Positions 1 through 64,000 of a stretch of 64,000 nt of DNA are shown piece after piece. Where the stretch lies: contig JAJEKV010000032.1 of NCBI GenBank assembly GCA_021234155.1, positions 4,469,835-4,533,834 on the forward strand, read 5' to 3'. The DNA is from Isoetes taiwanensis. Lineage: Eukaryota > Streptophyta > Lycopodiopsida > Isoetales > Isoetaceae. The stretch's first letter is position 1, and each line of letters opens with the position of its first letter. The notes beneath the pieces are model-generated. The model made no database searches. It worked only from the letters and a program-made list of their open reading frames with translations, and had not been told where the DNA came from. Both the position numbers and the translations under genes were made by a program.

Positions 1-322
1 TGGACTTTACAAACTATAGAGCTGACAAACTCGATCTGCTACTGAATATTTTGGGTAGAAGAAGAGTGACAGATCTTACTATGCAAGATCTGATTGATGC
101 TCAATAAGCATATAGGCTCTAAACTTTTAGTTTCGATGCATTTCGATGACGATAATGTATGAGTTTCAGAGACTATGACATATAATCATGCTTCATTTTG
201 TAGGAAGCATGCAAAGGAACTTATTGCCTATCTTTATTAGGGTATGCCTCTCATGGTATACTACATGATGTACTTTTGAGTTATGAATATTAAACCTCAC
301 CTTGCCTTCAAAAAAAAAAAAA
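1..322 (+). repeat. 3' end of a poly(A)-tailed retroelement
   Basis: The stretch ends in a short AT-rich segment with a TTAAAC polyadenylation-like word, then CCTTCA and a run of A (about 310-322). The same ending is seen at 32123, 41737 and 53087, where two copies follow plant-LINE reading frames or sit beside LINE fragments. I infer this is the 3' untranslated end of a member of the same family, cut by the window edge. No coding sequence is recognised here. Confidence 0.45.
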
Positions 323-3300
323 CCTTTTAAAATCTGTTCAACAGACTTTTACCTTCCATGGACTTTTGCAAAGACCACTTCTGGCCAATATGCAGCCTTA
401 AGCCAAAACAGGTGTAAATTTTGACTTAAGCCTTAAAAATGGTTAAACATTTATCAAAAGAAATTACCAAATTCTCTTCAGAAATAATGATTTCCTCTTT
501 GTCAATTCAATTAATGTTCTTGTTCAGTACATGATATTAACCCTTAAAAGAATTCAGCATTGACTAAAAAATGACATAAGATTGAAAATGAAGTTTAGAA
601 TTTCCCTTGTCTTTCAAATCAACACCATATAGCTCAATAGCCTTGTCCAAAATGTGACCTCAAAGTCATCATGTCATGTAGCTTCTCCAACTTGAATGAA
701 TGGGAAACATACACAGGAGCAAGAAATCCCGTTACCTGCAGTAAACCAGAGGACAATTAGCCTTAATCAGGGTAAAGCCCTAAGCACTAGCAGGTAAGCT
801 ACGGATTTCTTGGGCTTATTGCCCTTCACCTTGAATGTACCATAACCATAATAGATAGATGTGTTTTTGCAACAGAGAATAACCCAGGGTCTCTGCCCTA
901 ATTAATTAACCATCATGCAAGTTCAACTTTTAGCGTGCAGTCTACTATTAGGCCCCTTCAAACCCTCACTCACTAAACTGAAATTCAGGTCAGCTATCTA
1001 AGCTCAAAGCATACGGAGATAAGCAGGCTTTTACTCCCCAATATGCCAATGTAATCTTCTAGCATAGATTGGTGCATCATGTCCCATCTGTCACATGTCT
1101 AGGCCAGCAAACAAGTGATGGACTGTGCTACTTTTGTGCTACTTTCATGACGTACGCAGTAATAAATGAGCATGAATTGCTCCCAACTGTAGGTATGTCA
1201 CTGTCTAAATCATTAAGCTAGCAGTATGTAGAAAAAATGCAGTCACCCTGCCTACGTTCAAATGAAGTTATGGCATGTTTTTGCCCAAGCTTCCCACAAT
1301 TATGCTGCAAAACTCACATCTTATAATAATCTTATAATCTCAAGATTCTATTCCCTGCATTAAGAGCCAAGCAAGAATCTGCTCATAACCTGATATTGCA
1401 GTTACAATTGCAAATCTCCTATGCTCAAAAGATTCATATATAATGTATCCATATGTACATAAATGCTTTATGACATAAATGCTTTATGACAGGCAACTCA
1501 AACAATGCAGTGATGCATGCAATATTGCAGCCATATGTCTAGATCTGGAGCTATTTCTTGCAACATGCCATATGCATTAAAGCCAATGCAACCTAATGAT
1601 TATGACAAATGCCACCAACTAGGTTTATCACTAAATATAATGGACATCATTCTTTAGCTAACTGCAATGAGCACAGATTCTTGTGAAGTTTCAAAAAGGC
1701 AGAAACCATGTCTAGATACCTCATTATTCATTTATTTCTTGGAAAGCAGATCAGCACACTCTATTATTTATATCTCATCACTCTAATTCAGCATTGTTAC
1801 CCTATAATGGTCAGCAATAGGCACTTGATTTGTGCACCTCATATGTCTTTAAAAACAGTCTGATCGGAAGCACTAGATGCACAGCACTTCATTGGAGGAC
1901 ATATAACATTAAGATCATGTCAATAAGCAAATCTCAAATATTTAATCCAGATTCTACTTCTGTACAAGGTACTTATGCCAGATTCTACTTCCATCTGTAC
2001 CTATTGCAGCCTAACCTGTGATATCCAGTTTTTATGCTATCCATAAAATAAAGAATTACCTGAATGGCTCGAATTTGTTATGCTCATAGCATCATCACGA
2101 TTTGTAATTGGGAGCGGCAAGCATATTTGACACTCTTCTTTATCAATATAGACTTTCTGCAGATCTTGAGTTTCCTGCTACAATGTGCAATAATGTTTAG
2201 TAGGATCTTGATCTACAAATTTTTCCACCGATTTGGCTACTTATGTATTTTGCATAATCACTAGAGCAAGATCAACTATCACCTCAGGAGATACCATATA
2301 GATTTATGAAATTGGACAGTATTCTTCTTCTCTGCAAATCTGGCGAATATTTGATGCCTTTTTTCCTTGGTTCTCCATAGATTTCGAATTTTCAACATCT
2401 CCTTATGCCTTCCTAGATGGCATGCATATGCTGGTTGCCACAGCTGGTTGCCACTTTCGGATCTCCTTTCTTTCATGTTATGCTAAAGCAACAAGTAAAA
2501 ACACGACAAGAAATGAACTGGGCGGATTGAACCGGCTGCAAAAACGAAATGCCAGAGTTGTATCCGCATTTGCTTCAAGGGTACCACAGTTCTGCGATGA
2601 TCGTCATTGCACTTCTTAGCAGATACGGCTTTTTTTCTTCTTTTCCTTGTGAAACATGCTTAGATCTTTTCCACGGAGACAAAAAGACCTTAGTAGAAGA
2701 CAAATAAGCTGTAAATATGCGGTAGTCCATGGGCATCACAGTTCTTGCAAATTCAATAAAGGAACCCGTGCAAAGTTTAGGGTTAGAAACAATATATAAG
2801 CATAGTTCGGGTTATTTTTCACCTTTGCAAGCCTTTAAATTCCATTAAATAAAAAATACCAACCATACAACTATGTTTTTAGCCATACTCCATGCTTTTA
2901 CACAACATAAATATTTGCCACATGCCATAATAGATCGAGAAAGGTAATAAACATTTGCCACGGGCCATAAATAGTGGCAATATCAGGAAAGGTAATGGTT
3001 ACCAGATATGCTTTTGCTTGCATTGAACTTTTTGAACTAACATCCCTTCAACAATTCGACGTCTTTGGAGGTGTAGAATGCTCAGTCTGGCCTAATAAAA
3101 AATGGTCAAAGGTGTAAGATTTTGCTATAGTACGGCTAAAGCCAGTCCGTTATATGTAGACATATTTGCCATTTTTTCATAACTGACACATGTGTAACAA
3201 GTCAAATAAACTTCCGCAAGGTGGAAATTAGTAATACAATGGTTTTTTTTCCACATTGCATGCTGCCATGTTGCACTTGCTACTGGCTGTCAAATAAGTT

Positions 3301-5028
3301 TATATCTTACCTAAGAGACAAGTTATGTCCATCGCAATGGGGAAGCTTGCTCTAGTTTTGCACTAAATAAGTCATCTGTCATGCCATGTTGACTCCGTAT
3401 TTTGCCATTATCGTTTGATAATTTTTGGCTCATCCTTTATCCTTTATTTTCCACGTCTACCCTATGTTAATCAAGTGCCACATCAACACACATTTGAGAC
3501 CTCCCATGAAATTCTGGAAAATCCCCTTTGCATCACTTTGCAACCAGTGCATATAGTTTGCCATGTATATCTGCCTTAGTATATTCTGCTAACTTTGCTC
3601 ATATGGTCAATGCTGTAGGAAATTCTTATTGCCATTCCTGCAAGCACTCCAACTATAACCTTATGTCCAACCATTGTAACCATTATGCCTCGAGTTATCC
3701 TTTTCCTAGTATGCCAACCTTTTGGCACCTTTGTGCTTGCAGTCAAATTCCAATTTCTGCAATCTCTCATGGCCTGCAGGCCATCATATTTTTACATGAA
3801 ATATAACCTTGTTTCATGCATATACATTTTGCTCAGCCATTGCAATCAAGTTTAAATTTCTGCAATCACCATCATGGCTTATGGCTACATGTCGTGGTCT
3901 ATAGACAATCATACTTTTGCCTCATTTGTCTTTACACCACATCATTTGCATTCCACATTATTCCCAATATAAAAAAAAAAAGGGGCAAAACATTTTAACC
4001 AGTGAAGTGAATTGGACAAGTTTAGATTTGCTCTGTACGTCAAATACTTTTGCTAATTTATTTAATTTTTGTATAGAGATACTATCCCAAATCAAGGTAC
4101 GCATATAAGCAACCTTTGGGAGTTCATTTTTCTCTTTTAGTATGAAAAAACAAGTACTCGCTCAAATGACTATGCTTTCTAACCACTTTGAAGAGAACAT
4201 GCTTTCTAACCACTTAACACCATCTAGTTCCATGCACTTGGATTGGGGTTTAGCTGTGCAAAATATGATGACAAAGAGTTAGCATATTTACTGTTGGATC
4301 TAATCTCTCTCTTTAAAGAGCTTCATTGTACTTCCAAAAATTCTATGCAAAGTAGATCGTGAGAGCTTACCTCAATAGTGGACTTTCGTTTCTAGCTAGG
4401 ACAAAATCTCAATCGGTATTATACAATATGAATTAGATCAGTTTTCCTCGTGCTGGGGGCAAACCTTTTAGTGTGGCTCTTTGGAACTGATGCATAAATA
4501 TGCCCTACGTAAAAGTGGAACTCCTTGCTTGACTTTCCAAGAAGAAGAAAAGCTTTAGATGACGATGTAGACTGCTCGAAGCTTTCTAATACTAAAGCTT
4601 ACCATTTGCAAATCAAATCACTACATATAAGTTCTGACTTATTAAAAAGATATCCAACACTCAGCCCTTAGATCTATGCTTTTATGTATCCACGTGTTTC
4701 ATATAATAAATCCATATATAACTATATGATCTTGCTATATTGGTGCTATATTATCCAATCCTTGCCACTATCTTATCCCGAGCTATTTAGAACTATGGCA
4801 TTACATTTTGAGCTATGTAGAATTGTGGGATTACATGTTGACCTATACCTAAATGAGGCAACCAATGGTCTTGAACAATAGATCTCAAGCTCGTACCAAA
4901 AGCACAAAAAACATTAATGCCATCAATAGGTTCTATTATAGCTTCTTCTGCAATGGCTTACACTAAGAATAAGTATTGAATGTTCATATATATGTTAGCC
5001 AAACTCACACAATTCAAACCAATAAGCA
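323..5028. other. Gene-free AT-rich interval
   Basis: Only short open frames without recognisable motifs are present on either strand. Local direct repeats are visible, for example a doubled CATAAATGCTTTATGA near 1460-1492 and a doubled TTTGCCA...GGCCATAA block near 2905-3000. I see no RNA gene and no coding region that I can support. Confidence 0.5.
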
Positions 5029-5083
5029 AGTTAGTTGGGGGGAAATGTTCGTGGCGGCCAAGGTGCGATAAATTTCTTGTACT
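5029..5083 (-). mobile_element. CACTA-like transposon terminus, fragment
   Basis: On the minus strand this reads TACAAGAAATTTATCGC, then a GC-rich GGCCGCC block, then GAACATTTC and CCCC-ACTAACT. The same order of blocks occurs on the plus strand at 25190-25250, where the GC block is a perfect palindrome. TACAAGAAA followed by GC-rich inverted subterminal words is the usual look of plant CACTA (En/Spm) ends, which begin CACTACAAGAA. The first bases of the CACTA motif are not intact here. A matching partner end was not found. Confidence 0.4.
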
Positions 5084-5133
5084 AGTAAGCGTATATCAGC
5101 ATTGTCGCGCATAAGTCGAGGCCTGTGTTAATC

Positions 5134-5620
5134 CACAACAAAGCACATAACTACTATTAATATTAATTAACACAAACCATTGCATCCAACACATTTATAT
5201 CAAAATCCCCTTGAAACCCCCTTTGGTTTGGGTGCATATTCGCACGGGGGTTACTCCGGGCAGTGAAAGCTATCAGATGGGCATATTTGCCCTTTATTCC
5301 TTGATCTTGATCTGGACTGTACATAGAGATCCACGTTTGTGGGATATGGCTGTACAAGTTTTTGTATACTATATATTAAGGTTTTTTAAATATTATAAGA
5401 CTTGAGGGAATGTACTTAATGGTATTAATTTTGTACATGTATTGTAAGTTTTTATGGGCTCTCGCTACCCTGTGTAAACCCCTCCCCCGGTGAATATGCA
5501 CCCAAATCAAATGGGGTTTCAGGGGGATTTTAATTTAATGTGTTGGATGCAATGGTTTGTATTAATTAATGTTAATAGTAGTTATGTGTTGGTTGTTATA
5601 TTACAAAAAAAAATTGGGCC
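5134..5620. mobile_element. Long-TIR foldback element (MITE-like), copy A
   Basis: Two arms of about 130 bases (about 5138-5270 and 5455-5590) are inverted copies of each other. Both carry the block ACCCCCTTTGGTTTGGGTGC or its complement and the phrase TGCATCCAACACATT. The central part of about 180 bases holds no coding frame. A second copy with the same arms and centre lies at 11051-15286, so this is a mobile unit, not a chance hairpin. The right outer end reads (on the minus strand) GGCCCAATTTTTTTT; the left outer end is eroded. The superfamily cannot be settled because no clear target duplication is seen. Confidence 0.75.
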
Positions 5621-7605
5621 TCAACATAGGTTACTACACTGATGTCATGCACATGAACAATTATTTCCTTCTATCTGTTAGCACATCCTATGAGATCCAT
5701 ATTAATTTAATATACAAGTGGAGTCTCCAAACTAAAAATATTTGTAAACCATGCACTTGAACATTTATATTAAACTTGAGAATTCACCATGTCATTGTGC
5801 CGAATGGAATGGAATGTCTTATGTTAACAATAATAAAGCAATTGTCTGTATAATAATCTCTCCAACTTGTTTCCTCATCAAAACCCTCTCTAGCTTGTCC
5901 CAAAGCAATAAATGTGCCTATGTATTATCTGATTGCCCCAAAGCATTCCAACTTTTGTTTTGATGAAGAAGCACACATTTTCCTGAAGATGAGCAATACT
6001 ACTCCACCTTTATGAAGAAGAGCAATGCTTGATATGAAGCAGATCAATGCTTGAATAAACTGCATACCCATATAATGTCAATGATGTTTCACAACATCTG
6101 AAATAGAAACACCTACATGCATAAGGCAGAAACACCTACATGCATAAAGCTTTTCTGCCAGTGTAAGCAGAGATGATGGCAGTTTGCAGCAAAACCATAC
6201 ATTATGATGCCAGATTGCAGCAAAACCATACATTGTCTGGTAGTATCCTTCACCTATTTCATAACATGGACAGACAAATCAGCATACAAAGCGGCTAGAG
6301 TCTTCAAAATGATTCACCAAATCTTCTCAATCCGTTCAACATTTCAGCAACCAAGTGATGATAGCCTCCAATCGCATGTGGAAGCATAAGAAGGGCCAGT
6401 CATGGCTTGGAACAATTGTTAACACAACAGTCCTCAACCTTTATATTCTAATAGAGTAAAGAAATTAAAAGCCACGCAAATATTGGTTGAATTCGTGCCA
6501 AACAATGTCTGAACAATGAAATAAAAGAGATAACAATACTAAGAGAACCCAAAATTGGTGAAACACACAAACCTTCAATGACATCGATTTAGGTCTCCAT
6601 ACATAATCTGTTCTCAACCTACACCATGTTCCACAAGCATGTTTTTTGAACAACACCTCTGACAACAAAGAAGCAAGAACCATGTGCTGAAAAAACATTA
6701 AGGCTTCGATAGCATAGGACAAGGAAAGCCTTGTTGCAATTCATGAGGAAGCCAGTTCGAAAATACATGAAGCTTCACAAAGTGCCTAGCATCTAATTCT
6801 TTAACTCGGCAATCTATTCCAACCCCTTTGGCGTCTCATCTGTCGCTTGCCCAACCCCTCTCCCTTTCAGAGCTTCAGATTGGCACCATCCACAAAAACC
6901 GAGTGTTATTTGGTACTCTGTGCATCCATCCCTTCAAAGTGAATGCAGTCAATACTGTAATCAAAGATTTGTAGGGTAAAGCATGCTGGCTTTTTATTTA
7001 TAATGTTGAAGAATCAGACATGGCCACAAAATATCCCAGTGGCCTCAAGGTTGCTATCCGAGAGCCCTTTTCCAAAGTGGGGAGCGATGGCAGCTACATT
7101 CTAAGCGTTAACGAGCCTAGAAATATTGACACTATTGTTGAATTTCCAACACCTGCGACACACAGGGAAGTCCAAGTATTACTATAGCTGGGAGACTGGC
7201 CACGGATTTGTGATGCTACGACAGATCTGCTAAGGCCTCCCGCAAATCCAATCAGCGGACTAGACCCTAATCTACACAACCCTAAAGTACGGGTTCTCGA
7301 GCCATGCATGCCATTGTCTTTTTTTATTGTATTTATTTATTTATTTATTTTTGGAGGACACCATGTGCAATACGGCCACATGATCATAGTAAAACCATAT
7401 GAAACAACATACAAATAAACAAAAAACAAACCCTGTTATTGTGCTATATATTATTGGGTATAAAGTGTGGTGGCATTGGCACATATAAGTAGGGGATTGT
7501 CACTATATAGGTACCACCCTATAAAAAAGGGAGGGGTTGTTGTGGGGGGGGGGGTGTAATATTTCCATTTGAGTTCTTTTTTATTTCTTTTGTTTATGAA
7601 CATGG

Positions 7606-7700
7606 ACCTTTATAAGCACGATTTGATTAATTGGATAGAGAATAATATAATTTTGAGAATTTGAGCTAAGTAATGAGCCCAAGCTCAAGAATTTTCACCA
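7606..7700 (+). repeat. Dispersed repeat, partner of 59700-59800
   Basis: The order of blocks TTTGATTAATTGGATA, ATAATTTTGA, GAATTTGAGC and CTCAAG..TTTCACC is shared with 59700-59800 at roughly three bases in four by eye. It is not followed by a coding region. The two places probably carry ends of the same unrecognised mobile element. Confidence 0.4.
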
Positions 7701-9221
7701 TCATCTGTAGCTTCTTTGATCACATTGTGCCACAGATGACTTAAGAAATTAATGATGTTTACTGATGATCATCAGGACGTGGTAAAACATCTTGTTTATG
7801 ATGAGGCCATTAAACGCTTCAAGGCAGTAGAAGGAGTTTGATTGTACACTGCGTATGGGTGGTTTTGCTTAGTGGACTATTTTGTCCTCTTGGTAATGTC
7901 ATCCTTCAGAAAAAAAGAAAAAAAAAAGGGATCACCCATAAAATTAATATTTAAGGCTTCCATTTCCTATATATTTGGGGATGCCTAAGAGCTAGCACAT
8001 TATCTGCATGGTGACTTTATAAATTTGACGCGATGGGCATTGACTGATGACTTTTGTCAATTGACACATAGGAGAAAGCTGAACGAATGTTAGTCTAGGC
8101 TTTGATGATATTTCACATGAGAGAAGAAGTATTGGCAGTTGATTGAACTTCACAGAAAGCTGAAGTAGGCAATAAGTGTGACACAGATAGGTGACATGTA
8201 GGACTACTTTTAGATAATCAATACCTGATAAAGGATGAGACTGCATTTAAAGATCCAGACAATGTTTTCCAATAATAGTAATTCTAATAAAAGATTATTG
8301 GCATTATTTGAGTTTAGCAACAAACAATTAAAAGAGATGTTTTGAACAAAAAATATAATACTGTATATGATGTTTTTCTAACAAATATATATTTAATATA
8401 AACTACATAAATATGATCCAATCAAGAACAATAAGAAGTGAAATGAAGCAAGTCAAGTACTAAACCTCACAATGAATAGTTGAAGCAAGTCATTCAGATA
8501 ATGTAAAATTGCATAATATGCGAAATAAATGCATATTAAAATGCCCCATCTTTTGTATATGCTTAATTTGTCTAACTTAATTTTGTTAATCGTCTACAAA
8601 AACTAAATGGCTTATGGGACCCAAAATGGCAAACATAATTTTGAAGCTTATTATATCACTGTTTATATGTGATTGACATTGTACACACCCTCCATCCAAA
8701 AGCAATTTTTTTTTTTTTATATATATAAACTATACATTAAATTTGCCTTACAATAAAACAGGCCATTGTGATTTGCTCAGATATAGATGAAAAATATTGC
8801 AAATAATATAAATACTTTATGTCCTTACTACCGCAAGATCTAGATTGATGAATATATAGCACAATAACAGGGGGTTATTTTTATAGTTTTATACGCTTTT
8901 TGCCATGGTTTTCCTATGATTTTGGTGATGTATTTGTTGGGGCATACTATAAAGTATTTCTAGAGTGTGTCATTTTTTGAGCGTTGATTTGGATTTGCTT
9001 AAATAATCTAACGGCTATTGTCGGTAACACTGCATTCATATGCAATATATTTATTTTTCCCTTTATTTTAAATCTTCACATGCGAAGGTCGAAATGTGGA
9101 TTTTGACAATGCAACGGGGAAGGGCAGAATTTTGTGCAGGGGGTCGCCTCTTCTGCAGGTCCGTTTGCATGGATTCTGTTTTTTTGAGGTTGTGCTTGCT
9201 GGTTCATGAAGCTTTCTGCAG

Positions 9222-9438
9222 ATCTCACAGCAAAGGAGCCATCTAGGGAAACTCAAAAGGCACAGATGGTTTTGCACGGACTGCAGATGGTTTTGCACGG
9301 ATGGTTTTGGCGGATGGTTTTGCACGAATGGTTTTTGCTGATGGTTTTGCACGGATAGTTTCTGCAGATGGTTTAGCACAGACGGTTTCTGCAGATCTCA
9401 CAACAAAGGAGGCATCTAGGGAAGCTCAAAGAGCACAT
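9222..9438. repeat. Minisatellite with a GATGGTTTTGCACG core
   Basis: The core word GATGGTTTTGCACG and close variants recur about seven times between 9264 and 9390 at spacings of about 14 to 30 bases. The array is bracketed by two direct copies of a 45-base block (about 9222-9265 and 9391-9438) beginning GCAGATCTCACA. On the minus strand the array translates to repeated VQNH-x-x-KP peptides for about 100 codons; I treat that as a by-product of the repeat, not as a gene. Confidence 0.7.
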
Positions 9439-11180
9439 ATGGGCTGACACAGTATTATGGCAAGGTTCTTCTGCAATTTATGTATGAGGTTGTTCTAAAG
9501 GGGTCTGGCATGACTTCAGTTTTCTTCAACCTATTACTGCATAAATGTCAGAGAATACATGCTCGCCTTGCTCTTTATCTCATTTGGCTGATTGTATTCT
9601 CCCTCATTCCCTTGAGATGAAGCAGGGATATACAATACCGGAGACACCGAAGACAAGGCCACAACTAGGCACACATTTGAACACGTATTTGAATCTTTGA
9701 CTCTGTAAGTTAATTTTTTGTTTGAATTCTAACTAAAAAGCTTGCTTTTTCTGAAAAGGAAGACCATTTTGTCTCTCAGCACAACATCCACTAGCATCTA
9801 GGTTCAGATGGAGCCAAGATACATTTGGAACTTCTTGGACTTTTCTTATCTTCATTGTTCATATGTTTACTTTGTGAGTATAGGGTTTCTTTCAGGTCAT
9901 ATATTTACTATCTGAGTAAATATTATGAGTTCTTTCACATAGCATTATTTCTACTAAGAAAAACTTTTTCCACCATCCTATGGTCCTTGTGCTTTTTTTC
10001 GCTCCAGTTTACCCAGTATAGGTTATGTATAGGTTATTGCTCTGCTCTTCTTACAAATACTGTTGTCCATGATTGGCAAAACATAGATGCCTTGCGCTAT
10101 GGCACTTTGCAGGCATATATCCAGATCTGAAAAAAAAAAAGATTTTGCTGGATGTTTATAGTACCTCAAGTGTGAGGTGTCTTTGCTATGCAGTGTATGA
10201 TGCTTGACTCAGAACAAAGATGCAATGTTGCATATGAACAACAAAACTAGCCCTATATAAGATAGATATTGCAAGTCATGGACTTTGATTCCAATATGTA
10301 GCAATACAATATAATAGTTAGTGTGTTCCCTTTTTGGGAATTGAATTAAGACATGTTTTACGCATGCACCATAGTGGTTGCCATGGCAAAGCATGCTCAC
10401 GTGGATGACAAACACATGTCATCCCACATGTCCACCATATGCACTGACAACACCAATATCCACGAATCGTTGTTACCAGATACGTTGTTACCAGATACGG
10501 TTGTTGGTTAACATCTCTTCTGATTCGTCAATACGTCAATACGAGAAGCAGATTCTTATGTGGATGGAAAAGTATCTTCACTTGAGCCCAAAGGAGGATC
10601 TTATGCCACCCTGCTATATTATGCATAGGTGCAGCAAAATAGATCTAGGTGAATTGAGAATTACAGTGCAGCACTGCTTTGACGTTTAAATGTTTTGAAC
10701 GATGTCATATCCCGTATTCCAGATTGAACATTTGACATTGCACACCACGTTTTTTTAGTGGTCCAATTGTTGTTGCTCCTGGACCGTCAATATGTTCTAT
10801 TTCATTTGCTATTTCTAGTTCTTAAATAAACATATGAGTAAAATGTTTTAAATATGAGTACATCATCTGTTTTTTACTATGTTTACCTGTGTTTACTTGT
10901 CTTTTTGTATCGCCACTCTCCTATTTCATTGCTTCTATGTTCCAAAATATTGGCCATGTATTGTATGTTTGTTTGTTTGTTAGGGTCTGAACACAACATA
11001 ACATCAATTCATTTAAGTATAATGTAATGTTTTTTGTTGGAGGCCCTGAAGGGACCAAATTTTTTTTAGCTATAACATAAACCATTACATTACACACTTC
11101 AAAATTAAATTCCCCCTTAAACCCCCTTTGGTTTGGGTGCATATTCACACGGGGGGTGACGTAGGGTAGCGAGAGCCCTT

Positions 11181-11188
11181 ATAATTAT
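11181..11188. repeat. Target-site duplication, left copy
   Basis: ATAATTAT lies directly after the foldback element sequence GAGAGCCCTT and directly before the LINE tail. The same eight bases are found at 14983-14990 on the other side of the LINE. Confidence 0.8.
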
Positions 11189-11225
11189 AATAAATAAATA
11201 AATAAAGTCTATTAACGTCCACTGG

Positions 11226-11237
11226 AGCCCGTAGGCT
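11226..11237 (-). other. LINE 3'-terminal stem-loop (copy 1)
   Basis: On the minus strand AGCC-TACG-GGCT forms a 4-bp stem. It is preceded by TCCCAT and followed by CCAGTGGACGTTAA and the (TTTA)n tail. Equivalent stems with different bases lie in the same place in five other ends in this window. Confidence 0.6.
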
Positions 11238-11394
11238 ATGGGACAAAAACAGTGTATAATACATTCCAAAAAGATATTTGTGAGATATCATTCCGATATT
11301 AGTGACTTTCAATGGTGTTCAAAAGCTCCCGGAGGTAATCCCCCAAGTGTGGGAGTGTGGAATAGTCTTGAAATATCTCGTCCATAGATAAACT

Positions 11395-14247
11395 CTAGTC
11401 TATCTTAGGATACCTGGCTCGTAAGGTATCATGTCTATGGCACATATAAATAGCATGCTTCGCATTTTCTATTCCTTCCCCACAAGCGCAAATTCTTTGG
11501 TCTTCTTCAATTTTCAGCCATCTCCCCTTTTCAATCATTAGTTCATGGGAGTTCATACGCATACGTGCTATCGCTCGTATCGGTCCAGGGAATATGTTCT
11601 GGAGGCGTAAGTATGTCTGTATGATATGTTTGCGCTTTGGATTAAAGTCCCTAATATAGTATTGCAATTTCTTTTTTGAGGATGCATCACAATATGTCGT
11701 GAAGGCATACTCTTTGAATTCTTTTGTATAAGGGCATACAGTCAAATTCCATCGACTAAACCATCCATGTAAATCTTTGTACCAACAATTTCTCCCATCC
11801 ACTTCCAGTTGTTCAGCAGCGCTAAGGGCCAGCCGCACCAGAGATTTATCATCTGCTTTTTTCTTTTGATCAAGATACTTCAGAGTGTTACTCATTGAAT
11901 GAATTTCCAACGGATATGAGCCACTGTCATATAATATTACTTCGTAGGGAACCGCTCTCTTTACTTTCAAAGTCATATGAAGCCAAGTTTTCTGAATTGA
12001 TTCGATTTCCTGCCATTTGGATCTGCATAATGAAGCCCCCCCAGATTTCACTGGCATATAGTATGACCGGCACTACTAATGTCTCAAAGAGCTTCTTCCG
12101 GAGAGGCCAGTAGGTGATATGAGCATGCCGGCACATGTTCTCCATTGCATAAAATGCCTTCAGAGCTGCAGCCATTCTCACATCAACACCCTTTGTCCAA
12201 GGTTTGTGACCGGTAAATATCTCATGCCCCAAGTATTTGTAAGATTGAGCTTGTGAGACCAATGCTCCCTGATAAAACAAATCGGCGGGCTTCAACCCAA
12301 AGCTCAAAACTTTAGTTTTCTCTATGTTCACTGTCAACCCAAATTGTGAGCAAAATTTCTCCAATATGTCTAGCTTCTTCTGTATATCTTCCACTGTGTG
12401 GGAACATAAGAGCAGGTCATCTGCATATAAGAGGAGTATTACTAGCTCATGAAAGAGACGTGGAAAGTAGCATCCGGACTCCTTAAGGAGGCCTTCCAAT
12501 TGATCAATATACAGCTCGAATAAGGTGGGAGAGAGTGTGCAGTCTTGCTTCACCCCGATGTCGCTAATAATCAATTCAGACTTGCCAGACGGAGTAACCA
12601 CTCTGCCCCGGACTGATTCATACAGTCTTCCTATAGCTTGGACCCATTCCCTTGGGACCCCAAGCTGAATTAAACGATCCAGCAACTTCTGACGTGGGAC
12701 CGTGTCGAATGCCTTGGCAAAATCGACAAAGCAACATATCAACGGCTTACCTTTTGATTTGGCTTCTTCTATCAGAGTTCGGAGAGTGAGCAAATGATCT
12801 ATGGTTGAGAAGCCCCGTCTGAAGCCTGCCTGCCCTCGTGCCCTTGTGTTGTGCTCCTCAGCATCTGGGAATCCATCTCTAATGGCTTGGTTAAAGAGCT
12901 CTGAAATTAATCCAGCCAACTGGTCACCTCCATCCTTAAGGTGTTCAGCCAACAGACCATCAATGCCCCGCGATTTTCCCTTGGCTAGTCCGTCAATCCC
13001 TTGTTTCACATCCTCAAAAGTGACCACAAAGCTAGAGTTTTTCTCTTCTGTTAATTGCAGCCTGTCTTCTCCCTTAAAGTATATTAAGTGTAACGCATAT
13101 GTTTTCCATACTTGAAGATCCGTCAAAGCCAACTCTTTAGTTGGAGGAGCCAACTGTTTCCAGAACCATTTTCCGGAATGTTTTGATCTAAGTTCAAGCT
13201 GTCTTTGCTGCTCATGTATCCATGCTTGCTTTTTTTATTTGATCAGCCTTCTATATGTCTGCAACTTAGAAGGATTATCTATCTGTTTTCTGGCCTGCTT
13301 CAATTCCATATCATACCAAGCGTTTCTGGGCTGAGTTATGTTCACCATATATTTGCTTCACACTACCTACTAGAAGTCTGTTAAGAGCGGAAGTGGCGTG
13401 TATTTAGTATATGCCTTGTGATGATTTATTGGCTGAAATCTGTGCGCAGCCATCTTGAATAAGATAGGGGAATGATCACTTTCACTCGAAAAGCTCCCGA
13501 TCCTGAAATCTTGGATCTTATCTAACATGTGAGGTTCCCCAATCAAGTAATCCAATGTTGAATAGGTAAATTCATCCGAGCTCTCATTCCTAAATGTGTA
13601 TCCATCCGATCCCGGAAGAGTCCCATTAAAAATTACCATACTTAATGATGAGCATAGGCTTAAAATCTGTTGACCTGCTGCGTTACAATCTTTGTGGAAA
13701 CTTCTATGGTTGAATGCACCCATTTCTCTATGTGCAACAAGGCAGGTTCAGATTCCATAAATATCTTTGGAGCTTGGAATTCCCCTGTCCATCCATTTAG
13801 GTCCCCTAGCAAGAGGACATCATATGATTGTTGCCATTCAGAGATGTTAAGTCACAGTTTAGCTAATCCATCTGTCCCTTGATATACTGATGGGGAGATG
13901 TAACATGCTACTAAAAGCACATCTCGATTTGTAGATAATAAAGAGGCATTCACTTTGAGAACCAGAATTTGCTTATCTTCTTCATCTACATACATTATAG
14001 AAACCTGACCTGTTATTCTAGCATGGATAAGGCAAGCTATCCCTCCATAAGGACGGCCTCGGTGCGGCTTAGGATTCCACAAAGAATGCACATCATAGTT
14101 CTTTACAGGTGGCAGCCTGCCATATTGATGTTCCCAAGTTTCTAGCAAGAATAGATTGTCCAGATCTGTAGTCTCTAATAAATCAAAACTGCTACTAACA
14201 CCTTTTGGCCCTTTGGTATTCCAACATCCTACAGAGACTACGGCAGG
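11395..14247 (-). pseudogene. LINE ORF2: endonuclease, reverse transcriptase, Cys-rich tail, broken
   Basis: ORF2 proteins nick target DNA and copy the element RNA onto it. The endonuclease part shows VGCWNTKG, LLETWEHQYG (catalytic Glu), YGGIACL, LLLGDLNGWTG and SESDHSP (Asp-His), so every expected catalytic block is present, although a frameshift near 13850 divides it. The reverse transcriptase frame (13153-11927) shows FVDFAKAFDTV (motif A), GVKQDCTLSPTLF (motif B; the usual Gly after Gln is Asp) and LLYADDLLL (motif C). A second shift near 12000 leads to the C-terminal frame (12057-11395), with RMRMNSHELMIEKGRW and a CACG...HAIYMC cluster like the CCHC tail of other copies in the window. 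It lies directly behind ORF1. The nearly complete set of motifs suggests fairly recent insertion. Confidence 0.88.
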
Positions 14248-14272
14248 CTTGTGTCAGCCTGCCCAGGAATCC

Positions 14273-14960
14273 CTATTCTTTCCGCTCTCTGATTATTACT
14301 TGACCATTTCTGTAAACAGCTCATTTCCCTGATTCACGTGCCTCTTTCACTTGTCGCATGGCCTTTGGACGAGTTTATAGTTGCTGCCATGTTAGATCTT
14401 CGCAAACTCGATATGTGCTGCCTTTCAACATTGGTCCTTGCCTCAGGATTTCTGTTCTGGATGCCTCATCTCGACACTTAACTAAAATGTGTCTATCCTT
14501 ATCTTCTACCTTCCTACCAGCTCTCCAAGCATCAATGATATCAGGGTCATTCATTTTCAGTTGTTTTTGACAAAATTGAACAGCCACGTCTCTGGTTTTT
14601 TCCTCCGTTATCTCGGGTACCCCAATTATTCGTATTCTCAAGGCTCTCTTGTGTCTATCCCTTTTTTCTGCTAGAACTGTCTGAACCTCCTGCTTCATAT
14701 CCGGAGGGGTTACTTGCTGTTTTTGTTCCAAGTGGTCTTGTTCCAAAAGTTCGATTCTTCCTTCAAGGACATCAACCCGAGATTGTACTGCAGCAACCCT
14801 ATCCAATAGTGTTCTAACTTGCTTCACTTCTTCCTGTATATTATCCAAAACCGAAATCTTGTGCATAAGTGATTCCCGTGCTCCTTGTGTCAGTACGAAA
14901 TCTCCCTCTCCAGGCTCGGATAATCTCGTCTTTTGTTTGTCTCGTTGTTGACCCTGCCAT
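14273..14960 (-). pseudogene. LINE ORF1 protein (RRM and CTD, L1 ORF1p-like), broken
   Basis: ORF1p-type proteins bind the element RNA and act as nucleic-acid chaperones in the retrotransposition particle. From the ATG at 14960 the frame shifts once within the first 30 codons. A coiled coil follows (LDNIQEEVKQ...LEGRIELLEQ), then an RRM-like region starting RIRIIGVPE and a C-terminal domain with LKGSTYRVCEDLTW. The ORF reads to TAA just after EDLTWQQL, but the same frame continues with conserved CTD-like sequence (RPKAMRQVKEARESGK, then NGQVIIRERKE) through a second stop to a TAG at 14273. I therefore place the original end at 14273. The ORF1-only element at 39.5-40.8 kb also has a stop immediately after the equivalent DLT...KL segment. 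One frameshift and two stops make this a pseudogene. Confidence 0.8.
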
Positions 14961-14982
14961 ATTAGGGTTCTTCCTGCTTCGG

Positions 14983-14990
14983 ATAATTAT
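14983..14990. repeat. Target-site duplication, right copy
   Basis: ATAATTAT directly follows the 5' end of the minus-strand LINE and is identical to 11181-11188. On its other side the foldback element sequence resumes with GTTTCACATG. Confidence 0.8.
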
Positions 14991-15286
14991 GTTTCACATG
15001 TAACAAAATCAACACTATGTAGTACATTATCTCAAATCTTATAGTATTCTGCAAATGGTGTTATATAGTATACCATTTTTTGTACATGCATACCCCACAA
15101 ATGAGGAACTTTATGTATGGTGTAGATCAAGGGATAAAGGGCAAATATGCCCATCCGACAGCTCTCGGTGCCCGGAGTAACCCCCCGTGTGAATATGCAC
15201 CCAAACCAAAGGGGGTTTAAGGGGGAATTTGATTTTGAAGTGTGTAATGCAATGGTTTATGTTATAGCTAAAAAAAATTTGGGCCC

Positions 15287-16162
15287 TTCGACTGCAAAAG
15301 AACTGAAATATGATGAGGTTTACATCTAAAGGATGTTTAGTGTTAGATAAGATCCTAACATTACATGGGCCAAAAAAAAGAAACTCAAAAGTAAGGGGTA
15401 AGAGGGTTAGATTAAAGAAAAGAGACAGACAAGCAAGCTGGCTGGCAGGTAGAGATGGTAGATATACAAACACATGTATAGAAACTTACGCTTCCATTGA
15501 GACCAATAAACACCATCAAACCCAGTCAAATCCTAACAAAATAGAATACAAGCACATAGACCTACTAGAAATAAATGATAAACGAAGGGGATAAAGTCCA
15601 AATAGCACTATGTATAACTGAGCCACAAAATCTGTAGGCCATACATCGGCGTGTATAATCGCTTCTCCACCATGATAAACCACCCATTTACTATTCGATC
15701 ATGCCTTTTGAATTGTAGATAATTCCTCTTTTCTACTTGAGAGCAGAAAAAGTGTCAAGTCTTTTTTGTACAAAAGGGAAAACCCTCTAAGATGTTTGTC
15801 AATGACGAAGCACCCGATCGAGACTCAACATCTTTGCAATGAACAAGTAAATGGCATAGTTAATTTGGGTTCATCAAGCTAACTCTATTAGGTGCCATAA
15901 CACCCTGGACCTTCACATACATAGAAAAACCAACCATCTTTTGTTCCCTCTTCTTGAAGGTACATTCTTCGCAACATATTACAAGAGACCAAAGAGTATT
16001 TTCATACTTCTAAGTATGTTGAAAACAAGGTGCCATCGTGCTACGGATTGCCCCATTGCCATATCTCATTTTTTTATTCGTTCCAAACTCTCTGCCTATT
16101 TCTTTCTTCTCTTTATGTATCTTCCTGTTCTCTCTCTATTATCTTCTCTTGATACATTTTCT
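15287..16162. other. Gene-free interval
   Basis: No coding region, RNA gene or recognisable repeat can be supported here. The open frame at 15310-15594 is lysine-rich and carries no known motif. Confidence 0.5.
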
Positions 16163-16371
16163 AACTGTCTCATGAGGTTCTAAGCCCAACTCATATACCA
16201 CTTCGATCGGCAAACAACCGAGCACTTGGGAACTTCTTCAACCCCAGGATGTGATGAGTCGACATCGAAGTGTCAAACGACTCCGTCAATAAGAGCTCTT
16301 AGGAGTCATCTGCATGTTATCCCCGGCGTACCTTTGATCCCGTGAGCAAGAGCCCTTCCACGGGGGACTCC
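16163..16371 (-). pseudogene. rrn26: Nuclear copy of mitochondrial 26S (LSU) rRNA fragment (NUMT)
   Basis: The minus strand matches the peptidyl-transferase region (domain V) of bacterial-type large-subunit rRNA. Landmarks on the plus strand are TGTTATCCCCGGCGTACC, GATGTGATGAGTCGACATCG, ACTTCTTCAACCCCAGG, CATATACCACTTCGATCGGC and AACTGTCTCATGAGGTTCTA. The variants CGATCGGCAAACAACCGA and AAGAGCTCTTAGGAGTCATC fit plant mitochondrial rather than plastid rRNA as I know it. Homology stops sharply at both ends, and the flanks are ordinary nuclear AT-rich DNA. About 209 bases are kept, with scattered changes, so this is a non-functional transfer of organelle DNA. Confidence 0.85.
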
Positions 16372-16499
16372 ATTTTTATCTCTATGTTCTCTCTCTTTCA
16401 AATCTCTCTTTCTTCTCCCTCTAACTGTCCCCTCCCTCCCTCCCCCATCCTCCTCCTATGCTACTAGCAGAAGCAGGCATGATGCCCCTCGAAGCAGAA

Positions 16500-17253
16500 G
16501 CATTATATGCCAGACATTGAGGTCTGTGCAAAAGGTGCTCAAGATGGATAACAATAGTCTCCCCTACCTCTCTATGAGTCAAAGCAGCCAACAAGGTTGG
16601 TATACAAACATTCAAGAGTGGTTAAATAAATGGGGGATGTTGTTAGATGAAATGCCTAATGAAGGGAACAACATAAGAGCTTGGGTACATGCAAATGTGC
16701 AATGGAAATTATGGCATACCGTTGGCACGAAAATGGACTTCTATAAGAGGAAGATAAATTGGTCCTTATAAGAAGCACCGCACCTTAGCAAAAATAGCTC
16801 TCCACACAAAAGGCAAACTGTATGCAGACTAAGGCTTAGCTCTCATCATTTGGGAGTGGAAGTAGGAAGACGGGGAACTTTCCTAGATGTAAAAGAACAT
16901 GCAAACTATGCGGCTGTGACGAGATTGAGGATGAAGAACATTTGATACTGCTTTGCCTTTCTATTAGAACATAAGGCACAAATTCCAGCTCACGAATATC
17001 AAGATGTTGAAGTTTTTAATAGAGGTGCTGAAAATGCAAGAGATGTCTATTTTGAATTATAAACATTTACTTGATTTACATGATGAAGATGAGAATAGAG
17101 AGTCCCCAATGATAACCCCATTGAGGGCACTTTGGAAAGAGAACTTTCATGATGATGATTGTACAAATTTTCTTACTGTTATGTCTTCTAGACCTGATGG
17201 TCTTAAAGACGAAATAATCGACATTCTATTCTATTCTCTCCCTCCCTCCCTCA
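16500..17253 (+). pseudogene. LINE ORF2 C-terminal remnant with microsatellite tail
   Basis: The plus strand reads, with frameshifts, a LINE C-terminal region: WLNKWGMLLDE near 16620, RLSSHHLGVEVGRRG near 16840, and a CCHC cluster CKLCGCDEIEDEEHL...C at 16900-16956. The same arrangement (RMGSH, GRW, C-x2-C, EDE-H) occurs in the copies at 11.4, 18.7 and 19.6 kb. The 3' end carries a stem-loop AGACC-TGAT-GGTCT at 17190-17203 and a mixed (ATTCT)(CTCC)n tail at 17222-17253. The 5' part, including the reverse transcriptase, is missing, which is typical of incomplete reverse transcription. Confidence 0.7.
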
Positions 17254-17259
17254 TTATGT

Positions 17260-18115
17260 TAACCATCAGAACCCCCCTTCCTCCCCCCAAGTCCAAGTCC
17301 GGACCCGGACCCACACCCAAACATACTCTCGATCAAATGTTACCTTGCACAACCTTGAGGGAGATCATGCAGATGGCCCACCATGCAAACAGACTAGATC
17401 AGAGGCCTTCCCCATGAGGAAAGAAGACCGCGCTAAGGCGCAATCGACACATCTAGTTTGGAAGACCCATAGTGTCGACTCAGCAAGGACAACACACCAG
17501 CCATGCGAGGCGAGATGGAGATAAATGCAGGCGACAATCGAGGATAACACCACTTGGATCACACACTTGACAGAAGAGCAGTAATTCTCAGTACTCCAGG
17601 TACTCAAGAGGCAGTTTGCTGCAGAGAAGCAATGGTTTGCGGAGATGGAAACACACATACAACAATTGTAGGATAATGCTTGCTTGTCGCAGTTTGAAAA
17701 GGAGCAGGATAGGCAGGCTCTTACTAGCCTATGGGCACACATAGATGCTATGTTTACCAGAGCTGATGCCATGGCATAGGACAAGGAATACCTTAAGTAG
17801 GAGATGGCTACCATCTCTCATCTTCGGTCAAACATTCAGGACAACATTATCACTCAGGGGACGGTCAAGGCAACTACTAGAGGAAGCCAGTCGCTATACC
17901 AGACCCTTCAGAACATGGTCAACACAATTGAGACAACATCGACGTCAATAGATATTGTAATTACCTTTAGGGTATAGAAGCTAGAAAGTAGTTCTCTTGC
18001 TTGAGACCAGGAGGTACAGGAGTTACAAGCAGCTGTACTCCAATAGGGCAAAGGCCTCCATGCCAATGCACATGAGACTCTGCATATTGTTCCAGCAGGA
18101 ATTTGCATAGATGAA
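17260..18115 (+). pseudogene. LINE ORF1-like coiled-coil protein, stop-riddled
   Basis: One plus-strand frame stays in register for more than 200 codons and is interrupted only by stop codons: five TAG, one TAA and one TGA between about 17520 and 18060. It encodes a coiled coil with HLTEEQ, RQFAAEKQWFAEMETHIQQL, FEKEQDRQALTSLWAHIDAM and YQTLQNMVNTIETT. The same order of motifs is found at 38.83-37.28 kb on the minus strand (SLTEEV, KQLTTEKQCISSMETRIQQL, LADLHTTLESLSARM), where it leads into an RRM and CTD of the ORF1p type. The unit starts just after the microsatellite tail of the LINE before it and ends where an opposite-strand ORF1 fragment begins. Confidence 0.6.
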
Positions 18116-18330
18116 GAGGAAAGAGGTGTTCTTGTACTAAGAAGTTGGTACCTTTGAGATGATTACCATCGGGATCATGTCTTCGACATGCTTTAGTCAA
18201 AGCCTGATATGTTTTAGCCTATTTGCAAAGCGTGCATAGGAGAAGCAGATGAAGTGGGCAGCCCTAGCCAATGTTCTATGCCATCACAAACAATTGTCAT
18301 GATTCTGCTGTTGTTATCTGGAGGCCTTGA
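18050..18330 (-). pseudogene. LINE ORF1 RRM/CTD fragment, minus strand
   Basis: Read on the minus strand, the segment shows HFICFSYARFANRLKHIRL, then GNHLKGTNFLVQEHL. These correspond to HLLVRFQDALSRLHILR and GNHLKGTTFSVQEDL in the ORF1-only element at 39.9 kb. The bases agree at codon level, so this is real homology. The fragment lies head-on against the plus-strand coiled-coil unit, which suggests an inverted junction between two ORF1 copies near 18.1 kb. Frameshifts are present. Confidence 0.5.
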
Positions 18331-18635
18331 CAGTTACTCAACCCCATTTGAGTCCAAACCGAAGTAGCCTCCCCGTTGTTTTTGCATTATGTTATGTTGT
18401 TGATGATGTTCTATGATGAATATACCACCCGTTGAGGTGATATACTTTTACGTATTGTTATGTATATTGCTATGTGCTAACATAATATATTATTATGAAT
18501 ATAAATATGGATATGAATTAATATCGTGCCCACTTTAAAGGTCATGGAGCAAACAAGCATACAATATATTGATAGTTACAATACTAGTAAATGGCTACAA
18601 CTGTAAAATAGAGACCAAATACCACAGGATCATTG

Positions 18636-19510
18636 TCATAAAGATAAAAAATCATTAGCTTGTATACAAAACCTATGCTGAATATCTTCACACACTAGAC
18701 AGTGCAAAAACACATGGTCTTCAATCATGTTCAGCTTACACAATGTGCAAAACCTCTCCTCTTTTGGAGTTTTTGACCATCTGCCCATTTCCACGTATAA
18801 TCTATGAGAGCTACTTATATATTTTGCTATATATTGCTTCAAGAATCTTGGGATTTGAGCTTTCAAGTAGTTCTGCTCTAAGTATACCGACAAAGGGTTT
18901 GTAATATATGTAATCATGTGTAAGCCCATGTTTATCGATATTCTCCATCTTTCAATCAACATAAACATGTCCCGATACTATCCCAAAGATGTTGATTGGA
19001 TCAAAGCCATCTTAGGGAAACACCCAACTGGTTGTTTGTGGAGCAACAAAATTTAATGTTTAATACAGAGCCTTGACCTCAAGAGGAAGCATGCCGACTT
19101 CAACTAACAGTATTGCAAAAGGAATCTGCTGTTTAACCCTAGTTCCTCATGAAGAAAATACTTTCAACACTGAATCAACTTGAGAGCATCGATGTGCTCA
19201 AATGCAAAGGCCCCGAATAGGTGATACATAAAGGAGTACGGTCTGCACCAATGTCTTAAACGGAATTTTCTTTAGTCCCCAACCCGTAAGAGAGCCTTGT
19301 GACACATGGTTAACATGCCATACAAAGCTGGTTTGCCACCCTCAATTGCTTTTCAGACACAATCATTTCAGCTGTATTTTGACGAAAATTCCAGTCCCAG
19401 GTATTTGTAACTGCCAACGATTTCCAAAGTATCACTTTTATATTTATTTAAATGTAGACCGACTAGTTGTTCCTAGGATCAATTGAAAGGCTTTTGCCAG
19501 GTCCGCTAAG
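18636..19510 (-). pseudogene. LINE ORF2 remnant: RT thumb and CCHC tail
   Basis: The minus-strand frame at 18968-18636 ends with YVEMGRWSKTPKEERFC, then CTLCKLNMIEDHVFLHC, the same CCHC pattern as other LINE tails here. Upstream, across several frameshifts, the phrase KIPFKTLVQTVLLY near 19240 corresponds to the KLFETLVVPVILYASEIWG segment of the LINE at 12.0 kb. The copy lacks the palm motifs and is separated by about 40 bases from the C-terminus of the next LINE copy. Confidence 0.65.
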
Positions 19511-21498
19511 AGATCTTTTTTTTCATCAGTATTGGGTTTGGGGGGTCTCAATTGATCTTATGGAACTTAATCTTTATCTTTGTGTATGTCAGACATTCTT
19601 TGAGCATGTGTCTTTCATCTTCTAGCATATCCATATCACACATCCTGTATATTCTGTCTACCCTGTCGATTTTTCTCCATTTGTTTTGTTCATTTCTCAG
19701 GTCATGGCTGCCCATTCTTAATCTTACTATGGCATCTCTGTTTACTCTCTCAATTGTACACTTATAGTATAATTCCTGAGCGATTTGGCCTTTTGGTTCA
19801 AAAACCTTCAAAAGCCAAATTGTCTTAGGTCCTAAGTGTTTGCGCAACTGGGCTAATCCCGCGATGGCTATTGTTGATAGCTTATTTGACTTTATGTTCC
19901 CATTATCTTTCAGAAGGTACACAATTGTCCTTTTCCAAACCCTTATCTTCATTGGTTTTTTGCCTGTATCATACACAAGTGTAATTCGATGTGTTTTCTG
20001 ATCTAAAATTTTTGACAGTGCCATTCGCAAAGTGCACATTCCTGTTTACCTGACTTATGATCTGTGAATTATGGGCCCCATGCTTTGCCCCCATAAAGTT
20101 GTGCTGATACTATCAATGCATTGAATAGGTATGATTTTATTTTTTAGTCTATGATCCTGCTTCTGTTACAGTAGTTTTTCATGATATAATAGTTTCCTAT
20201 GGCTGCTTGAAACTTGGTGTTCACTCGCGTAGACCATTTTCCTATCCCATGTGGTGTCATACCCCAAATATTTGTATCCTTATGCTTCCTCCACACCTCC
20301 CCTTTATATTTGAACGGCTTGTGTTTTGTTTTTATTCCAAAAAACTGTCTTTGTCTTATAAGTTTACTGTCAGGCTATCTCTGTGCAAAACTCTTCTAGC
20401 ACTTCCAGCATCCCATGCATTCCCTTTGTTTTATTGCCAGCATATCTAAATCATCCGCATATAGCATTATTGGCACTTTTGTCTTTTCTAGTGTTGGTGC
20501 ATCTGTATCCCCTTTGGTTTCTTGTATGTACTTTTGGAGTGTGTCTTATGTAAATTCCAAAAAGCATGGGGGATAGAGGGCATGCTTGTTTCACCCCTAT
20601 GTCACAATCAATTTCCAGACCTTCCTCTTCTAACTTTGCATAAACCATTTGTTACAGTCTAGCAATTGACTCTATCAGGCCTTTCGACGCTCGTAATATT
20701 GTTAGTTTCTAGAGCAACTTTTCTCCAGGGACTATGGCAAGGCATTTTTGAAGTCTACAAAGCGGCATAGGATCTTCTTGTCCTGATCTCTGGTCTGCTC
20801 TACAAGTATCCTTAAGGTGATTAGGTGATCCATGTTGGAATGTGGCTTGAATCCCCCCATCCATGTAGCTTTCCATTTTCTGCCCAATGTTAAGTTTCTC
20901 ATCTCAGACTTTACTGAACCATTTGGCAAAGATTGAGCTTATCATTATAGTTCTATAATTGCTCAGCTTAATTTTTTTTCCCTCTTTGCACAATGAGATC
21001 ACCTTATTATATTGCCATCTCTCTGGAATGCCTGTGTGTACTATCTTGTTGAAAGTGTCATCAAATCTATTCCTCTTATAATCACTTCTACACATTTGAG
21101 CATTTCCACTATCGACCCATATAGATCCGATGCTTTATTGTTTGCTATTTTTTATAGGGCTCTTGTCGCTCCCTCATGTGAAGCTTGGCATGTGTTTTTC
21201 CTCAGGTATAATTATTGGTATTGTTTCTATTTTATATAATATCTCCAGATATTCGATCCAATAGAAGCTTTCCAAGTCCTTGTTTTCCTTGTGACATGGT
21301 CTTCCTCCCTTCTTCACGCTCGACCACAAAATCTTTAGATGCTTCTTTGATTGGTTTGCTAGATCCGACTGGTGCCGTCTCAGATTCCTGGCATTATACA
21401 TACTTGAGGTTCTGGATAAACGTCTGCAATTACTGAGCCCTCAGTAGTCATTATCTCTGCTAGTCGTCTAGTATCATCATTACTGCAAAGGTTTTTCC

Positions 21499-21614
21499 CT
21501 TGAAAACCTTTCGAGGCAGGGGTTTTTTAGTCCTAGTAGTAATGATTGTACTAGCCCATTGTATGGGTCCCATGACCTATTGGTCTCCGTGGATATTCTA
21601 TTCTATTCTATTGG
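21499..21614 (+). mobile_element. 5'-truncated LINE insertion, (ATTCT)n tail
   Basis: The segment holds AAAACC...GGGGTTTT (an upstream stem), TCCTAGTAGTAATGATTGTA, GGGTCCCAT, the stem GACC-TATT-GGTC at 21574-21585, TCCGTGGA and an (ATTCT)n tail. It sits inside the older minus-strand LINE. Nearly the same sequence lies at 48406-48491. A short GGTTTT on both sides may be the target duplication. Confidence 0.7.
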
Positions 21615-21864
21615 TTTTAAATATTCTAATGTATTTTTGGCATTCCTCTTGGTATTATTATGTTCGCTTCATCTGTCTGATTTTCTTCCTTTGATCCCCA
21701 CATTCATTGTCACGCTACAATGAGGTCCTGAATGCTTGTTCTATTCTTTTATTTTTCCCCTGCCCAAACATTTTTATGGCTGTGGCAATCTTTTTTTTTT
21801 TGTTCAGTCTGTTCCCATTCTCTTTTGGATCTTGTCCTCCCAGTTTCTGCTCTGTGGCACTTCT

Positions 21865-22134
21865 CTATGTCCCAGATATAGCTCCTCTGATTGACTTTGA
21901 TACTCCAATTGGTTCCAACTTGGTTTCCAAATCTTTCAAGGGAATTGTATCGAATGCTTTTGGAGGAATTGTATCGAATGCATTCGTGAAGTCATTGAAG
22001 GCTAGATACATAGCCTGCCTGGGGCTTTTAGCTGTTTCGATTAACACTTGCAAACCTGAGTGCATGGTTGAGAGTTCAATGATGTTTTTTGAAACCTGCC
22101 TGGCATAGAGCGCTTTTCCTGTTCTCGTCATCAC
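21865..22134 (-). pseudogene. LINE reverse transcriptase fragment with a duplicated motif A
   Basis: The frame reads HSGLQVLIETAKSPRQAMYL, then AFNDFTNAFDTIP twice in part and LKDLETKLEPIGVSKSIRGA, which corresponds to the RT palm around motif A (DFxxAFD). A duplication of about 21 bases copies AFDTIP. It is out of order relative to the surrounding LINE, so it comes from a different insertion. Asp of motif A is kept, but the rest of the palm is missing. Confidence 0.6.
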
Positions 22135-23180
22135 AAAAACTTAGTTTCCTTTTCAACAAACTTGTTAACTGTTCAGAAAACATGTTGCCTATTAAAATTG
22201 TTCAGTAATTACATATGTTGCTTTTATCCCCAACTTTGTGGATTGAAAAACTTTGTTTTCCTTTCACTCCTGAGGTAGGCCTTGCTTAACAGCTTGATTC
22301 ATTAGCCTTGTTTACAACCACACTAGATTTATCTCCGCACGATATGCTTAGACCTTTTAGATCTGCTGCCTTCCCATTTGCATATCCTTGAGTGTGTCTT
22401 TTCTATCACATGTTGTAACCTTTGACTGCATAATTTTGGCCTTGTGAGAGTAAATCTCCTTGGCTGTAAGCAACAACTCCACGGGATCTAACTCGTTATG
22501 CACTGGCTTTGTTGACAATTATGTCCAAAATATTTTGGGATGTTTCCAAATCACTGCCTAGGGTTCTCTTGCAGTCTCCAAGGGTATCTTCCTTTCTTTC
22601 TGCTTATAAGAGCTCTATACCATTTTGATTTACATATATAGCCACAGGTATCTTTGCCCTAGCTACACGACATTTCATGTCCCACCATCCATTTCCACAT
22701 GTTCTTCTTTGTTATGCGCACCCAAAAACACTTATAGCTGCTGCGTGTAACAAGGCCGAGGATTGGGCAGCATCTCCTTCCACATCGCTTATCCAAGTAA
22801 CCCTCTTAATAGTCCTCTAGGATATCTTGCATGTTGGCTACTCTTCCTATGGTCTAGCTTTAGCCTTAATGTGAATTTGGTTTAGTTTCTTCCTGGTAAA
22901 AACAGACTCTGCCAGTTGAAAGTATAGTGGCACATGATCTGATTCCGCCAATTTGCTTGCCACATGAAAATTTTGTACTAAGTTCTGGCTGTTAGCTAGC
23001 GGGTAATCAATTGTGCTGGATCCCAAATGGCTGAAGCATGCGTTTTTGCATGAGTCCAGAAAATTGGTAATGCCATTCAATGTTTTGAGATTACTGATCA
23101 TCCCTAACTCCAAGAGTAGTTCTCCCATACTGTTTCTAATGCTATATTTTGAGTATCTTTTCAATACATATATAAGCCAG

Positions 23181-25189
23181 CTTCAATTTCTGTTTGAAGC
23201 TAATATTTTTGCCCCAGGAAAAAACCTGGGCATGACACGTTCACATGAAAAAAAACAAAAAATAAAAAGTCCCAGAATTTTCCCTTTCTTGCTCTTCAAG
23301 CAATCCCTCCATGGATCTTTCCATTCTTTTCTCTTCAAGCAATCCTGGTTCCCCTTTCTTCCTCTGCAAGCAACAAACGATATATTCCAGCTCCATCGCT
23401 TTTGAAGTCCTGAACTTGGCCGGTAAGCTTCCTCTGACCCATTCATTTTGCTCGATTTATTCAAATGGGTATCCAGTCTTGATATTTAACTTACCAACAA
23501 TAGATCTCCACCCCTTCCAGCTCCATCGCTTTGGAGGTCCAGAACTTGGCCTGTAAGCTTCATGGCAAGCATCAGCCTCTTGATTCAGCCAAACAAAAAC
23601 AGAGCAGTCGCTGGATTTAGGCATTTGCAACAGATTGCACCATAGCTAAACGATCCGATGGAGCCCTCCATCTCCATTTCTTTCCACTGCATGAATTCTG
23701 GTGGCGGATCCAAAACGGGGGTTGTGAGGTATGTGCCGGATCCAAAAGGGAGGTTGTGAGGAATGCAGAGAGTTGAAATTCTGGGATTTGTGCTTTCTCA
23801 GAATAAACTCTGGCTGGATTTCTGCAATTTGTGCTCTCTTAGAACAAACTCTGATTGGGCAATCTAAAACCCACTCTCTGTCTTGCTTGGCAGCGCAAAA
23901 TCATGGGGAGGTTTGAAGATCCGAGCAATCTCTTGGCCAAACTACTGGCTTATCACATGTAAGCCCCCTCCATTTTTAGAATGTAATCTTTAGTCATGGC
24001 TGTGTCTTGACCCTTCCTCTTTTCGTAGCATGGGAGCAAATATTGGATCGAACGGCTATTGCAATTTGTTTGTGATGAGAAATTGTTTCCAGTATATGAA
24101 GGTCTGTTTCGATGCGTCAGTTGCTATATTGGAACTTTTTAGCTTCCAGGATTATAAGGCCAAAGAAGTTGATAATATGCCAAATCATAATTAACAAATT
24201 CATTTGCCATGTTTGATTTTCTTACAAGGAAGTTCCAACTTGAAAAATTATCAGTATATTAAATTGAAAACTTTCAAGGATTGCAAACATATTATGACAA
24301 TCAAATTGTCCCATCTAACACACAAAAGGCACATGCAAAGTAAATAAACTGGGATGCAACTAATAGTAGCGTAACAACTTCTTCAGGAATGGATAACCTT
24401 CAAGACTATTTTATTACTAAATGTTTTGTAGTTTTGTGACAATGGGACCCAGAACAAGATTCCTTTTTGGGTATTGTTCGATTTATAACAGTCTAAAATT
24501 AATTAGCCACATGCTAGAAAATGAGACGTGTATAATTTATCATATTCATACATCCATGAGTAGCTTATCCAAAGTGCAAGTGGATAATTATTGAGGCATA
24601 AAGAATGGTATCAACCTCGTAGATGCTAGCAATGGGACCTGATCAATATATTGTAGTGCTAAACACGATCCTGTCAAAAGTTCCCATATAATGCAAACTA
24701 CAAGCTCTTGAACCCTTCACGATCTTAGAGACCTGGGGATATATAAAAATGCATTCGGGACTCCTAGCTCTGTAATGCTAAAGGCCTAGAGATATATAAA
24801 AATGCGTTTTGAATCATTAGATCTAGGTGAAAAATGGATTGTAATGGTGGTGGAGGCCAATCTTCACTTTACTACAATTGGATGAAGAGACAATGTCTAA
24901 GTTTTGTCCTTTCCATTAAAAGTAATCCAATGTCTAAGTTTTGTCCTTTCCATTAAAAGTAAACATCAACCGGGACCGGCATCATCGGTAATATGTTCTT
25001 TACACGTATCTTTAACCCGCTATGTCCCTCACCTTTTATATACTTTGAATTGCATGAATTGCACCATTCTCATCCATTAGATAAGAATATCAGCTATAAC
25101 CTATCAGCCATTAGATAAGAATCATATGGCTATCAAAACTATAATCATATGGCTATATGAACTAAACAACATGACTTTGATTATCATAA
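23181..25189. other. Gene-free interval with local duplications
   Basis: No gene is supported. Duplicated blocks include CCAGCTCCATCGCTTT..GAAGTC (about 23388 and 23517), GGATCCAAAA-GGG-GGTTGTGAGG (about 23707 and 23738) and GATATATAAAAATGC (about 24736 and 24790). A stretch at 23657-23730 could be a first exon followed by GTATGT, but no downstream exon is recognisable. Confidence 0.4.
24891..24963. repeat. Two-copy tandem repeat, 37-bp unit
   Basis: The unit starts CAATGTCTAAGTTTTGTCC and occurs twice head to tail, nearly identical. The near identity points to a recent duplication. No coding content is seen. Confidence 0.85.
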
Positions 25190-25250
25190 TACAAGAAATT
25201 TATCGCGGCGGCCAAGGCCGCCGCGAACATTTCTCTTCCCCGACTAACTC
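25190..25250 (+). mobile_element. CACTA-like terminus with a 22-bp GC palindrome
   Basis: TACAAGAAATTTATCG is followed by a perfect palindrome at 25204-25225 with arms CGCGGCGGCC and GGCCGCCGCG around AA, then GAACATTTC and CCCCGACTAACTCC. The same block order, in reverse orientation and with a decayed palindrome, is at 5029-5083. Behind the end lie two and a fraction copies of a unit of about 50 bases (25262-25385), which would fit subterminal repeats. The opposite terminus was not found. Confidence 0.5.
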
Positions 25251-26364
25251 CTGCAAAGGGGGGTTTGTATATCTGTGGAATAGTGTGAAAGATGCTCTTG
25301 GAATGCAAAAGGGAATTTTATATCTTTGGAATGGTGCAAGAGATGTTCTTGAAATGCAAAGAGGGATTTTTATATCTTTCGGCTGTGCCACAGGCTATGG
25401 AGCAGTGCTTCATCATCAAGTTCTTCTATAAAGGAACAATAATAAACACTTGGAGATGCAAGTTATATACCCCAACTTGATAGTCATGAAAGAGTAGAAG
25501 TAGGAGGGCAGCAAGGGATGTCAGATCTCAAATGATATGGTGCTCTAGGACTGATTTGGCTATTTTTTCAGCATCAGGGCAGCGAATATCATAGTACCCA
25601 TAAGATAACTGTGCAGCAAAGTGATCAATGAGAAGAAGCAACGTAAGTAACAGGCAGACCAAGATTTGCTAGTTTTTTAAAAATGGAAATAAGACTTTCA
25701 CACCCATTTAGCTCCCTTCAGGCAGATGCCAGAGTGCCAGAAGCTCTGCTCATGGACCAAGCTAGTATAGAATTCCCTAACTAGCCATTTTAACTAGTTT
25801 TGCACAGAGTAGTACTCTGGAAGCATATAAGCTTTGACTTATACAAAGAATAGTGGATTCACGATAATTGTTTGGAAGCACTAGAGTGGACTTCATGTAA
25901 GTTATTGAATCAAAATTTTACTTGATAACTCAAATGAACTGATCATGGAGTGGAACTTTGAGATGTAGAAAACGGATTATATCAAACTATGGAGGTTCGG
26001 CATGCGTGCATTTTTTTTTTCTCATTGTTGCTTTGTGATTTTCTAGTTGAAACCAGAGGGCAAGTCTCTGCGCAGAGCATCTTGTGTATAGGCACTGGCG
26101 TCTGCCAGAATATGCATAAATATATACTCATAGTTCTACTACATAATTCACCCATGGATCTAGTACATAGTTCTAGCAAGACAATGGCCAATATTTCGTG
26201 CACTTGGTCAATATTTAAGACGTTCGTGCACTTGTGTATGCAATTCATATAAACTTTCAAAAAATATCTTGGGAAATGAATTGAAATATGATTTTCCTTC
26301 TGCAATGCACACAGGGAGAAAAGGAAGAGTAAAAAACTACAGGTCCAAGGAAAGCTTTCTTATA
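25251..26364. other. Gene-free interval behind the CACTA-like end
   Basis: It holds the imperfect tandem units TATATCT-TGGAATGGTG-AAGATG near 25267-25385. The open frames at 25982-26305 and 25989-26252 lie on opposite strands of the same bases and show no known motif. No gene is supported. Confidence 0.4.
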
Positions 26365-26796
26365 TTATAGATACGTACACTGCAACCTCTTCCTAAAGCG
26401 GTTACTACTTATACCAGAGTTGTCAATTGCATCAATAATATAAAGTTGCCGAAGGCCTTTGACAAATATGCGTGCTTGCATTTCAGAGGCAAAATTATGG
26501 CATCCATGCGGGCAGGATCCTTCTTCCAAAGTTCTAATTCCATCTTCAAGCTTCGTGACAGCTTTCTCAATCTCTTCCTGGCCAGTTAAAAACATTACAA
26601 CATCACCCTCTGGCTCTCGGACATGAATATCAAGTGCTGTCTGAACAGCAGATTCTAGATAATTCAAAGGCTGCTCAGTGCTGTATAAGATTTTGACTGG
26701 ATACATCTTGCCAGGAATATTAAGCACAGAACAACCATTGAAATATTTAGAAATTTTCTCTCCATCTAGAGTGGCAGCACATCCTGATATTCTTGG
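26365..26796 (-). pseudogene. DEAH-box RNA helicase fragment
   Basis: DEAH-box helicases unwind RNA using ATP, mostly in splicing and ribosome assembly. The minus strand reads AATLDGEKISKYFNGC (motif III region, usually SATLD), then LNIPGKMYPVKILYS, LDIHVREPEGDVVMFLTGQEEI (motif IV region) and ASEMQARIF. The part that should follow (motif V, ATNIAET) is not present; the frame runs into unrelated residues. An AG precedes the segment at about 26797, so the piece could be one exon, but the lost SATLD serine and the broken end suggest a pseudogene fragment. The DEGH or DEAH box itself and the RecA1 domain are absent from the neighbourhood. Confidence 0.7.
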
Positions 26797-26845
26797 AAAG
26801 ATAAATGGTGTTACTTCTGAGATGTACCAGTCTCATCACATTGTC

Positions 26846-26939
26846 AGCCATGCATATAACCATAGCCTGTCATATTTTTTGAAGCTGATGTGAGCCATGC
26901 AGATAACCACAGCCTGTCATATTTTTTGAAGCTGATGTG
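26846..26939. repeat. Two-copy tandem repeat, 47-bp unit
   Basis: AGCCATGCATATAACCATAG begins the first copy, and the second copy follows directly with three or so changes. It lies just beyond the helicase fragment. Confidence 0.8.
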
Positions 26940-28762
26940 ACTTTCACAGACATCAGAAAAAAGATTTAATGGCGAGCTGGCTATGTTTCTTCAGCTTAGA
27001 GGAATTTCTAGTCCTACCAAATCGTCAAAAGAGGGCAAACCTTTTGCCTGTTGCAGATGCTGCTCCTTTTTCAAACTCTCAGATTGTTGCAAATATGGCA
27101 TGTTGGGTCTCGTCAAGGCTTCATCTGTAGGAAAGTTTAGAAACATCAGAGTCCAACAACGAAAAGGAAGTCTTTTAACACAATTCCGTGAAAAAATAGG
27201 CAATTTGATGGGTTCTGACAGCATTTATAAGTTACTGGTTCCAAATTATGTGGTTATGATGAAAATTTGGCAGCATAGGGATATAACTAATATTGTTGCT
27301 GCTCTGTGGACAAACAGATTCAGAAAAAACATAACATATGCAAGGTACAGAGTGCAGACGGAGTTAAGAAAAAAGGCTTACCGTCTGTAGGAGCATATGT
27401 AGAGGACAAATACACAAGTAAGTAGAATCAAGGAAATAATATGGACAGCCAGCTCTGCCTTCATCTTCCATTGAAGCTTCTCTACCTTATTCAGATCATC
27501 TGTATCCCCTTTTCATCTCCAGAATCTGAGAAATCCATTCATCTCCAGAATCTGAGAAATCCAAGCCGGAAGAATTAGGTTTGCCTCTGGAAGATGTTCT
27601 AAGAGCAGCCCTGTCTCCTTGAACCGAGCTCTGTGACGCTATAGCTGGCCTAGAAACTTGCAAAGAATTGTCACACCGTTGCATCTATTGCAATTTCCAA
27701 TCAAACTTCAATTTTTACAAAAAAACGCCTCAATTCAAGGCCAAATCCGCGGCCTGCCCCATTACGAAACCCCTGCCGGTTCTTGAGACAAAAGATTCTA
27801 GCATACGCTCCGTTATGCAGCAACGAGCAGAAAAAGTCCGGAATCAGGGAAATCAACCTGATTCAAAGCTGGAAGATGAAGAAACGCTCCGTTGCAGAAA
27901 AAAATCAACCTGATTCAAAGCTAGAAGATAATCCTCCAGATCCGGAACTTGGGTTCAGTCACTTCCAAAAACACCTCCACCCAATTTTCTCTGCAGATCA
28001 GTAGGCAAAGCAGAGTATAAAGAGATTGCCCATCGGAGCACAAAAGCGCCTAAAGAACCCCGATAATCTAACCCTGGGCTCCGCCATAGCTAGAGTGCTT
28101 GGGAGGAGGCGAGAAGCATCTAGTTCAGGAGGTGGATCTGCCATAGCCAGAGCACAGACAGATCCGCAAAATAGATCCGCAAAATCTCGGTTTTTTTTGT
28201 TGCTCTTTTTCCTTGGAATTTTCAACACCACGTGTCAGCTCCAAAATCGTTCAAAAAAATATTACATCTCAAACAAAAACAAAAAATAAGACTGCATTAT
28301 ATATGTTAGGATAACACTCCAATTGGCTAGTGCTTACTTTATAGGTGATACCTATGTGACATTATGATTCTTATCTCATCAATATAATATGTTAGGAAAC
28401 AATAGTAGTTGTTTCTAAACCGAACTTTTTTCTTGTCTAGTGATAAAATCATGGAAACAAAAAAACAAGGCATGAAAGCAAGGCAGAGTACTATATTAAT
28501 TGTATATACAAATGATGATCCAACAAGTGACAGAGAAATCAGGTATTTTTGGAAGCTTCAGAGTTGGCGAAATAAACTATAATTTCAGGTTGAGCTTCCA
28601 ATCCTTGACTGGTTTCTTCCTCAATTTTGCATTGACTATCAGAACTGGCAATATTAACATAGATCTTGCGCTGTATGGCCAGCCAACTTAGCAACAAGTG
28701 CCTATTCTTCTGATGCAAAGACGTGATTTTTTTCTTTTTCAGCCATTCAAAACCAACGTTAT
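26940..28762. other. No supported gene; short tandem repeat at 27512-27563
   Basis: A 26-bp unit starting TTCATCTCCAGAATCTGAG is repeated exactly twice at 27512-27563. The open frames at 26983-27390 (plus) and 27998-28231 (minus) have no motif that I recognise. The word AAATCAACCTGATTCAAAGC occurs twice at about 27851 and 27903. The downstream part is the 3' flank of the J-domain gene. Confidence 0.45.
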
Positions 28763-29395
28763 TCACCAGCATTGATCAGTCTCCCAGCTCTTGCCCCTGT
28801 TCTGACTAGACATAGAAGCTGAGGCATAAAACGGACTGCCAGCAGAAGGTGTGTAAAACGGACCATTGCTTGAAACAGGGTAATAAAAATTAGAGCTTCC
28901 ATTGTAAACACCCCAGCAGCTGGAAACAGAAACAGGGCTACATTCCTGGGCAATTTGAAAATCATAAACAGCTTTTTTCTGGGGATCAGAAAGCACAGCA
29001 TAAGCTTCATTAATCTGCGAGAAAATAACAGTAGCAACCTCCATCTGCTCCCGACGGACAACATCAGGATGAAACTGCAAAGCTAATCGACGGTAAGAAG
29101 ATCTAATTTCGGCCATATCGGCGGAAGGGCTGACCTCGAGGGCCTGGTAATGGGTAAGGTGGGCGCGCTCGTTGGAGGATTTAGAAAACCTAATATCTTC
29201 TTCAATTCCGACGGCCATGGCGCGGGGGGAAGGGGAGGAGATGGGGGTTTTAGGGCTAGAAAGCTCGAAAGATGAAGGTTTGAAGGCCATACCGAAGCTG
29301 AGACCGCCGGAACGGGGGATGGAAAGGGATCTCAGAGCTCTTGGCGATGGCGGAGGAGAGACGAGCGCCTGCGCAGACGAAGAAGAGAGGGCCAT
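28763..29395 (-). CDS. Plastid-type J-domain protein (DnaJ 11-like co-chaperone)
   Basis: J-domain proteins stimulate Hsp70 ATPase and hand substrates to it. The 210-residue frame is intact and without introns. Residues 1 to about 62 are rich in Ser, Pro and Ala and poor in acidic residues, as in chloroplast transit peptides. Residues about 80-148 form a J domain with THYQALEVSP, a basic helix II (RSSYRRLALQF), HPD at 109-111, and INEAYAVLSDPQKKAVYD. The tail of about 60 residues is rich in Ser, Tyr and Gly and has no zinc fingers. This matches the small plant class DnaJ 11 or J8, chloroplastic. The start is chosen because it gives the transit peptide and lies just downstream of a TATA box. 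It is the only clearly functional protein gene in the window. Plastid location is inferred. Confidence 0.9.
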   Translation of the reverse strand: MALSSSSAQALVSPPPSPRALRSLSIPRSGGLSFGMAFKPSSFELSSPKTPISSPSPRAMAVGIEEDIRFSKSSNERAHLTHYQALEVSPSADMAEIRSSYRRLALQFHPDVVRREQMEVATVIFSQINEAYAVLSDPQKKAVYDFQIAQECSPVSVSSCWGVYNGSSNFYYPVSSNGPFYTPSAGSPFYASASMSSQNRGKSWETDQCW

Positions 29396-29430
29396 TTTTT
29401 TACCTTCGGAAAAAACTGAACAAATATGCC

Positions 29431-29439
29431 CCTTTTATA
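29431..29439 (-). promoter_or_regulatory. TATA box of the J-domain gene
   Basis: TATAAAAGG on the minus strand lies 36 to 44 bases upstream of the ATG at 29395. A start about 30 bases further on would leave a leader of only about ten bases, which is unusually short. The true start may lie further upstream or the next Met may be used. Confidence 0.55.
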
Positions 29440-29543
29440 CATGCGGCTGCGGTTAACTGAACTGTGCAATGGGGCTCCCCCGCCGTCTCGCGGCCGTTAC
29501 CGCGACGACCTTGGTCTTGCTTCTCGAAGATCAACTTGGCCCT

Positions 29544-29585
29544 ATGGCCAAATGCGCCCAAATACATTTGGGCGCATTTGGCCAT
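29544..29585. promoter_or_regulatory. 42-bp perfect palindrome upstream of the J-domain gene
   Basis: Arms of 20 bases (left arm ATGGCCAAATGCGCCCAAAT) are exactly inverted around AC. It lies about 150 bases upstream of the J-domain start codon in GC-richer DNA. It may be a paired protein-binding site, or the remains of a small inverted-repeat element. No known plant box is matched exactly. Confidence 0.6.
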
Positions 29586-30639
29586 CGGTGTTGGCCCTCC
29601 TGTTTCTTTCCCCAATGGTCCCAATGCCCACGTCTCTTGCATCTCTCTTTCATGACCTTGCCCTTCTGCTCCATTTCACCCCCCTCTACTTGCTCCACTG
29701 CCCATGCACCGCTATCCGTAACTTGTCGCTTCATGGACTTTTATCCAACTTCTCTGTTTCGCCCTGCCTTCTCACCCCCAACATGGGGACCCTCTACCCT
29801 CTCTGATAGAGCCCAGTTTTCAAATCCATCTACTTGTATTGCACTTTTTGTGGATCCCATCACATAAAGTCCTTGGAACCTAACCTTGAATTCCATTTTT
29901 CATATGCGTGTATCATATTCTTCGCATATCAGGACTAGGTACCAGTCAGCCTTTTGGAAAGATAATTTTTGACATTGTGCCTAGGGAGAAGCTATGGGAG
30001 AGATGGTCACCACTAGATGTCCAATAAGAATAGCAAAATGCGGTACAAATTATATGAGACAATCACATCTCAAATATCTCCATCGTGCCAGAAAATGGTG
30101 AACATAAGAGGCACCCGACTTCTGAATCTAAACTACACACTGGTCATGAGTCCACAATGTCTTAAAGCCCATTTGAAGGAGGAACATGCAAGTTGGTTCC
30201 CTAGATGAATGTCCAGGAGCAGGGATGTGTACAATTGCAGAATAACAAAGATCACACTCACTTGAAGCAGTATCTCGATGCATGCTTCCTTCAGATGCCA
30301 ATGCTTTAGAAAAGGTAAAATAACACACTACACAAGTCAAAGTAATCCCAAACTTGCCTATGGCCTACAACAATTGCTGTTATCACATTTGCCCTGAAGA
30401 AACAATTGCATCTGTCTGTGTTGGTGCACGACGCCTTAGAATTGGAATAGGTAGATGGCCTAGGGGGTTCACTTTTGATCGATGTATAACTCATGCCAGT
30501 TCAATATAAGGGGATTTTTTGATAATTCGCTTACATATACTTAGAGGTAAATGGTGCTTTTAAGTTCTGGTCTAGTGCAAATATTATACAAGGAGTACTA
30601 GTCAAACTGCCTTTAAAAATGTGTATACAAGGGGAGTTT
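29586..30639. other. Upstream flank of the J-domain gene, no gene seen
   Basis: The first 220 bases are GC-rich and contain several CCAAT or CCCAAT words, and could belong to the promoter. Beyond 29820 the DNA is AT-rich. Overlapping plus-strand frames at 29426-29867 show no known motif. Confidence 0.45.
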
Positions 30640-31000
30640 TTTTGTCACCCTTTGAACGCAGATGACATCCCCCATGTATAAGTGTATCCCCTCGGATAGA
30701 TGGGGCTGTGAGGAATGTGAAAGTAGGATATATGAATGTTGTCAGATGGGAACCATTGAAAGCGAATGCCACACTTTTCAGATTTGCCCAGTAATTCACG
30801 ATTATTCGAGCTCGATATATTGTGTTATTCAAGAGCATCACCAAAAGGCTTCTCTCTGACACTCCTCGTGATATACATTCTCTTGAAGATCAGTTTCAAA
30901 GAGTTATGCTCCCAGAATGATGAATCTTTCAGCAGCTTCTTTGTAGTCTTGGCTCGAATCACATACATTTTTAATGGCATAAAATAATCCACAACTTTGT
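30640..31000 (+). pseudogene. LINE ORF2 C-terminal Cys-rich remnant
   Basis: The plus strand shows PSDRWGCEECESRIYE, GTIESECHTFQICPVIHDY and, after a frameshift, RYIVLFKSITK and SFKELCSQNDESF. The pattern C-x2-C, GxIE-ECH, CP is the CCHC tail of the L1-like LINEs in this window. Only this end survives. The minus-strand frame at 30825-31172 over the same bases is a shadow. Confidence 0.5.
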
Positions 31001-31393
31001 ACCTATTAAGCTGGGCTACACCGTTATAAACTCGGCCTGATTCATGTTCTCGAAGTTTGTTAAGCCTTGTTATAAGACAAGAAAACAAGAAAGTTAGGAT
31101 CATGAAGCAATTGTATGTGTGATAGGCCTTGCAAGGATCATGGCCCTGGCGAAACAAAATGGGGCTTAGCATCTCTTCTTAGTCCTGCATAATAAGAGCA
31201 AGAAAATTGTATAACCCGCCAAAGGATCCCTCTTCATTGTAGGTTCTAATATTCAAGCCCTTTTCCAGTTTTGTGATTTAGTATTATTTCAACTAGCTTT
31301 CCTGAAACTGCCCTTTAAGCCAACTCAAATTTGGTGGGAGATGTTAAATTGCTACTATGTTTCTATGGAGCCAGATGCATCAGATGGTAATTG

Positions 31394-31640
31394 CTATGAT
31401 GGTGGCATAGAAAATGTTTTGTTCTCCAAAGAATTCCAGATATTGTTGATTTCAAACTCCCTGCTACTACTTGTGAGGTTTAAAGCCCAATCCCAAAAAG
31501 GTTTAAGATATGGACATTGAAGGATATTTAATGGAGTTTCATTGTCTTCACAAACTATATTGCAAGTCTCATCAATGATACCATTCAACTTATGGCTTTT
31601 GTATTACAGTTAGGCAAAGGCTGGCCGAGATTTAGAGATT
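31394..31640 (-). pseudogene. Plant-LINE zf-RVT zinc-binding fragment
   Basis: The minus strand reads CNIVCEDNETPLNILQCPYL, then KPFWDWALNL, which corresponds to the zf-RVT domain found at the C-terminus of plant LINE reverse transcriptases (C-x2-C, ET..HL..C..A..W). The His position is changed to Asn. No other part of the element adjoins it. Confidence 0.5.
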
Positions 31641-32130
31641 GCAAGAGCAAGTTGAAGAGGCTTGTGGACAGTACATGAACATTGATCATCTTGGCACTCA
31701 CCATCCACCTAAACATCCATATGCTCTTCGTCAACCTTGTAAATCTGCTAAGGATTCTAATACCTTTGCATCTCAACTCTTCCCACCACTTGCTTTATGT
31801 CATTCTGCCCCTCCTATTGTATATGGTCACTTTACTCCACTTCAGTGGGCTGATTTGATTGAAGATAACACTGCCTTGCCATAAGTCCAGGAAATGACTT
31901 CAAACTCCCATGGGATTCCATTAGTCGCATCGTATTTGACCCCATCACAAGTCTAGTGCAGGTAGTCACTTAAGGAAAGCCATATCTTTTACTTATCTAT
32001 TATGGAGTAAGTACATAGTGCCTCAAGCTCGTGTTCCAGTGGCATCTTCTTGTGCTCATACAACTAGATGAGAAACTTTCATTTTGCACCTTTTCTTGTT
32101 GATTAATAAACTTCTTGTTCGTCCTTCAAA
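31640..32130 (+). repeat. Poly(A)-type retroelement 3' region, CCTTCA end
   Basis: The end holds CGTGTTCCAGTGGCATCTTC, TTGTGCTCATACA, AATAAACTTCTTG and GTCCTTCAAA, matching 52990-53100 block by block. A plus frame of 81 residues at 31639-31884 (IDHLGTHHPPKHPYALR, then FTPLQWADL) precedes it; I do not recognise this peptide. At 32130 the A tail meets the poly(T) of a minus-strand element. Confidence 0.6.
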
Positions 32131-32990
32131 TTTTTTTTTTTTTTGATAGGCTCTGGTTCAATAATAGCCACTTGAAAATGACTGGTTTCCTTGGGCAATA
32201 AGGTTTTTAACCAATTCTCATAGCTTGGATAGCAGTTAGCCTTCAAACCCCATTAGCTAGAAATTTTAAGTACAAAGTTCTAGAAAAGGAGGAAGTATTT
32301 TCTGAATACCTTGTATTTTATTTTACCTTTTAGAGTCCAAGTTAGATCAAAATCAATTAGATCTATAAGTTTTGCACCTTTGCCATGATTGTATTGTATA
32401 TTTTCTTATCTGTGCCTTTCCCATTGATCAGAGGTGCTAACTCCTGCTAAGAGACCCATCCATTGTTCACATTCAAATTTGAAAGTGTGTTGCATGCCAA
32501 ACTTTGTACCTTTGAGGGTACTTCAAAGCAAGACAGTCATCCTGCTCACTAATCAATCCCAAGTGCCAAAGAATGTAAATTAGCACTTTTCAAGCTGTCA
32601 TTCCCTCTCCGAAAATAGAGAGATTTGATGCCAGACATCAAAAATTCAACATTGTTTGCTATTTCTCTTTTTCCTGCTAGAGAAAGGGAAGTAGGATATT
32701 GTGTTAGCTTCTTCTTTAATTTGTTGATCACGTTAGACCAAAGACCATAATATTCATATCTAGGCCAAAGGAACACCCAGAAGCTTGATGGATGTACCTT
32801 CTTTAGAACTTCGACATCCTCCATATAATTATTCTTAGAGTCTAGGACTGCCACACATTTGGCCATGTTAAGGAATATTCCTGAGGCCTTCCCAAATAAA
32901 TTCGCAGTGTCAAGTCTCTAATGTCCATCATTTTTCATAAAGCGGAAGGTATCATTTGCATACGGCATTAAGGTCACGTAGTCGGTTGCA
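32131..32990 (-). pseudogene. Plant-LINE reverse transcriptase thumb with poly(A) end
   Basis: The minus-strand frame at 32866-32549 reads WSNVINKLKKKLTQYPTSLS, LAGKREIANNVEF and SLYFRRG, the W-x(n)-LSLAGR segment between RT and zf-RVT of plant LINEs. The 3' flank runs to CCTATC and a T-run on the plus strand (32131-32144), which is the poly(A) tail of this minus-strand copy. The palm motifs are absent. Confidence 0.6.
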
Positions 32991-33431
32991 TACCCCCCCC
33001 CCCCCCCTTATTAAAGCCATATGTAGATATTTAAGTATTAAAAAGTAAAGTTACAAAAAGAAAACATCTTGAAGGGCAGTATAACCCTAAAAAAGAAAGA
33101 AAGATAACCCCTTCTTCGGATCTGTAGAAAAGCCTATTTTACTATATTATCAACTGCTGAATTATAAAACAAAGGATATTGAGAAGTTATGATTTTCAAA
33201 AGTAAGATATTAGGTAGCAGATAAAGTGGTAAAATAACATAGTATAATTTCGCTTCTGGCCCTTTCCCTTCCTGATTGTACTGAATGTAGAGAAGATGCA
33301 CATATAGTTGCCCGCCTTTGCCATATTAAATCTTCCCTTGGCATCCTTAGTAGTGCAAAAGTGATCCTACCTGACGTCCACATTCTGTTCGCAAATGCAA
33401 TTACAGATGCATGGATTATCATACCAATGAG

Positions 33432-34400
33432 TTTTTTTTTTTTTTTTTTGGGGAGACATGTTCATCCATTCCTTCTTAATGCTCATGTCAATCCGTTCCA
33501 ATTTAAATCTCGTAACCAGCACAAATAAAATCCTTGAAAAGAAATAAGTATTAATTAGAAATCTCGTTCGTCCATTCTACATTATATTGATATTGCTTAA
33601 TGATCCCTTTAGGGTAGGTAATTTCATAATTAAATATGAAATTATTCCTCCCCTTCCAAATTCGCCAAAGAAGAATGTATACCTTCCAATATGTAGGATT
33701 GCTAGGTAAAAAGAAATCAATTCCTACTTAGATTAGATAGATTATACCAAAAAGAATTTGAGGCCAAGTCCAAAATCCACCCAGACCATAAATAAGTTCT
33801 ATATGAGTAGCCTCATCTTTAGCAGCACAAGGCATGTAACACAAATGTCAGAATCAGTTAATGAGCCTAAATCTCTTTTCGTTAGTAGCGAGAGCCCTCT
33901 GCCATAACTGCCACATAAAGGACTTTATTTCGGGGTGAATGGGGCTCTTCCACAAAAGAAGTTGTAGCATTTCCAAACCTTGAATTTTCCCGATCATCTG
34001 AGGTTTGTGAATGGAACTTCTGACCATTTATGCTACAATCAGGAATGAATCGGGGCCAAAGGGTATCCTTGCCTGCCTCTAGAGCAGGCCTTGGTGTTGA
34101 AACCATATTTCTTTTTTATAATCCAATTTTTCTCATAGCCTCATACAAGATAGGCCATTTAATGATATCATATGCTCCTTTGTAGTCCAGCTTCCGCAAT
34201 GAGCATTCTCATTTTGATCATCTATCCCAGTGGAGGCCTTCATAATCTCCCACAAAATTATCAAGAGTGCTTCTATTCGTTAAGAAACCGAATTGGGTTG
34301 GATCAATAGGCCTATTTAAACCACTTTAACCCTGTCAACTATTATTTTTTCAATCAGCCTGTAAGTTGTATTTGTTAAGGATATTGGCCTCCATTCACCA
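33432..34400 (-). pseudogene. Plant-LINE fragment: RT start, internal deletion, zf-RVT, poly(A)
   Basis: On the minus strand 34380-34100 gives WRPISLTNTTYRLIEKIIV, DPTQFGF with TNRSTLDN, and LDYKGAYDIIKWPILYEAMR (RT motifs 1 to A, in plant-LINE style). The text then jumps directly to a zf-RVT region (34106-33600) with FMWQLWQRALATNEKR, ICVTC and LIYGLGGFWTWPQ. RT motifs B and C are missing, so the copy has an internal deletion of more than 1 kb. It ends in an A-run (plus-strand T-run 33432-33449). Confidence 0.65.
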
Positions 34401-34689
34401 AATTGAGTATCGTTTAGCTGCAAGTACGGGCTTTCTTCTTTGTTCTTGTGTTGCTTTTATTCAAATATTTTCTTTGGGGCAGCAAAAGATGACAGAAGAC
34501 ATGTTATTATACATATCTTCATTTTTTTATATTGAAGGATATCATTCTATTCATCATCACATCATGAGTACATTCTACATCATTTTATTCTACATATATC
34601 ACATGGAAGCCAATCCACTACCTAGGCGCGATATGCTAGGAGCGGCTTTGCATGTGATTATCTAGTACATATGGCAGGTTTACGGTCTA

Positions 34690-34830
34690 CCATAGGACCA
34701 GTTGATCGTACCTGAACCCCGACCTCAGGGCAATGGATTTTTAAAGTCGCCATTACTAGACTGATATTGGCCAGATTTGAACCCGTGACCTCGGGTGTGG
34801 CCATTAGACCATGCCTCGAAGGGCTATGGT
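34690..34830 (-). mobile_element. tRNA-derived SINE-like element
   Basis: The minus strand carries an A-box-like TGGTCTAATGGC (34800-34811) and a B-box-like GGTTCAAATCT (34773-34783) in the order of an RNA polymerase III promoter. They are joined by CACACCCGAGGTCACG, a common stretch in plant tRNA-related SINEs. The boxes are only 16 bases apart, shorter than in a real tRNA, and no acceptor stem can be drawn. The part downstream of the B box is unique in the window. Confidence 0.5.
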
Positions 34831-35309
34831 CATATTAAACTATTCTGAAAAGTTTGTACATTGGCTTTCTAAGCTAGCCTAGACCTGCCCTCTCTCCTTT
34901 TCAAATGTCTAAGTCTCTGATAGCTAATACTATAGGCGATTAAGTTTTCAAGTCTAGTTCCATCTAGTATAAAAATAGGGTATTTTATCACATAGAAAAG
35001 GTGGAGCATTTATGGCCATTTATGCTCAGCACAACGCGATTTGAAGACCTTGGATTATTCTGGTTGTTTTCAGCCATGTTCTTATCGGCAGCATATATAG
35101 CGTTCCAGATTACTTGGTTGTTGTATGGTGGTGAGCATCAACTGGTTATATATTCGTTTTTAGTTGCGACAAACATCTTGAACACTTGTCATTTGGTGAG
35201 CTATCAATCAGTTTGCAGTTTGTTGTATATTTTGTTTGGTTGGATTAGTACTCCTTTAGTGTATATGCAATGCCAAATATGGTTTGCAATTTCTTATTGT
35301 AACTTGGAT

Positions 35310-35480
35310 TTCACTTATATAATCAAGAAGCAAGGAAAAGCTTCAAGTTTGTGCATCTGAGTGGTCTTGCTCCTAATGCTGCAACATATGTTGGTGGCTT
35401 GAAAATCTGTAAAAGCATCGCATAAGCGCACTTGACAAAGCTCAAGAGATACATTCTGAGAGTGCAGAGAAGGGAGTTGT
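35310..35480 (+). pseudogene. PPR repeat fragment (PLS type)
   Basis: PPR proteins bind organelle RNAs; land plants have hundreds. The plus strand reads GLAPNAATYVGGLKICKSI, then after a one-base shift SALDKAQEIHSESAEKGVVG, the typical L-type repeat (GLxPNxxTYVxxLKAC) followed by ALDKGxEIH. Both pieces are adjacent and in the right order. No further repeat, E or DYW domain is convincing downstream. It is a decayed fragment. Confidence 0.55.
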
Positions 35481-36559
35481 GGGGAAGCATAGGTGCACAT
35501 AGTAGAGCTGAAGAGTTAACACAGAGGGATAACTAGAGATGGGACTGCACAAAACCATGGATTAATAAGTTGCTTAAAATAGGAAGACATGTTTCATGGT
35601 GTGAAAGAAGTGGATATGTCCCTGGCCAAAGGAGCATAGAGGATCATGTTTGTGCACATGAACTGCAAATTAGGTAGATTGCATAAAGCATGCATCCCAA
35701 GTCACGACATAGCATTGTGGACTGTAATGATTGGGCAGTTTGTTGTATTTTTGTTTTGGTTTTAGTGAGATACTTGGATGGGTCATTCATTATCTTTTTG
35801 TATTTTTATTTTGGTTTTAGTGAAGTGCTCGGATGGGACATTAATTTTTATGTGTTTTGAGAAAGTTATTGCTTAAGATGTACAAGATCAGAGATAAGAG
35901 AGCCATTTGACAACACCAAAGAATGTATAGAGGTGGCGAGTTTCCTTTTTCTTGCAACAATAAAAAAGAACCAGATACATCTATCTTCATCCTTGAACCA
36001 TTGCAGCGCTGCCTTCACCTTGGCTTCGGTAATTTTTATAGTTTTCCATAGCCTTGATCTGAGATAGTAACTCCTTTTCTCTCACTCCACTAATAGAATC
36101 ACGAGCGCGGAATAGTTTTAGATCTTGGTACAATGCAGTAAATAGCCCTCTAGCTTTAGCAGCTCTAACTCTCCCTCATTCGTTTGCAAAGGATTTCAAT
36201 GCAGACAATGTTGCGACAATCCCAGACATGCCTCTATGAGGTGAGAAGGCCCGAGACCAAACCCTTCCATTGGCTCGCCCTTGCCAATGGAAGGGCGGTC
36301 TGTTCCATCCTTCCATTGTTTTGTTTCTCATTTGGTGAGGGAGTCCTCTCTGCTCTACCTCCCCATTATTTTGCTAGATAACTGGAAAGGGAGAGCCTCC
36401 TGTCTGCTCCACCTTTCCATGCATATATTAGACTCGTGTGTGACATGAGAGGCATGTTAACTAGCCTTATTCTATGCAGCTCTTTTTCAGTCAACATTTT
36501 GCCATCCTCTTGGGCATTTTCATGATGCTCCTGAACACTTCCATGCCGCTCTTGCATCT
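35481..36559. other. No supported gene
   Basis: A repeat TTTTGGTTTTAGTGA occurs at about 35752 and 35809, and CTTCCATTG words recur at 36260-36320. The last 150 bases may be LTR sequence leading to the primer site at 36604. Nothing coding is recognised. Confidence 0.4.
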
Positions 36560-36810
36560 CCTCGATCTTTGATATGGTCTATGGGGTGCTAGTGCGTAAC
36601 ATTTGGTATCAGAGCCAAGGTTCAATTCCTCGTGGCAACATTGGTATGTTCCACATGCTTGAGGGCAAGCATCTCGAGGAAGGGGAGGAATTGATATGGT
36701 CTATGGGGTATGGGATAAAGCCTGAAAAGGTTGAGGCCCATTGGATAACGATTTCCTTGAAGGATCCACCCTTTTGGTGCATTGGTTATCACTACAGGTG
36801 CTAGTGCATA
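36560..36810 (+). mobile_element. LTR-retrotransposon leader with tRNA-iMet primer site
   Basis: TGGTATCAGAGCC at 36604-36616 is the classic primer-binding site complementary to the 3' end of initiator tRNA-Met in plant Copia and Gypsy elements. It follows GTGCTAGTGCGTAACATT, so the LTR would end in CA at about 36601. The words GATATGGTCTATGGGG and GTGCTAGTGC occur again at 36693 and 36797, separated there by about 90 extra bases, so the LTR end is duplicated and one copy has a deletion. No gag or pol is seen downstream on the plus strand. Confidence 0.5.
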
Positions 36811-37212
36811 AAATCTTCTGTAATTTGACCCATCAAAAGTAGGAGTATGCAAAATCTTCTGTGGGGATAGAGGTTTTAGTAGCAGATGGACTGGAAACAC
36901 AGAGGTATAAGTGGCATTGGCAGAAGGGACAACAGATGTAGGAGACACAAAGGAAGAAGGAACCATTGCAGGGCGATCTCTCTTAGCACGAAAATTTGCA
37001 AATTGAGCAAGTTGAGGAAACATATCAGCAAGTTGAGAACCATTGAGCAATTGCAAGGTATACTTAAAGATAGGACCACTTTTCGCAACCATAGATTCAA
37101 GAAGACAGCGACCAGAAGGAAGAGGGACACAAATTTTAGCTCCATCAGCAATAGAATGGGCCAAATGAGTACCGAGACCATTAGCAATACGGATAAGAAA
37201 CTCCGGCACCAA
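36622..37212 (-). CDS. Unrecognised open frame of 196 codons
   Basis: The minus-strand frame is open for 196 codons and includes FLIRIANGLGTHLAHSIADG, QLAQFANFRAKRDRPAMV and TPTFDGSNYRRF. I recognise no family. It lies directly behind the ORF1-like gene at 37278-38828 on the same strand and overlaps the LTR leader on the other strand. Length alone does not prove coding. It could be a remnant of a gag-like protein or a chance frame. Confidence 0.25.
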   Translation of the reverse strand: MVPEFLIRIANGLGTHLAHSIADGAKICVPLPSGRCLLESMVAKSGPIFKYTLQLLNGSQLADMFPQLAQFANFRAKRDRPAMVPSSFVSPTSVVPSANATYTSVFPVHLLLKPLSPQKILHTPTFDGSNYRRFYALAPVVITNAPKGWILQGNRYPMGLNLFRLYPIPHRPYQFLPFLEMLALKHVEHTNVATRN

Positions 37213-37277
37213 GAGATCAGGAGGATTGGGTGAAGAGCAGCTCTGGGAGCCCGAGTAGCAGATGTGGCAGTAGCACC

Positions 37278-38828
37278 CTAAGGGGTTTCAGCAGCTCTAT
37301 GCATTGCATCCCCAACATCATCATTGGGTGGCCTGAACACTCGCGCTTTGCCTTGGACTAGGGCCGTTCCGCCTCCAATGCGATTGATGGCCCGCACATG
37401 AGCTAACTCCATTCTACATTGTTTCTGTTGTCTAGGGGTGAGGTCATGATTGACATACATTGAGGTGCCCTTCAGTTTCACCCCTGGCATAGTATGGCAT
37501 CTCTTACCAGTGCATCGACAACTGTGAATTTGACAATGTGTAGGCAGTCTGGATGTCAAACACCATGGCGGCTAGCCCGAGCAATGTGTATGGGGGCATG
37601 AAATCTCATGCGTGACAGGACCATTGTGTGTAGCCGCTCCATGAGGTGCTCCCCTCCACTTCAGGGAGGCCTCGAACCACCACTATGTCTCCTACGACTC
37701 TGCTCTTGGTTGCTCACTGAGCCATGAGGCAATGTTCCTATCTTTGCACATGTTTTTGGTTGCTTGCTGGGGGCTGCTTATTGATTGCGCTAAGCCCCCG
37801 GTTGTCGGCGGAGAGGGGTGGCATTGGCATGAGCTGGAGCAGCCATTGCCGCTTGCTGAGTGGCCTTCCCTCCTGCAGTTCAGACCTAGGCTATTGTTGG
37901 AGCTTGTCTTGCCTTGCCAAATCATGTATGCAATGCCGTAGATGCTCATGGGCCTCTGCATGTAGGCCTTTGCCTTACTGAGTGATTGCGGTCCATAGCC
38001 CTCGTATCTCATGATCTTGCGTGTTTGTCCTATACTCCAATCCCTGAAGTTTGGAGGCCATCTCTGCTTAGCCAAGAAATGTTCCTACACATTGTTGAGC
38101 TTATCTTGAAGGGTCTTGAGGTGTTCGTATTGCGTCCCGCTGGCTGCCTGTAAGGTCTTTTGGACCGTGACTGCCCTCTCTTCTACCTCTGTGTGGAGTA
38201 GCGACAGATTTGTCTGGGTCTCTTGCTCGAACTGTTCCCTACTTCAAGCTATGGGATCCATTCTGGCAGATAGGCTTTCCAGGGTGGTATGGAGATCTGC
38301 AAGCCACACTCTGTCTTACTGCCTTTCAACATATGCTAGGCAAAGGTCGTCCTCAAGCTGTTGGATGCGGGTCTCCATGCTAGAAATGCACTGCTTTTCT
38401 GTGGTGAGTTGCTTTTTGAGCAGTCTGGGCGTGGAAGCCTGCACTTCTTCTGTCAAAGATGCAATCCGGGCTATGTTGCCCTCCACCATCGCTTGGATCT
38501 GCTTCTAGTGTTCCTCATGTGTCTAGTCCGTTGTAGCTGGTGAGGATGGATTCACACGGCTCGTTGCTATGTGAGTGTACCTGCCTTGTGTCTGACGGGC
38601 CATATTTGTTGCGCGTCATTTTGCTCTCGCCTCCCTTTTCAGGGTATACATATCGATCCCAGTGTCATCTTGTCTCCGAACAGGGATTGTGTCTATCTAC
38701 TCTCTCAGGAGAAGTCTCGATGCCATGTCCGCCCATGATGGGGAGAACTGTATGTCTTGCTCATTGTCGATGAGATAGGTCGAGGGGATGCAAGGCTCAT
38801 ATGGTTCCTCTATCACTAAGGTGGCCAT
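37278..38828 (-). pseudogene. LINE ORF1-like protein: coiled coil, RRM and CTD, stop-riddled
   Basis: From ATG at 38828 (MATLVIEEPYEPC) one frame runs about 380 codons without a shift but with at least nine stops, six of them TAG. It encodes a coiled coil (SLTEEVQASTPRLLKKQ, METRIQQLEDD, LADLHTTLESLSARM), then a basic segment ending near 37690. With three small frame changes an RRM follows (DIVVVRGLPEVEG, MVLSRMRFHAPIHIARA, IVKFTVVDALVRDAIL) and a C-terminal domain (LKGTSMYVNHDLTPRQQKQ, AINRIGGGTALVQGKARVF) to TAG near 37280. This is the architecture of L1 ORF1p. A second copy of the coiled-coil part lies at 17260-18115. No endonuclease or RT follows. Confidence 0.7.
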
Positions 38829-39534
38829 GGCAATAGGAACGGGGTTTTAAAGGGTGGCTAAAGGACTGTGGAAGGCTCAACTAGATTGAAAGATGGCTTT
38901 TAAACATATAAATGATGCCCGCCTTCAGCGGTTTTCACCGGGGGGGGATTGGGGAGGGTTCAATCTTGTGGGGGGGAAGTTCGATTATGGCTATCGTCAG
39001 AATTCTCTTGGGATGCGTGTGGATTGAAGAAAGGGGAAATGTCAAAAGGAAATGACAAATAAGGAACAAAGGCTTACAAACTTTTGCTAAATCTGGCTTC
39101 ATCAGTGCCAAATGGTGTCATGGCACTATTTGATGGCCGACAAGCCAAAACTTGGGACTGGCTTTGGGCCTTTACTGGATCCAAATGGCACTGTTGCGCT
39201 ATTTGATCAGGTAGACCTCGACTTGAGGAAGACTTTGAATAAACCTCAAATCAGACTCCAAAAACCAAAGAAGATGCTAAAGGAAAAGTGTTCATACACA
39301 CTATTACTGAAGCGCTAGAGGGCTTTCATGCGAAATTTGGCAAAGAAACAATGAAGGAGGCTGAGAAAAATCGACTAACCATTGCTTACTTATCTTGAGA
39401 TTTAAATTTCAACTAATTCTTTTGTATGATGTATATGATTGCTTGAACATGTATGTCTAGATATTTGAATGGAATAAAGTTATTTCTTTTTACAAGATCT
39501 TTATGTTCACAATTATTTAAACTATTACCTATTG
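38829..39534. other. No supported gene
   Basis: G-rich runs occur at 38940-38990. The plus strand has two related phrases, GCACTATTTGAT and GCGCTATTTGAT, 75 bases apart near 39122 and 39197. No gene is recognised. Confidence 0.4.
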
Positions 39535-39661
39535 GAAGGAGGGAGGGAGGAAGGAATTAATTTATTTTTAACGCCCACGGAACCCAATCGGGTTATGGGA
39601 CCGGAACAAACAAAGGGGCATAAGCCCCATCAGAGGGCGAGAGGGCAAAAAGCCCAAAAAA

Positions 39662-39687
39662 TGTAACGGGGTCTAAGCCCCGTTACA
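39662..39687 (-). other. 3'-UTR hairpin of the HAL1-like element
   Basis: Arms TGTAACGGGG and CCCCGTTACA are perfectly complementary around a 6-base loop. It lies about 70 bases upstream of the terminal stem-loop. Other members have an AAAACC...GGTTTT stem at about this place. Confidence 0.65.
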
Positions 39688-39869
39688 ACACACAGTACAG
39701 GGCATGAGCCCTACCAAATGATAGCAAACAAAAACAATAGAAATGAAACCAGAGCGAAACAAAAAAATACATGGCTATACAGTAACTGCCCATGAATCAG
39801 ATGGCCACTGATCTCGGATGATAGCTTGACCTGCCCTATAAACGCCCACTTCGGCCAGAAGCAGCCCTC

Positions 39870-40789
39870 GCACACCGACACAATTCTTCTTTTTTTCGCC
39901 TACGTGAGCTTCTTTGGGGTCAAGTCTTCCTGGACGGAGAAGGTGGTTCCTTTCAAATGGTTGCCATGTCGCAGGATGTGCAACCGGGAAAGAGCATCTT
40001 GAAAGCGTACCAAGAGGTGACGAGGACGGTCAGGCCGCACTGCTCCAACCCGCTGGGCCGAGACAATACCATGTGCTTGGACATGCATCACTCGGGTAAA
40101 AAATTGTACTGCCTCATCTGTAGCAAGAGAATCACTGGTCTCCTGAATACCTACTATACGGAAGCTCAAGGCTGGAATATGCTCTGCGGCCCCTGCTGAC
40201 GCAGAAGGCGAGACCTCTGCTTGTATAGTGTGCAATGAATCCTCAAGCAAAGTATGCGTGGATCCCTGTACTTTGTCATCATCTTTAGACATATCACTCA
40301 CATGGTCAGGCACAGGATGTGTGGATCCATGTGCTCTGCTATCATCCTCGTGCATATCATTCACCGCTTTCGATGGCGTGCATTGTCCGACACCGGCGAG
40401 CAAATACTATGATCTATCGGACTGTGGCCCACAGAGTGTAGCAACAACTGTAGAAGCTGCACCCAGCTTTGTAAGGGTAATTGAGCAAACATTGCGGATA
40501 AAGGAAAGGATGTGAGAGAAGCATCGGTATCAGTATCCGCCAAGATATCTGGATGCAGACAATTCATTTGAGTAGCAAGCCTTTCTAGGGCCGCATTTAA
40601 GGACGCATCAGGAACTGACTGTGAATCCGGCTGGGTCAGAATAGGACGCTGAGGCCCCAAAAAGGGGGCTGCCATAAGATACGGTTTAATTGAAGGGTCA
40701 TAGGGTTTGTCTGAGATATGCACTGGCAATTTGATCAGATTCTTGGCTTTGCGGGTCTCTCGTGCCATGGTTTTGATCCTGTGGGTCAT
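39870..40789 (-). pseudogene. ORF1 protein of the HAL1-like element
   Basis: The first frame (40789-40361) starts MTHRIKTMARETRKAKN and continues for about 140 codons. A frameshift near 40390 leads to the second frame (40403-39900). That frame carries two imperfect 20-residue repeats (DMHEDDSRAHGSTH, DMSKDDDKVQGSTH), an RRM (LSFRIVGIQETSDS, FTRVMHVQAHGIV, RHLLVRFQDALSRLHILR) and a CTD start (GNHLKGTTFSVQEDLTPKKL). A TAG follows, and the frame then continues with AKKRRIVSV and GQVKLSSEI, the counterpart of the CTD end in the 14.3 kb copy. The protein would bind RNA; the copy is broken by one shift and one stop. Confidence 0.65.
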
Positions 40790-40800
40790 GCTGAGTGGCT

Positions 40801-41249
40801 ATAACTATGTGGAGGAGAAGAAAATGAAGGGCAAGCAGGGAACTAGATTTGCAACCGGCTGGATACACTGAAACTAAGTAAATCAGAAATATGGAGGAGA
40901 AAGAACCTCTGATGATCTGTTCGGCCGATCTGACAGGGGACGGAGCTGCTCGGGACGGAACGAAATACAGTGACCTGATTTTTGCTTGTGAAGCTGTGGC
41001 TGAGTGCCGTATATGCTACGTTGCTGCCGGTGCTGCTACGGCTGGGCTGGGCTCATGCTTGGGGCTACCACCTGAGCGGGCTCACATGAGCAAGGGCTGG
41101 GCGCCGATGTGCTTAGGCGGTGAGCAGGGAAGGGAAAAATATATGTTTTGTTCAAGTCAAATGATGATATTTAACTTCAAGGCTTAGAAAGGAGCCCTTG
41201 TTCAAGTGGGGTTGGGGTAATTCGCTTGAAAGATTAGTAAGGGAAATGA
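40801..41249. other. No supported gene
   Basis: The segment is GC-richer around 41000-41110 (GGCTGGGCTCATGC, GCGCCGATGTGC). The short frame at 40891-41187 shows no known motif. Confidence 0.4.
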
Positions 41250-41753
41250 AAGGGAATATCATTCTTGTTCAAGTGAGGGACTACTTGAAGGATCAGAATG
41301 AAGATCTTCTTTGTTCAAGTACGGGACCTGCACTTGGAGGATGAAGAGAATATTTTTAAGAGGATAAACTTGAGAAGGAAAGGGTTGAGGCTTACAAAGC
41401 TTGTTATTACAATTTTTTGACAATTGAGGGCCAATTTTTTGAAGCAATGATGTATATGAGGCATGTGAAAAGACAAGAGCTTTGCCACGTAGTATCTGAT
41501 TGGAGAAGAGGCCAGGTAGTTCTTGTTCAGTAGTTGGTCTTAATTGTGTCATTATGGTCTAGAAATTTAGTCTTGCTCTCCTATAGTATCCTACAGAGAA
41601 GAAGTTGAGAGAGGGTCTAAGAGTACTAGGCTCAGAGTCTAGACAATTATTCATGGATTGGAAAGTGGTAGTAGCTCTGGACTCAACTGTATGTATATGA
41701 ATGTTTTATCTTTTGAATATAATACAGATCCTTACCTTCAAAAAAAAAAAAAG
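41250..41753 (+). repeat. Poly(A)-type retroelement 3' end, CCTTCA end
   Basis: AATACAGATCCTTACCTTCA and a run of 13 A close the segment (41740-41752). The ending agrees with 310-322, 32123 and 53087. No coding part is recognisable upstream. The left boundary is arbitrary. Confidence 0.45.
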
Positions 41754-41755
41754 GT

Positions 41756-42010
41756 TTGTTATTACTTCTAAGTTATGGATGATTGCGGACTATTGTTCAT
41801 GAGAAGGGAAAGATTGATATAGTGCAAGCACAAGGGAATGGTACACATTGAATGGGCTAGCAAATAATGACAAAACTACGTATAGTTTTATTCCTATGTG
41901 TGTATATAGTAATACAACAAAAATGCCAAGGGATAATATTTAGAGATAAACCCTCTAAAATCTATTGTAATAAGGGCAAAATATACCATGATTATTTGAC
42001 ATAATTCGTT
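41756..42010 (+). pseudogene. LINE endonuclease fragment (inverted homologue of 56930-57120)
   Basis: GATAATATTTAG-GATAAACCCTCTAAA-TCTATTGTAATAA and neighbouring words match the complement of 56930-57120 for about 160 bases. In the translation of both, IPMC, SNTTKMPRDN and KPSK-YCNK align. The 57 kb copy leads into a readable endonuclease (GHGGIACYY), so this is the part after that motif. The fragment is tiny and dead. Confidence 0.55.
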
Positions 42011-44876
42011 TTTTCCATGTATTATAGCGTTTGGTTCATCTTTTATTGCAAGCCATCGATGTGGGGAATATTCCTGTCATTGTACCAGATCGATGGCCCA
42101 CATTATTTACAACTAAAGCCAGACAAACTTTTCCAATGGTGCACCTTGGCCTCAATGGTCCAAAACCACAATATCATTAAATGACAGAAACTACATAAAC
42201 CTTGGTAGACCGGATTTGCCACCATGGGTTGGCCTCATCTTCAATGAACACAGGCTTGGACGACGGATTAACGAAGGAATTCATGGAAAGAAAGAGCAGA
42301 TGATCTGTAACAGAAGTATGCATGTATTCTATGTATCTGCTGGCATTAGAAGCCGTTCCCATGCCTTCCTGCAACCTACAATTTTTCTGCCTTTGCAAAC
42401 TGCCAATCTCCTGTTTCTACATTGAAATGCTCTGTTTTTCCTTGAAAAAACCTTTCGTTCCTCTGTTTCAGATCACGAAGCCCATCACGAAGCTTTATAA
42501 CAGGGCATTGATTTTCCGCTCAATTGGAATGTGATAGCCCATCACTAAGCTTTAACAGAGCACTGATTTTCAGCCCAATAGCAATATACAGCAGGCCAAT
42601 TCAACCAATTTGGATGACCAACACGGAAAATCATTATGCCCAAAGCAGAATGGGATTTTCTGCTTCAATCCCTGCAGAAACTTTAGCCCGATTTGGCTAA
42701 TATTACTCCGGATTTGGGGATTCAGAAGTCTACCCATCAAATGAAGAAGGGTTGAGAAGTCCAGGAAACTCTAATTTGACGTCTTCCCTTAGATAACGGC
42801 CAGCTCCGGGAACACAGCAAGAACTCAGACTTTGCCTTCGACCCCTGCAACAATCTGGCACTCTGGAACATCTGCCCTTTGTTCTGGCACCAGCAATCCG
42901 GTTAATCATTGTTCTTATCAAATCTGACTTGCAACCACCGATTCTGCTGAAGGTCTTGCAAGCGGGGCTTTTGGATAAGTCTGAGATTTAGTCCCGTTCT
43001 AATCTTTGGTGGTTGTGATTTGGCTCGTACTGTATGTGCTGCCGCCGCTTCATTGCACGAGGGATTTGTGCCACTCTCTGTACAGGCCGACCTGTTTGCC
43101 TACATGCCCTGTGCCTCTCCTCCGCTGCCCTTGCCAAAAAAAGAAGGGAGCATGCCTTCTTATCCACGCCCTAAAAAAAGGGCACCAATTTTTTTTCCTA
43201 TTCTTCCTAACCTTTCCAAAGAGCCTTTGCAAAAACATCCATGAAAAAAGGAATTGCCAAGCACCCAAAATAGCAATAACCATCCAAGCTCCTCTCACAT
43301 GGCAAATTATACCATTTTTTATACAATACGATACCGAAATCATAGTCCCCACCATTGCCAGAATACCCTCCCCAAACCCAAAACGAAATTAGCACACTAT
43401 ATAAGGGCCAACGATTATATACGAGGCACCTTAGATTTAAAGGAGATATTTGTACCCCATTATATAGCATTGAATATAAAAAAGGGGCAAAGACTATTTT
43501 GAAGCAGCGAATATTGGGACCCTTTATTTAGAAGGCAGTGATTCAGTACAATACAGTGAACAGTTATAGCAAAAGGAAATCAGCAAAAAGGAAGTCGACC
43601 ATTATATAAAGAGAAGACCATCGACTATTTGAACATTTGCAACCTATTGAGTAATAGCAACACACCGAGCTCTGTTACAACGACTATATATAAGCAAAGT
43701 CAAACATTTGCAGAGCAGATAGAAATTGGATGTCCCGCCCAGGGACCAACGACCATCTTTTAAGGACAACGAGTTTGCAATTATATCATCTCAAGTTCAG
43801 ATGCCTCAGGATTGTCTCCAGTAGGTAATCTACTATGCTATTACCATTATGCCGATAGTTCGAGGAAAATTTAAAGATGCCATTAAAGACTATCAAGAAA
43901 AAGTTTCACACAATTGGATCAAATGCTGGTTCATTGCATTTTTCACCAGGCCAAAGGATGATCTATACCATTCTTGTGTTTCTACTTCATCCATCCATAT
44001 GTCCAATGGATTTGTCAAGGTCCTTGCTTGTCGGTTCTTAACACGCCCATTAAAATCTCCTGCTAATTGAACCTCCCCTTTCTAAGAGGATTACCTTTGG
44101 CCAAATGCAAGAATGGATCACTTGATTTTAAGCTCATTATGAGCACATGTACTTGTGATGTAAGGGAGGCAAGTTTACATCAGCTAAAAAAATTGGCCTT
44201 GGTAGTTTCAACCATAAAAATTGATTATGTACATTAGTTTTAACAACTAACAAGCAGGCAAAAAAAAACTATGACATTAGTCTTCTACAATATATAGGTT
44301 CAACTATCTCCACTTTTCTATTGCTAGAGACGTTAATATTTCGTACACAACACCTCAGGACATTTTCCCATGCTAGAATTGGTTTTGTGTAAGCAATAGT
44401 CGGAGAGAGCACTTGCAACACAATAATGACATGTAGCTCAGAGATAAGAGTCCCTCAATGTTTCGAACGACATGTAGCCAATGATATGCCGATGATGCTC
44501 AATTATTGTAGAGAAATACAAAGATGTCGATATGCAAAAGCTATGCCATATTTGGTAAGATGGTATGTCACGATATTCAATGCCTTCTAGAAGCCTTATA
44601 TTAAATATCTTGATGCCGGTGATGTCACAATCGATGTATTGCCATCTTGTCAATATCTAGAAATCCTAAATTAAATTTCTCGATGTCACATTCAATGAAT
44701 TGCCAATTTGTCAATAACTTTGAACACCACATATATACCAAAGGCAATACTCCACACATATACATAAAATATACCCTCTTTATAAATTCCAACCAATGGT
44801 TTTCATTTTAAGTGTAGTGCAAAAGTCACGACAAACACTTTTGAGATAATTCTTAGCTTAACTTTCATTACATATA
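42011..44876. other. No supported gene; tandem duplication at 42481-42590
   Basis: A 57-base unit beginning CCCATCACGAAGCTTTA is followed directly by a diverged second copy (CCCATCACTAAGCTTTA). The interval has several TATATAAG-like words (43390, 43595, 43687), but no coding region can be tied to them. The frame at 43006-43392 shows no motif. Confidence 0.45.
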
Positions 44877-45255
44877 ATCCCATCGATCCGAGACATCGGA
44901 TCGACATTCTAGAATGGGGCGAGCATGCATGTCTCGCATGCATGCATGCGGCGCATGCCCTTTCTGGTTGGGAGTTCACTATTTTAGGCGCGGTTCTGCA
45001 TCAACGTCTCATCGGCGCTTCCTCTTCTCTCAGCAGTATCTTATTCTCTTTGAATTGTTTCCAGGCAGGGGAGGGGCTTCTTCCGGCTTGGTTTGGCCAA
45101 TTTGGCGTTTCTTTCATGATGTGGCATGTCCTTTCTTGGCCTTGGCTCTTCTTTAGCCTTCATCCTGTGACCTTCGTCCTCGATTCCAGTTTGTTAAGGA
45201 AGTTCTCTGGTATTCGGGCGGTTTGTTGGTTTCATGCGAGCCCCATTCTAGAATC
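44877..45255. mobile_element. ATTCTAGAAT-bounded inverted-repeat element, copy 1
   Basis: The element starts CCCATCGATCCGAGACATCG (containing an 8-bp palindrome) and ATTCTAGAATGGGGCGAGCATG, and ends CATGCGAGCCCCATTCTAGAAT, the inverse of the latter. The interior (45057-45214) is GC-rich. A second copy follows directly at 45256. The superfamily is unknown. A 254-codon frame across both copies is not a gene, since it reads the same repeat in two different frames. Confidence 0.6.
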
Positions 45256-45966
45256 CCATCGATCCGAGACATCGGATCGACATTCTAGAATGGGGCGAGC
45301 ATGCATGTTTATGCATGCATGCGGCGGCATGCCCTTTCGGTTGGGAGTTCGCTATTTTAGGCGCGGTTCTGCATCAACGTCTCATCGGCGCTTCCTCTTC
45401 TCTCAGCAGTATCTTATTCTCTTTGAACCCACCCTCCCCCCCCCCCTTCTTTGTTTATTGTATTTGTCGCCTGGCACGCGTGACCAACCCCTCTATTTGA
45501 AGAGGTTTTTGTTTTTTGTCGCGTGGCGCGTGGACGCTGGACCCTCCACTCGGGAGGTTTGTTTTGTCTCGCTTTTTGTTGTGTTGGTGATGTGCGGTAC
45601 AAGGTTGGCGGCGGCATCTGTTTTGACTTCTCCATGGGTGGGCTTTTGGGGGGCGATTTCTATGCCTTACGTTTGTCCAAGCCCCTTGTCGAAGGCTTAT
45701 CACTAGGGTTTTTCCTCGAAAAACCGAAAAGGGCGGGGTTTTTAATCCCTTGATAAGCTTTCGGCAGTACACAAACCACACATCTATTAGCATTGTATTT
45801 TTTGGGGTCCAAATGATATAATTGGATTTTCCCTTTATTTTTTCGTGGGTAGTTCGCATGTGTGCGCTACCCATCGGCCCACCATTGTAGAAAATCTCTT
45901 TGAGATGAATGAGAAGCCTATCTATCTCGGCGGTTTGTTGGTTTCATCACGAGCCCCATTCTAGAA
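45256..45966. mobile_element. ATTCTAGAAT-bounded element, copy 2, interior replaced
   Basis: The first 170 bases (45256-45428) repeat copy 1 at about 95 percent by eye, and the last 38 (45929-45966, GGCGGTTTGTTGGTTTCATC and GAGCCCCATTCTAGAAT) match its end. Between them the original interior is replaced by 500 bases of other GC-rich sequence. Confidence 0.6.
45429..45928 (+). mobile_element. GC-rich retroelement 3' fragment inside copy 2
   Basis: The insert contains AAAACC...GGGCGGGGTTTTTAATCC (45717-45750), which resembles the AAAACC...GGGGTTTT stem of the LINE ends at 21.5, 48.4 and 51.5 kb, and closes with GAGAAGCCTATCTATCT, a short (CTAT)n tail. This suggests a 5'-truncated LINE of a related family. 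No coding motif was found. Confidence 0.35.
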
Positions 45967-47149
45967 TTTATAGCTTTTAATCCCTCTTGTCAATATTCTA
46001 GTGATGGGCAAAATATGGCAAAACAACCTCCCCCCCCAAAAAAAAAAAGGAACATACAGTTCTAACACAAGCACGGAGGGTTGCCCTCCATGGCCGGAGG
46101 GTGAAGTGGTTTAAATGATACTTCAAAGTCATGTTTTTACAATCAATCAAAATTGCTACTTAAAAACAATAGAGTACTTGATACCATGACTTTATGAGGA
46201 TTGGCTTGAGAAGATCTTTGGTGCTCAGCATAGAACAAGGACGGCAGAAGGATAAGGACAAGTGTAATAGAGGAGAGAATGGAAATACATGTCTTATGAG
46301 CATAGAAATAAGAGAACTCCTTGAAGACCTCTGATTGGTTTTCTGTCACGGAGGGCTTCAAAAATCTAAGGAGCAAGTTTTGTCGTGGAATAAAACATTG
46401 ACGCATAGCCTAACTCCAAACCTCGCAAGAAAAAATAAAACCCAATGATTGTGGGCTCGAAATGCAATTAGAATGTGTAAGGTCTGTTGAGTCTTAAAGT
46501 GGCTTTGCTGTCGTGATTATGGCATTCTTTTGGACCATTCATGCATTAACCAATGCATGGATTCTCAAGTCGACGGTGTTTTGTTCCTCGTACATGTAAG
46601 TAAAAAAAACAACTCTATCCATTTCTCATTTCCCTTATTTCTCTTCTTCGTATCACTTTTGCCTAGGTAATGGGCACTTATATTGCCATCTATTGACCAT
46701 CTATCAGCATGAACTTAATAGATTTAATTCGTGAATTTAGCTCACGAATTTACTTCATTGAATTAGTTCATGCAAGGAGGTGTGTTAGTGTCTCAAAATT
46801 TTATATTTGCAAACACAAGACATGATTTGGAGACCTTACAAGCATGGTGCTACTAGAAGCATCCTTCCAAAATGCTTATAGTTTATCTGTTGCCTTGCCT
46901 CATTCATATAATCCCTTTCAATATGTAGCTACAACATATGTAGTCTCCAATTTGTGAACATTTGTGATCCTTGAAACTAGGGTAAAACTAACTTCAACTG
47001 ATTTGATGTTTCTCGCCACCTTTCATCAATATTCCTAAAGTTAATTTGTTTCCAAGTATATTATTGTTATTGAAATTAATAGTCACCAATCATGCACTAT
47101 TCGTAAGAGAACTCGGGCAAGTGTGTTCACAATGTATGGGATCAACATG
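45967..47149. other. No supported gene
   Basis: AT-rich DNA. A TTAGTTCATG or TGAATTTA set of short inverted words occurs near 46708-46770. The frame at 46143-46406 has no motif. Confidence 0.4.
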
Positions 47150-47260
47150 CTTGTAGTCTTCTCATGGGTTTTTGGCTTTTTTGCCTGTTCTGTGTCGTCT
47201 CATAGGCCTCTGGCCTCCGTGGACGTTAAAATAAACTTCCTTCCTTCCTTCCTTCCTTCT
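47150..47260 (+). mobile_element. 5'-truncated LINE insertion, (TTCC)n tail
   Basis: CTCATAGGCC and TCTGGCCTCCGTGGACGT are followed by TAAAATAAAC and six TTCC units. The stem is AGGCC-TCT-GGCCT (47204-47216), with a loop of three. Only about 80 bases of the element precede the tail. Confidence 0.7.
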
Positions 47261-48055
47261 TGAAATAGGTTGTTGTTTTCTCATATTAAGTAAGCAACTT
47301 TCTTGATTAAATAAGCACACATGGTCAAATACTCCAAAGGCAACAATCTCAAGGACCCCACTTTAAGCATAATATGTGATTGTTCTAATAAGCAAAGATA
47401 GCATTGGGGCAATCCAAAGTGGCTCGGCACCTTGTTACTTACTCTTTAGAACAACTAATCTATGAAATGGGCAAATAACATCAACATGTTGGAGTCCATA
47501 TATGATGGCATTTGGTGATTGAGAATCCTTTGTATCTAAATTAATGCTTAACTAATGTGTCAAACAGTAATAATGCTAACTAATATGGAAGTTGGAGAGT
47601 GCATTTTGCCAACAAAATGCAAATTGAATTAAAAAGGAAAAAAGTCCTCCCCAATTCCAAATCACATCCATAATGATAGGTCGGGCTTAATATATTCATA
47701 CTCTAGTTGCCGAGATTCCAATGGTGCAAATTCGACTAGCAATATCACAGCACGCTGACATAGTAACTGTCGCAGATCCATTGTCCTGGATCCATTGTTC
47801 TAAACAATCATGATGGGATTGAATATTGTTGCAAGTATGTAGAATCCCAATTCGACAATTGGAGGCGATTCTTGTATATTGTATGGCTAGGCAACATGTA
47901 TGTGCATTTCCGCCTCAGTCAACATCTTAGCCAGGAGGTTTGGAATTAATATTGGCCATAAGTTTTACATTGAAAGTTCTTGAGACTTGTAAACATGTAC
48001 CAAAATAATATGCATTTCAAAAGTAATCTTTGCAACCATCGTTCTTCCATGATTA

Positions 48056-48660
48056 TAATATGGACCACAACATTGCAGGCTTAGTTCTCGATTCCACTTT
48101 ATATGGACCACAACGTTGTAAGCTTAGTTCTTGATGCCACCTCATTTATTGGCCTCTTGATATGGATCAAACATTGTAGGCTCAGTCAGGTGGAAACAAG
48201 GGCAAACTGCGATAACCTGAGGCATTACCTTGGCACTTGTTTCTTCAGCAAGCTTTGGGACGCCACATCATGTACTTGCAATAATGTGTACTCAAGAATG
48301 ATGCATTGTTTGTACATTTACGAAACTCTACAATGATACATTGTTTGGGACGCCACTTCATGTACTTGCAATAATGTGTACTCAACAATGATGCATTATT
48401 TGTACCTTTCGAGGCAGGGGTTTTTTAATCCTAGTAGTAATGATTGTATTGGTCTCCGTGGACGTTAAAAAAACTATTCTATTCTATTCTATTGTACATT
48501 TACTAAACTCAACAATGATAGATTGTTTGTACATTACTGATCAATGGTGCATTGTTTGTACATTTACTAAACTCAACAATGATACATTATTTGTACATTA
48601 TTAATCTTATCGCTTTTTCAAACATGTACTCAACAATGATATCACTAGTTGCACATATTT
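48056..48660. repeat. Tandem repeat region, TGTACATTTAC-ACTCAACAATGAT type
   Basis: Units with ATATGGACCACAAC-TTG-A recur two and a half times (48056-48180), and units with CTCAACAATGAT-CATT-TTTGTACAT recur at least six times (48250-48640). A short LINE end has been inserted at 48406-48491. Confidence 0.7.
48406..48491 (+). mobile_element. 86-bp LINE insertion with TTGTAC duplication
   Basis: CTTTCGAGGCAGGGG, TTTTTTAATCCTAGTAGTAA, TTGGTCTCCGTGGACGTTAA and a (TATTC)n tail match the copy at 21499-21614. TTGTAC stands on both sides (48400-48405 and 48492-48497), and the host repeat continues unbroken across it. The left arm of the terminal stem is missing because of a 29-base internal deletion relative to the other copy. 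Confidence 0.8.
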
Positions 48661-51344
48661 ATTAATCTTATATTGCTTTTCCAAGGCTCACTTGAGTGGA
48701 TGGACATTACACGTCGTTTGCATTGCCTTATTGCCTTCTCCTAAATGTATAAATAATGATTGCATTTTTTCCTAAATGCATCAAGCTGCAGACAAATGGA
48801 TGGATTGTACTTTTGTTGTATTATTTCCACATTGTTTTTTTCTAAATTTATCACAGTCTGATTGCATTAAAATTATCTCTTCCTGAACTTCATAGTCGTA
48901 TTAGAAAACAGACCAGATTATAATAAAACCTGCAACTCCTAGGAACTTACAGTTTTTGTCCCAAAAAATTTTCTTCTCATAAAAATAAAAAGCAGGACAT
49001 ATGTCCGTGCAAGCAATTTGGTTATTACAATTAAATTGCTATTGTAGCCTTCCTGAAGAATTAGCAGTACAATTTCCTTTGATCAGAAATGTCCAAGCGT
49101 GTGCCACCCCAGTACATCTTGGTGAATAAACTCACACAGTATCTATTCTTCTTCCTTCATTCTAATGCCTTAAAGCTTCAATTATCATCTGCCAACTATA
49201 TACATGGCTCAGATGGTTGAAAATATGCTTAATTATCAAAACCGGATCTTAGATGGCCTGCCTGCTAAACCATCTATTACTGGACTAGTAATCAGTGGAC
49301 TTACTTCAGAGTCATAAATTTAATAAGTTTACCCAGCGGCTGCCGTTATTTTTGTATTTGTACCAGAAGATCTAGTTTTGAATGTTGCTAACATGCATTT
49401 TTCCTTATGTTCATCTGCCAAAATTTGACGGTGTCTACAGTCTACACTGCAAAATGCCTTGTCATCTCTGCAAAGCAACAAGAATTTTTTTTAACAATGT
49501 GAAAAGTTAGCAGAAATGATACTGACACTACTTAAACTTTCTCATAGCCTCAATCTACGTTAACATTTGTGTAAATCTCACTTTCTTCCTTTCTAGGAAT
49601 CTAATTTGTACTGCAAAAATTTCAGTCAATTCATTAAAACATAGCAATTTAGGAAACTGCATAGAGTTTCTTTTCTACACTAGCAATTAGACGATTAAAT
49701 GTTTTAGCTGACTAGTATAATGCTGCATGTTATCCTATGAACAAAAGAATGAAACTGTAAGACTGCACATTTCAATAAAAAATGAACATATCATGGAAAT
49801 ATCATAGATTCATGCTTATATAAATGATATGCAGCAAAAAGCAAAAGAAACTTCATTTTTGCTATATGAAAAGAAGACAGTGAGACGATGGTGGCTAATG
49901 TAAGACACCTTTTGCATCACACAAATGCGCAATACAAATAACTAGCAGATTCATAGATAAAACAGAAGTCAAATGCAAAAAGGGTATATCATATATGTAC
50001 ATGTAGATATCGCTGCCCTGTCTAATGGTGCGCTTACAGTAGAAACAGTAAAAAATGTACTTCAAACAGCAGAGGAGGGATTGCATCGGAAGTGCCTGGA
50101 GTGAGAACTTCCTTTTTTCACAATGCTCTCTTCCACAATTGCCTTGCCCTGATGCCGGAACTTGGCAGCACTCTGTTGAGAAGGGAATGCAGAGAAGAAT
50201 CAATTTCTCCAAGAAATTTGACGTTTCAGTTCTGGTAACCTTACCTTAAGTTAAATTGGAATCAGTAGAAAAGATCTATATGGAATTCTCACAAATTCTT
50301 CCTGGGCTACTTCAACTAAAGAAGACTTATATCAGGGATGTATGCAGGTAAGAATCTTACTTGTGAGTGAAGCTTCCAGTGTTGACACTGTATTTTGATA
50401 ACCTTGCTGCCAAGCACTTTGCTCCACATTATTTATTTCTGTGTCTCAGCCCATAAACGTTGATGCCTCTGGCGAACATGCTCATGAAACCCAGACGAAA
50501 TGAAAATAGATTTGTTTAAGCCTGTACTTGCTCACACTATTGCGATGTTCAACTGTTCTTCAGTAGACATTTTGGCAACGTCAAATCCTTGACGGCCTTC
50601 TGTTGCCCTGAATACCCTGTAATGGCCATCGATGCATGAACTGAGCCCATAAACAAAAGCTGTGATGGTAAAGAGCTGTGATGGTAAAGGAAGTGTAAGG
50701 CGGTAACATGCAAATCTAAAAAGCCCAGGTGCTACAGGTCATCTGGACCATCTAAGAAAAACAACCAGCGGGCAGGGTCAAAATCTCGGTTTTGTTATAG
50801 CGCACGGTTTGCACTGAGAATTGCAAGAGATGCTTGCAGGGTTCCGAAATCAACCTGGGCAAGGTCTCGACCTCTCCGGTTAGCCGGTTTCGAGAGCGGC
50901 TGCCCACCAACAGAAGTGACCGAGCATTTACAGCCAATCGTAAGTTTTTAGCAGTCACCAGCATATTCTAGAGATATTCTAGCATATACCTAAGATATGC
51001 CAAAAGCCCACATAAACAAGGGTTTGCCCCCCTAGGGGCAACCCAAAAACTCTTCAATGTAAGGGTTGGTCATGCGTGCTATGCAACTATTACGTCGAAC
51101 AATATAAGAAATCTATTGCTTTTCTTTACTAAATAGATCATCCATTTGAGCATTGATCACATGACATTTAATTGGATCTATCGAATTTATTGGTTGTATA
51201 TAGAATAAACACAGCTGGTGAAACATTTTAGCATTCAGAGAGTGTTGTTATCCGATGATCTAATTGTATCAATGGATAGTCATGAATGCAACCTACTTGC
51301 AGAATCAACCTAACATAGATTATACATTTCATGTATTATGCTCT
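48661..51344. other. No supported gene
   Basis: AT-rich with short tandem words such as AAAGCTGTGATGGT repeated near 50660. The GC-richer part at 50740-50945 ends in GTAAGTTTTT and could be an exon border, but no frame supports it. Confidence 0.45.
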
Positions 51345-51530
51345 TAATAGAATAGAATAAAATAGAATAGAGTTTTTATCATCAACGGAGACCAATTGGC
51401 CTATGGGACCCAAAAAGGACGTGCAACAAGTGTAAAACTGTCCCGGTTAAAGAAAAAAAAAACCCCGCCCCAAAGGGTTTTTGGGGGAAAACCATGACAG
51501 GAATAGGATTGTTGTTCAAACTTGACAAAC
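51345..51530 (-). mobile_element. 5'-truncated LINE insertion, (TATTC)n tail, minus strand
   Basis: On the minus strand AAAACCC...GGGGTTTT, GGGTCCCAT, the stem AGGCC-AATT-GGTCT (plus-strand 51389-51402, one G-U pair), CCGTTGATGATAAAAAC and a TATTC tail follow in order. The tail occupies plus-strand 51345-51372. Confidence 0.7.
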
Positions 51531-52286
51531 ATCTATCATGAGGGGAAAGAAATATGTACACATATCAGGCAAGTGCCCGAGGACCGAGCTGTTCCCAGCG
51601 ATCCATGACCTCTTGAAGGTATGATCCCAACATCCGTCCACCGAGTCCATGCTTAACATCTCATGCAGGGACTGACTAGGACAGATTAGATTGTCCTAGA
51701 TTACTAGTTTGGAGTTTGTATTCTTATAAGAACATGCAATAGAAGGTGAATGGGAATAGTGTCAATCAAGTGTCACTATATATGCATTCAACTGGCATGT
51801 ACACGCTGACTCCGACATATGTTCATGATTATCCATGGAGGTTGCTTGCTTATAGACATGCCACCAAATTGCTCAAGATTTCGGTTAGCATTCATGTCAA
51901 TGTTGGAGCTGCATAGGAAGAAATTAATAAGAGTTGGAGGATTCTCATTGATAAGAATGATTCTCACGGCACGGGAGGTTCTTGCGATCACGGTCGATTA
52001 AGCATTTCTTCCATTTCATAAGGCCACGTTAAGCCTCTCCTTTCTTGACCTTTGCTTTATCATATACATCTGTATCCTAATGTTTCTCCCTTTCTAAAGG
52101 GGTTGCTTGCTGCTTGGGACACTATCAGCTCTTTTTCATATCAATCCTGAGGCATGTCTTCAACTTTCTACTCCATGCTAATGGATTTCTTTGCAAGACA
52201 CTGTTGTTGTTCATCCAAAGACACGACGATGATGGATAGCAGCTGGTATAAGCACTATTGCAGCTTGATATAAGTCTGGTCATCTC

Positions 52287-53104
52287 ATGCCATGGGAAGC
52301 ATTTAGAACAAAATTCTTGTTGCGTAGATGGGATAGAGTAATTTGGATTCGTATTGCTGCATTGTTGCCACAAGATTCTGGTCCACAAATTGAAGTAACT
52401 ATATGGGATTGCCATCAGGGTATCAAGCCAGGGCGCTTTGTTTCTTCTGTGCATAAATTGCTTCTGCATTCGAAAATCTTGCCTCTGCCTAATAGATGGC
52501 TTCAGGTCCCTTAACCACAATGGAAACTTTTTTGGACGTGTGTATGGAATAAGTTGCTTCATCCCAAAGTGGCAGTTTTTGCGGTGGCAAGTGATCCATA
52601 GATGCCTCAGAGTCAACATGCTGGTCCATAAAATTGATAATCGAACGTTTCAGACGTTGAGCCGCTTGAGCATTGTATAGCATGCTCCTAGATACAAGGA
52701 TTATTTAACAGTGCACTAGACAACCACTTCATACTCTTGGCATCTTACCTAGATTCATGGGCCCAGCTAGATAGAAGGCATTTCATCTTGGTTTTGGTTG
52801 TTGTGGGAAATCTAGGAGCGTCATAGATTCCACATTTTCCATGGCATTTACTCATATGTTTATTGTATTCTTGTTGTACCCCATGCTAAGATCTTGATGG
52901 CTTATAAGTGTTCCTCCTTTGAACCGGATGTGAGGGACAATATTTGGATAATATTTATATTAATGAAGTAAGCATATGGTAATTCAGCCCATGTTCCAGG
53001 GACATCTTCTTGTGCTTACACACATGCTAGATAAGATATGTATATCTTGTAATTCCTACTTTTGAATAATAAACTTTGTTTTGCCCTTCAAAAAAAAAAA
53101 AAAA
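52287..53104 (+). pseudogene. Plant-LINE zf-RVT region with 3' UTR and poly(A)
   Basis: With frameshifts, the plus strand reads KLFWTCVWNKLLHPKVAVFA, RWQVIHRCLRVNMLVHKI and an eroded C-x2-C region, which is the WKxLWxLKLHPKVKxFAWR start of zf-RVT in plant LINEs. The 3' part has GTTCCAGGGACATCTTC, TTGTGCTTACACA, GAATAATAAACTTTG, CCCTTCA and 14 A (53090-53104). Upstream RT is absent. The minus-strand frame at 52125-52619 is a shadow. Confidence 0.65.
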
Positions 53105-53969
53105 TCGGGCATAGGTGCCAATGCTATCGTCATTTACCCATGGGCAAGGAAAACCAAGCACTAAATACTTCAATTGTACTTTGCCTTGGTCTAAAGAGAA
53201 GAAGATGTATGCACAAAGAGAAAATTGTAGAAGCACAGAAAGAAAGAAAGAGAATAATATGATGCAATGATAGATTTCACCTTCTTGTTTTTTTTTTGGA
53301 ATCTACATATGTGAAAGATGCAATACAAATGGGTAATCAAAGAGCGTAGAGGTCCTCATATATAGCCAACCCTTTTCTATTAAGAAGTCAAAGTTGGATT
53401 TGAATCCTCATACGACGGTGGTTAGAGCAATAGATAGAGGAATGAACGGGAAAAATTAAACATGGGTGGGTAATGCTCCAGAGGTGAAACGTGAGAAATG
53501 AAAGAGGTGTGTGAGACATAGGGATGGGAGTGATGGAACCATAGGAAAAGGAACATGAGGACAACCAATGGCTAAATGCAGCCATTTAGAGCACTTCATC
53601 ATAAGGTCATGTTGGTCTTCCCGAAACAAAACTACAATCCTCATGTTAATGGCCACTGAAAGATGGATGAGCTCGATTGCACAATTCAGTTAATTGCATA
53701 TGCATATAATAGGGGCACATAAATAGAAATGGGCGCTCTTATGCACTGGTGCTAGATTCTCCTTCTCCATCTGCTAGAGCTCTTAAATCCCTTTTAATCT
53801 CAGCTTCTATGGTCTGTGCTTTAGTACCACGATTCCCTTTAAAATAAGATCTATCTATTGTTAAGGGAAAATTCATGGCTTCAACTTCCAAATTGTCCGC
53901 AAAATCTCATATATCGGTGCTGGTGCAGGGGATAAATTTTGCATTGCATATTAACCCTCTGGCTCTCAG

Positions 53970-55020
53970 TGAGAAGAAGGTGATTTTCCTGCACTGGCAC
54001 CTTGTGCTAATGCACCAAATAGTATAAATGCTTTGAATAATGGTAATGCTTCCATGAATGGTGCCTCCGCAACCCCTGGTGCCAATTCTAATAAAGATCA
54101 ATCTCATGTGCTGCCTTGGAGGTTCTCAACTCCTAGAGCAAATGCTAGCAGGGAGTGCCTTAGCGATTGGATCAAGAAAGACTTCTCATCAACTACTTCT
54201 GTAATTCGTATTGCTCCAACTATTGGTGTGATGATTCAAGATAAACCCTCTTGGAAAGTTGTGGACAAAGGAGACACAACTAGAGCTTCAATTACCTCCT
54301 CTTGAAGTTTTCTATTAGCATGAAATGTGTAAGGACACTCTTCAAGTGTCTGGGTACAATGTGATTGAGATTGATCATGATTTATACAAGAAATGTATTG
54401 GTAACTTGATGTTGTTTAGTGTGGTTGGTCAATATACTGGAGCATTTCTTGATACTAGGAATCCTAGTTGTTGGTTGGCTGGCCATCTTTGGTGAATAGG
54501 ACTACCACCTTATCGAACTTTAAAGATGTTCCATAAGAAGTTCTTCTTGATTATTTTTTTATGATCTTTCTTTGCTCCCTTTGCTCTCGCCCGGCCATGC
54601 CTTTCGACATCGCCCTCTTTGCTTCTCTTGCTCCACCCTTTGCATGTCACGCCCCCCGGCTTCTTTGTTTCATTTCATTTCTTGCTACTTCTACTACTCA
54701 TGTTGCTCCTGCAAAGCGCGTTGATGCTGCCCCCCTTGGACACACTGCTAACCTGGCCATCAAATAGGGGCAGTGCTTGCATATGGTCTCCTGGAATTGC
54801 AGGGGTTTCCCTTGGCAGAAGGGAGATAGTCTCAACTCCATTACTGCAGACATGGATCTCATCTTCCTTATGGGAACTTGGGAACACATTTGGGCCTGGG
54901 ATACGGACCTACAAGGATATCAGCACTACTCATTGCTGCTAAGTCTCATGTTTCTCAAACCACCTTGCGCAATGAATTATTGGGGAGGTAAAAACAAAAG
55001 AGCCTATTGGACCACTTAAC
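53970..55020 (+). pseudogene. Plant-type LINE: ORF1 end and endonuclease start
   Basis: A frame at 54033-54305 (GASATPGANSNKDQ, WKVVDKGDTTRAS) passes by frameshift into LPPLEVFY, VIEIDHDLYKKCIGNLMLFS and WLAGHLW, resembling the gag-like first ORF of plant LINEs. At 54777-55019 an endonuclease begins: MVSWNCRGFPWQKGDSLNSI, then DLIFLMGTWEH. The catalytic Glu of the usual TETWEH is Gly here, so the enzyme would be dead even without truncation. The sequence stops about 85 codons in. Confidence 0.55.
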
Positions 55021-57069
55021 AATCTTACAAAGCTAGCTTCTCTGGTTTTAAAGCAAGTCCAAAGAAGCCTTCATTTGCCATCACAAGTTGATTTTCCAAA
55101 TTGATGATGCCCTTGCCATGCAAGAGAAAACCTCTACGACTACCTGAATCTTAGCAAACTTCTGAAGAGCATTAATGGCCACGGTCAATATAGAGCAAAA
55201 GGCATTGTTCACAAAATGTAGCACCAATTTCTGATCAACAAATATGCGGCCTATCGATAGATTGGAGCACAGTCTAAGCCCAGATTGCTTACCTGTCTTG
55301 GTTGCCTGTGTCAATTTGATGCCACTGCTTATTCTCCTGGGAAATAGACTTTAGGTCTACCAGATCATCAAAATGATGAAGAACAAGACGAAATTGCATA
55401 GACTAGGCAGCGGCCATCAATGAGCAAGAGCAAGAGAACTCTAAAGAGTGGTTCTCGATGGCTGCATGTCAAGAGCATGGAAGATATATAAAAAATACAA
55501 AGAAAAAATACATTACATGGATGAAACCATGGTAGGAAAATATTATGGGAGAGAAAAAGTTGTGAGCACTCTATAAATACATACTCTATACGAACAAATG
55601 AATACATGCCTTAAATCATATGGAAACCATTACAAAAAAGATGTACAAATATACTTTGCGCGACGAACCATTTTTTGTGATATTAGAGCCGCATTCCAAA
55701 TTAAGATCCTATGAAATGGCTAACTGCTTTAATCTTCTAAACATCCAATACCTACAAGTCTTGAGAATTATAAACTTTATTGCCAGTCAAATTTCCCATC
55801 AGATTACTTTGCCACTACGACATCCTATTGAGATTATCAAAGGAAATCGGAACAAATAGCCTTACTCTATAAATTCTTGCCTAATGTTCCTCAAACAATC
55901 TCCAATGCAACATAATTCATTACTATTTAACCCTCCTCCACCAACTAATCCTCCATCAAGTAATACCAACAAAGCCAATAATTATGCCGAATAAAATGGT
56001 TGGAAAAAGTGGAGATTATGCCATCGTATTCAAGTGAAAAGAGGAGTCCTCTTGCCGGTTTGGGATTTAATACTAGATTTTTTAACAGCAGTGTGGTAGT
56101 TTGAAGAAGAAAACTTATTAATTGGCAAAGCAGAATGTGCTTTCTGGCTAAATCCTTGCATTATTCTTAGGAAATTGGGAAAGTCCCCCTCAAAGTCAAG
56201 TAATATATCTTTGGGTGTCACTTAAATTGGCCTGATTCCTTTTTTGCTGGAGGGGTTATCACAGGCATCTTAGGCTCTCAGGGAACCGTTATTCTTGCAG
56301 ATCCCCTACATCATAGTGAGGACTCTCATGATTTGTTCAGCAATGGAGTTAAAACAGGGCAGCTAATAAGGATTTTCACATGTATTGTTCGAGGTAATCC
56401 TAGAGAATACATATAGGCAAATCCAATAAGTAACGTTTTGTGTCTATCATTGGTTGTATCATTGGATTTGCATATGTGCCCTAGTGTTTTGTGTTGCTGC
56501 ATCCTTTAACTATGCTTTCTTTAACATGTACAAACAATATGGTTTCTAGTTATCTGGAAAAAAGAGACAAGACATTAGTAGGCAACAAGGCAACAATTTT
56601 CAATTTTCTTGGATGCGAATCTTCAACTGCCTAGTTGTGTGGATCTGATGTCTGCGTAGTATTTGTGTTTGCATATAAACTTTACCCCAGTGCATCAATT
56701 CGGCTGCTTGCCTTACACTATGGAAATCCGTACATATTCCGTACAAACACAATACATTAAACCGTTGAAATCGACATTTGATATAATAACAAATTTAACT
56801 ATTGAATAAAAAACCCCCGGACCCCCCAATTATTTTTGCTGATATTCGAGCAGGGCGTCCAGTTGCTTTCTATTTTATGTGCGAGTTATTCAGACAGATA
56901 AATGTCTCTCTTTTAAATATAAGGTACCCTTTATATAATCGATGGCTTTATTACAATAGACTTTAGAGGGTTTATCCCTAAATATTATCCTTGACATTTT
57001 TATTGTATTACTAGGCAAACACATAGGAATAATATTCTACATAGTTTTGCCATTATCCTAGCCCATTCA
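55021..57069. other. No recognised gene; one long unnamed frame at 56225-56412
   Basis: The plus strand is open without ATG from about 56225 to 56412 (DSFFAGGVITGILGS, HDLFSNGVKTGQLIRIF, then stop). The composition looks protein-like, but I know no family. The complement of 56930-57069 continues the endonuclease fragment described next. The rest is AT-rich and featureless. Confidence 0.4.
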
Positions 57070-57990
57070 ACATGGAACACTCCCCTGTGCTTGCACCATA
57101 TCAGATGTATGGTAATAACAGGCTATGCCACCATGGCCTCGCTTGCTTATGCACTTATTGAACAACGAATAGTGATCATATCTTGGCAGATCTATAAAGA
57201 AAATGAACTTCGTATCCCTTGCTTGCTATGGAGTTCAAGATGTCTCCCTTCTGCCATGGAAAGCCCCTATTCAATTCCAGGAGACCATATACAAGCACAA
57301 TCCCCATGTGGAAATTCTGGCATGTGCAAGTGAGGTAGCAACATCGTGACATGTTGCAGCAGCAGTGGAAGTTGCAAGGGCATTAGCAGCACTCGAGGGA
57401 TTGTATCAACAACAACAGTTGCACTGGTATTAGCAGCACCCCGAGGGTTGCAACAGTAGCAGCGATTGCACATGCATCAGCAGCTTCTCGAGGGGTTATG
57501 CAAACAAGATCCTAGATAGTATAGCTACCTGATTTTTGTCCTGTTCTACATTGTCAAGCAAATCTTGTGTCTCAAGAACTATTAGTTCATCCTCAAAATA
57601 ATCGACCTTAAAACCCTCTGAATGTAACTTGTTAATGCAGTTGTTCTTGAGCCCAAGTTTAGCTTTGGAATTAGAAACCTTTCCTTTATTGCTACTTTCC
57701 ATTGTATCGTCAAAGTTAACCCAATCTCTTACATCCTTTGTACAGATCATCACTTCCTTCTCATATCCTAGTTTTTCATTTTCTGAATTGGAGGAGCGCA
57801 AGTATCCATCTGAATCCAAATACCAATTCATGGCAAAGGAGTATTTGCCAGAGCACGTAAAAGCTACAAGTGGCAGAACCAAGATAATAACCCCTTAAGA
57901 TATCTAGCTTCCAAAATTTGTCCCAAAATCTTGCCTCAAATACTGGGTCGTAACATGCAAGGGAGCTTAAAGATTGGCATGCATCCAGGC
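57070..57990 (-). pseudogene. Plant-type LINE: ORF1 tail and endonuclease start, minus strand
   Basis: The minus-strand frame at 57882-57496 is hydrophilic and acidic (KLGLKNNCINKLHSEGF, DYFEDELIVLETQDLLDN). After a low-complexity stretch, the endonuclease starts MVSWN, FPWQKGD, ILNSIAS and continues in other frames with LPRYDHYSLFNKC and RGHGGIACYYHTSDM. The start matches the 54.8 kb copy, so both belong to one family in opposite orientation. Several frameshifts and stops are present. Confidence 0.55.
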
Positions 57991-58072
57991 ACACGTATTA
58001 TCAAAGTCCAAGAAATTTACGATCATCTGGAAGGATCCGGCCAAAATCTAGATCACTGTATACTTAATAACC

Positions 58073-59705
58073 ATGCAAATATTGGATTATGCTACAGCCT
58101 TCACTAGGGTGAATGTTCTGGCCACCTCTGTCTCTGATCACACTCCCCAGATCATTCAGCGGCTTCATGACCACCCACCGCGGCCTCTCAGGACGGTTTT
58201 TAAGCTTAACACAAGCTTTCTTCAGGATCCAGAGTTCACAGCCGGCTGTAAGCTCATTTGGCAGCAGATATTCAGCCATGATAGCGGAATGAGTAGGGTA
58301 AAACAGTTTGCGAAAGAATGGGGGCGGCAAAAGGCTTTGGCTCAGCGTCGCAGGTTGGATGCCTTATATGCGGAATTGGAGTCTCTTAGAGGGCGGGTCT
58401 CGATGGCTTGCGGAGCGGCAGGTGCTTCGTCGGTCGAGGTTGAGGAGGAGGCCAAGGTGTCGCGAGCCGGGGTCAAAGCGGGTTTGGCGTGGGCTGAAGC
58501 GATCGACACTTGCTCTAAAGTCTTTTTTAGAAGCGGCCGCCGGAAGAAGTATCACGGCGACCATGGCGGACATAGTTACACCCCAAGGAGTGTTGTTTGC
58601 GGCAACCGGATGCTATCAAGGCCTTTGTAGCGAAAGTGCACTATGAAACATTTTTCAAGGAGAGCCCGCTTCCCTCCGCAGTGTTTTTCAAGAGCTGGTA
58701 GTCTTTGGCCAAGGTATCGCCAAGAATCTCGGCCCAGCTTAGAGGAGCCGTTGATGAGGGCGGGGAGTTGGGGGATGCATGCGCTTTGTTGGCTCGGAAT
58801 AAGTGTCTGGATTAGATGGAATACCGGTGGAGTTTTTTCAAGTCTTGGGAATGGGTGGGGGACTTCGGTGGTGCAGGGTGTATGTGGATCTTTTGGGGAA
58901 TAACTTCGATGCATCCCTGGCTGAATCTGAGTTGTATTTCACTTATACCCAAGTGTAAGCATCCTAAAACCATCAATGGTGGAGGCCTATTACTCTGCAT
59001 GCGTAGTGTATAAAATCATTGCTAAGGCTTTGGTGAGAGGCTTAAGCGGTACTAGTTCACGCCATTAGTTGAGCGATGCGGTTTTATACCACAGTGAACA
59101 TTCTTCATAATGTGGCTGCTTTGCTTTTGAGGGAGTGCATTGGGCTCGTGGGATGAGGCGACCCCTTGTTTTCTTAAAATTTGGATTTTGCCAAGGCTTA
59201 TGGCGGTGTGGTGGCGGTTCTTGGCGATATGATGCGAGCCTTTTGGTGCGGACCTAGTGTCGAAGCGGTTATGAAGTTGCGTGTACGCTAGAGGCGGCGG
59301 TGTGGTGTCGAGGGGTGAGACCTCTTCAATCTTCTCACGTGGGGTGAGGCATTAGGCGGGGATGTCTGTTGGCCCCTTCACCATTCACTATAGTGGCGAA
59401 GCTCTCTCATGACTTTTTTCGGTGGCGATTCGCGACAATGTGGTGCAAGGTCTCCACATGGATGATGGGTATAGCGGTTTTGCAATCAATTTGCGGATGA
59501 TACATTCCTCTTTCTTCATGCGAGATAAGTCCAATCTCCGGGCAGCCAAGAATATTTTGGATGCCTTTTCTTTCTAACCAGGTGCTTGCTTGGCGGTGAA
59601 GTGCTTTCGGCCATGTAGTGCTTGGAGGAACCTCCTCTGCGTGGTTGAGTCGGTTTCCACAGGCTCTTACCGCCACCACACGGCTGCCAAACTGTTAGGC
59701 ATACC
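58073..59705 (+). pseudogene. GC-rich LINE ORF2 relic (endonuclease end to RT motif C)
   Basis: The plus strand reads VLATSVSDHTPQ (endonuclease Asp-His), FKLNTSFLQDPEF, WGRQKALAQRRRLDALYAEL, then RT pieces in shifting frames: SLAESELYFTYTQ, YKIIAKALVRGL (58990-59040), NLDFAKAYGGVV (motif A, near 59170), IRDNVVQGLHMDDG, FADDTFLFLH (motif C, near 59487) and NLRAAKNILDAF. The order is right for a plant L1-type ORF2. The region is rich in CG compared with the AT-rich LINEs at 16-23 kb, so it is a different lineage or a less methylated copy. Many frame changes make it dead. Confidence 0.75.
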
Positions 59706-59800
59706 ATTTAAGCATGATTTCATTAATTGGATAAAATAAGCATAATTTTGAAAATTTTGAGCACACCTTATTTGCTCAAGCACGAATACTTTCACCTAGT
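59700..59800 (+). repeat. Dispersed repeat, partner of 7606-7700
   Basis: TTTCATTAATTGGATA, ATAATTTTGA, AATTTTGAGC and GCTCAAG..TTTCACC occur in the same order as at 7606-7700. It directly follows the GC-rich LINE relic and may be its 3' flank. Confidence 0.4.
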
Positions 59801-59950
59801 ACTCGACCCCAACAAACATGAGGGTAATTAACATACACATATACATACAAATTTTTGTGTTATACTTATGCGTGTACATGACACTCGTATAAGCTCAATA
59901 ATGGCCCTACATTTATGCGCCAATAATTCACATCAATTATTTTACTTCAC

Positions 59951-60230
59951 TATAAAAGCGGCTTCACGAGGGGTAGAGGCCATTCATCTTCCATGGCTTC
60001 CTCGATGCCTCGTCGAGCACATCCGGCTCTTTCAAGTGTTACTTGAGCTACAGCGATCACGGGCGAATGCGCTAGAAATAGCGTTAAGCTTGATCCATGG
60101 CTCTTATCTAAAGCTGATGGACCTGCTGGTGCTTGCGGGAAGCTCACTTTCGCGTTAAAGTCCATATTCTTGGCTTTCGATCGGGAGATCTATGAGTGAA
60201 TGGCATCCACGAGCTTTGATGTTGATGGCA
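59951..60230 (+). other. Duplicated TATA-box unit, copy 1
   Basis: AATAATTCAC-TCAATTATT, CACTATAAAAGC (TATA at 59951-59958), CTTCACGAGGGGTAGAGGCC and an ATG at 59992 open the unit. The frame from that ATG ends after 17 codons (MASSMPRRAHPALSSVT). It is the diverged partner of 60568-60830. If it was a gene, it is dead. Confidence 0.4.
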
Positions 60231-60567
60231 GTGAATGCACTTTTGCTAATAATGTAATAATGACATGGGTACCTAATAACTAAGTAAGGATGTAATAGCA
60301 TTACGATTAAGGATGTAATATCCGCGTACCTTAGCGGTATATTGTAACGATGTGCTATCCCACCTCCACTTGATACGCGAAGGCGTCATTGAATTCAATC
60401 ATAGCTAAATTCGTCAAGCAAACATGTTTTGAAACATCGCATATTAATGCGCATACATATATCCATCTGAAAGATGTATTATACTTGTATTTATACAGCG
60501 GTCTTATACCACGAGCAATAATGGGCGAAGTCTACCCCAATAATTCACCTCAATAATTCTACCTCAC

Positions 60568-60830
60568 TATAAAAGCTTCTCACCGGGGCTAAAGTTCATT
60601 CCTCTCACATGGATTATTTGCCTTCATCAATTCACCACATCGAGGCGATCAAGTGCTCAATGAGCCACTCGATCTTGTTGGTTGCCCTAGGCGGGCATCT
60701 TCTTCTTGATCCCCTGCGAAGAAAAGCTTTTGGGGATGAGATTCGTTGCCTGCGTCAATTAGGTGTAATGATCCATCGATTTGGCTTCTGGCCGAATGAG
60801 CTATGAGATATCGGGGATCACTACTCTGAG
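60568..60830 (+). other. Duplicated TATA-box unit, copy 2, with a 65-codon frame
   Basis: TATAAAAG at 60568-60575 is followed by CTTCTCACCGGGGCTAAAG and ATG at 60609. The frame (MDYLPSSIHHIEAIKCSMSH to FWPNEL, 65 codons) has no known motif. The unit repeats 59951-60230 at a distance of about 617 bases, with matches before the TATA box, at the ATG and at the end (CTATGAGAT). TATA to ATG spacing would suit a plant promoter. It could be a small gene of unknown role or transposon promoter sequence. Confidence 0.35.
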
Positions 60831-60983
60831 ATCACGAAGATGAATGAATCACTGTTTAGCATTGTATAGTGTAAGAGCTCTTGTGTTGAGATGGAAAAGC
60901 GAGGCGTAACAAATAATAACTAGTCTATTGTAACTTTCATGTTATGAATGATATAGTAATTATGTAAAAGAGCATTGCATACC

Positions 60984-63420
60984 TCAAGAGTTCTCATCAT
61001 CGTCCTTAGCTTCTTTAGCCACTAATTCTTGCAAGCTGAACCCGAACACTCTTGGCCTGGTCTCTACGGCCCAACCATAGTCTATTGTTTTCAAAGGTTG
61101 GTAGCGTGGCGGGTCATTAGGATTGGGTCTCAATTCTTGCTCCAACAATCCCTATCTTGCATTGCATATGAGGTTCCCTTTACGGCAGCGAGGTTCAAAC
61201 CAAGAGACAAACACCTCTTCATAATGTGGGAGATTAGGGTCCTCTCTGGGTCCTCTTGGCAAAAAGCCATCCATGTCGAGGCGGTTATCATGTGGTGCGA
61301 TTAGCAAGAGCATTCCCTTCTTGACATCTTGGTAGGGGTCGAATATTTCAAGCTGGGTTCTTGGGTCTGCAGAAAGGCCCTACGTAATGAGATGCTTCAA
61401 TGTGCTCATCCACAAACACTCTTCGGGTTCTTCAATGCACTTTGCACTGGTCTTTGGGCGAAATCTGAATAATGACTCTCACCGGGCTGCGCGTCACCAA
61501 GCACTTTTCGCGACAAAGGTGGACCCGGTAGTCAATAACTTCATTCATATATGTGTTGGACCATGACTTATCGCCCGACTCTAGAAATAGCTGCCCAATG
61601 CATCATGTACTTGGCAATAGAAGCTCTTAATGCACCTATATCTTTCAAGCTCCCCATATGGCTGCGGGACCTTAGGTGACCCTCTCGGAATCATAGGTAA
61701 ACCTTGGGCATCCTCCTTCCACATTTCGATTCCCTTTTTTAGGGGAGCCACTCCCTATGCCACGGCCTCATCTTGTAGAACATTAGTGGCCATCCATCCT
61801 TCATGCAAAACTTGAAGAGTAGAGGTTCCAAGTGACCACATAAGCGGTCCTTCTTATCGGGGATAAATCCTTTCACGAATTCCTTCCAATCGGGAACCTC
61901 TGTCACAAGGTAAGGTGAAGGAGCCTTTGAACTACTTTGCTGAAGAGTTGCATAAGCTCGGAATAGTCAATGCATCGATCTTCTCATTAGAGTAGAGTAG
62001 TTTCCAAATAGGGCATCTATGTCATCGTGGGTGTGTCCAACCATCATGAATCCGGTGCACTTGATCAAATACACCTAACCAAACCAAGTATGACAAGTAA
62101 GAGAAAAGATATCTATTCTTATTAGACTGAGCAATTATCTAGCTGCAAGTAAAGCCTCCTAGGCAACTTGTTTTGCTACCATGGGGCCTTTGATAGGAGG
62201 CATAAAATCATTTCTCTTGCCATTCATCATTTTTGTCCTAAGGTTATACGTGTTTAAAATTCTTTGCACCCCATTTGCTTTTCGGGGACGATCGATTATC
62301 TCTCAAATGGCCCCAATTATCCTCGGATTTATTCTCCGGTGTCTTCAAGGTATGATTCAAGGATCCCACATGAAAATTAGAATCATCGGGCCGGAGGTCC
62401 GGTGAGAAGTGGCCCAAGGCACCTATACCATGGCCGTGCATGAGAGCACTGTAACAACGACCTTGGTCGTTCACCCCTCCATCTGAGACTTTGCTAGCTT
62501 CTCTAGGCGAGGGACCATGGTCTTATTCGATCCATCTTATCATGTATAATGGTTAAAAGCGTGCTTTCGGAGATCTATCGACAAAGCTCTCGGGACCGAT
62601 AAAGGCTCTGCATGAAATCTGGGCCGTCATATGTGATTTTCTCTCTATTGCAAGTACCCTTCTTTCGTTTGGATCTACGGTCTTAGCAAGCTTTTCCTTT
62701 ATGACAATCGGGTGTTACACTTGGAAAATGCTATCCTCTTAGCTATTGCTACCTCTGAATGATTCTCTTTTCAAGCGAGGCGAAATGGCGAAGGAGAAAT
62801 ATGCTTGTCTGTCATCTCATGCGGAAATATCTACTTCTTGGTGTATATCCTTCTTAGTCAATTTGAAGGTAGCCTCTTAACATTTTATGCGCTACCCTAA
62901 ATTTCGTAATTTTCGGCGGTGTGTATCGTCTCTGCGTTTTCATCTATGAACATGGATAGCCACGGCATTGCCGACCAAAGTATGAGACCTTGGCTTCTTA
63001 GACCCGGTATTTCCGTGCTCGGCAATTACGTGGCCGTCATTGAAGAGCTTCTTCCACTTGTAAAAGTGGAAATGGGAATGCCATAGGCTTTATGCCATGC
63101 TTTCTTTTTTTTGTTTGTTATTCAACATCGGTTTGCGGACTACACCATTTTGAGCAAAGATCTAGCATGTTATATGCAAAAGTTGTGCGCTCAGGGACTT
63201 CATGTTCGATAAAAGGTTCTCATGCAAGCTATCTCACGGGATGTAAAATTTGCCTGACATCGTTTCATGCAACCACGGTGATGACACGAAGTCTAGAATA
63301 GCCTCGACACTAGTTTTTCTTTCACATTTAGTACGTCTTGGGCGTGTTACGGGTCTCCGATTGACCATGATGTAAGGTCTCTTTTTGGTGATGCCAATTT
63401 GGGTCTAATGGAGTAAGGTT
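60984..63420 (-). pseudogene. DUF7869-like transposon-associated protein, decayed
   Basis: I read an almost continuous minus-strand coding sequence with several frame changes and stops. In order: RGCMKRCQANFTSREIACMR (about 63250), AWHKAYGIPISTF and KKLFNDGHVIAEHGNTGSKK (about 63040), KKDIYTK and AHEMTDKHIS, FSKCNT and EKLAKTVDPNERRVL (about 62690), TIIHDKMDRIRPWSL (about 62540), ALMHGHGIGALGHFSPDL with DDSNFHVGS (about 62400), VGHTHDDIDALFGNYS (about 62020), VPDWKEFVKGFI with LFKFCMKDGWPLMFYKM (about 61830), YGELERYRCIKSFY, SWSNTYMNEVIDYRV, GMLLLIAPHDNRLDMDGF (about 61280), and EELRPN..YQPLKTIDYG to DDDENS-stop at 60984. HGNTG, HDKMD, HGHG, DSN and GHTHDDID in this order fit the DUF7869 family, common in plants and protists and often in mobile DNA. 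Role unknown. Confidence 0.65.
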
Positions 63421-64000
63421 CATTCTCCACATCCTTCTCCTTCTCCTTCACTTAACCACAAGAGTAGAAAGCTGGAATGTTATCAGCGAGACACGAGGGC
63501 TATGGGCCATCTCACAAGGTCATGCGGTTGGGGCATTTACGCACGGGCTGGCGGCGCATAGAGATCTTTTCGGGCATTGGAAAAATGTTCATGATAGTAG
63601 CGACTATCGAGCCTTCCCCTAACTTCCGTCGGACCACGGCATGGTTTGGATCGGCAAAAAGCGATAACACCATAGGCATAAGCCATGTAGCGACATTCAT
63701 GCATGAGTGTGCCGCGCCTTCTCAACTAACTCATCTCTAGAAAGCCCTTGCACATGATTTGTCTCATTAGTGGCTAACCCCTCATTCCCTCTGTCTGCCC
63801 GGTCTATCCTTTTTTTATCGACACGGTGGGGTGCAAGCTTCCTCATGTCTATCTAGTGGAGCAACAATGTCCTTCTTGTACCACAACACAAAAGTCCCCC
63901 GACTTCACCCATTTTTTCTATTTCCAATTCGGGAATTGGTAGCGATGCTTGTCCATCGAACATTCACAATTGAAGCGACAACCATACCCTCCGGGACGGT
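63421..64000 (-). other. Possible N-terminal extension of the DUF7869-like gene
   Basis: Minus-strand frames at 63700-63512 and 63725-63537 (SKPCRGPTEVRGRLDSRYYH) are open, but I recognise no motif. The base composition is like the pseudogene next to it. The window edge cuts the region, so nothing more can be said. Confidence 0.2.

Follow-up and report, generated by a model that had tools for sequence, protein, structure and literature searches.

Seven LINE ends in a 64-kb window of the Isoetes taiwanensis genome (the window being the whole analysed stretch of 64,000 nucleotides) terminate in different simple repeats, and an earlier note had claimed that six of them keep a short stem just before the tail, the letters of which change while the pairing holds. 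This raises the question whether pairing itself is under constraint at these ends and, if so, what might read it. All seven places were read directly. The six stems are indeed present as claimed, and the end at 48.4 kb is the only one of the seven without a stem, its 5' arm being missing. The sites in the window are as follows.

8586..8629, minus strand: eighth, old copy of the end (repeat family D7), apical stem with one C-A mismatch
11212..11244, minus strand: 3' structure of the 11.2 kb LINE, basal GUCC/GGAC, apical AGCC-TACG-GGCT, then a TTTA-rich tail
11395..14986, minus strand: the 11.2 kb LINE, a copy with decayed coding sequence, recognised by an RVT_1 match and ORFs
11395-12072, minus strand: C-terminal part of its ORF2
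11927-13234, minus strand: its RT ORF, RVT_1 with E 1.9e-28
13370-13747, minus strand: its endonuclease-like part, Exo_endo_phos_2 with E 0.0027, below Pfam's cut-offs
13852-14253, minus strand: further ORF in its endonuclease-like region, without Pfam match
14375-14986, minus strand: its ORF1, Baculo_FP with E 0.0026, below Pfam's cut-offs
16467..16956, plus strand: what remains of an ORF2 C-terminal part, upstream of the 17.2 kb end, tblastn E 4e-20 against the ORF2 of L054
17183..17210, plus strand: 17.2 kb end of second-branch type, basal GTCTT/AAGAC, apical AGACC-TGAT-GGTCT
21567..21594, plus strand: 21.6 kb family A end, apical GACC-TATT-GGTC (21574-21585), tail ATTCT
39568..39601, minus strand: 39.6 kb family B end, apical AACCC-GATT-GGGTT (39581-39594), then a TTCC/TCCC tail
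39903..40798, minus strand: coding part of the 39.6 kb element, consisting of ORF1 only, 33% identical to the ORF1 of the 11.2 kb LINE (E 2e-18)
47197..47229, plus strand: 47.2 kb family E-like end, apical AGGCC-TCT-GGCCT (47204-47216), TTCC tail
48405..48492, plus strand: 48.4 kb short family A insertion with ATTCT tail, apical 5' arm lost, internal deletion
51376..51409, minus strand: 51.4 kb family F-like end, apical AGGCC-AATT-GGTCT (51389-51402), one G-U

The 11.2 kb LINE is collinear with RT-bearing relatives from the RT through to its own 3' end. Copies of family A align with the 21.6 kb end over about 236-251 bp, and a match of about 64 bp connects the 47.2 kb end with L080/L081. The 17.2 kb end has the architecture of second-branch loci elsewhere in the genome; that this site is spurious was considered and rejected on account of the ORF2 remnant upstream and the second-branch ends found. 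The ends therefore do not represent the single LINE family that had been assumed, since the relatives of the window RT core are 44-100% identical among the matches listed and the 17.2 kb end lies on a different branch; they belong to many families and to at least two deep RT branches. The letters expected around the stem hold in part. TCCCAT precedes it exactly at four of the six stems, with TCTCAT at 47.2 kb and TCTTCT at 17.2 kb in its place, while CCGTGGACGTTAAAA, which was said usually to follow, is exact only at 47.2 and 48.4 kb (2 of the 7 ends), with variants at this site in the other TCCCAT-type ends and none at the 17.2 kb end.

A two-helix structure before the tail

The element is a real, pairing-constrained two-helix structure at the ends of many LINE families. 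A basal helix, about 4-5 bp long, is separated by an asymmetric internal loop from an apical hairpin of 4-6 bp; an A/T-rich linker and then the short repeat follow downstream. When single sequences were folded, the apical hairpin was obtained in 13/13 ends, and GUCC (of GTCCCAT) paired with GGAC (of GTGGACG) as basal helix in 9 of them. The exceptions are the 47.2 kb end with a variant, L017 with CCAU/GUGG, L074 with an upstream GUCC, and the 51.4 kb end, whose basal helix has decayed and is absent from the fold. The stability of these single folds is mostly no better than that of shuffled sequences, the z scores ranging from -3.61 (47.2 kb end) to +1.48 (51.4 kb end), with 3 of the 13 at -1.99 or lower.

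The earlier note had suggested RNAalifold as a check, and its outcome was divided. With the 29 TCCCAT-type ends (alignment A3), both helices were predicted, GUCC/GGAC unaided, and two apical pairs were changed on both sides; with 24 second-branch ends the apical helix alone was returned, and no pair was predicted with all 53 MAFFT-aligned ends, which we attribute to MAFFT offsetting stems of different length. The flanks TCCCAT ... GTGGACG, which had been called conserved, are the two sides of the basal helix. Since different basal arms are found in the second branch (CGCC/GGCG, CGTC/GGCG, CGCT/GGCG, GCCAT/ATGGC, GTCAC/GTGAC, GTCTC/GAGAT, GCTCC/GGGGC, and GTCTT/AAGAC at the 17.2 kb end in the window), these flanks constitute one state of this second helix. 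A reading of TCCCAT and GTGGACG as purely single-stranded contacts is weakened by the basal pairing.

The apical loop is variable (TACG, TTTG, CTCG, GATT, TATT, TGAG, TGGG, GTTT, TTCTTA), also inside one RT clade, as D has TACG, TTCG, TTTG, CTCG and TAGG. The tip pairs CC/GG are nearly fixed, each in 14 of the 16 distinct stems, and G-U pairs are tolerated in families F and I and in a large part of the second branch. No second-branch end was found with a covariance model built on the TCCCAT type; it found the TCCCAT-type copy that is inserted in L089 and two weak matches elsewhere, and a sequence-only model did no better between the TCCCAT type and the second branch.

Occurrence in the genome and turnover of the tails

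The genome searched is an assembly of 1,658,258,908 bases in 1110 contigs. The pattern CCCATN{8,30}CCGTGGACGTTAA gave 4838 matches (2897+1941, about 100 places being listed), a number in which many copies are counted twice, because CCCAT is present twice in them. Its reversed form had 0 matches genome-wide, and the pattern occurs more often than by chance. Pattern searches also covered families with other arms, namely AGGCC/GGTCT, AGGCC/GGCCT, AGCC/GGCT, AGCCC/GGGCT, AAGCCC/GGGCTT and AAGC/GCTT; a family D pattern comprises 72 ends, B and C comprise 692, and family A more.

To avoid selection by the stem, loci were picked by RT protein match alone, using the window RT (159 matches, 97 of 37795 candidates scored) and the distant RT of L054 (141 matches, 141 of 38876 candidates scored) as queries, with forty loci for each query, i.e. 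80 LINE copies. A hairpin of 4-5 bp near the copy's own 3' end was present in 71 of them, and in 70 of these 71 it is followed by a repeat of at least 9 nt, L119 having an A run instead. Among the other copies, the hairpin of L114 is degraded, the end seen at L043, L048 and L052 belongs to another insertion, and L062, L066, L089, L092 and L115 have no hairpin of their own at the 3' end. The choice of loci was blind and the recognition of hairpins was not, because the stem patterns were written after reading the ends; automatic hairpin picking, which settled on wrong helices at many loci, gave way to this pattern table. One assignment was rejected and another set aside: L043/L048 are not RT-bearing members of family B, but a B element inserted in an L086-type LINE, and L052, taken for an RT-bearing member of family A, matches A over only about 130 bp and groups with the GGACC-type in its C-terminal part.

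The host elements form a large, old LINE group with a clear RT and a weakly matched, putative APE-like endonuclease (L130: Exo_endo_phos with E 0.00029 and Exo_endo_phos_2 with E 0.00011, both below the Pfam cut-offs; L129: no endonuclease-like domain in the Pfam search). Pfam searches of these LINEs gave no match to zf-RVT. With L154, an L1 copy with zf-RVT in the same genome, the RT shares about 30% identity over 96-158 aa (tblastn, 38-49 bits), and it reaches roughly 48-83 bits against human L1 and R2 chains in phmmer, values that are not directly comparable with those of tblastn; neither Pfam nor PDB nor the L1 of the same genome places these elements in a particular LINE clade. In three copies, the 39.6 kb element (W39), L022 and L073, ORF1 is directly followed by the LINE 3' end, with no RT match between the two in the 39.6 kb element. 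These three ORF1-only copies are non-autonomous partners with a LINE 3' end.

A measurable tail, i.e. a repeat of at least 9 nt, was found in 72 of 73 ends (all but L119), with a median length of 20.5 nt and a range of 10 to 146. Sorted by unit, tail length is much alike at 20 for 3-nt (25 ends), 18 for 4-nt (17 ends) and 22 for 5-nt units (23 ends), and is 28 for 6-nt units (7 ends). As the earlier note had proposed, the tail unit changes while the stem stays, even between copies more than 90% identical: copies that are this similar in their remaining sequence can have unrelated units, as in L067 with ACTT and L044 with ATCT (92.6%) or L065 with TTATC and L038 with ATT (93.5%). Sister copies with one linker have units that differ by 1 nt, namely L090 (CAATA) and L051/L054/L091 (TACAAT), L117 (TACAT) and L116 (ATTACA), L107 (AATC) and L102 (AAATC), and L095 (AAT) and L100/L104 (AATA), together with L094/L108 (ATT). 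This pattern fits slippage at initiation, which would act on the last few template letters and have a preferred length. Slippage is also mentioned for UnaL2 in the accessible part of PMC3747384.

Covariation between the paired arms

The alignments and the one-register comparison given here are based on 53 ends, which comprise 40 of the 71 own ends, thinned by eye for near-duplicates, and 13 pattern loci and window ends; L107 (one mismatch) is among those left out, and alignment A1 omits L067, L073, L083, L084, L087, L088 (one mismatch), W21, W39 and W51. In A3 (29 TCCCAT-type ends, plain MAFFT, eight pairs), 92.2% were paired, a value that 0/500 shuffles reached, and two-sided cells numbered 10 versus 4.1 after shuffling (0/500), with the covariation score likewise at 0/500. 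Two other measures were unremarkable against shuffles, namely how many pairs had two-sided change (3; 124/500) and how many further pair types occurred (435/500). Sliding the partners by +1 column brought pairing down to 48.3%, with the covariation score still at 0.142 versus 0.164. For the second branch (A2, MAFFT, apical helix only), 98.3% were paired (28/500 shuffles), the covariation score stood at 12/500 and two-sided cells at 20/500; pairs altered on both sides came to 208/500 and further types to 129/500, neither of them outstanding. When all 53 ends, with 16 distinct stems, were brought into one register by hand, with a one-column shift for the 4-bp families and without L088 and L107 (mismatches), 98.6% were paired versus 83.0% after shuffling (0/1000), with 15 versus 3.7 two-sided cells (0/1000) and further types at 3/1000.

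Arms were also swapped between ends. For the apical helix, among 25 ends, some of them with common arms, own arms scored 12.56 versus 9.58 for swapped ones (0/5000), and the 16 TCCCAT-type ends also gave 0/5000, while the 9 second-branch ends alone were not significant (572/5000). For the basal helix, own flanks scored 12.30 versus 10.87 over 47 distinct flank pairs, the maximum of 1000 swaps being 11.77, and the nine basal types gave 84/5000; the best-of-any helix scoring used here is blunt, and swapped flanks also score high. L052 and L066 had been dropped before the basal swaps and the tail counts.

Independent covariation events are few. Parsimony counted 1 change at pair p1 and 4 at p2 on the RT tree (39 tips), and 3 and 6 on the C-terminal tree (43 tips). 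In a tree-aware null, in which changes of the 3' arm are placed on branches independently, the observed pairing occurred in 8/3000 runs for the RT tree and 0/3000 for the C-terminal tree. Loci with fewer than 110 (RT) or 70 (C-terminal) aligned residues were dropped in tree building; L043, L048, L052, L062 and L066 are excluded from the RT-tree counts, and L052 and the stemless L089, L092 and L114 from those of the C-terminal tree, which uses the stem of L080 with an ORF2 link that had no check by a collinear relative. The claim that stem pairing is kept by covariation across families is thus upheld by shuffling, by swaps and by the tree-aware null.

Single pair changes can also be followed within families. 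Families B and C have the same loop, and their stems, AACCC-GATT-GGGTT and AGCCC-GATT-GGGCT, differ at one pair, which is A-U or G-C. R and Y occupy this pair in 693 B/C ends, of which 692 have A-U or G-C, 1 has A-C and 0 have G-U, numbers that count copies and not events. In family A, an A-U pair in the context GAC/GTC was replaced by G-U, which keeps the pairing, in 45 ends and by A-C, which breaks it, in 6. DNA mutation alone predicts equal numbers of both, because the two changes are one transition, with an identical three-letter context, seen on opposite strands. The 45:6 excess could alternatively stem from strand-specific copying errors or from G-U source lineages. Among the copies fetched with their flanks (14 of the 45 G-U and all 6 A-C), the 3' part of family A is present in 8 of the 14 with G-U, which otherwise deviate little from it and were seen to have no marker in common; both flanks are common to L133 and L139, which represent a duplicated place, and L134 and L138 have common upstream sequence only, as expected of a separate G-U subfamily. 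Outside the two tested columns, 18 family A copies contain 0 A>G, 0 T>C, 3 G>A and 2 C>T, too few changes to judge the 45:6 ratio.

Possible role of the structure and relation to known systems

We consider it likely that the two-helix end is a signal of the stringent type, recognised by the element's own RT in target-primed reverse transcription. The RT-bearing protein would read the shape together with some letters that are nearly fixed, the CC/GG tip pairs among them, and would in this way position the RNA end at the nicked target so that target-primed reverse transcription can start. Copying would be limited to source copies whose stem is paired, and for this reason the arm letters would drift in pairs, partly by way of G-U. 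The tail would lie outside the recognised shape and be made or renewed by slippage at the start of the cDNA, so that its unit would change quickly while its length would remain near 20 nt.

The same constraint on pairing would be expected if the structure mattered to a non-polyadenylated transcript, be it for its 3' processing, its termination or its stability, without being read directly by the RT, since a maturation signal would likewise have to pair, and a structure at the 3' end that is followed by a short repeat and not, as a rule, by poly(A) agrees with such a role. We regard it as unlikely, however, as the repeat is copied into DNA and the template therefore probably extends beyond the hairpin. 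The common 3' end of ORF1-only elements and ORF2-bearing LINEs also looks like that of a signal read in trans, although a maturation signal could be shared in the same way.

Shared ancestry with subfamily differences, in which pairing is largely inherited and covariation only apparent from a few founder events, agrees with the low number of independent changes on the trees and with counts such as 692/693, which reflect two successful lineages. It is nevertheless quite improbable, given that the tree-aware null is exceeded, that covariation is present in two helices, and that the identical-loop families B and C differ in their stem only at a pair. Every RNA hairpin is also possible as a DNA hairpin, and a hairpin or cruciform in DNA, at the target or in the cDNA, might thus be the selected form; a G-U pair of RNA is, however, a mismatch in DNA, where its complement A-C is unpaired as well, and the tolerance of G-U, with the 45 to 6 ratio in family A, makes this explanation scarcely credible.

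The recognition by the element's own RT that we favour has known counterparts. Eel UnaL2 and zebrafish ZfL2-1 and ZfL2-2 have an upper and a lower stem before a short repeat, and in zebrafish L2 paired stems are exchangeable, while a disrupted stem abolishes retrotransposition; in L2-clade tails the loop gives specificity, and altered stem sequences lower the activity of UnaL2 (all according to the available portion of PMC4176376). The Isoetes ends resemble these L2-clade stringent LINEs in having two stems and then a short repeat, but differ from L2 and UnaL2 in that the loop varies and the CC/GG tip is nearly fixed. In monocots, L1 elements (LINE1-1_ZM with ZmSINE2/3) have a 3' hairpin with compensatory stem changes and partners with a common 3' end, the constant letters being UCU in the loop and CGAG in the 3' flank (as described in the consulted part of PMC3747384). 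Like these, the Isoetes elements are plant LINEs with a 3' hairpin, paired stem changes and a 3' end that is also found on non-autonomous partners. Unlike them, they carry varied 3-6 nt repeats and have an RT far from that of zf-RVT plant L1, and neither the loop UCU nor the flank CGAG was found in the Isoetes ends aligned. Since the loop is free and the UCU/CGAG letters are absent from the aligned ends, the Isoetes element is of neither the L2 nor the monocot L1 type.

Tails of the forms (ATT)n and (CTATTT)n in green algal RandI, and other short repeats in RandI/Dualen and RTEX, are given in the same part of PMC3747384. These tails resemble those of Isoetes, a likeness of tails that provides a lead.

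HAL1 of mammals is a half-L1, an ORF1-only element that uses a LINE 3' end. The three ORF1-only copies described above (39.6 kb, L022 and L073) are like HAL1 in using the LINE 3' end, and differ from it in belonging to a lycophyte LINE group and in having a 3' hairpin in place of poly(A). A search of the open-licence literature found nothing, among the papers listed, on lycophyte non-LTR stem-loops, covariation of LINE 3' ends, plant half-LINEs or microsatellites of LINEs in seed-free plants. The kind of structure is known from zebrafish L2 and maize L1; new, as far as our searches show, are its presence in a lycophyte, the variability of the loop, covariation in two helices and the occurrence of this end on ORF1-only elements as well.

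A further, tentative and rather doubtful possibility is a drifting lock and key, in which the RT of each lineage would co-evolve with its own arm letters and the tail, rewritten in each radiation, would record the slippage of that RT. If this were true, the many families of the genome would be kept from copying one another, and ORF1-only elements would survive by following the key of one lineage.

The Isoetes elements represent a case from a seed-free plant of structure-constrained LINE 3' ends, in many related families within one genome. In such natural copies one can ask whether an RT reads shape or letters and how this reading changes, and the tails offer a direct record of the steps of slippage. 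According to a proposal by Ohshima, the L1 ancestor of green plants was stringent, with relaxation coming later in lineages derived from it (in the part of PMC3747384 available to us), and the Isoetes elements would bear on this proposal if their LINE clade can be fixed.

Target sites of family A and B insertions

Two genomic loci, L043 and L048, hold a family B copy inserted within a LINE of the type found at L086, and comparison with L086 makes the empty site readable. At this insertion the TTTCCC of the target adjoins the TTCC tail, so that target and tail have letters in common. The 48.4 kb insertion, a short family A copy, sits within a tandem-repeat target (window 48058-48599), and this target provides the likely empty-site sequence of the insertion.

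Hairpins and sequence upstream of the stem

Small hairpins with a TTCG loop, such as GGGCTTCGGCCC and GGACTTCGGTCC, occur shortly 5' of the stem in families B, C and G (L071, L072, L073-L076, L043). Family A copies such as L017 have a further hairpin, CCCATTGTATGGG, immediately 5' of the TCCCAT stem, and in the predicted fold of L017 this hairpin competes with the basal helix. L134 and L138, both of which have a G-U pair in the stem, have common upstream sequence that is unlike that of family A, and possibly represent a separate subfamily carrying a family A-like 3' end.

Other LINEs in the window and the genome

Leftover pieces of the RT of another, more distant LINE are located at window 18648-20872 (minus strand), with 21-27% identity in the longest matches. 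The whole genome assembly (G000) also contains ordinary plant L1 elements with zf-RVT: in the zf-RVT search, 150 of 14280 candidates were scored, and all 150 matched.

Foldback repeat around the 11.2 kb LINE

The 11.2 kb LINE, a minus-strand copy with RT, is bracketed by inverted repeats of 129 nt, which are 93% complementary:

11048-11176, inverted repeat, paired with 15161-15289
15161-15289, inverted repeat, paired with 11048-11176

A relative of this repeat is located at window 5144-5588 without a LINE. At L071 (family C), a repeat immediately following the tail resembles, by eye, the repeat flanking the 11.2 kb LINE. This foldback element may have been entered by LINEs on more than one occasion.
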